Part shown: one piece after another, positions 1 to 24,895 of the stretch | How the letters are laid out: each line of letters starts with the position of its first letter | Position numbering within the stretch: the first letter of the stretch is position 1 | Virus record (IMG/VR): IMGVR_UViG_3300008450_000418 | Span: 1 to 24,895 of that record | Reading direction: 5' to 3' (one strand) | Origin: a virus | Length of the DNA: 24,895 bases | Made by a program: the position numbers and the translations under genes | Notes under the pieces: generated by a model | Database searches by the model: none | What the model was told of the DNA's origin: nothing | Seen by the model: only the letters and a program-made list of their open reading frames with translations

Positions 1-501
1 TTTGTTGGTGGTGTAGCAATTGTACACGTAGGTGGATTTACTGAATCTGAAATGCGTGAGAAAAAAGACCGTGTTGATGATGCTTTACAAGCTACTAAAG
101 CTGCTCTTGAAGAAGGTATCGTACCAGGTGGTGGAGCTGCTTTATTACATGCTCGTGAACATATTGATAGAATTAATATTGGATCTGATATCGTTTATAA
201 AGCCTGTGGTGCACCGTTTAAGAAAATTTTAACAAATGCTGGTATTGATCAGGAATATATTTACCATGCTGTAAATGAGATTAGAACCGCTGAATATTGG
301 ACTGGTTATAATCTAAAATCAGATGAATTTGTAGATATGAAAGAAGCAGGTATTATTGATCCAGCTAAAGTAACTCGTACAGCACTTGAAAATGCAGTAT
401 CAGTAGCCGGAACCGTATTATTGACAGAAGCTGTTGTAGTTGACAAACCCGAAGAAAAGAAAGATGACGGTGGGTTTGGAGATATGATGGGAATGATGTA
501 A
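1..501 (+). CDS. groEL: GroEL chaperonin (60 kDa), C-terminal part, 5' end outside window
   Basis: This is the last 166 residues of a group I chaperonin, which folds proteins inside an ATP-driven double ring. The reading frame is open from base 1, so the gene begins upstream; the first internal ATG at 52 is not the real start. Conserved GroEL pieces are visible in order: GGVAIVHVGG, then SEMREKKDRVDDALQATKAA, the PGGGAALL turn of the ATPase domain, a GYNLKSDEFVDM segment, GIIDPAKVTRTALENA and SVAG. The protein ends in a short Gly/Met tail (GGFGDMMGMM), as cellular GroELs do. No truncation or frameshift is seen in this part. The next gene starts 10 bases after the stop, with its own promoter overlapping the end of this gene. 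Its closeness to T4-type replication genes implies a phage-borne chaperonin, probably for folding virion proteins. Identity is near certain; its presence in a phage rests on the neighbours. Confidence 0.95.
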   Translation, partial: FVGGVAIVHVGGFTESEMREKKDRVDDALQATKAALEEGIVPGGGAALLHAREHIDRINIGSDIVYKACGAPFKKILTNAGIDQEYIYHAVNEIRTAEYWTGYNLKSDEFVDMKEAGIIDPAKVTRTALENAVSVAGTVLLTEAVVVDKPEEKKDDGGFGDMMGMM

Positions 502-506
502 ATTCA
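475..506 (+). promoter_or_regulatory. Bacteroidota-type promoter overlapping the end of groEL
   Basis: TTTGG lies at 475-479 inside the groEL Gly/Met tail and TAAATTCA at 499-506, with 20 bases between TTG and TA, the same geometry as the other copies in this window. The -7-like box overlaps the groEL stop codon. The next ATG (512) is only 13 bases from the T of the box, so the transcript would be leaderless or nearly so. Confidence 0.5.
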
Positions 507-511
507 CAATT

Positions 512-712
512 ATGCAAGATGCAGTAAGTCTTATAGGTAAAATGATTTCTATTGGGGAAATGAATTATACTATTGTTAAAGTATTTTTTGTCCCGGATGC
601 TGTTAGTGAACATCATGATTTATATTTTGGTTTACAAAAAGCAGATAAAGTAGTAATAAATTATTCCTATAAGGCTTTACTGCCTTATTTTAAAGAACAA
701 ATTAAGTTATGA
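512..712 (+). CDS. Small protein of unknown function (66 aa)
   Basis: I do not recognise this protein. It is 66 residues with no signal peptide, membrane segment or metal-binding cysteines. The alternation of hydrophobic and polar residues (around MNYTIVKVFFVP and KVVINYSYKALLPYF) suggests a small beta-rich fold. The start at 512 is the first ATG after groEL and lies 13 bases from a promoter-like box. The stop overlaps the next start as ATGA (709-712), which supports the frame and suggests translational coupling. It heads the run leading into the clamp loader genes, so an early or middle replication-region gene is plausible, but nothing in the sequence gives a role. Confidence 0.65.
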   Translation: MQDAVSLIGKMISIGEMNYTIVKVFFVPDAVSEHHDLYFGLQKADKVVINYSYKALLPYFKEQIKL

Positions 713-969
713 GCAAAACAGAAATCCAAGAAAAATTAATTGAAATCGCTTACCGTGTACCTCCAGGAGATAATTGGAAGGTAAGTAATGTTAACGAAGT
801 TCAAAAATCTATAACAGATGCTTTAGAAGCATGGTATCAGATGGCTACACTTAAACCTAAAGCTTTCCGATTGAATTTGGAAGAAGGTAAATTGTATGCT
901 ATATTACCACAAGAAGTAGAAATTAAAGAACCAGAACCAAAACGTTACAATATCTATGGCGATTATTAA
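709..969 (+). CDS. Protein of unknown function upstream of the clamp loader (86 aa)
   Basis: This 86-residue soluble protein is not recognised. The N-terminal half looks helical (IQEKLIEIAYRV, then SITDALEAWYQMATL) and the C-terminal third is acidic and extended (EVEIKEPEPKRY). It begins in an ATGA overlap with the preceding gene, preceded by AATTAAGTT, the A-rich GTT context seen before many starts here. Its end overlaps the clamp loader start by 14 bases (956-969), so the two genes are probably co-transcribed and coupled. The position suggests a replication-associated accessory gene, which is inference from context only. Confidence 0.7.
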   Translation: MSKTEIQEKLIEIAYRVPPGDNWKVSNVNEVQKSITDALEAWYQMATLKPKAFRLNLEEGKLYAILPQEVEIKEPEPKRYNIYGDY

Positions 970-1894
970 AGAACATACTATATTTGTAGAAAAATATAGA
1001 CCCAAAACACTCGACACTTATATTTGTGATGATCAGATTCGTGAAAAAATTCAAGAATTCATCACCAATCAAGACATCCCCCATTTAGGTTTCTTCGGCC
1101 TACAAGGTTCAGGTAAATCTACTTTAGCTAAAATATTAGTTAATAGTATTGATTGTGATTTTATTTATCTAAATGCCACTGAAAATAGAGGTATGGACGA
1201 TATTAAAGAAAAAGTTGGTTCATTTGCTTCTGCTCGTGGTTTTAAACCTTTGAAAATTGTTATTTTGGATGAATCAACTCACATTCTACAAGCATCCCAA
1301 GTATTGCTTTTGAATATGATTGAAACATATAGTTTAACTACTAGGTTTATTTTGACAGGTAACTATCCTGAAAGATTAATTCCACCACTTAGAAGTAGAT
1401 TACAAGAGTTTAAATTAACTCCTCCATCTAAAAAGGTAGTTGCTAAACATGTTTATGAGATCCTAAATCAGGAAAATATTGAGTTTAAATTAGAAGATTT
1501 AGCTGCAATAGTAAATAGTTCATATCCTGATTTTAGAAAAATTATTAACGATTGTCAGAAATATATTGTTGATAGTAAACTTACATTACCTACTACTTTG
1601 GGTAAAAATGAAAATGTTCAAAGTAAAATATTAGATGAATTAAAGAAACCATCTAATAAAACATTTAATAATATTAGACAAATTATCGCAGACAACGATG
1701 TTTCTTCATTTGAAGACGTTTATAAACACCTATATGAGTGTACAAACGAATATGCTGTTGGTTGTGAGGGTCAAATAGCAGTTATTATAAATGAATGTCT
1801 TTATCAATCTAATTTTAGAGTTGATTTAGAAATTAATTTTATGTCAGCTATCTCCAGAATTATTGAAACTTTAAAACTAAATAAAAGAATATGA
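956..1894 (+). CDS. 44: Sliding-clamp loader large subunit, T4 gp44-like AAA+ ATPase
   Basis: This AAA+ ATPase (312 aa; T4 gp44 is about 320) would form the ATP-driven part of the clamp loader that places the ring-shaped processivity clamp on primed DNA. The RFC/gp44 N-terminal motif VEKYRPKTL is at 11-19, the Walker A loop GLQGSGKST at 48-56 (one residue differs from the common GxxGxGK form only in the x positions), Walker B VILDEST at 102-108, sensor 1 LTGN at 133-136 and the arginine-finger SRx motif (RSRLQ) at 146-150. The helical lid and collar region fill the rest. It overlaps the upstream gene by 14 bases and the downstream gene by an ATGA. With the gp62-like gene at 2114 it forms the phage 44/62 pair, although here a small gene lies between the two. 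The family call is firm. Confidence 0.9.
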   Translation: MAIIKEHTIFVEKYRPKTLDTYICDDQIREKIQEFITNQDIPHLGFFGLQGSGKSTLAKILVNSIDCDFIYLNATENRGMDDIKEKVGSFASARGFKPLKIVILDESTHILQASQVLLLNMIETYSLTTRFILTGNYPERLIPPLRSRLQEFKLTPPSKKVVAKHVYEILNQENIEFKLEDLAAIVNSSYPDFRKIINDCQKYIVDSKLTLPTTLGKNENVQSKILDELKKPSNKTFNNIRQIIADNDVSSFEDVYKHLYECTNEYAVGCEGQIAVIINECLYQSNFRVDLEINFMSAISRIIETLKLNKRI

Positions 1895-2133
1895 AAAATA
1901 ACCAAATGAACCTAAACATCGATTTATCTAAAACCACATCCGTAGAAACTCCATCAGGAGGTAAAATTTGGAGTCAAGGAGTTATCTTACGTAAAGTATC
2001 TCGCTTTGTAGTAGGAGCAGATGAAGATGCCCTTATCCCAATTCCAGTATTTTATGATGTAGAAAGTGGAGAAATTTTACTTGAAACACTTCCTAAGGAA
2101 TTAAGAAAAGAATATGGCGGTAACGATATTTGA
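1891..2133 (+). CDS. Unknown 80-aa protein between the two clamp loader genes
   Basis: This 80-residue protein is not recognised. It starts in an ATGA overlap with the gp44-like gene and its last 20 bases overlap the gp62-like gene (2114-2133), so it is locked into the clamp loader operon. The middle looks like a small beta structure (GKIWSQGVILRKVSRFVVG, then IPIPVFYDVESGEILLETLP), and the C-terminus is charged. In T4 the genes 44 and 62 are adjacent, so the insertion is unusual. A role in the clamp or replisome is possible but cannot be read from the sequence. Confidence 0.75.
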   Translation: MKNNQMNLNIDLSKTTSVETPSGGKIWSQGVILRKVSRFVVGADEDALIPIPVFYDVESGEILLETLPKELRKEYGGNDI

Positions 2134-2539
2134 TTGGCTTAAAGAAATTACAGGAACAAAGAAACAATGGTCTTCATTTAATGAGGATGACCAAAAGCAA
2201 TTTAACCCTTATATGGTTCATAGATACATTAGTATGTATGAACCTTATATTGAGGTAGCTAATTTTGCTCAAACTTTACCTCAAAATGATAAAGAAAAAA
2301 TATACCAATTTTACTGCAATATGATACCTAAAAATAACGTTTGGTTAAAATATGTAAAAGATTCTAAAAAGAAATCTAATGAAAAAATACTTAAATGTAT
2401 TGCTGACTATTATACAGTTTCATTAGGTGAGGCAGAGGATTATATTTACATTTTGAAAAAAGAGGGAATAGAGCACATCTTAGAAAAATCAGGTGTTGAT
2501 GAAAAAGAAATTAAAAAATTATTAAAAGAAATTAAATGA
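2114..2539 (+). CDS. 62: Sliding-clamp loader small subunit, T4 gp62-like
   Basis: The 141-residue product is probably the non-ATPase subunit of the phage clamp loader, which bridges the gp44 ring. Evidence is the FDWLKEIT N-terminus, the segment DQKQFNPYMVHRYISMYEPY at about 26-45, which resembles the gp62 pattern of an aromatic-rich 'pF.vnR.lSm' helix, and the NVWLKY segment further on, plus its place just after the gp44-like ATPase. It is shorter than T4 gp62 (about 187 aa). The C-terminal third (EDYIYILKKEGIEHILEKSG) is a lysine/glutamate-rich helical tail. It overlaps the genes on both sides (20 bases upstream, ATGA downstream). gp62 proteins diverge strongly, so the call leans on pattern and position. 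Confidence 0.75.
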   Translation: MAVTIFDWLKEITGTKKQWSSFNEDDQKQFNPYMVHRYISMYEPYIEVANFAQTLPQNDKEKIYQFYCNMIPKNNVWLKYVKDSKKKSNEKILKCIADYYTVSLGEAEDYIYILKKEGIEHILEKSGVDEKEIKKLLKEIK

Positions 2540-2799
2540 CAAAAAATAGCGAGGTTTATGGAGTAACATTTGATACTCCAAATTTAAACACAAGAACAAT
2601 TTCCAAAACAGATTCAATTGTAGATTCAGTTATTGACGAACATATTACCCGAGCCAAAATGGGTAAAGAAAAATATAATAATACCCTAGATAGAACTGAT
2701 CTATCGGTAATTGATTATTTACAACACGCAAAAGAAGAAGCAATGGATTTAGCTCTTTATTTGGAGAAAACAATCCAAATGCTTAAAGGAAAAAAATAG
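2536..2799 (+). CDS. MazG-like nucleotide pyrophosphohydrolase (all-alpha NTP-PPase)
   Basis: This short protein (87 aa) matches the phage MazG-like all-alpha NTP pyrophosphohydrolase pattern. Members hydrolyse nucleoside triphosphates to the monophosphate and pyrophosphate and are often found with phage nucleotide-metabolism genes. The visible core is RAKMGKEKYNNTLDRTDLS at 39-57, then HAKEEAMDLALYLEK at 64-78, with E67, E68 and D71 as the probable metal-binding ExxxD-type residues. A second acidic helix would come from residues 27-38 (DSIVDSVIDEHI). It is about as short as the domain allows. It starts in an ATGA overlap with the gp62-like gene. Substrate preference cannot be judged. Confidence 0.75.
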   Translation: MTKNSEVYGVTFDTPNLNTRTISKTDSIVDSVIDEHITRAKMGKEKYNNTLDRTDLSVIDYLQHAKEEAMDLALYLEKTIQMLKGKK

Positions 2800-2801
2800 T
2801 T

Positions 2802-3755
2802 TTGGCTAAAAAGAAAAAAATACCTGCAATAGTAAAACAAATCCGAAAACAACCCCTTAAAGAAATTAATTATGCTTGGGAAAAAGCAATTTCTTATAGC
2901 CAGGTTTCTATGTTTTTGGGTTGTCCTCACAAATGGGCTTTGCAGTATAGAGACGGTTATTACACATATGAACCCTCTATACATACCCTGTTTGGAACAT
3001 CTCTGCACGAGGCATTACAACACTATATAACAACTATATATGAAGAAAGTGGTGCCGCCGCTGACCGAATTGATATAGAATCATATTTTGAAGAACGTAT
3101 TAGAGAAAATTATCAATCTGATTATAAAAAGAATGGTAAAACTCACTTTACGGACCCTGCTGAATTAAGAGAATATTATGAGGATGGTTTAAAAATTCTT
3201 AATTTTATTAAGAAAAAACGAGGTGGGTATTTTGGTAAAAGAGGTTGGTATTTAGTAGGATGTGAAGTACCTATTGTTTTAAATCCACACCCTGGTTTTA
3301 AAAATATTTTATATAAAGGTTATTTGGATGTTGTTTTTTATCACGAACCAACCAACAGATTCAAAATTATGGATATTAAAACATCTACTAAAGGTTGGGA
3401 CGATAAAACTAAAAAAGATGAAACTAAACAACTCCAATTAGTTCTTTATAAGAAATTTTATAGTCAACAGTTTGGGGTACCTGAAGACGATATTGATGTG
3501 GAATTCTTTATTGTTAAAAGAAAAATATGGGAAGAATCTCCATATCCAATATCAAGAATCCAAGAATACGTTCCAGCAAGCGGTAAAGTAAAAATAAATA
3601 AAGCAACTAATACAATTAATTCATTTATTGAAAGTGTGTTTAATAATGATGGATCTTTTAAAGATACTAAATTTGAACCCAAACCAGATAAATGGAATTG
3701 TACTTTCTGTCCTTTTAAAGATCGCAAAGATCTTTGTCAATTTGGTGTATCTTAG
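2802..3755 (+). CDS. PD-(D/E)XK nuclease with iron-sulfur cysteines (RecB/AddB/Cas4-like)
   Basis: This 317-residue protein has the full RecB-type nuclease signature. In order: a basic N-terminus, SYSQVSMFLGCPHKWALQY with C41, GTSLHEALQHY with H69 and E70, GYLDVVFY with D176, MDIKTSTKGW with D191 and K193 (the D-x-K catalytic pair), and QLQLVLYKKFY (the QxxxY motif, Q212/Y216 region). Three more cysteines (C300, C303, C312) close the C-terminus; with C41 they give the four-cysteine arrangement that binds a 4Fe-4S cluster in AddB and Cas4. It probably acts as a DNA exonuclease in recombination or processing of phage DNA ends. The start is a TTG two bases after the previous stop; no ATG would keep the N-terminus. 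It closes the replication block. Confidence 0.85.
   Translation: MAKKKKIPAIVKQIRKQPLKEINYAWEKAISYSQVSMFLGCPHKWALQYRDGYYTYEPSIHTLFGTSLHEALQHYITTIYEESGAAADRIDIESYFEERIRENYQSDYKKNGKTHFTDPAELREYYEDGLKILNFIKKKRGGYFGKRGWYLVGCEVPIVLNPHPGFKNILYKGYLDVVFYHEPTNRFKIMDIKTSTKGWDDKTKKDETKQLQLVLYKKFYSQQFGVPEDDIDVEFFIVKRKIWEESPYPISRIQEYVPASGKVKINKATNTINSFIESVFNNDGSFKDTKFEPKPDKWNCTFCPFKDRKDLCQFGVS
3717..3735 (+). terminator. Hairpin near the 3' end of the nuclease gene
   Basis: AAAGATC (3717-3723) and GATCTTT (3729-3735) form a perfect 7-bp stem with a GCAAA loop. It lies inside the last codons of the nuclease gene and just before the promoter at 3741. It could attenuate upstream transcription, but there is no long U-run and the coding constraint (KDRKDL) may explain part of it. 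Confidence 0.3.
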
Positions 3756-3773
3756 GGAATCCCGATATATTTA
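3741..3773 (+). promoter_or_regulatory. Bacteroidota-type promoter ahead of the RHH gene and glycan island
   Basis: TTTGG at 3741-3745 and TATATTTA at 3766-3773 are separated by 21 bases (TTG to TA), one more than in the other copies. The -33-like box lies in the end of the nuclease gene, whose stop is in the spacer. It would transcribe the RHH-like gene at 3797 and, as I see no similar site at later gene boundaries up to about 16 kb, possibly the whole glycan island. Confidence 0.5.
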
Positions 3774-3796
3774 TATATAACAAATTAATAAAAGCT

Positions 3797-3991
3797 ATGA
3801 CAAATAAAAAGGATATGACATTAACCTCTGTGAAAGTACAGAGTGAGTTATTCGAGGATTTCAAAATTGCTTGTGTTAAGTACAAATTTTCTTTACAAAA
3901 ACTTGCCGACCGCACTATTCATTTGTATCTTACAGATGAAGATTTTCGTAAAAAAGTACATTCCCACAACAATTTAGAAATTAAAAATTAA
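3797..3991 (+). CDS. Small ribbon-helix-helix-like protein (64 aa), possible regulator
   Basis: The product resembles ribbon-helix-helix DNA-binding proteins: a short strand (LTSVKVQ), a first helix (SELFEDFKIACVKYK) and a second helix (SLQKLADRTIHLYLTDEDFRKKV). Proteins of this type are usually small repressors acting as dimers. The frame is open back to an ATG at 3734 inside the nuclease gene, but that start would read through the promoter, so I choose the ATG at 3797 (AAAGCT before it); 3815 is a second option. It sits alone between the replication block and the glycan island, first after the promoter at 3741, the usual place for an autoregulator. The fold call is by pattern only. Confidence 0.65.
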   Translation: MTNKKDMTLTSVKVQSELFEDFKIACVKYKFSLQKLADRTIHLYLTDEDFRKKVHSHNNLEIKN

Positions 3992-4002
3992 AATTAAGTT
4001 AC

Positions 4003-5442
4003 ATGAAAGATAAATTTGGTTATTTGCCTCCTGAGCAAAGGAAAAAGATCTTGCTTATTTGTGATGACATTAGAGTTCATTCAGGTATAGCAACAGTTGC
4101 AAGAGAAATTGTAATTCAAACAGCACACCATTTTAAATGGGTTAATATGGCAGGAGCCATTTCACATCCCGAAAAAGGTAGAAAATTAGACTTGTGTGAA
4201 GACACTAACAATAATGCTGGGATTAAGGATTCTTATGTTATGGCTTATCCTGTTGATGGATATGGAGATCCTAATATTTTAAGACAAATCATTCAAATAG
4301 AACAACCAGATGCAATTATGTTGATTACAGATCCACGTTATTTTGTATGGTTATTCCAAATTGAAAATGAAATACGTAAACAAATTCCTATTACTTATTT
4401 AAATATTTGGGATGACTACCCTGCTCCTTTATACAACAAACCATATTATGAGGCTTGTGATTTATTGATGGGTATTTCTAAACAAACAGTTAATATTAAT
4501 AAATTAGTATTAGGTGAAAAAGCCGATAGTAGAATTATTGAATATGTTCCTCATGGATTAAATGATGAAATATTCCAACCTATGGATAAAAATCATCCTG
4601 AAATAGTTTCATTAAAAAAGCATATTTTTGGAAAATCCAATCCCGAATTTATTGTTTTCTTTAATTCAAGAAATATTCGCCGTAAACAAATTCCAGACAC
4701 ATTAATGGCCTTTAGATTATTTTTAGATAAATTACCTAAAGAACAAGCTAAAAAATGTGCCTTAATGCTTCATACGGAACACGTTAGTGAACATGGTACT
4801 GATTTACCGGCAGTAATTGATTTGTTTTTTGGGGAAGAATATTCTAACAACATATTCTTTACTAATTTAAGAGCAAGCGCTCAACAAATGAGTTATCTTT
4901 ATAATATGTCTGATGCTCAAATCTTATTAACATCTAATGAAGGTTGGGGATTAAGTTTAACAGAAGCTATGTTGTGTGGTTTACCAATTATTGCTAACGT
5001 AACAGGTGGTATGCAAGATCAAATGCGTTTTGAATTTGAAGATGGTACTTGGATTGATTTTGATGAAAACTTTCCTTCAAACCATAGAGGTACATACAAA
5101 AAACATGGTAAATGGGCATTTCCAGTATATCCTACCTCTCGTTCAATTGTAGGTTCTCCTCCAACCCCTTACATCTTTGATGATAGATGCGAACCAGAAG
5201 ATGCTGCGGATCAGATTATGACTATTTATCAAATGGATTCTGAAACCCGTAAAGAAACAGGTCTAGCAGGTAGACAATGGGCTGTAAGTGATGAAGCCGG
5301 ATTTACTTCAGTACACCAAGCTAACCGTGTTATTAAATGTTTCGATAAATTATTTGAAACATGGACTCCTAGAAAAAACTATGAGTTAATTAATGCTACT
5401 ACTCATAAAAAAAGAACTTTAAATCATAAATTAATCTATTAA
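4003..5442 (+). CDS. Glycosyltransferase, GT4-type (GT-B fold), 479 aa
   Basis: This protein would transfer a sugar from a nucleotide-sugar donor. The N-terminal Rossmann-like half begins KKILLICDDIRVHSGIATVA (14-33) with the Gly-rich acceptor-side loop. The C-terminal donor domain has NSRNIRRKQIPDTLMAF (221-237), the usual start of the GT4 donor half, then SNEGWGLSLTEAMLCGLPII (311-330) with the E-x7-E pair E313/E321 that contacts the donor nucleotide sugar. It is long for the family; an insertion near 345-390 (about the KKHGKWAFPVYP segment) and a C-terminal extension account for this. It starts 11 bases after the RHH gene and overlaps the next gene by one base (TAATG). Donor and acceptor are unknown. 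Confidence 0.88.
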   Translation: MKDKFGYLPPEQRKKILLICDDIRVHSGIATVAREIVIQTAHHFKWVNMAGAISHPEKGRKLDLCEDTNNNAGIKDSYVMAYPVDGYGDPNILRQIIQIEQPDAIMLITDPRYFVWLFQIENEIRKQIPITYLNIWDDYPAPLYNKPYYEACDLLMGISKQTVNINKLVLGEKADSRIIEYVPHGLNDEIFQPMDKNHPEIVSLKKHIFGKSNPEFIVFFNSRNIRRKQIPDTLMAFRLFLDKLPKEQAKKCALMLHTEHVSEHGTDLPAVIDLFFGEEYSNNIFFTNLRASAQQMSYLYNMSDAQILLTSNEGWGLSLTEAMLCGLPIIANVTGGMQDQMRFEFEDGTWIDFDENFPSNHRGTYKKHGKWAFPVYPTSRSIVGSPPTPYIFDDRCEPEDAADQIMTIYQMDSETRKETGLAGRQWAVSDEAGFTSVHQANRVIKCFDKLFETWTPRKNYELINATTHKKRTLNHKLIY

Positions 5443-6758
5443 TGAAACCGTTATTTGTAATAAGTTGTCCTATTGATACCTATAGTGGGTATGGAGCACG
5501 TTCTCGTGATTTGGTTAAATCAATTATTGAACTTGATAAGTATGATGTAAAAATTTTACCTCAAAGATGGGGTGATTGTCCTTGGGGATTTATTAACGAT
5601 AATCCTGAATGGAAGTTTTTAGAACAACATTTTTTACTTACCCCACAGTTACCAAAACAACCCGAAATTTGGGCTCAATTAACTGTTCCTAATGAATTCC
5701 AACCTATTGGAAAGTTTAATATTGGTTTTACAGCTGGTATTGAAACAACAGTAGCTATCCCTGAGTGGATTGAGGGATGTAATAGAATGAACTTAGTTAT
5801 TGTTTCTTCTAATCACTCAGCAGAAGTATTTAAAAATAGCAAATTTGAAAAAGTAAATGAACAAACTAAACAAAAAGAAGGTGTTCTGCAATTAGAAAAA
5901 CCTATTGAAGTATTGTTTGAAGGAGCAGATTTAACTAAATACTTTGAGATGGTTGATGAAGAGTTACCTGATAGTGATTTAGTATGTGATTTAGATGTAC
6001 TTCCTGAATCATTTGCTTATCTATTTGTAGGTCACTGGATGCAAGGGGATTTAGGTGAGGATAGAAAAAATGTTGGTTTATTAGTAAAAGCATTTTTAGA
6101 GGTATTTAAAAACAAAAGAAATGCTCCTGCATTAATTATGAAATCCTCAGGTGCTGGTTCATCTTATTTAGATAGAGAAACTATTCTTCACAAAATAAGA
6201 CAAATTAAAGATACAGTTGAGGCTCAAACTTTACCTAACATTTACTTGTTACATGGTGAATTTACAGATGAGGAAATGAATCATTTGTATAATCACCCTA
6301 AAGTAAAAGCTATGGTTAGTTTAACTAAAGGTGAAGGTTTTGGTCGTCCATTACTTGAATTTAGTTTAGTTAAAAAACCAATTATAGCTACAAACTGGTC
6401 AGGCCATATGGATTTTTTAAATCCAGAATTTATTTATCCAATTAATGGTACTTTGACTAATGTACATCCAAGTACAGCAAATCAATTCTTAATACAAGAT
6501 GCTCAATGGTTTTCTCCTAATCAACCAGAGGTAGGAACATCACTAAAAGATGTATTTGAAAACTATAAAAAGTACATTGATGGAGCAAAACGTCAAACAT
6601 TCAGAAGTAAAACAATGTTTAATTTTGATAAAATGAAAGAATTAATTGGTAATTATTTAACCCAATATGTTCCTGAATTCCCTAAAGAGATTAAACTTGA
6701 ATTACCTAAATTGAAAAAAATCGAATTACCTAAAAAAATTGAAATAAAAAATGGATAA
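5442..6758 (+). CDS. Glycosyltransferase, GT4-type (GT-B fold), 438 aa with a short C-terminal repeat
   Basis: A second GT-B glycosyltransferase. The N-terminus has PIDTYSGYGARSRDLVKSI with the glycine loop (about 10-28). The donor half has VGHWMQGDLGEDRKNVGLLV (196-215) and TKGEGFGRPLLEFSLVKKPI (295-314), in which E298 and E306 are the E-x7-E pair. After the fold ends, residues 412-435 are three 8-residue units (EFPKEIKL, ELPKLKKI, ELPKKIEI) that form a charged tail. The start overlaps the previous stop (TAATG), and the end overlaps the zinc-ribbon gene by 8 bases. It differs enough from the gene at 4003 that recent duplication is unlikely. Substrate unknown. Confidence 0.88.
   Translation: MKPLFVISCPIDTYSGYGARSRDLVKSIIELDKYDVKILPQRWGDCPWGFINDNPEWKFLEQHFLLTPQLPKQPEIWAQLTVPNEFQPIGKFNIGFTAGIETTVAIPEWIEGCNRMNLVIVSSNHSAEVFKNSKFEKVNEQTKQKEGVLQLEKPIEVLFEGADLTKYFEMVDEELPDSDLVCDLDVLPESFAYLFVGHWMQGDLGEDRKNVGLLVKAFLEVFKNKRNAPALIMKSSGAGSSYLDRETILHKIRQIKDTVEAQTLPNIYLLHGEFTDEEMNHLYNHPKVKAMVSLTKGEGFGRPLLEFSLVKKPIIATNWSGHMDFLNPEFIYPINGTLTNVHPSTANQFLIQDAQWFSPNQPEVGTSLKDVFENYKKYIDGAKRQTFRSKTMFNFDKMKELIGNYLTQYVPEFPKEIKLELPKLKKIELPKKIEIKNG
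6675..6746 (+). repeat. Three 24-bp tandem repeats in the end of the second GT4 gene
   Basis: GAATT(C/A)CCTAAA recurs at 6675, 6699 and 6723, an exact period of 24 bases, in frame. It encodes three 8-residue units of the form E(L/F)PKxxxx. The later half of each unit has diverged, with A-rich sequence. Confidence 0.75.
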
Positions 6759-7206
6759 TTTAACAATATGCCCTCGTTGTGGTTCAGATGCTTGTTATGT
6801 TGATGAAGTAAATGCTGATATCAAAACATATTTTTGTTATGGGTGTGGTTTCCAAACTAACTCTTTAATGAAAGAAGGTGAAACTTTTTATGAAGAACAA
6901 ATTGAAACCTTACCTGAATTGTATAAAGATTTACTTTATACAGATGAAGATGGGAAAAAATGGATGCCATCAGCAATTAATTTACCTCAACAAGGTATGA
7001 TATTTGCTAATGGAAATAATTCAGAAAACTGGATGTGGAGTGCTGTTAAAGCAGTTCCAGTACTAGAGGAAGAAAAAACCAAATACCCAATTCCAGGCCA
7101 ACCAGGTAAATATTATGAATGGAGAATGGATATGACTACAATATCTCATTTCCCTGAACGTGATTATATGGAAGCTCTTTCATACATTGGGGTATTACCA
7201 GAATGA
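6751..7206 (+). CDS. Zinc-ribbon protein of unknown function (151 aa)
   Basis: The N-terminus carries two cysteine knuckles, CPRC (7-10) and CYGC (29-32), spaced as in a zinc ribbon; C15 is an extra cysteine. The remainder, from about 45, is rich in aromatic and acidic residues (SENWMWSAVKAVPV, YYEWRMD, SHFPERDYMEAL) and I do not recognise it. It lies inside the glycan operon, overlapping the GT4 gene by 8 bases and the GT2 gene by an ATGA, so it probably serves the same process, perhaps as a carrier or partner of the glycosyltransferases, but that is inference. The zinc site is clear, the function is not. Confidence 0.75.
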   Translation: MDNLTICPRCGSDACYVDEVNADIKTYFCYGCGFQTNSLMKEGETFYEEQIETLPELYKDLLYTDEDGKKWMPSAINLPQQGMIFANGNNSENWMWSAVKAVPVLEEEKTKYPIPGQPGKYYEWRMDMTTISHFPERDYMEALSYIGVLPE

Positions 7207-7811
7207 TTAGTTTAGCAATTACCGTTTGCAATGAAGTAAAGGAATTAGAAGCTCTGTTGGAACATTTAGAAGACAGAGCTTTAGCTCCTAATTATGAAAT
7301 AGTCATCCAGATTGATCAAGATAACTATACTGAAGATGTATTGAGTGTTATTATTGGAAAAGGAATTAAACATTGGTTTTATCCCCTTAATAAAGATTTT
7401 GCATCATATAAAAATGAATTGAAAAAACATTGTCAAGGTGAATTTATTTTCCAAATAGATGCAGATGAATTGATTGCTCCTGAAATGTTAGAATTACTTC
7501 CTCAAATTATTGAGGCTAACCCCGAAGTTGATCTATATTATGTTCCTAGAATTAATACCGTAAGTGGTATCACCCAAGAACATATACAGAAATGGGGTTG
7601 GAGATATGAAAACAACCGAGTTAATTGGCCTGATTATCAGACTAGAATTTATAGAAATTCCCCTGATGTTAAATGGAGAAATGCAGTTCATGAGGTAATT
7701 GAAGGACATAAATATTTTACAGTATTACCAGCAGTAGATGAGTTAGCTTTAATTCATCCAAAGTCAATAGAAAAACAAGAAATACAAAACCAGTTTTATG
7801 AAACGTTATGA
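7203..7811 (+). CDS. Glycosyltransferase family 2 (GT-A fold), 202 aa
   Basis: This is a compact GT2-type enzyme. It begins MISLAITVCNEVKELEALLE, the usual first strand and helix of the family, and has FQIDADELIAPEM at 83-95, in which D86-A-D88 is the DxD metal- and nucleotide-sugar-binding motif. A possible late catalytic region is at WPDYQTRIYRN and KWRNAVHEVIEG (about 140-170), the pattern seen in GT2 enzymes related to LPS core beta-glucosyltransferases. At 202 residues it is near the minimum for a complete GT-A domain. ATGA overlaps on both sides place it in the same operon as its neighbours. Sugar specificity cannot be read. Confidence 0.82.
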   Translation: MISLAITVCNEVKELEALLEHLEDRALAPNYEIVIQIDQDNYTEDVLSVIIGKGIKHWFYPLNKDFASYKNELKKHCQGEFIFQIDADELIAPEMLELLPQIIEANPEVDLYYVPRINTVSGITQEHIQKWGWRYENNRVNWPDYQTRIYRNSPDVKWRNAVHEVIEGHKYFTVLPAVDELALIHPKSIEKQEIQNQFYETL

Positions 7812-8620
7812 AAATAAAAGCAGCTCATTTTGATAGTAAAAATTTTGAAAATAAGCTCCAACATTTATCCCATTTAGATTTTTCATTATTTGTAGAAACA
7901 GCTCCCCAATCACAAGAGGAATTATCCTCAATCAATATTATTTCATTCCAGGAACCAAATGAATATTTTGGTTTACATGATTGGACTATTCAAAATAAAG
8001 ATTTATTTGATATTATTTTAACTCAAAGTGATAGAGTATTAAATAATTGTGAAAATGCTGTTTTTCAACCATTTGGACATACCTGGTTAAAACCAGACCA
8101 ATATGAAAAAGACCATAATAAAACATTTCAATTATCCCATTTACAAGGTAAATTACTTAAAACTTATGGTCATTCTTTAAGACATCAAGTAACTGCTCGT
8201 AAAAATGAATTCAATATACCTACTAAGTTCTATGAAACCTATGGTGATAGAAACAATATTGAGGATGCTCGTTTAGGTAAAGAATTTATATTTGGTGACT
8301 CACAATTTGGAGTAGTAATTGAAAATGTTTCATATCGAGGGTATTTTTCTGAAAAAATATTGGATTGTTTTTTATTGAAGACAATTCCGATTTATTGGGG
8401 ATGTTCAAATATAGGAGATTATTTTGATATAGACGGTATAATAACGTTTAATAACGTAGATGATTTGGTTTACATAACCAATCAACTAAATGAAAGTTAT
8501 TACGAAAATAGAAAAGAAATAATTGATAAAAATTGGAAATTGGCCTTAGATTACGTAAATTACGAACAAAATATAGTTAACACAATCACAAACATTTTTA
8601 AACATAATAATATTATATGA
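7808..8620 (+). CDS. GT10-like (fucosyltransferase-type) glycosyltransferase, 270 aa
   Basis: The C-terminal half has the GT10 donor-binding signature: FGVVIENVSYRGYFSEKILD (167-186), where E172-N173 and the SEK triad (181-183) match the 'ENS...Y.TEK' pattern of alpha-1,3-fucosyltransferases, followed by LLKTIPIYWGCSNIGDYFD (189-207), which matches 'GTIPIYWG.pNI..yF'. The N-terminal 120 residues are the less conserved acceptor half. GT10 enzymes use GDP-fucose or similar; here the donor could be another deoxy sugar, perhaps made by the next genes. It starts and ends in ATGA overlaps. The family assignment is good, the substrate is unknown. Confidence 0.78.
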   Translation: MKIKAAHFDSKNFENKLQHLSHLDFSLFVETAPQSQEELSSINIISFQEPNEYFGLHDWTIQNKDLFDIILTQSDRVLNNCENAVFQPFGHTWLKPDQYEKDHNKTFQLSHLQGKLLKTYGHSLRHQVTARKNEFNIPTKFYETYGDRNNIEDARLGKEFIFGDSQFGVVIENVSYRGYFSEKILDCFLLKTIPIYWGCSNIGDYFDIDGIITFNNVDDLVYITNQLNESYYENRKEIIDKNWKLALDYVNYEQNIVNTITNIFKHNNII

Positions 8621-9759
8621 AAAAAGTATGGTACGCTCCTTATAAGTTTGAATCTTATGGAGAAGAAGAAATTAAAGCCGTAGAAGAAGCCCTACGCTCT
8701 GGATGGTTAGGTGGACAGGGCCCTAAATCAGTAGAATTTGAAGAAAAAATTGCTAAACGTTTTGGAAAGAAATTTGGTGTATTTGTTAACTCAGGTTCAT
8801 CAGCTTGTTTATTAGCAATTGCTGCTTTGGATTTGCCTAAAGGAAGTAAAATTATTACTCCTGCTTGTACATTTTCAACTACATTAGCCCCAATTTTACA
8901 ACTTGGTTACAAACCAAAATTTGTAGATGTAGGTTTAACAGATTATGTAGCGGATATTGATCAAGTAGTAGCAGCTATTACTCCTGATGTAAAAGCAATT
9001 ATGTTACCTAATTTAATTGGTAACAAACCAGATTGGAAACGTTTACGTCAAGAAATTAAATTGTTAGGTAGAACTGATATTATTTTGATTGAGGATTCAG
9101 CTGATACAATTACTGAAACATTAGAAACAGATGTAGCAACAACTAGTTTTTATGCCTCACACGTAATTACAGCCGGTGGTGTTGGTGGTATGGTAATGTT
9201 TAATGATAAAAAACACGTTACTAAGTGTCTACAATACAGAGACTGGGGTCGTTTGGGTGATGATTCGGAAATTATGGATGATCGCTTTAATCACAATGTA
9301 GACGGTATTCCTTACGACCATAAATTTTTATATAGTGTATTAGGTTACCACATGAAAGCTTGTGAAATGAATGCTGCTTTTGGATTAGTTCAATTGCACC
9401 GTTTTGAAAAATTCTCACAAATTAGAAGAGAAAATATTGAACGTTACATTGAAAATCTTCAAGGTGTAGGTGACTTAATTCTACCAGATGATTCAATCCA
9501 ACCAAATTGGTTAGCTATTCCTCTACAAACAGAAAAACGTTTTGAATTACTTAATTTCTTAGAAGATAATAATATTCAAACTCGTGTAACATTTGCTGGT
9601 AACGTAACTCGTCACCCTGCTTATAGAGAATTTTTACAAGATTTCCAGAATGCAGATACTATTATGAAAAATGGTTTCTTGTTAGGTGCACACCACGGAA
9701 TGACTGTTGAGGATGTAGATTACGTTTGTGATAAAATTAAAGAATTTTTTAGTAAATAA
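8617..9759 (+). CDS. DegT-family sugar 3-dehydratase (E1/RfbH/ColD type) with His in place of the PLP lysine
   Basis: This 380-residue vitamin-B6 enzyme has the DegT/DnrJ/EryC1 fold: YGEEEIKAVEEALRSGWLGG (14-33), the cofactor phosphate site NSGSSACLLA (58-67), IEDSAD with D160 at the pyridine ring (158-163), and SFYASHVITAG (177-187). In aminotransferases of this family the residue five after that serine is the Schiff-base lysine; here it is His182. That swap is the mark of the 3-dehydratases E1 (CDP-4-keto-6-deoxyglucose 3-dehydrase, RfbH) and ColD, which remove the C3 hydroxyl in 3,6-dideoxysugar synthesis. TRVTFAGNVTRHP (322-334) also resembles the E1-type 'TR..FAGN..RQP' segment. The clustered iron-sulfur cysteines of E1 are absent (only C204, C249 and C371 in the C-terminal half), so it may be closer to ColD in mechanism. 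One extra residue lies in the glycine loop (AGGVGG). It begins in an ATGA overlap; the next gene follows three bases later. Confidence 0.85.
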   Translation: MKKVWYAPYKFESYGEEEIKAVEEALRSGWLGGQGPKSVEFEEKIAKRFGKKFGVFVNSGSSACLLAIAALDLPKGSKIITPACTFSTTLAPILQLGYKPKFVDVGLTDYVADIDQVVAAITPDVKAIMLPNLIGNKPDWKRLRQEIKLLGRTDIILIEDSADTITETLETDVATTSFYASHVITAGGVGGMVMFNDKKHVTKCLQYRDWGRLGDDSEIMDDRFNHNVDGIPYDHKFLYSVLGYHMKACEMNAAFGLVQLHRFEKFSQIRRENIERYIENLQGVGDLILPDDSIQPNWLAIPLQTEKRFELLNFLEDNNIQTRVTFAGNVTRHPAYREFLQDFQNADTIMKNGFLLGAHHGMTVEDVDYVCDKIKEFFSK

Positions 9760-9762
9760 ATT

Positions 9763-11550
9763 ATGATTAAAGTAAGTGATGTTGTTGCTGAGTTTTTAAA
9801 GCATAAACAAATAGATACTGTTTTTGGTATTATTGGTTCTGCTAATTCTCATATTTTCGATTCAATTCAAAATTTAGGATACACAAAAATTATTTGTACA
9901 CATCACGAACAAGCTGCTATTATGGCAATGGCTGCTTACTATCGAGCCTCAGGTAAGATGTCGGCAGCCATTGTAACAGCAGGAGCAGGAGCTAGTAATG
10001 CAATAACTGGAGTAATAAGTAACTGGGCAGACTCAATTCCCGGATTTATACTTTCAGGTCAAGAACCAAGTACATACCTTGATATTCATAAGAATTTAAG
10101 AATGTATGGTACTCAAGGATTTAGTGCTTATGAAATGGTTAAAAATGTTACTAAATATAGTAATGTGTTAACCAATCCAACTTCTATCCAATCCGAATTA
10201 GAAAGGTTATACAATATTAGTATAACAGGAAGACCAGGACCAACTTGGTTAGATATTCCTTTAGATTCTCAAGCAAAGAAAATTAAATTTAAAAGTTTCC
10301 GTAATTACTCTAATAAATCTTTAAGAATAACAGATGCTTATAATTATGCTGATGATATTATTAAATTGATAAATGAGTCTAAACGACCTCTTATTTTAGG
10401 AGGTATGGGAATTAAATTAAGTGGTGCTAAAGATAAGTTTAAACAATTTATAAACACAACACAAATCCCAACAACATTAAGCTGGTCAGGAATTGATTTA
10501 TTACCAACTAACCACTCTAGTAATTATGGTAGATTTGGTTTGTATGGTCAACGAGCAGCTAATTTTATAGCCCAAAATGCTGATTTAATAGTGGTTTTAG
10601 GTAGTAGATTAGCTTTACCCCAAGTAGGATATGATTTCAGTCAATTTGCTAGAGGTGCTAAAATTGTAGTAGTTGATATAGATGAATTAGAACTAAACAA
10701 ATACGAAAGAACAATTAAGTATAATCATGATGTAAGTTTTGTTTTAGATAAATTATTAGAAAATATTACAAAGATTAAACCAAATATTAGTGAATGGAAA
10801 AACAAGTGTGACTATTATCGTAATAAATATCCTATAATCAATGATGATTATAAAGATGATAAATACGTTAATTCATACAGTTTTGTAAATCATTTAACTC
10901 AACAATTATCAGATGATGAAGTTATAGTTACTGATATGGGTACTGGTTTGTTGAGTGGTCATCAAGCAGGTCATCTAAAAGAAAACCAAACCATGTTCAC
11001 CAGTCAAGGTTTAGGTGAAATGGGAGTTGGTTTACCTTATGCTATTGGAGCAGCGTTTGCTGAACCTAATAAACTAATTACTTGTTTAAATTGTGATGGG
11101 GGTATAATGATGAACCTACAGGAATTACAAACAATTGTCCAACACAATCTTCCAGTTAAAATATTCGTTTTCAATAATGATGGGTATTTAATGATTAAAC
11201 ATACTCAAAAATTATTTTTTAACGGACGTTACAATTCCGTAGATTCTAGTACGGGTGTTTTACTACCGGAATTTGAAAGAATTGCTTATGGCTTTAAAAT
11301 CCCTTATGCTCGAATTGATAAAATTGAGGATTTAGATAAAATAAATTTAGAGTATAAAGGACCTATCATTATCGAGGTGTTTATGGATCCTGAACAGAAC
11401 TTCATACCTAAAGTAAAAGGTGTGATATTAGAAGATGAATCTATTTTTGCTCCACCCTTAGAGGAAATGTCTCCATTGTTACCTTTTGAAACTATTCAAA
11501 AAGAAATGATAGTAGATATTAGTGAAAAATCAAAACGAATTAAAAGATGA
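9763..11550 (+). CDS. TPP-dependent acetolactate-synthase-like enzyme, possibly YerE-like
   Basis: The 595-residue product has the three-domain layout of acetohydroxyacid synthases. The N-terminal domain has VFGIIGSANSHIFDS (20-34) and HHEQAAIMAMAAYYRASG (47-64) with E49 as the glutamate that activates thiamine diphosphate. The middle Rossmann domain has PLILGGMGIK and NADLIVVLGSRL (about 209-283). The C-terminal domain has the TPP/Mg motif starting CDGG at 444 and ending NN at 471-472. Just after a sugar 3-dehydratase gene, the best analogue is YerE of yersiniose synthesis, a TPP- and flavin-dependent homologue of acetolactate synthase that adds a two-carbon unit from pyruvate to C4 of a 4-keto-3,6-dideoxysugar. 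No small regulatory subunit of amino-acid biosynthesis is nearby, which argues against a role in valine synthesis. The enzyme class is firm, the sugar role is inferred. Confidence 0.85.
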   Translation: MIKVSDVVAEFLKHKQIDTVFGIIGSANSHIFDSIQNLGYTKIICTHHEQAAIMAMAAYYRASGKMSAAIVTAGAGASNAITGVISNWADSIPGFILSGQEPSTYLDIHKNLRMYGTQGFSAYEMVKNVTKYSNVLTNPTSIQSELERLYNISITGRPGPTWLDIPLDSQAKKIKFKSFRNYSNKSLRITDAYNYADDIIKLINESKRPLILGGMGIKLSGAKDKFKQFINTTQIPTTLSWSGIDLLPTNHSSNYGRFGLYGQRAANFIAQNADLIVVLGSRLALPQVGYDFSQFARGAKIVVVDIDELELNKYERTIKYNHDVSFVLDKLLENITKIKPNISEWKNKCDYYRNKYPIINDDYKDDKYVNSYSFVNHLTQQLSDDEVIVTDMGTGLLSGHQAGHLKENQTMFTSQGLGEMGVGLPYAIGAAFAEPNKLITCLNCDGGIMMNLQELQTIVQHNLPVKIFVFNNDGYLMIKHTQKLFFNGRYNSVDSSTGVLLPEFERIAYGFKIPYARIDKIEDLDKINLEYKGPIIIEVFMDPEQNFIPKVKGVILEDESIFAPPLEEMSPLLPFETIQKEMIVDISEKSKRIKR

Positions 11551-12317
11551 AAATATTAATTACAGGAGCAAACGGTTATATAGGGAAATCTTTAACTAAT
11601 GCTTTAAAAAATGAATATGATGTTACCCCTTTAACTCGCCAAACAGTTGATTTAACAAACTCAGAGCAAGTTAAAGAATATTTTCAAGATAAATATTTTG
11701 ATGTAGTTATCCATTGTGCTATTGAAGGTGGGTACAGATTAGAAAAAGACGGACCTGAGGTTATAGATAGTAATTTAAGAATGTATTATAATCTTTTAGA
11801 TAATAAAAACCATTTTAACAAATTATTTCACTTTGGTTCAGGGGCAGAAAAACAAGATACCTTTTATGGTTTAAGTAAAAAAGTAATAAATGAATCTATT
11901 CAGAATAAAGGTTGTTTTCATAACATAAGAATATTTGCTGTATTTGATGAAAATGAAAATGACGCTAGATTTATTAAAACAAATATTCGTAAGTATATTA
12001 ATAAAGAGGATATGGAAATATTTGTTAATAAGTATATGGATTTTTTCTATATGGCTGATTTTATTACATTAATAAAATATTGTATATCAACAAATAATTT
12101 ACCTAAAACCATAGAATGTAGTTATAATTATTCTCCTACTCTATATGATGTTGCACAAATTATAAATGAAATAGAGGATTATAAAGTAAATATTAATATT
12201 AAAAATTGGGAGTTAGCACCTTCATTTAACGGTAAATTTGTAGATTTAGGTTTAAATTTTGTTGGTTTAGAACAAGGTATAAAAAATGTTTATAATAAAT
12301 TAAAAAATGAATATTAA
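11547..12317 (+). CDS. NAD(P)-dependent sugar reductase/epimerase (extended SDR), 256 aa
   Basis: This short extended-SDR protein has the nucleotide-binding GANGYIG loop at 7-13, VDLTNSEQV (34-42) and VVIHCAIEGG (53-62) as the usual second and fourth strand regions, and the catalytic tyrosine-lysine pair Y107-x3-K111 (YGLSK). It is shorter than typical sugar 4,6-dehydratases (320 or more), which suggests a simple reductase or epimerase. After the 3-dehydratase and TPP genes it is a candidate for the YerF-like step that reduces the keto group of the branch, or for a C4 reductase such as ColC; neither can be decided. It overlaps the gene before by an ATGA and the gene after by 11 bases. Confidence 0.82.
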   Translation: MKILITGANGYIGKSLTNALKNEYDVTPLTRQTVDLTNSEQVKEYFQDKYFDVVIHCAIEGGYRLEKDGPEVIDSNLRMYYNLLDNKNHFNKLFHFGSGAEKQDTFYGLSKKVINESIQNKGCFHNIRIFAVFDENENDARFIKTNIRKYINKEDMEIFVNKYMDFFYMADFITLIKYCISTNNLPKTIECSYNYSPTLYDVAQIINEIEDYKVNINIKNWELAPSFNGKFVDLGLNFVGLEQGIKNVYNKLKNEY

Positions 12318-13230
12318 AATTTTAAGTCATATAATGCCTTGGGATATAGATTATGCTTTGTTAATGGCTATACAATTAAAAAAATCAAAGTATCATCTTC
12401 CTAACGATGTTGATATTACTATTGATTTAGAACTTAATTTAACAAGTTATTTATATAATTGGGAGGAAAGTAAAATACCAAAGGATTATTTTATTGATAA
12501 ATTTAATACTATACTTACTTTATTAAAAGATTATAAAATAAATACTTTTATATATGAAGGAGATGAATTATATGGTCATTTAAATCATCAGAAAAAAATT
12601 ATATCTTCTGATGCCGATTATTATATGATTATATGTCCTGATACTTATTTTAGTGAATATGCTTTAGTTTATATTACAGAATCTGTTAAACATATTAAAA
12701 ATAAATATTTTGTTATTACACCACAAATTCATAAAGTAGGTGATGGGGATTGGGATAGAATTGTAGATCCTAAGTATTTAGATATTCCTTACTCTGATTA
12801 TTTAAAAGTAGATATATTTGATATAAGATATAATAATAAAATTGATAATCAAGAAAAATATTTAGAACCTTTATCTAAAAGCAAATTTGCAGGATGGTTT
12901 GACTTATATAGTAAATCTTTTTATGAAGAATTATGTCCTGTCCAGGATGATTGGAGTGGGTATGGTCCTTGGGATCATTATTCTATGGTAATAACTGACT
13001 ATTGTAAATCTAAAGGAGTAGATGTCCAACAATATGTTTTAAGAGGGGAAACAATTTGGATGTATCCAACAGGTCCTCTAATAGAAAATAATATGAATGG
13101 TTTTACTCAATACTATAGAGATAGATTAAAGGTAAATAATGTTCCTAATCAAAGAAAATCATTTGAATCTAAATTTGAAGAATATATTAATATTAATGTA
13201 AATAATTTAAAGAAAAAAAACATTTTATGA
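12307..13230 (+). CDS. Probable GT-A-like glycosyltransferase of unrecognised family (307 aa)
   Basis: I do not recognise a family with confidence. A short segment, SDADYYMIICPDTYFSEYA (101-119), looks like the strand ending in the metal-binding loop of GT-A glycosyltransferases, with P111-D112-T113 in the place of the DxD motif. A later segment, DDWSGYGPWDHYSMVITDYC, could supply an acidic catalytic residue, as in other GT-A enzymes. No signal peptide or membrane helix is seen. It is among the most AT-rich genes in the window (17% G+C in bases 12661-12720 by my count). It overlaps both neighbours and lies between a sugar-modifying SDR and a methyltransferase-glycosyltransferase fusion, which supports a glycan role. 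It could instead be a structural or acceptor-processing protein. Confidence 0.6.
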   Translation: MNIKILSHIMPWDIDYALLMAIQLKKSKYHLPNDVDITIDLELNLTSYLYNWEESKIPKDYFIDKFNTILTLLKDYKINTFIYEGDELYGHLNHQKKIISSDADYYMIICPDTYFSEYALVYITESVKHIKNKYFVITPQIHKVGDGDWDRIVDPKYLDIPYSDYLKVDIFDIRYNNKIDNQEKYLEPLSKSKFAGWFDLYSKSFYEELCPVQDDWSGYGPWDHYSMVITDYCKSKGVDVQQYVLRGETIWMYPTGPLIENNMNGFTQYYRDRLKVNNVPNQRKSFESKFEEYININVNNLKKKNIL

Positions 13231-14597
13231 TAGATAAAAAATATTGTAATATAGGAGAAATTCTATATAAAAGCTCAACAGACAAAAACACAACTCATAG
13301 ATATGGAATCAGTTATGATTTAGTATTTAATTCCCAGTATCTAAAACAAAATCGTCCTTTAAAAATTTTAGAAATAGGAGTAAGTTTGTTTGGTGATGGA
13401 AGTGTAGGACCTTTATCTGAAATAGATTATATAGAAAAATATGTGGGTTTAGATATTACACCTTATGAAGGACTATATCCTAATGAAAAAATTACCATAT
13501 ATGCTGGTCCTGAATATGATGCTTATAAATCAGAAATGATTGATATGTTATTGGAAAAAGAAGGTAAATTTGATATTATTATTGATGATGGACCTCATAC
13601 TTGGGAATCTCAAAAGTGGTTTTTTGAAAATTATTATAATTTATTAAATGAAGATGGTGTTTTACTATGTGAAGATATTCATGGACAACATTATAATGAA
13701 TTACAAAAATTAGCTAAAAAATTAAAGTTATATATTTTAGATTTAAGAGCCAATAATAATCCTAATGGGGATGAAATTATAGCTCTTAGATATAAAACAC
13801 CTTTAAAGAAAAACGCTGTAGTTATTCCGGTTTATAATTCATTACAAGAGAATGAACAATATAATAAATGTATATCTACCTGGAAGTTTTATTGTGAGAA
13901 ACACAATATAGAACTTCATTTGATAGAAGGCGATAAATACTTTAAAGACTTTCCTGATTATGCCGCTATGTGTTTTGATAGATGGACAGATATAAATTTC
14001 CCTGTTTCAGAATATAATAGAATCACTTTTGTAGATGCTGATACCCTTGTAAGATGGGATCTACCAGATATAAATGAAATATTTGATGAAAATGGGTTAG
14101 ATATAGTAGTAGTAAATGACCAAGGAGGATCACATATTGCTCAATATCACACTAATCAATGGTTAGGATTTAAACCTAATGCTTTAGATGTTGTAAAAAA
14201 TTATTTTAACGCTGGTTTTGTTTCATTTAAATCTCATCATTTATTTAGGTTACAACAACAAATAAAATCATATAAAGATTACTATTATAACTTTAAAGAT
14301 ATTGAAGGTCATGTTAAAGGTATAGGAATAGAAGGTGGAGTAAGAATAGATGCAATGGACCAAACAGCTGTTAATATAGCTTTACAAGAATTATTTCCTC
14401 ATAATATTTCATTTGTGCAAAAAGAATTTAATTGTCAAGTACCTTATTTATTTAAGGGTGATGAAGATTTTAAAAATAGTTACTCTAGCTTTGAATTTTT
14501 AAATGAGGGTTATATATTCCACTTAGGTTCTAGTACATTAGCTTATACCAATTTAGTAAATGAATTTTGGGAAGATTTTAAAGAAAATTATAAATGA
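13227..14597 (+). CDS. Fused class I methyltransferase and DxD glycosyltransferase (456 aa)
   Basis: Two domains share one frame. Residues 1-190 are a SAM-dependent methyltransferase: HRYGISYDLVF, motif I ILEIGVSLFGDGS (47-59), an acidic GLD after the second strand (74-76), FDIIIDDGPHTWESQ (115-129) and DGVLLCEDIHG (143-153), most like the macrocin-O-methyltransferase (TylF) type. Residues 195-456 are a GT-A domain like GT8: AVVIPVYNSLQENEQY, then ITFVDADTLVRWDLPD (266-281) with D270-A-D272 as the DxD metal site, AGFVSFKSHH, DAMDQTAVNIAL and a final FHLGSST histidine that could bind metal. The product could methylate and extend the same glycan. ATGA overlaps at both ends give a single clean frame. 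The order of action and the substrates are unknown. Confidence 0.8.
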   Translation: MIDKKYCNIGEILYKSSTDKNTTHRYGISYDLVFNSQYLKQNRPLKILEIGVSLFGDGSVGPLSEIDYIEKYVGLDITPYEGLYPNEKITIYAGPEYDAYKSEMIDMLLEKEGKFDIIIDDGPHTWESQKWFFENYYNLLNEDGVLLCEDIHGQHYNELQKLAKKLKLYILDLRANNNPNGDEIIALRYKTPLKKNAVVIPVYNSLQENEQYNKCISTWKFYCEKHNIELHLIEGDKYFKDFPDYAAMCFDRWTDINFPVSEYNRITFVDADTLVRWDLPDINEIFDENGLDIVVVNDQGGSHIAQYHTNQWLGFKPNALDVVKNYFNAGFVSFKSHHLFRLQQQIKSYKDYYYNFKDIEGHVKGIGIEGGVRIDAMDQTAVNIALQELFPHNISFVQKEFNCQVPYLFKGDEDFKNSYSSFEFLNEGYIFHLGSSTLAYTNLVNEFWEDFKENYK

Positions 14598-15508
14598 TAT
14601 CATTAATTATACCAACCAATAAAACTAACTCTAATTATACAAAACATATTGTAAGTAATATTAGAGAAATTTATCCTGATGAAACCCAAGTAGAAATTAT
14701 AGTATCTGAAGATGATACTGTAACTATGGGAGTTAATTATAATAATGCTGTTGCCAAAGCTAATGGTGAAAAAATTATCCTATTACATAACGATATGGTT
14801 ATTAAACCTGGATTTGTGGAACAAATGGATAAAGATATAACCAAAAATAGAATAACAGCATATACCCGAGTTGAACCCCCTATTTACCCTAATACATTCC
14901 CAGGAAAAGTAATTTTAGATTGTGGTGATAATTTAGATAATTTTAATCATTTGAAATTTTTAAATTTTAAAATTGAAGACACTACTTTACTTGATGGCGG
15001 AGCTCAAATGTTTTTTGGTTGTATGAAAGAAGATTATTTAGGTATTGATGGATATACTTTTAAATTGTTTTGTGAAGATGATGATCTACATTTAAGACAT
15101 AACATAGCAGGTTATGAACAAAAAGTTAGCTCAGCTCATGTTTATCATTTTGTTAGCAAAACCTCCAGATCAGGTGATTATCAAGAAATAGAAAACCAAT
15201 CCAATATTAATTTTATTAAAAAATGGGGATTTAGAAATTCTATATATAATGTTGTTTATAATAAAAAACTTATAGTTAATGATGATATTAATGGGTTAAA
15301 AAATCAGTTAGATATTTGGTTTAATGGTGGAGATGATGTAATTGTGGAGATTGATGGTAAATTATTTACTCAACAAGATTATATTTATATCCAACAACTT
15401 AATGATATTGTAAAAGATAATGATGAATTAGGTACTTTTGAATTAGGTAATTTAAAAATTACAGTAAATAGTTTAACTGAGCATCAAAATAAATTAATAA
15501 AAATATGA
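14594..15508 (+). CDS. Glycosyltransferase family 2 (GT-A fold), 304 aa, last of the glycan island
   Basis: The N-terminus is GT2-like: MISLIIPTNKTNSNYTKHIV, VEIIVSEDDTVTMGVNYNNA and ANGEKIILLHNDMVIKPGF (56-74). The metal-binding loop reads H65-N66-D67, a common variant of DxD in GT2. A later CEDDDLHLRH segment (about 155-164) fits the catalytic 'ED' region. From about residue 230 there is a 70-residue C-terminal extension I cannot place (for example GGDDVIVEIDGKLFTQQDY). It overlaps the methyltransferase-glycosyltransferase gene (ATGA) and the small gene at 15505 (ATGA). It is the last recognisable glycan gene in the operon. Confidence 0.82.
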   Translation: MISLIIPTNKTNSNYTKHIVSNIREIYPDETQVEIIVSEDDTVTMGVNYNNAVAKANGEKIILLHNDMVIKPGFVEQMDKDITKNRITAYTRVEPPIYPNTFPGKVILDCGDNLDNFNHLKFLNFKIEDTTLLDGGAQMFFGCMKEDYLGIDGYTFKLFCEDDDLHLRHNIAGYEQKVSSAHVYHFVSKTSRSGDYQEIENQSNINFIKKWGFRNSIYNVVYNKKLIVNDDINGLKNQLDIWFNGGDDVIVEIDGKLFTQQDYIYIQQLNDIVKDNDELGTFELGNLKITVNSLTEHQNKLIKI

Positions 15509-15663
15509 TATTTGGATTTTATTACAAAAATGATAAAAAGGAAGAAATTATTAGTAGAACAATTTCATCCTCAAGATTAAATGCAGCTAAATATTTTGCT
15601 GCTCGTAAACAATTAGAATTAAAACCTTTTTTAAAGGTGTTTGGAGTTAAAACTATAATTTAA
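15505..15663 (+). CDS. Small basic protein (52 aa), unknown function
   Basis: An ATG at 15505 opens a 52-residue frame that fills the gap between the last GT2 gene and the next gene exactly: it overlaps the GT2 stop as ATGA and the next start as TAATG. The product begins MIFGFYYKNDKKEEIISRTI and contains AAKYFAARKQLELKPFLKVF, so it looks like a short strand pair followed by an alpha helix, a pattern seen in small phage proteins that carry a repeated beta-alpha unit. No function is suggested. The double overlap is the main reason to call it. Confidence 0.7.
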   Translation: MIFGFYYKNDKKEEIISRTISSSRLNAAKYFAARKQLELKPFLKVFGVKTII

Positions 15664-16046
15664 TGAATTTGAGAAACTTTGGTAAAAATTTAAACTTAAA
15701 GCAAAAACAACCTGCTTCTAATAATACAAAAGCATTTTTTGTTGACATTGTAACTTTGTTTGACGGAGTGTATCAACGAACTATTGAAATGGATAGTTTT
15801 GGAATTAATATGGAAACTTATGATGATGGTTTCTATACATTGATTGAAAACCTAATATTAAAAATATATGGGGAATGGAAAACAGAATTAGTAATGTGGT
15901 ATGTTTATGATCGTTTTGATGAAAACGAACAACTAATGCCTTTATTACTACAGGAAGAAGAACAAGAAGAAGAGGAAGTATTTATTGAAACCCCTGAACA
16001 ACTGTGGGATTTGCTTAAAAAAATAGAAAAAAAATCAAAAAAATAA
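15663..16046 (+). CDS. Unknown protein with an acidic tail (127 aa)
   Basis: This 127-residue protein is not recognised. The first 25 residues are basic and Asn/Gln-rich (GKNLNLKQKQPASNN), the middle is compact and aromatic (FYTLIENLILKIYGEWKTEL, MWYVYDRF), and residues 98-107 are a nearly pure run of Glu/Gln (EEEQEEEEVF), followed by a lysine-rich end. Such acidic tracts occur in DNA mimics and in linker regions, but there is no further support for either. It starts in a TAATG overlap with the 52-residue gene and ends 19 bases before a zinc-finger gene. Confidence 0.7.
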   Translation: MNLRNFGKNLNLKQKQPASNNTKAFFVDIVTLFDGVYQRTIEMDSFGINMETYDDGFYTLIENLILKIYGEWKTELVMWYVYDRFDENEQLMPLLLQEEEQEEEEVFIETPEQLWDLLKKIEKKSKK

Positions 16047-16054
16047 AAGTTATA

Positions 16055-16063
16055 TATTTAGAG
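16055..16063 (+). promoter_or_regulatory. TATTTA box 11 bases before a start codon
   Basis: TATTTAGAG begins at 16055, exactly 11 bases before the ATG at 16066, as at three other genes (17010, 18400, 21770). There is no TTTGG at the usual distance upstream. If it acts as a -10 element, the transcript would start at or next to the ATG. Confidence 0.35.
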
Positions 16064-16065
16064 TT

Positions 16066-16350
16066 ATGAATTGTATTAAATGCGGAGAAGAAATACCTGC
16101 AGGTAGATTAAAAGCCTTACCCGGAGCAAAAACATGTGTTAATTGTTCTGGTGTACAGAAAAAAGGTGTAGTTACAATAATGAAGGGTGAGGGAGATCAT
16201 ACTTGGATTGAAACTATTCATTTAGATCATGAGGATTATGTTAAGTATATGGAAGCAGAAAAGAAAATTAAGTTTCCAACTGAATTAGATCCCCTAGATG
16301 ATTCAGATATACATCACAAATCTAGTAAAACTAAATTAGAGGAGGAATAA
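16066..16350 (+). CDS. DksA/TraR-type C4 zinc-finger protein (94 aa)
   Basis: The N-terminus is the DksA/TraR zinc finger: C3 and C6 in CIKCGEEIP, then RLKALPGAKTC with C24, and C27. In DksA/TraR proteins this finger sits at the base of a coiled coil that enters the RNA polymerase secondary channel. Here the finger is N-terminal and the preceding coiled coil is missing, so an effect on RNA polymerase is not assured. The rest is acidic with a histidine-rich patch (GDHTWIETIHLDHEDYV). It ends in TAATG overlap with the HNH-like gene (16350). Short proteins of this kind are common in phages, with unknown role. Confidence 0.75.
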   Translation: MNCIKCGEEIPAGRLKALPGAKTCVNCSGVQKKGVVTIMKGEGDHTWIETIHLDHEDYVKYMEAEKKIKFPTELDPLDDSDIHHKSSKTKLEEE

Positions 16351-16997
16351 TGCCTAAAGCTAAACATTTTAGTAAAGAACAAATCATCAACGCTATGGAT
16401 AAAACAAAATCCGTACGTGGTGCGGCTCGTTACTTAAATTGTTCATATCAACATCTTAAAAAATGGATGAAATTTTATAAAGATGAGGCCACAGGAAAAA
16501 CACTATTCGAATCACATAAGAATCAATCAGGGAAAGGTGTACCTAAATTTTTAAGTCATGCTCCCTTTGGTAGAAAAGAACCAGCTATTTTAGATATTAT
16601 AAATGGTGTAGTTGATCCTTCAAACTTTAACCCCCAAAAGATCAAATACAGAATGATTGAGGGTGGTTATTTAAAGGAGGAATGTTATAGATGTGGTTTT
16701 AATGAACGTCGAGTATTAGATTATAAAATACCTTTATTAATGCACTTTAAAAATGGTAATAAACAAAATTATACTCTTGAAAATGTAGAAATGCTATGTT
16801 ATAATTGTTATTACCTTTCAGTTGGGGATTTATATACTGGTAAGCAAATTGAATCTATTGAAGATCATAAACCAATAAATAATGGTCATGTTGATTGGGA
16901 GGTAGATGAATATACTTTAGAACGTTTTAAAGAATTAGGATTATATGATTCTAAACCTTTAGATGATGACCCATACAGCTTAGTATCTAGACTTTAA
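16350..16997 (+). CDS. Helix-turn-helix plus HNH-like zinc protein (215 aa)
   Basis: Residues 8-41 form a helix-turn-helix (SKEQIINAMDKTKSVRGAAR and YLNCSYQHLKKWMKF) of the type that recognises DNA in Fis-like and terminase-related proteins. Residues 112-153 resemble an HNH/zinc module: C112-x2-C115, then LLMHFKNGNKQNYTLENVEM with H132 and N145, then C150-x2-C153. In active HNH enzymes the last histidine follows the second CxxC as CxxCH, and the core has two adjacent histidines; here those places hold Tyr154 and Phe133. It may be a zinc-stabilised DNA-binding protein or a weakly active homing-type endonuclease. It starts in a TAATG overlap. Confidence 0.7.
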   Translation: MPKAKHFSKEQIINAMDKTKSVRGAARYLNCSYQHLKKWMKFYKDEATGKTLFESHKNQSGKGVPKFLSHAPFGRKEPAILDIINGVVDPSNFNPQKIKYRMIEGGYLKEECYRCGFNERRVLDYKIPLLMHFKNGNKQNYTLENVEMLCYNCYYLSVGDLYTGKQIESIEDHKPINNGHVDWEVDEYTLERFKELGLYDSKPLDDDPYSLVSRL

Positions 16998-16998
16998 A

Positions 16999-17009
16999 TA
17001 TTTATAATA
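16999..17009 (+). promoter_or_regulatory. TATTTATAATA box 11 bases before a GTG start
   Basis: TATTTATAATA begins one base after the HNH-like gene's stop and ends directly at the GTG at 17010. The same 11-mer follows the stop of the gene at 19623 (20049-20059). Its placement suggests a -10-like element that gives a leaderless message. Confidence 0.35.
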
Positions 17010-17165
17010 GTGAAAAAGAAAAAACATGATAAGTTAGTTAGGGATTATGATAAACAAAAGGAAAAACACCTTGAGAAACTTGCAACCCAAAAACTAAAAG
17101 ATCAAGATAAAGCAGATCACTTACGCACAAAATATATTAACACAGACTTTTTAAATTTATTTTAA
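17010..17165 (+). CDS. Small highly charged protein (51 aa), GTG start
   Basis: A 51-residue frame starting with GTG at 17010 fills the space between the HNH-like gene and the gene at 17168. The product is almost all lysine, aspartate, glutamate and glutamine (KKKKHDKLVRDYDKQKEKHL and on), ending in TKYINTDFLNLF, so it would be a single charged helix with a hydrophobic end. No ATG exists in frame; GTG is preferred because the TATTTAT box lies exactly 11 bases before it and the stop is two bases from the next start. No function can be given. Confidence 0.6.
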   Translation: MKKKKHDKLVRDYDKQKEKHLEKLATQKLKDQDKADHLRTKYINTDFLNLF

Positions 17166-17167
17166 TT

Positions 17168-17473
17168 ATGGCAGGAGAAATTACCGTTAACAACTCTGAT
17201 GAATTTCAAGAGATGGTTGACAATAAAGATTTTAGAATAGCTAAAGCAATCGTTGAATCTATTTTAGAAAATTTAAATACAAAAAAGAAAAACGTACATA
17301 TACTATCTGTTGCTTGTGTTGAAGATCAAGCAATTTATGACTTAACTTTAGATAGAAAATTCTTTGTAGATACACTAGAAGAAAATTTAAAATACTACAT
17401 TGAGCAAGAGCGATATGAGGAATGCCAACAGATAGTAGAAGCTATAAAAAAGCTTAAAGAAAAATCCAAGTAA
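17168..17473 (+). CDS. Unknown soluble helical protein (101 aa)
   Basis: This 101-residue acidic protein is not recognised. It looks mostly helical: NSDEFQEMVDNKDFRIAKAI, a short strand-like piece KNVHILSVACV, then VDTLEENLKYYIEQERYEEC and a lysine-rich C-terminal helix. The two C-terminal helices resemble a small tetratricopeptide-like hairpin. It starts three bases after the charged small gene (TTTTAATTATG context). A 48-base gap with a promoter follows, so it closes its operon. Confidence 0.7.
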   Translation: MAGEITVNNSDEFQEMVDNKDFRIAKAIVESILENLNTKKKNVHILSVACVEDQAIYDLTLDRKFFVDTLEENLKYYIEQERYEECQQIVEAIKKLKEKSK

Positions 17474-17474
17474 A

Positions 17475-17506
17475 TTTGGTCATCTAAAGGTCAATTATTA
17501 TATTGA
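17475..17506 (+). promoter_or_regulatory. Bacteroidota-type promoter ahead of the membrane/lysis pair
   Basis: TTTGG at 17475-17479 and TATATTGA at 17499-17506 are 20 bases apart (TTG to TA). The ATG at 17522 follows a 15-base stretch ending AAATAAGTT. GGTCA occurs twice (17478 and 17489) in the spacer, and an inverted repeat overlaps the -7 box, so this copy could also hold an operator. Confidence 0.55.
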
Positions 17507-17507
17507 C
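17490..17507 (+). repeat. Inverted repeat across the -7 box of the 17475 promoter
   Basis: GTCAAT (17490-17495) and ATTGAC (17502-17507) are perfect inverted copies around a TATTAT centre. The dyad overlaps the TATATTGA box, so it could be a repressor site or, in RNA read from upstream, a weak hairpin. Confidence 0.4.
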
Positions 17508-17521
17508 AACAAAAATAAGTT

Positions 17522-17839
17522 ATGAAAAATTTAATCACAGAAGAATTCAAGGAAAAATTCAAAGCAGCATTTGCTCGTTTTATGAACATTACCATTGTAT
17601 CATCAACTTTGATTGCAGGTTTTGGTTTGGGCTATTACTTTCAAGAATTAAAGATGAAACCTAAAGCCGTTAATGAAACTATTTTAAACAAAGAAGTCAG
17701 AATTGCAATCGATTCAGAAGATAAATTGATTATGATGGATCGTAAAACTGGTGGTTATACTATTTATAGTGATTCTATTGGTAGAATTATCTTCAAAATG
17801 TATGCTACTAAAATTGCTAGTCCTGTAGTAATTAAATAA
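17522..17839 (+). CDS. Small single-pass membrane protein (105 aa)
   Basis: A hydrophobic segment at about 22-40 (NITIVSSTLIAGFGLGYYF) follows a basic amphipathic start (EEFKEKFKAAFARF), so the protein is probably anchored with its N-terminus inside and the remaining 65 residues outside. The outer part carries short beta-like pieces (VRIAIDSEDKLIMMDRKTGG). No family is recognised. It stands two bases before the lytic transglycosylase gene, behind a promoter of its own, so a role in lysis or in spanning the envelope is plausible. It does not look like a classic holin, having one membrane segment and a large outer part. Confidence 0.75.
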   Translation: MKNLITEEFKEKFKAAFARFMNITIVSSTLIAGFGLGYYFQELKMKPKAVNETILNKEVRIAIDSEDKLIMMDRKTGGYTIYSDSIGRIIFKMYATKIASPVVIK

Positions 17840-17841
17840 TT

Positions 17842-18375
17842 ATGAGTACTTTTGCTAAATTAAAAAATTGGTATTTAGTTATAATCTTAGGTATTATTGG
17901 ATTAATGTATATCAATGTTAACCAACGCCTAGATTATTTTGAAGAACGTTTAGATTTAGCTAGCGGAACTATTTCACTCCAGATGTATGAATCAATTGAA
18001 CACTGGAGTGATAGTTTTGACATTCCAAAACATATTGCTTATAATGTTGCTTATCTAGAGACTCGTTATCAAGGTCCATTTCATTTTGATTATAACCCAT
18101 ACCAAAAATCATATGCTGGTGCAGTAGGTCCTATGCAAATTATTACTCGTTGGGCTAGACCTTATGTTAGAGGTCGTATTAGTGAGAAAGAATTAAAAAC
18201 TAATATTGACTTAAATGTTAAAATTAGTATGCAAATGCTTCGTAAATGGTATTCAATTCACCACGATTGGACACTAGCTTGTGGTGCTTATAATTCAGGT
18301 AGTCCAATTAGAAATGAATATGCTGTTTATGCTACTACCAATAAAAATTATAAAAATAAATGGGAAAGACTTTAA
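17842..18375 (+). CDS. Membrane-anchored lytic transglycosylase (SLT domain, 177 aa)
   Basis: This enzyme would cleave peptidoglycan glycan strands to form anhydro-muropeptides. Residues 10-25 are a membrane anchor (WYLVIILGIIGLMYIN) preceded by lysines, with no cleavage site. The catalytic domain shows the SLT motifs in order: E73 in YLETRYQ (the catalytic glutamate), GAVGPMQI at 93-100 and CGAYNSG at 147-153. At 177 residues it is a minimal domain. It may act at lysis or, if packaged, in opening the wall at entry; the anchor argues for lysis. It starts two bases after the membrane protein gene at 17522, probably translated from the same message. Confidence 0.85.
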   Translation: MSTFAKLKNWYLVIILGIIGLMYINVNQRLDYFEERLDLASGTISLQMYESIEHWSDSFDIPKHIAYNVAYLETRYQGPFHFDYNPYQKSYAGAVGPMQIITRWARPYVRGRISEKELKTNIDLNVKISMQMLRKWYSIHHDWTLACGAYNSGSPIRNEYAVYATTNKNYKNKWERL

Positions 18376-18382
18376 AAATAAA

Positions 18383-18404
18383 GCCATGTATTTATCAGCA
18401 TGGC
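18383..18404 (+). promoter_or_regulatory. Inverted repeat around a TATTTAT box, covering a start codon
   Basis: GCCATG (18383-18388) and CATGGC (18399-18404) are perfect inverted copies around TATTTATCAG, and the second copy contains the ATG of the gene at 18400. TATTTATCAGC lies exactly 11 bases before that ATG. At the DNA level this could be an operator around a -10 element; in a longer transcript it would hide the start codon in a hairpin. Confidence 0.45.
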
Positions 18405-18555
18405 AGCAGCAAAATCTAAAAAAACATCAATAAGCGCTTCATCGCTTTACAAAGAAAAACCCAAAAGATCTAGAAAAGGTATTCACGCTAAAACTAAAAT
18501 GAGTAAAAATAAAAATTCAAAAAATTATACAAAAGTATCAGTAGGACAAGGTTAA
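18400..18555 (+). CDS. Small basic protein (51 aa) of a phage-type family
   Basis: The 51-residue product is strongly basic, beginning MAAAKSKKTSISASSLYKEK and containing RSRKGIHAKTKMSKNKNSKN and a final SVGQG. I recall small phage proteins with the same HAKTK...SKNY...GQG pattern, so this is probably a conserved phage gene, but its role is unknown. The composition suggests nucleic-acid or ribosome binding. It follows the TATTTAT box at 11 bases, and its start is in an inverted repeat. The gene at 18565 starts 9 bases after its stop. It is too short for ordinary ORF length cut-offs. Confidence 0.7.
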   Translation: MAAAKSKKTSISASSLYKEKPKRSRKGIHAKTKMSKNKNSKNYTKVSVGQG

Positions 18556-18564
18556 TTAAAGTTT

Positions 18565-18702
18565 ATGAGTAAAACAAGTAACAATCAAAAATTGGAAGTT
18601 CTTAAAATTTGGTTAGATGATTTAAAGAAAAACCACAAAGTAAGAAAACAAAAACAAAGACAAGCATCTAAATGGATTGAAGAAATAGAAGATGAAGCCT
18701 AA
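18565..18702 (+). CDS. Small basic helical protein (45 aa), unknown function
   Basis: The 45-residue frame starts at an ATG preceded by TTAAAGTTT, the A-rich context used elsewhere, and ends overlapping the next gene by 11 bases. The product (containing KLEVLKIWLDDLKKNHKVR and KWIEEIEDEA) looks like one or two helices with a basic middle and an acidic end. No family is recognised. Support comes from the start context and the overlap. Confidence 0.6.
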   Translation: MSKTSNNQKLEVLKIWLDDLKKNHKVRKQKQRQASKWIEEIEDEA

Positions 18703-18856
18703 AGATCCAGCAGTAGAATTTTTTGATAGTATGCCTGATCAATTGCTGATAAAATTAGCAATGTATGATTGGATATCTCTATGTAAAATATGTACTGCAT
18801 TAGCTTTAGATTTACAATTACTTAAAGAAGAAATGGAGAGAGATTTGGGATCCTGA
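18692..18856 (+). CDS. Small helical protein (54 aa), unknown function
   Basis: The frame opens with ATG at 18692 inside the end of the previous gene and runs to 18856. The product begins MKPKDPAVEFFDSMPDQLLI and continues with an amphipathic helix including two cysteines (LCKICTALALDL) and an acidic end. It might be a small protein-binding or coiled-coil peptide. Its last codons overlap the stem-loop and promoter that precede the SWIM gene. No function is suggested. Confidence 0.6.
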   Translation: MKPKDPAVEFFDSMPDQLLIKLAMYDWISLCKICTALALDLQLLKEEMERDLGS

Positions 18857-18864
18857 ATCTCTCT
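18837..18864 (+). terminator. Stem-loop at the end of the 18692 gene
   Basis: AGAGAGATT (18837-18845) and AATCTCTCT (18856-18864) form a perfect 9-bp stem with a TGGGATCCTG loop. The stop codon of the upstream gene is in the 3' arm. It ends where the TTCGTATATTCA box starts, so it may terminate upstream transcripts while the promoter starts new ones. Confidence 0.5.
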
Positions 18865-18875
18865 TCGTATATTCA
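18844..18875 (+). promoter_or_regulatory. Bacteroidota-type promoter of the SWIM-domain gene
   Basis: TTTGG (18844-18848) and TATATTCA (18868-18875) are 20 bases apart. The leader from the -7 box to the ATG (18892) ends AATAAAGGTT, shared with the copies at 19572 and 20994. Confidence 0.65.
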
Positions 18876-18891
18876 CATCATAATAAAGGTT

Positions 18892-19353
18892 ATGGCATTA
18901 CACCAAGTAATAGAAAAACACAAAGTAAACATTTTAGGTCAAGAAATTACCTACACAAACAAATTTATTAAATATACTGAAAAAACTAGTTATGGTTTTA
19001 AACCAAGTTCTAGTTTAATTAGTCATGCTAGTAGATTATTTAAATATACTCACGAGCATTCTTACTTACCTCCAACATTAATAGTTTTAAAAGGTCAAAA
19101 GTATATTATGCCTAGTTGGCAAAAGGTACATCCTGAAACTACTTACAATGATATTGAATGGATTAAACCTACTAAACCAGTAGAAGTACCTGTTGAAAAA
19201 AATACTTGGAAATTTGAATCAAGTAGTGAACCCGGTCATTTTTATACAGTTAAACAATCAGGTTTAAAATTAACTTGTAACTGTTCAGGTTTTTGGAGAG
19301 CTAAAGATCGTCGTTGTAAACACGTTAAAGAAGTAGAACAAAAAATAAAGTAA
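18892..19353 (+). CDS. SWIM zinc-finger protein (153 aa)
   Basis: The C-terminal 45 residues form a SWIM zinc finger: after GHFYTVKQSGLKLTC come C129, C131, and then C142 and H144 (CxC then CxH, with RRCKH). SWIM fingers bind DNA or protein and occur in SWI2/SNF2 ATPases, MULE transposases and many small phage proteins. The first 105 residues look like a small alpha/beta domain I do not recognise (SYLPPTLIVLKGQKYIMPSW). It has its own promoter and starts at an ATG after AATAAAGGTT. It overlaps the next start as TAATG. The zinc site is clear, the target is unknown. Confidence 0.82.
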   Translation: MALHQVIEKHKVNILGQEITYTNKFIKYTEKTSYGFKPSSSLISHASRLFKYTHEHSYLPPTLIVLKGQKYIMPSWQKVHPETTYNDIEWIKPTKPVEVPVEKNTWKFESSSEPGHFYTVKQSGLKLTCNCSGFWRAKDRRCKHVKEVEQKIK

Positions 19354-19571
19354 TGATAACAAATAAACGCCCCGTAAAATCAAAAATCGAAATCGATTTA
19401 CAAGGTCCTGAGGGTAATGCATTTGCATTATTGGCTCTTGCTAAGGATTTATCTAATAAATTAGACCTAGATTGGAATTATATATATTCAGAAATGACAA
19501 GTGGTAATTATGAAAATCTATTACAAGTAATGGACCATTATTTTGGTGATTTAATAGTCATGTATAGGTAA
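19353..19571 (+). CDS. Conserved small protein (72 aa), unknown function
   Basis: The product begins MITNKRPVKSKIEIDLQGPE and continues GNAFALLALAKDLSNKLDLD, ending in NYENLLQVMDHYFGDLIVMY. I recall phage proteins with the same plan (KIEIDL.GPEGNAF, then an EM.SG.Y..L...F...FGD...Y ending), so it is probably a conserved accessory gene of tailed phages, but no function is known to me. It starts in a TAATG overlap with the SWIM gene and stops one base before the next promoter's TTTGG. Confidence 0.75.
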   Translation: MITNKRPVKSKIEIDLQGPEGNAFALLALAKDLSNKLDLDWNYIYSEMTSGNYENLLQVMDHYFGDLIVMYR

Positions 19572-19603
19572 TTTGGAATCTTAAAGAATGATTCGTATAT
19601 TCA
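19572..19603 (+). promoter_or_regulatory. Bacteroidota-type promoter of the 19623 gene
   Basis: TTTGG (19572-19576) and TATATTCA (19596-19603) are 20 bases apart, directly after the stop of the previous gene. GAATC (19576-19580) and GATTC (19590-19594) form a short dyad in the spacer. The leader to the ATG at 19623 ends AATAAAGGTT. Confidence 0.65.
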
Positions 19604-19622
19604 TGTCATAATAATAAAGGTT

Positions 19623-20048
19623 ATGGAAAAAACAGAACACAGAGGTAGACCAAAAGAAACACCAGCAGTAGTACTTGACAAGTGGACTAGAGAATTTTAT
19701 GAAGTACCTACTAAACCTGAATTAGGTTGGAAAAGTGTTTGGCATTATGATAAAAGTAAGAATGCAACTGGTCCTCATAAAACAGAAATAACTTATCCTA
19801 AAGGTTATAAACACGATAAAGTTAAAGCCGAAAAAGGTAAAGCATATAATGGACAACCTGTGGTAATGGTATTTAAAACATCAGAACGTTCAAATGCTAA
19901 AACCAAAATGAAAGTTTGGAATAACGAAAACATTGATTACATTATTTCAGCACCAACACTACCAGGTGTACCTGATAATGCTGTTATTTTAGAATGTGGT
20001 GTTGGTGAAAGTTTTATTGATGTTTGGAAATTAAAATACTCTTTATAA
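19623..20048 (+). CDS. Unknown protein (141 aa)
   Basis: I do not recognise this protein. It starts with a basic, Pro-rich piece (EKTEHRGRPKETPAVVLDKW) and has a middle rich in Lys, Tyr and Gly (ITYPKGYKHDKVKAEKGKAY), followed by a segment that looks like a small beta domain (QPVVMVFKTSER, NIDYIISAPTLPGVPDNAVI) and a C-terminal GESFIDVWKLKY. No signal peptide or membrane segment. It has its own promoter, which suggests independent expression. A TTTGG also occurs near its end, before the TATTTATAATA box that precedes the next gene. Confidence 0.72.
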   Translation: MEKTEHRGRPKETPAVVLDKWTREFYEVPTKPELGWKSVWHYDKSKNATGPHKTEITYPKGYKHDKVKAEKGKAYNGQPVVMVFKTSERSNAKTKMKVWNNENIDYIISAPTLPGVPDNAVILECGVGESFIDVWKLKYSL

Positions 20049-20059
20049 TATTTATAATA
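20049..20059 (+). promoter_or_regulatory. TATTTATAATA box before the 20067 gene
   Basis: The same 11-mer as at 16999 directly follows the stop of the upstream gene; the ATG is 18 bases from its first T. TTTGG at 20023-20027 would give a 22-base spacing to it, so it may be a variant of either promoter class. Confidence 0.4.
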
Positions 20060-20066
20060 TATAATT

Positions 20067-20795
20067 ATGGCAACACGTGCATTAATTGGATATTTGGATA
20101 CAGATGGTGATACCAAATTAACAACTACATATAACCACTACGATGGTTATCCTCAAAATTTAGGTAAAGGATTAAACGATTTTTATAGTAGTGATGCTAA
20201 AGCAGAAGAAATTGCTAATGTAGGATATATTTCATTTTTAGATGGTGAAACCGGTGAATGGGACGCTAAAAACAAATCAACAGCTGATGTAGTTCAACTA
20301 CCTGATAATTTCAATGAAGCTATGATGACAATAGCTGAAGAAATTGATAAAATAGGTGCTGATTATGGCTACATTTGGGATAATGAAAATGAGGAATGGA
20401 TTACTGTTAAAAACAATGGTATTGGAAAAATGGCCGAAGATTTAGAAATGAATTTAGCTCATTTAAAAGGTAAATTCGATATGATGCCTGAACGACCTGA
20501 ACAAACTATGGAAAATAAAGATAAAATTAAAGAAGGAACTTGGTCAGTATTACCTAATCGTATTCCTGAATTCATCAAAGCAATGGAAAATATTAAAGAA
20601 GAATTCCATAGTGTAGTAGGAGATGATACAGTTTACAATCACTTAGATGCCGCTATTGAAGCCGCTCAAGATTTAATGTCAATGGGTTCAGCACCTGAAA
20701 TCCCAGGATTTGAAGGTACTAAAGCAGCATTAGATAATTTATTTGAAGAACAATTTGTTCGCCAAATGAAATACAGAGCAGGTATTATTAAATAA
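20067..20795 (+). CDS. Conserved phage-type protein of unknown function (242 aa)
   Basis: The N-terminus MATRALIGYLDTDGD..., with TTTYNHYDGYPQNLGKGLND, follows a pattern I know from phage and plasmid proteins (ALIG...DG...Y.H.DGYP...G..L...Y). Function is not established to my knowledge. The rest is acidic and mostly helical, with FNEAMMTIAEEIDKIGADYG, an aspartate-rich IWDNENEEWITVKNNG strand pair, and FIKAMENIKEEFHSVVGDDT further on. No catalytic motif is evident. It is the largest of the accessory genes between 18.4 and 22 kb. It is followed by a palindrome and a terminator-like hairpin. Confidence 0.75.
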   Translation: MATRALIGYLDTDGDTKLTTTYNHYDGYPQNLGKGLNDFYSSDAKAEEIANVGYISFLDGETGEWDAKNKSTADVVQLPDNFNEAMMTIAEEIDKIGADYGYIWDNENEEWITVKNNGIGKMAEDLEMNLAHLKGKFDMMPERPEQTMENKDKIKEGTWSVLPNRIPEFIKAMENIKEEFHSVVGDDTVYNHLDAAIEAAQDLMSMGSAPEIPGFEGTKAALDNLFEEQFVRQMKYRAGIIK

Positions 20796-20796
20796 C

Positions 20797-20811
20797 TTAG
20801 AATCATTCTAA
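20797..20811 (+). repeat. Perfect 15-bp palindrome after the 20067 gene
   Basis: TTAGAAT C ATTCTAA begins one base after the stop at 20795. It is followed six bases later by a stronger hairpin, so the two together could end transcription. Confidence 0.5.
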
Positions 20812-20816
20812 ATGAA

Positions 20817-20845
20817 AAAGGGATTTGGCTTTGTCGGATCCCTTT
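20817..20845 (+). terminator. Stem-loop terminator between 20067 and 20860 genes
   Basis: AAAGGGATTTGG and TCGGATCCCTTT pair over 12 positions (three G-U) around a CTTTG loop. The 3' arm ends where CGTATATTTCC begins. The 5' arm contains the TTTGG of the promoter. Confidence 0.55.
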
Positions 20846-20855
20846 CGTATATTTC
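20824..20855 (+). promoter_or_regulatory. Bacteroidota-type promoter of the 20860 gene, short leader
   Basis: TTTGG (20824-20828) and TATATTTC (20848-20855) are 20 bases apart. The ATG at 20860 is only 12 bases from the T of the -7 box, so the message would be leaderless or nearly so, unlike the neighbouring copies. Confidence 0.6.
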
Positions 20856-20859
20856 CAAC

Positions 20860-21006
20860 ATGATGAAAGAGCAAGACGAAAATCAATTCAACGGTTTATC
20901 AAGAGGTCAAGTGAAACAAATCATTAGACGTAACATGGTTACCCGTGTCAAAGCCAGTAAAAAGGTTTATGACAGAAAAAAAGAAAGAAAAAATTTGGAA
21001 TTTTAA
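20860..21006 (+). CDS. Small basic protein (48 aa), unknown function
   Basis: The open frame reaches back to an ATG at 20812, but that start lies before the hairpin and promoter, so I start at 20860 (a second ATG follows at 20863). The product begins MMKEQDENQFNGLSRGQVKQ and ends in a strongly basic helix (KASKKVYDRKKERKNLEF). The second half looks like an RNA- or DNA-binding helix. No family is recognised. The stop lies in the spacer of the next promoter. Confidence 0.6.
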   Translation: MMKEQDENQFNGLSRGQVKQIIRRNMVTRVKASKKVYDRKKERKNLEF

Positions 21007-21025
21007 GAAAAAGTTCGTATATTCA
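20994..21025 (+). promoter_or_regulatory. Bacteroidota-type promoter of the 21045 gene
   Basis: TTTGG (20994-20998) and TATATTCA (21018-21025) are 20 bases apart, and the TTTGG lies within the end of the previous gene. The leader to the ATG at 21045 ends AATAAAGGTT. Confidence 0.65.
20998..21016 (+). terminator. Hairpin in the spacer of the 20994 promoter
   Basis: GAATTTT (20998-21004) and AAAGTTC (21010-21016) pair over 7 positions (one G-U) around AAGAA. It fills the promoter spacer and includes the upstream stop codon. Weak as a terminator. Confidence 0.35.
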
Positions 21026-21044
21026 CGGTATAGAAATAAAGGTT

Positions 21045-21215
21045 ATGATAAATTTAGAAAACGTTAAAAAAGCAGTCGAGTTACAAAAAGAAGCTAATGC
21101 ACAAATCGATTTATTGGGTAGTGCTAGTGAGGTTGTTGTAAATGAAATGTTAGAATTAATTAATGATTTTAATAGTTTCGAAGAGGATATGTTTATTGAA
21201 TTAATGAGTAAATAA
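21045..21215 (+). CDS. Small acidic helical protein (56 aa), unknown function
   Basis: A 56-residue frame with its own promoter and the AATAAAGGTT start context. The product is acidic and looks like two or three helices (LENVKKAVELQKEANAQIDL, then EVVVNEMLELINDF and FEEDMFIELMSK). No family is recognised. The next gene follows 8 bases later with the related AATAAAAGTT context, so both may share this promoter. Confidence 0.65.
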   Translation: MINLENVKKAVELQKEANAQIDLLGSASEVVVNEMLELINDFNSFEEDMFIELMSK

Positions 21216-21223
21216 TAAAAGTT

Positions 21224-21448
21224 ATGAAAAAAACAAATATAATTACCCCAATGTGGGACAAATGTAAAAAAGCACTTGCTGAAAATAATTTAGAATTAGC
21301 CGATGATTTGCTAATGACTCTAGTTTTCAAATTAGGTGAATATACAATCAAAGGTTATAAAGATGCCGACGTGATTGAAGGTGCCAAGCTCGAAGTATGG
21401 AAAGAGCGTGCATGGTTTTCTCTTGAGAATGCCGGTTTGATGGATTAA
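21224..21448 (+). CDS. Small helical protein (74 aa), unknown function
   Basis: This 74-residue protein appears to be all helix: MWDKCKKALAENNLELADDL, LLMTLVFKLGEYTIKGYKDA and WKERAWFSLENAGL. The first two helices look like a tetratricopeptide-type hairpin. No catalytic or metal site is seen. It starts after AATAAAAGTT, 8 bases from the previous stop, and ends 10 bases before the next start. Confidence 0.7.
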   Translation: MKKTNIITPMWDKCKKALAENNLELADDLLMTLVFKLGEYTIKGYKDADVIEGAKLEVWKERAWFSLENAGLMD

Positions 21449-21458
21449 GCAAGAGATT

Positions 21459-21758
21459 ATGAGCGAAAAAAGAGGACAAACCGAAAAACTAAGATATGAT
21501 TTCAATACTGCTAGAGCAGTATTTATTAAAAATGTTAAGGGTGGATATTCAAGAATCACCGAACGTGATTTTAGATCATACAATGGTGAACGATATATTC
21601 TTATAAACAGTGAATATCAATCATATGACGGTCCAATTTACTATTGGAATACAAATAAAATTTGTAAAGAACCAATAGGTGAAAATAAAATTCAATATGC
21701 TCACGACATTCCTTGGGTCTCTATTAGACGACCACATGAAAGGTATTTAGAGGATTGA
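21459..21758 (+). CDS. Unknown protein (99 aa)
   Basis: This 99-residue protein is rich in Tyr, Arg and Asn (YSRITERDFRSYNGERYILI, EYQSYDGPIYYWNTNKIC) and ends PWVSIRRPHERYLED. It is probably a small beta protein. I do not recognise it. A frame read on the opposite strand here is not credible. It is separated from the next start by 11 bases holding the TATTTAT box. Confidence 0.68.
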   Translation: MSEKRGQTEKLRYDFNTARAVFIKNVKGGYSRITERDFRSYNGERYILINSEYQSYDGPIYYWNTNKICKEPIGENKIQYAHDIPWVSIRRPHERYLED

Positions 21759-21769
21759 TATTTATTCTC
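21759..21769 (+). promoter_or_regulatory. TATTTAT box 11 bases before the 21770 start
   Basis: TATTTATTCTC ends directly at the ATG at 21770. This is the same spacing as at 16066, 17010 and 18400. It argues that the real start is this ATG and not the TTG at 21755. Confidence 0.35.
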
Positions 21770-21958
21770 ATGACTAATGAAGAACTAATTGAAGAATTGT
21801 ACCATAAAGCTCATAAAAAAGGGTTTTTTAATGAGTTACACGAAAAAGTAAGCGAACTAAAACAAACAAAACAAATCAAATGTGGATATGAAATAGTTAG
21901 AGTAGCTTACGATGAACTTAAAAAAATTAAGCTTGCGCAACCATTCCCACACCTTTAA
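21770..21958 (+). CDS. Small helical protein (62 aa), unknown function
   Basis: The product begins MTNEELIEELYHKAHKKGFF and continues with ELHEKVSELKQTKQ and YEIVRVAYDELKKIKL, so it is a charged helical protein. The frame also opens at a TTG (21755), which would add five hydrophobic residues, but I prefer ATG at 21770 because it follows the TATTTAT box exactly and avoids overlap with the previous stop. No family is recognised. The gene ends just before the CGTATATACA stretch that precedes the SGNH hydrolase. Confidence 0.65.
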   Translation: MTNEELIEELYHKAHKKGFFNELHEKVSELKQTKQIKCGYEIVRVAYDELKKIKLAQPFPHL

Positions 21959-21962
21959 TCCG

Positions 21963-21970
21963 TATATACA
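21963..21970 (+). promoter_or_regulatory. Possible -7-type box of the SGNH hydrolase gene
   Basis: CGTATATACA resembles the CGTATATTCA box of the promoters nearby and is 10 bases from the ATG, but no TTTGG is found at 20 bases (nearest TTG is 27 away). Weak candidate. Confidence 0.3.
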
Positions 21971-21972
21971 AA

Positions 21973-22653
21973 ATGAAACTAAAAGATTATGTTATTTTAT
22001 TTGGTTGCTCACTACTTTTAGGTGGAACCATAGTAAACTCCCAAACGCTAAACCAACCACAAGACACTACACATTTGGATACACCAATTGTAGTCCCTGT
22101 TGTAAATCAATCCATAAACGTAAAGGGTAAAAAAGTACTGTTTATAGGCGACTCACATACTGCCAACAGACAAAACGGATGGCAAAAACAACTATCGGAG
22201 ATGGTTGGATTTGATTCCGATAATGTCTCGGTAGGTGGTAAAACCACTTATTGGATGTTGGAGATTGGCCTCTATAAGATTGATGACCGTTATGACTATG
22301 TGTTTGTATACGGAGGGGCAAACGATATGTATTCCACCAGCATTTCACCAAACGAGGCAATTGAAAATATTAAGGGAATTGCTCGAATGGCCAACAAACG
22401 AGGTGCACAATGTATTGTATTGACTGGGTTTGATCCGATTAAGTGTACTAGGACTCCGAATCCAAACTACGGACCAAAATATGCTTTGTTTCAGAAACTT
22501 TTGTTAACACAGGATTTGGATGGGGCCAAAGTAGTGGATATTAGGGTAGTGGATAGGGTTGATTGTTGGGATGGGTTGTGTCATATGGCTCCTTCTGGAC
22601 ATAAAAAGATTGCAGAAAAAATTGTGAAAGATTTGGGTTTTAAGAAAATCTAA
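21973..22653 (+). CDS. Exported SGNH/GDSL-type hydrolase (226 aa)
   Basis: This is a secreted or periplasmic esterase-like enzyme. An N-terminal signal segment (YVILFGCSLLLGGTIVNSQ) with C12 and a Pro/Thr-rich linker precede the domain. SGNH blocks follow: GDSHT at 59-63 with S61, VGGKT near 87-91 with the block II glycine, GGAND at 114-118 with N117, and DGLCHMAPSGHKKIA from 200 with D200 and H204 as the catalytic acid and base (one residue more between them than the usual DxxH). Members remove acetyl or acyl groups from sugars, so O-antigen or peptidoglycan deacetylation is plausible, given the glycan genes. Codon choice is richer in G and C (for example GGAGGGGCAAACG) than in the neighbours, which suggests later arrival. 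C12 could be a lipid anchor but its context is atypical. Confidence 0.82.
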   Translation: MKLKDYVILFGCSLLLGGTIVNSQTLNQPQDTTHLDTPIVVPVVNQSINVKGKKVLFIGDSHTANRQNGWQKQLSEMVGFDSDNVSVGGKTTYWMLEIGLYKIDDRYDYVFVYGGANDMYSTSISPNEAIENIKGIARMANKRGAQCIVLTGFDPIKCTRTPNPNYGPKYALFQKLLLTQDLDGAKVVDIRVVDRVDCWDGLCHMAPSGHKKIAEKIVKDLGFKKI

Positions 22654-22663
22654 CGTATATTCA
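22632..22663 (+). promoter_or_regulatory. Bacteroidota-type promoter of the 22680 gene
   Basis: TTTGG (22632-22636) and TATATTCA (22656-22663) are 20 bases apart, within and just after the end of the SGNH gene. The leader to the ATG at 22680 ends AATAAGAGTT. Confidence 0.65.
22633..22653 (+). terminator. Hairpin at the end of the SGNH gene
   Basis: TTGGGTTTT and AAAATCTAA pair over 9 positions (two G-U) around AAG, including the stop codon. It sits immediately before the CGTATATTCA box. Confidence 0.4.
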
Positions 22664-22679
22664 TAGGGTAATAAGAGTT

Positions 22680-22835
22680 ATGTTTACTTGGTGGTTTAAA
22701 GCAGGTATAGTTTTGATTTTAGGTTTGAGTACTAAAGGTGCTTTACAAACCAGAAAAGAAATTAGAAAAGGAAATATTCAATGGGTGGCTTGGAAAGGCC
22801 AATACGATTCATTATATTTAAGTAAGAGAAAATAA
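22680..22835 (+). CDS. Small membrane protein (51 aa)
   Basis: The 51-residue frame starts with ATG at 22680 after AATAAGAGTT. The N-terminus MFTWWFKAGIVLILGLSTKG is a hydrophobic segment, either a membrane anchor or an uncleaved signal, followed by a basic part (TRKEIRKGNIQWVAWKGQ). It is behind its own promoter and ends 5 bases before the next start. It is probably a small inner-membrane protein; the role is unknown. Confidence 0.65.
   Translation: MFTWWFKAGIVLILGLSTKGALQTRKEIRKGNIQWVAWKGQYDSLYLSKRK
22789..22820 (+). promoter_or_regulatory. Bacteroidota-type promoter inside the 22680 gene
   Basis: CTTGG (22789-22793) and TATATTTA (22813-22820) are 20 bases apart (TTG to TA). The ATG at 22841 follows 28 bases from the T, after AATAAGAGTT. 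Weaker than the others because the first T is C. Confidence 0.45.
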
Positions 22836-22840
22836 GAGTT

Positions 22841-23194
22841 ATGTTTAGTTATAATTTAAGCGAAACAGAGTATTTGGTGTTTAAAACACAACAAAATCAG
22901 TTTGAGGTATTTTCAGGCCACGAGGGTGGTGGAGAGACAACCAAATTAGCTACCTTTAAAGGTGGTAAATGGGTTTGGGAAAGTTTTGAGCAGTATAAAA
23001 TGTTTTGGCATTTGTATAATTTGTTTACAGAACAGTTTGGTAAGGCCGTTAGAGCATATAATCGCTCGTTGAAGGAAAAACCTAAAATGTATGAGTTCTC
23101 TTGTGTTAGGAGAAAATTTAGTATTAAGGTTACTAAAATTAAACGTGGTTGGTCAAATTGGTTTTATGGTTTACATCCCACTAGAAGTTATTAA
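22841..23194 (+). CDS. Unknown protein (117 aa)
   Basis: The product has no signal peptide and is rich in aromatic residues (YLVFKTQQNQFEVFSGHEGG, WVWESFEQYKMFWHLYNLF), with a basic C-terminus (CVRRKFSIKVTKIKRGWSNW). It is not recognised. It starts after AATAAGAGTT, 5 bases from the previous stop, and ends one base before the start of the next secreted protein gene. The basic C-terminus could bind nucleic acid or lipid. Confidence 0.68.
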   Translation: MFSYNLSETEYLVFKTQQNQFEVFSGHEGGGETTKLATFKGGKWVWESFEQYKMFWHLYNLFTEQFGKAVRAYNRSLKEKPKMYEFSCVRRKFSIKVTKIKRGWSNWFYGLHPTRSY

Positions 23195-23195
23195 T

Positions 23196-23597
23196 ATGAA
23201 AAAATTATTTGCTATATTGTTGTGTTTGGCACCTCTCGTAGGAATAGGCCAATACATGGAAGTTCCAACCCACTATGATTCGGAACACACTGCCCAACAT
23301 ATTATGAAGGGGCATTTGAAAATGTATTTGTTGGATTCGGTTAAGGTAACTACTGAAAAGAAAAATGAGCGTTATGTAACCGATTGTGGGATAGATCCAG
23401 GTAGGGCTAAAGCCAAAGTGGAAAAAGTGTTTGCTAAAGGTAAATTAGAACATACCTCGAGAACTAATGGTGGTTATATCTTTACTATAGCGGTTATAGA
23501 TGCGAGTGATGATACTAAGGTGATAAATTATGTAACGTTTCATGTTGATGCGTTTACACAAAAAATTGAAGAAATTGAAATATTATTAGGAGAATAA
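23196..23597 (+). CDS. Secreted protein of unknown function (133 aa)
   Basis: An ATG at 23196 opens a 133-residue protein with a clear signal peptide (KKLFAILLCLAPLVGIGQ, cut after about 18-19). A frame reaching back to 23091 would place the signal in the middle, so it is rejected. The mature part (EVPTHYDSEHTAQHIM, VKVTTEKKNERYVTDCG, then a beta stretch YIFTIAVIDASDDT and INYVTFHVDAFTQ) looks like an alpha/beta fold of periplasmic type. It starts one base after the previous stop and ends three bases before the next. Not recognised. Confidence 0.72.
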   Translation: MKKLFAILLCLAPLVGIGQYMEVPTHYDSEHTAQHIMKGHLKMYLLDSVKVTTEKKNERYVTDCGIDPGRAKAKVEKVFAKGKLEHTSRTNGGYIFTIAVIDASDDTKVINYVTFHVDAFTQKIEEIEILLGE

Positions 23598-23600
23598 AAT

Positions 23601-24449
23601 ATGAAAAGAATAATTACTTTGTTGGCTTTGTTGGTGGTAGGAATTACTGCTCAAGCTAAATGTGATTGGTCTGGTTATTACATGAAAAAAGTTAACCAGC
23701 AACAAAATGTGTTTACATTTCAAACTAACATGCATTATGACACGTGTATTGATTATAATTGGATTGTTTATGACTATCAGTTAAAACGATTCGATACTCT
23801 ACAGGATATGAGAGGTTATACTCAAGTACAGTTTAATGTTAAAGGTAAGTATAAAGTTGGTTTGAAGGCTGTTAATAAATGTACTAAACCTTGGTGTGAT
23901 ACATTATTTTATCAAATAATTGATATTACCGTTTATGGTAAAAAAGCAAAACTAAGTTATGCCCCAAGTATTAAAGATTGTAAAACAGTTACATTTGAAT
24001 TGTTTAATATGAATGATACTTGTATAAATTATTTTTATGAGATTTGGAATGCTAATGAGTTTTCTTCTAAAATGACTGATAGGCAGTGGAAAGAGGTATC
24101 TGATTCATTGTTGTATTTTACTTTTGATTGGGAAGATAAGAATTTGGTTTATTACTCAATGAAATCCGAACGTGTATTGAAACACGAGTTTACTGATTCA
24201 GGACGTTATATTATATACACTTACTGGCAAAATAAATGTACAGGAATTGATACTTGGGCATTTAATAAGATTGTAGTTTGTCCTAAGGAACAGACATCAA
24301 ATGTAAAAACCATCGTTAAAAACGCGGACCTCAGAATTGTCGGGTACTATGACATGATGGGCAGACAAGTTGATTATATGCGCTCTAATGAGGTGTATAT
24401 CGTGCTATATAGCAATGGTCAGCGCAGAAAAGTAATGAGACATGAATAA
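23601..24449 (+). CDS. Secreted protein with a probable type IX secretion C-terminal signal (282 aa)
   Basis: The protein has an N-terminal signal peptide (MKRIITLLALLVVGITAQA, cut about 19). Residues 20-230 look like two PKD/immunoglobulin-like beta domains with several cysteines (CDWSG, DTCIDYNW, NKCTKPWCD, DCKTVTFELF). The last 42 residues (241-282) read NADLRIVGYYDMMGRQVDYM and then SNEVYIVLYSNGQRRKVMRH: this matches the T9SS type A C-terminal signal of Bacteroidota (D..G..v....Y.v.....g....K...). T9SS substrates cross the outer membrane and are often attached to the surface. Bases 24311-24449 have about 41% G+C by hand count against 20-30% upstream, so the signal may come from a different source by recombination. 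It overlaps thyA by 8 bases. The T9SS reading is by pattern. Confidence 0.78.
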   Translation: MKRIITLLALLVVGITAQAKCDWSGYYMKKVNQQQNVFTFQTNMHYDTCIDYNWIVYDYQLKRFDTLQDMRGYTQVQFNVKGKYKVGLKAVNKCTKPWCDTLFYQIIDITVYGKKAKLSYAPSIKDCKTVTFELFNMNDTCINYFYEIWNANEFSSKMTDRQWKEVSDSLLYFTFDWEDKNLVYYSMKSERVLKHEFTDSGRYIIYTYWQNKCTGIDTWAFNKIVVCPKEQTSNVKTIVKNADLRIVGYYDMMGRQVDYMRSNEVYIVLYSNGQRRKVMRHE

Positions 24450-24895
24450 ATTAGATAAACAATACCAAGACTTGCTTCAAACCATATTAGATTATGGTGT
24501 TGAGAAAAGTGATAGAACTGGTACTGGAACTAAATCAATATTCGGATACACCATCAGGCATAAAATGTCTGATGGGTTTCCATTGTTGACTACCAAAAAA
24601 ATGGCTTGGAAGACAATGGTGACTGAGTTGCTTTGGTTCTTAAAAGGCGATACTAATATTAAGTATTTAGTTGATAATAATTGTCATATTTGGGACGGTG
24701 ATGCTTATAAGAATTATAAGTTAAAAAATAATTTTCAGATAAATCAAGGCATTGATATTTTATCACAAGAAGAATTCATCGACAAAATCAAAACAGATGA
24801 TAAGTTTGCTAAAAAGTGGGGTGAATTAGGACCAATTTATGGTAAGCAATGGAGAAAGTGGGACACCAGTATTCCAGTAGACCAAGTTGTAGAAG
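24442..24895 (+). CDS. thyA: Thymidylate synthase ThyA, 5' part, cut by window edge
   Basis: The gene runs off the right end after 151 codons. It makes dTMP from dUMP with methylene-tetrahydrofolate. Family landmarks are R25 in DRTGTGT (phosphate binding), GFPLLTTKKM (45-54), TELLWFLKGDTN (61-72) with E62 and W65, HIWDGDAYKNY (82-92), and LGPIYGKQWRKW near the window end. A segment before that (FQINQGIDILSQEEFIDKIK) is an insertion typical of the longer ThyA forms. Start at 24442 overlaps the secreted protein gene by 8 bases. Phages often carry thyA to raise thymidine supply. The catalytic cysteine lies outside the window, so activity cannot be checked here. Confidence 0.93.
   Translation, partial: MNKLDKQYQDLLQTILDYGVEKSDRTGTGTKSIFGYTIRHKMSDGFPLLTTKKMAWKTMVTELLWFLKGDTNIKYLVDNNCHIWDGDAYKNYKLKNNFQINQGIDILSQEEFIDKIKTDDKFAKKWGELGPIYGKQWRKWDTSIPVDQVVE

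Follow-up and report, generated by a model that had tools for sequence, protein, structure and literature searches.

Predicted two-block promoters, some overlapping terminator-like hairpins, in a virus related to a Flavobacterium phage

The window, i.e. the whole stretch of DNA analysed here (24,895 nucleotides of IMG/VR virus record IMGVR_UViG_3300008450_000418), is syntenic with the genome of Flavobacterium phage immuto (vB_FspM_immuto, NC_055915), its nearest named relative. At its gene boundaries nine promoter-like sites had been predicted as one set, and we find all nine strings at their positions; a recount also agrees with the distance originally reported, i.e. 20 bases from TTG to TA in eight sites and 21 in one, which corresponds to 19 bases between TTTGG or CTTGG and TA in eight sites and 20 at site 3741. 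In exact form, TTTGG-N18..20-TATATT occurs eight times on the plus strand of the window and never on the minus strand, and the reversed control pattern does not occur in it. Leave-one-out scoring gave six strong sites and three weak ones (475, 3741 and 22789). With a matrix whose training set of 252 non-redundant sites came from other phages only (window excluded, spacing fixed at 19), seven sites (17475, 18844, 19572, 20824, 20994, 22632 and 22789) score 17.4–34.1 bits. This places them well above shuffled sequence, where matches of at least 15 bits number 0.05 per dinucleotide-shuffled window, and the minus strand of the window holds no match at 8 bits or more.

The remaining two sites do not belong with them. 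Site 475 scores on par with matches at 20023 and 876, both of which were dropped, the former being located on a late-type box and the latter being conserved coding sequence. Its TTTGG corresponds to the ‘GFG’ codons of GroEL, and indels interrupt the TAAATT box in four orthologous loci (L210, L212, L214 and L220); it is probably GroEL coding sequence plus stop codon and no promoter. Site 3741 could not appear among the matrix matches, because the spacing was fixed at 19, but in its orthologs TATATTTATAT is constant while the letters at -33 vary (GTAGG, GCAGG and others), and it looks like a different, late-type box. Comparison with related phages shows the boxes of 17475, 18844, 19572, 20824, 20994 and 22632 recurring; for site 22789 the comparison holds a single ortholog. 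All features are collected in table 1.

Table 1. Predicted promoters, hairpins and candidate boxes in the window.
Feature	Position	Strand	Predicted start; gene	Evidence
First site originally predicted, probably no promoter: GroEL C-terminal codons and stop codon	475..508	+		12.0 bits; indels
TATTTATA box, candidate late-type promoter, replacing the 3741/3766 site	3768..3775	+		TATATTTATAT invariant in orthologs
TATTTATAA, weak candidate late-type box	16999..17007	+		pattern match; kept in some orthologs only
Predicted early/middle-class promoter TTTGG-N19-TATATTGACA	17475..17508	+	~17511; 17522	20.7 bits; -7 box kept in orthologs
Terminator-like RNA hairpin that takes in the 18844 promoter's -33 block and spacer	18835..18866	+		-18.8 kcal/mol; overlaps end of ORF 18692-18856
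Predicted promoter TTTGG-N19-TATATTCACA	18844..18877	+	~18880; 18892	29.9 bits; kept in L132, L140 (TACATT), L130, L030
Predicted promoter TTTGG-N19-TATATTCATG	19572..19605	+	~19608; 19623	30.3 bits; kept in L140, L101, L030, L137, L129
TATTTATAA, candidate late-type box ahead of ORF 20067-20795	20049..20057	+		pattern match; TAATATTTAT kept in most orthologs
Terminator-like RNA hairpin with covarying stem, overlapping the 20824 promoter	20817..20845	+		-16.0 kcal/mol
Predicted promoter TTTGG-N19-TATATTTCCA	20824..20857	+	~20860, the ATG of ORF 20860-21006; possibly leaderless, or start 20863	27.8 bits; orthologs
Predicted promoter TTTGG-N19-TATATTCACG	20994..21027	+	~21030; 21045	34.1 bits, top score in the window; kept in many loci
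Predicted promoter TTTGG-N19-TATATTCATA	22632..22665	+	~22668; 22680	22.0 bits; kept in L132, L140; TACATT in L131
Weaker predicted promoter CTTGG-N19-TATATTTAAG	22789..22822	+	~22825; 22841	17.4 bits; sole ortholog L131

The same TTG-N20-TATATT geometry, with a very sharp spacing peak, recurs in hundreds of phage contigs and in immuto. In two locus sets gathered by protein homology, 166 and 87 sites fall on a spacing of 19, while adjacent gaps and the minus strand give counts near background; CTTGG-N19-TATATT likewise peaks at 19 in relatives, and immuto has 39 occurrences of TTG-N20-TATATT versus 0–4 at other gaps. A scan of genomes from 84,980 species of bacteria and archaea gave a flat spacing for the same pattern. 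The distance of 20 bases from TTG to the -10 TA, found at the seven window sites as well as in the sharp peaks of the relatives, is that of sigma-70-family promoters. Motif sites lie a median of 23 nt ahead of an ORF start and, in immuto, are concentrated in the small-ORF region (13.5 per 10 kb versus 1.0 per 10 kb in the virion region); gene position, by analogy with immuto, suggests that the class may serve early/middle genes. The immuto sites resemble those of the window in geometry, in a hairpin-fused subset, in small-ORF location and in the synteny of the genomes, but carry GTTG[CG] and TATATTTAGG in place of TTTGG and TATATTCA. These comparisons support the seven window sites as instances of a strict two-block promoter signal shared across a large group of relatives of a Flavobacterium virus. 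Identity as promoters and a Bacteroidota-type host are likewise supported, since the geometry is fixed, strand-specific, located upstream of genes and recurrent in the syntenic immuto genome.

The original prediction derived host polymerase use from a match to the Bacteroidota primary-sigma promoter. For the primary sigma factor of Bacteroidota (sigma-ABfr), this promoter consists of TTTG at -33 and TAnnTTTG at -7 (PMC6847099, PMC9723704); in F. johnsoniae, T-12, A-11, T-8, T-7, T-6 and G-5 are nearly invariant and the -33 element is ‘much less evident’ (PMC6847099). The phage class shares the TTG block (T/CTTGG at all seven window sites), TA..TT at -12, -11, -8 and -7 and a Bacteroidota-type phage as its carrier. 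The match fails, however, at the defining base -5: in a set of phage sites not chosen by motif, A occupies this position in 91 of 121 sites (75%) and G in only 4 (3%), with A in 43 and G in 2 of 57 sites in immuto, so that the -7 TAnnTTTG with its near-invariant T-6 and G-5 is not what the phage sites carry. A strict TTGG combined with a rigid 20-base TTG-to-TA distance is the opposite of the F. johnsoniae pattern, and a CG is conserved before TATATT. Nor is the class a feature of the host genes inspected: upstream regions of Kordia and Elizabethkingia show no TTG-N20-TATATT peak, and neither TATATTTA/TATATTCA nor TTG-N20 is enriched there. Scanning six complete bacterial genomes for TTTG-N-TAnnTTTG was set aside as too noisy, with results mostly near the reversed control.

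That these are nevertheless ordinary host primary-sigma promoters, read by the unmodified host holoenzyme, has close to an even chance of being right. Immuto, after all, infects Flavobacterium; TA at -12/-11 and TT at -8/-7 fit TAnnTTTG, and TTG stands at the expected -33 place. Moreover, immuto has no spacing peak of TTG-to-TAnnTTTG by which early genes could otherwise be served, and the earliest genes would therefore use the TTG-N20-TATATT class or an unseen one. The immuto annotation also lacks a convincing RNA polymerase gene, which makes use of the host core polymerase likely. Against the unmodified holoenzyme speak the rarity of G-5 in the phage sites, the lack of motif enrichment upstream of Kordia and Elizabethkingia genes and the flat spacing in bacterial genomes. 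The claim that transcript starts can be predicted would hold only if use of the host core polymerase is assumed.

A phage-encoded factor, i.e. a sigma-2-like protein, an activator or a sigma-modifying protein, might instead redirect the host core polymerase to what would then be a middle-type class, a tentative and somewhat less likely explanation that would fit the departure from the host consensus at -5/-6 and the much stricter -33 block. A candidate is a conserved protein of 235–270 aa with a sigma domain-2 fold, present in 10 of 15 phages searched, immuto included. This family surfaced via Sigma70_r2 only, and PHROGs holds no family matching it; one Pelagibacter-phage sequence, used as query for T4-type gp55, gave no match in relatives. 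Sigma70_r4 gave just two sub-threshold matches in the phages (G001 and G006), of which that in G006 is a separate ECF-type sigma. Modelled by itself, the C-terminal domain of the sigma-like protein folds well (pLDDT 89) but has no clear match and none to sigma region 4, which does not imply that region 4 is absent. At odds with a middle-type factor, the class fills the small-ORF region, whose transcription should come first; the sigma-like gene is present in Microcystis phage Mel-JY01, but motif sites are few there; and a late role for the protein is at least as likely.

Some of the predicted promoters overlap RNA hairpins. At 20824, the folding energies of 19 related loci range from -14.9 to -20.4 kcal/mol, with 94.4% paired cells in the stem versus 83.2% in shuffled controls and 23 two-sided changes versus 8.6. 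Stable sense-strand hairpins occur at 18844 and 20824, with compensatory changes in the stem at 20824, the one of the two to which the covariation test was applied. In six relatives the -33 TTTGG of the 20824 site has become GGTGG and the hairpin is kept. Hairpins of -11 kcal/mol or below occur at 12 of 51 immuto sites versus 0.2% of shuffles. Among 260 non-redundant sites their share is 11.2%, compared with 1.3% for shuffles and 1.6% for control windows nearby. In 41 of 49 hairpins, stability is greater on the sense strand, as expected for RNA with G-U pairs. Most sites lack a strong hairpin, and five of the seven window sites fold weakly (-2 to -8 kcal/mol), so that the fused design is not general.

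Intrinsic (Rho-independent) terminators carry a run of about 6–8 U directly after the hairpin. The hairpins described here resemble them in stability on the sense strand, in the covarying stem at 20824, in gene-end position and, in part, in a U-rich run, but differ in that these elements would also serve as -33 block and spacer for the promoter that follows. The run itself is only TTCGTATATT or CTTTCGTATATT after the window hairpins, and short and broken (CTTTCGTATATT) behind several hairpins; some relatives and immuto have at least six T. N4-type hairpin promoters for a virion polymerase were considered and set aside, since stem registers vary, most sites are hairpin-free and the immuto annotation contains no polymerase of this kind.

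Gene-end position, sense-strand hairpins and conserved downstream bases would also suit an RNA-processing signal, with hairpin and TATATT forming a cleavage element of a long polycistronic transcript. This is improbable: most sites keep both blocks at a fixed distance without a stable hairpin, as would suit a sigma factor that recognises DNA, and TTG-N20-TA is sigma-70-family promoter geometry. The 19-bp spacer with inverted repeats recalls MerR-type promoters, where an operator lies within a spacer of 19–20 bp, but DNA dyads for a regulator are very improbable, as a protein operator would keep its sequence and be strand-symmetric, whereas here stems differ between sites and covary, registers differ and the sense strand is the more stable.

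The best reading, to which we assign a probability of about 0.7, is a compact terminator–promoter module for early/middle genes read by the host core polymerase. The sequences themselves show the motif with its spacing and strand bias, the conservation, the hairpin and its covariation, whereas initiation, termination, timing and the acting sigma factor are inferred. In this reading, a large T4-like Bacteroidota phage would place one promoter class (T/CTTGG, 19 bases, TATATT, A at -5) before single small genes and DNA-metabolism genes. Host core RNA polymerase would bind both blocks, TTG and TATATT, whose distance is the classical one of the sigma-70 family, and initiate some 12 bases beyond the first T of TATATT. 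The transcript coming in from the upstream gene would at some boundaries form a hairpin out of the -33 block and spacer, with a U-rich stretch behind it, and be released; with release and start in the same bases, a single stretch of about 35 bases would end one transcript and start the next.

In T4 and its relatives, early promoters are read by host sigma-70. The class discussed here is similar in its many near-identical promoters before small genes, in a T4-like genome and in a separate candidate late box without upstream element, but differs in that the phage is of Bacteroidota type, the motif deviates from the host consensus and some sites are fused to hairpins. Our searches of the open-access literature found no match for the motif, for a phage terminator–promoter fusion or for early promoters of Flavobacterium phages, which does not imply absence from the literature. 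Tentatively, a sizeable group of T4-like Bacteroidota phages, most of it uncultivated, may possess its own promoter alphabet, which would differ from the host primary-sigma box and be read via a phage-encoded or phage-modified sigma function, and may place terminators and promoters in the same bases, making small genes separate transcription units.

Little is known about how Bacteroidota phages transcribe their genes, and the promoters of their hosts deviate from textbook rules. With a matrix that has no minus-strand match of at least 8 bits in the window, transcription units could be delimited across hundreds of contigs from uncultivated phages. The mismatch to the host box offers a simple test for an own sigma specificity with an isolated phage and its cultured host (immuto and Flavobacterium sp. 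LMO8), and fused hairpin–promoter modules are candidates for compact parts in Bacteroidota genetics.

Late virion genes may use a candidate second box (TATTTATA, without -33 block), probably together with the phage-encoded sigma-2-like protein. In the virion region of immuto, TATTTATAA occurs 13 times on the plus versus 5 times on the minus strand, a bias of modest statistics. T4-type late promoters consist of a TATAAATA-like box without upstream element, which is read by a gp55-like sigma; the candidate box at 3768, which has no -33 block, may be comparable, and the same box is also found upstream of virion genes in immuto.

All nine promoter-like strings of the original prediction were found as described, and at seven of them they seem to represent a real promoter class. 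The TTTGG-to-TATATT pattern occurs eight times on the plus strand of the window and not at all on its minus strand; a reversed control pattern has no occurrence in the window. Leave-one-out scoring of the nine sites yielded six strong and three weak ones. A matrix whose training set was 252 non-redundant sites, all taken from other phages, and whose spacing was fixed at 19 (bases between TTTGG and TATATT, i.e. TTG-N20-TATATT), accepted seven window sites at 17.4-34.1 bits. No minus-strand score reached 8 bits (best 7.7), and each shuffle gave on average 0.05 hits at 15 bits. With its spacing of 20, site 3741 could not be scored by this matrix, and conservation served as the independent test: among orthologs the -33 letters vary freely and TATATTTATAT is invariant, and at the matching place in Flavobacterium phage vB_FspM_immuto (NC_055915; the nearest named relative, here immuto) TATATTTATAT is present without TTG. 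At site 475, TTTGG is protein-coding, and several close relatives have lost the box. Boxes of the seven retained sites recur in related phages, and the nine do not form a single set.

Promoter-like sites in the window, with predicted transcript starts (TATATT assumed to be -12 to -7) and hairpins across the -33 block and spacer
Site (start of TTTGG/CTTGG)	Predicted transcript start	Hairpin (kcal/mol)	Remark
475			not retained
3741			not retained
17475	17511		retained
18844	18880	-18.8	retained
19572	19608		retained
20824	20860	-16.0	retained
20994	21030		retained
22632	22668		retained
22789	22825		retained; weakest of the seven, support from one ortholog

Leaders from the predicted starts comprise 0-16 bases. 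The predicted start at 20860 falls on the first ATG of ORF 20860-21006; this transcript may lack a leader, or translation may begin at the next ATG (20863).

The promoter class appears to be wider than could be known from the window alone. In two sets of phage loci, both picked by protein homology and not by motif, spacing peaks at 19 (166 versus 0-13 and 87 versus 0-9 at other gaps); these loci are non-independent, and clustering below 65% identity still gives 260 sites. In immuto, TTG-N20-TATATT occurs 39 times versus 0-4 at other gaps. When genomes from 84,980 species of bacteria and archaea were scanned for the same pattern, the matches listed showed flat spacing and came from unrelated taxa.

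This class also appears to be partly merged with terminators. Hairpins of -11 kcal/mol or below span the -33 block and spacer at 11.2% of the 260 non-redundant sites (1.3% in shuffles, 1.6% in nearby windows) and at 24% of immuto sites (0.2% of shuffles). Some have the form of a textbook terminator whose T-run serves as the spacer, e.g. GTGGCCTCCATTTGGAGGTCACATTTTTTTTTCGTATATT in locus L406. The 20824 hairpin folds in 19 of 19 related loci (-14.9 to -20.4 kcal/mol), with stems that differ. In 15 sequences selected for a shared register, 94.4% of its stem cells are paired versus 83.2% in shuffles, a percentage leaning upward because of this selection and because the structure was taken from the window sequence; the stronger part of the covariation evidence is the two-sided changes (23 versus 8.6 in shuffles). 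Pairing falls clearly once the partner is slid. Of the 49 strong hairpins, 41 are more stable as the sense strand, which is what RNA pairing with G-U predicts, and we infer that hairpins at these promoters act as terminators. Promoters of this kind are already known; the consensus and its terminator fusion are, within the literature searched, new.

TTG-N20-TA is the sigma-70-family distance (TTGACA, 17 bases, TATAAT). F. johnsoniae promoters combine near-invariant T-12, A-11, T-8, T-7, T-6 and G-5 with a weak -33 element (PMC6847099), and F. psychrophilum agrees with TAnnTTTG at -12 to -5 (PMC9723704). The original assignment to the Bacteroidota primary sigma factor holds at T-12, A-11, T-8 and T-7, which, however, the search itself required, and fails at -5, where the phage class has A in 75% and G in 3%. 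Moreover, TATATTTA upstream of phage genes is strongly sense-biased (15 versus 1, 17 versus 2 and 59 versus 12 antisense); Kordia and Elizabethkingia show such a bias for TATATTTG or TAnnTTTG instead, and none for TATATTTA. Both differences make use of the host sigma factor less likely, though it may still serve these promoters, and the class is less host-like than assumed. In favour of the host factor, transcription of the earliest genes depends on the host enzyme, and the small-ORF region of immuto has no other visible promoter class.

In immuto, the TTG-N20 class reaches 13.5 per 10 kb in this region versus 1.0 among virion genes, many of which are preceded by TATTTATA without a -33 block, with modest statistics. 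A conserved protein of 235-270 residues (immuto gp118, NC_055915.1 78174-78872; also in related loci L445, L446, L447, L448 and L449), annotated as hypothetical and without PHROG family, may be the late sigma factor of these phages: in a structure predicted with moderate confidence only (pLDDT 72), residues 16-114 superpose on sigma domain 2 (best Z 10.2, rmsd 2.4 over 91 residues), with hardly anything but sigma factors among their matches, and the C-terminal helical domain gave no clear match. A second phage in the set, G006, encodes a 180 aa ECF-like sigma factor (L444:98-640) with region 2 and a weak region 4.

The window, a virus fragment (24,895 bases, 30% G+C, genes nearly all on the plus strand), codes for the GroEL C-terminus, clamp-loader subunits, a PD-(D/E)XK nuclease, glycan genes and many small ORFs. 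A Bacteroidota host is likely, because the nuclease has its top named relative in immuto, which carries T4-type head genes (gp20 and gp23) and shares the gene order GroEL, nuclease, two glycosyltransferases, family-2 glycosyltransferase, aminotransferase, epimerase, DksA-like protein, HNH and small ORFs. An 11-kb glycan gene run (4003-15508; glycosyltransferases, DegT aminotransferase, thiamine-diphosphate enzyme, epimerase) is partly syntenic with immuto. Directly ahead of the promoter-rich small-ORF region, and in the same place in immuto, lies a DksA/TraR-type zinc-finger protein (16066-16350), possibly a modulator of host RNA polymerase. Between 17000 and 22900, AAAGGTTATG, AAGAGTTATG or similar strings often lie 5' of start codons, their GG too near the ATG to act as Shine-Dalgarno; absence of such a role is expected in Bacteroidota.
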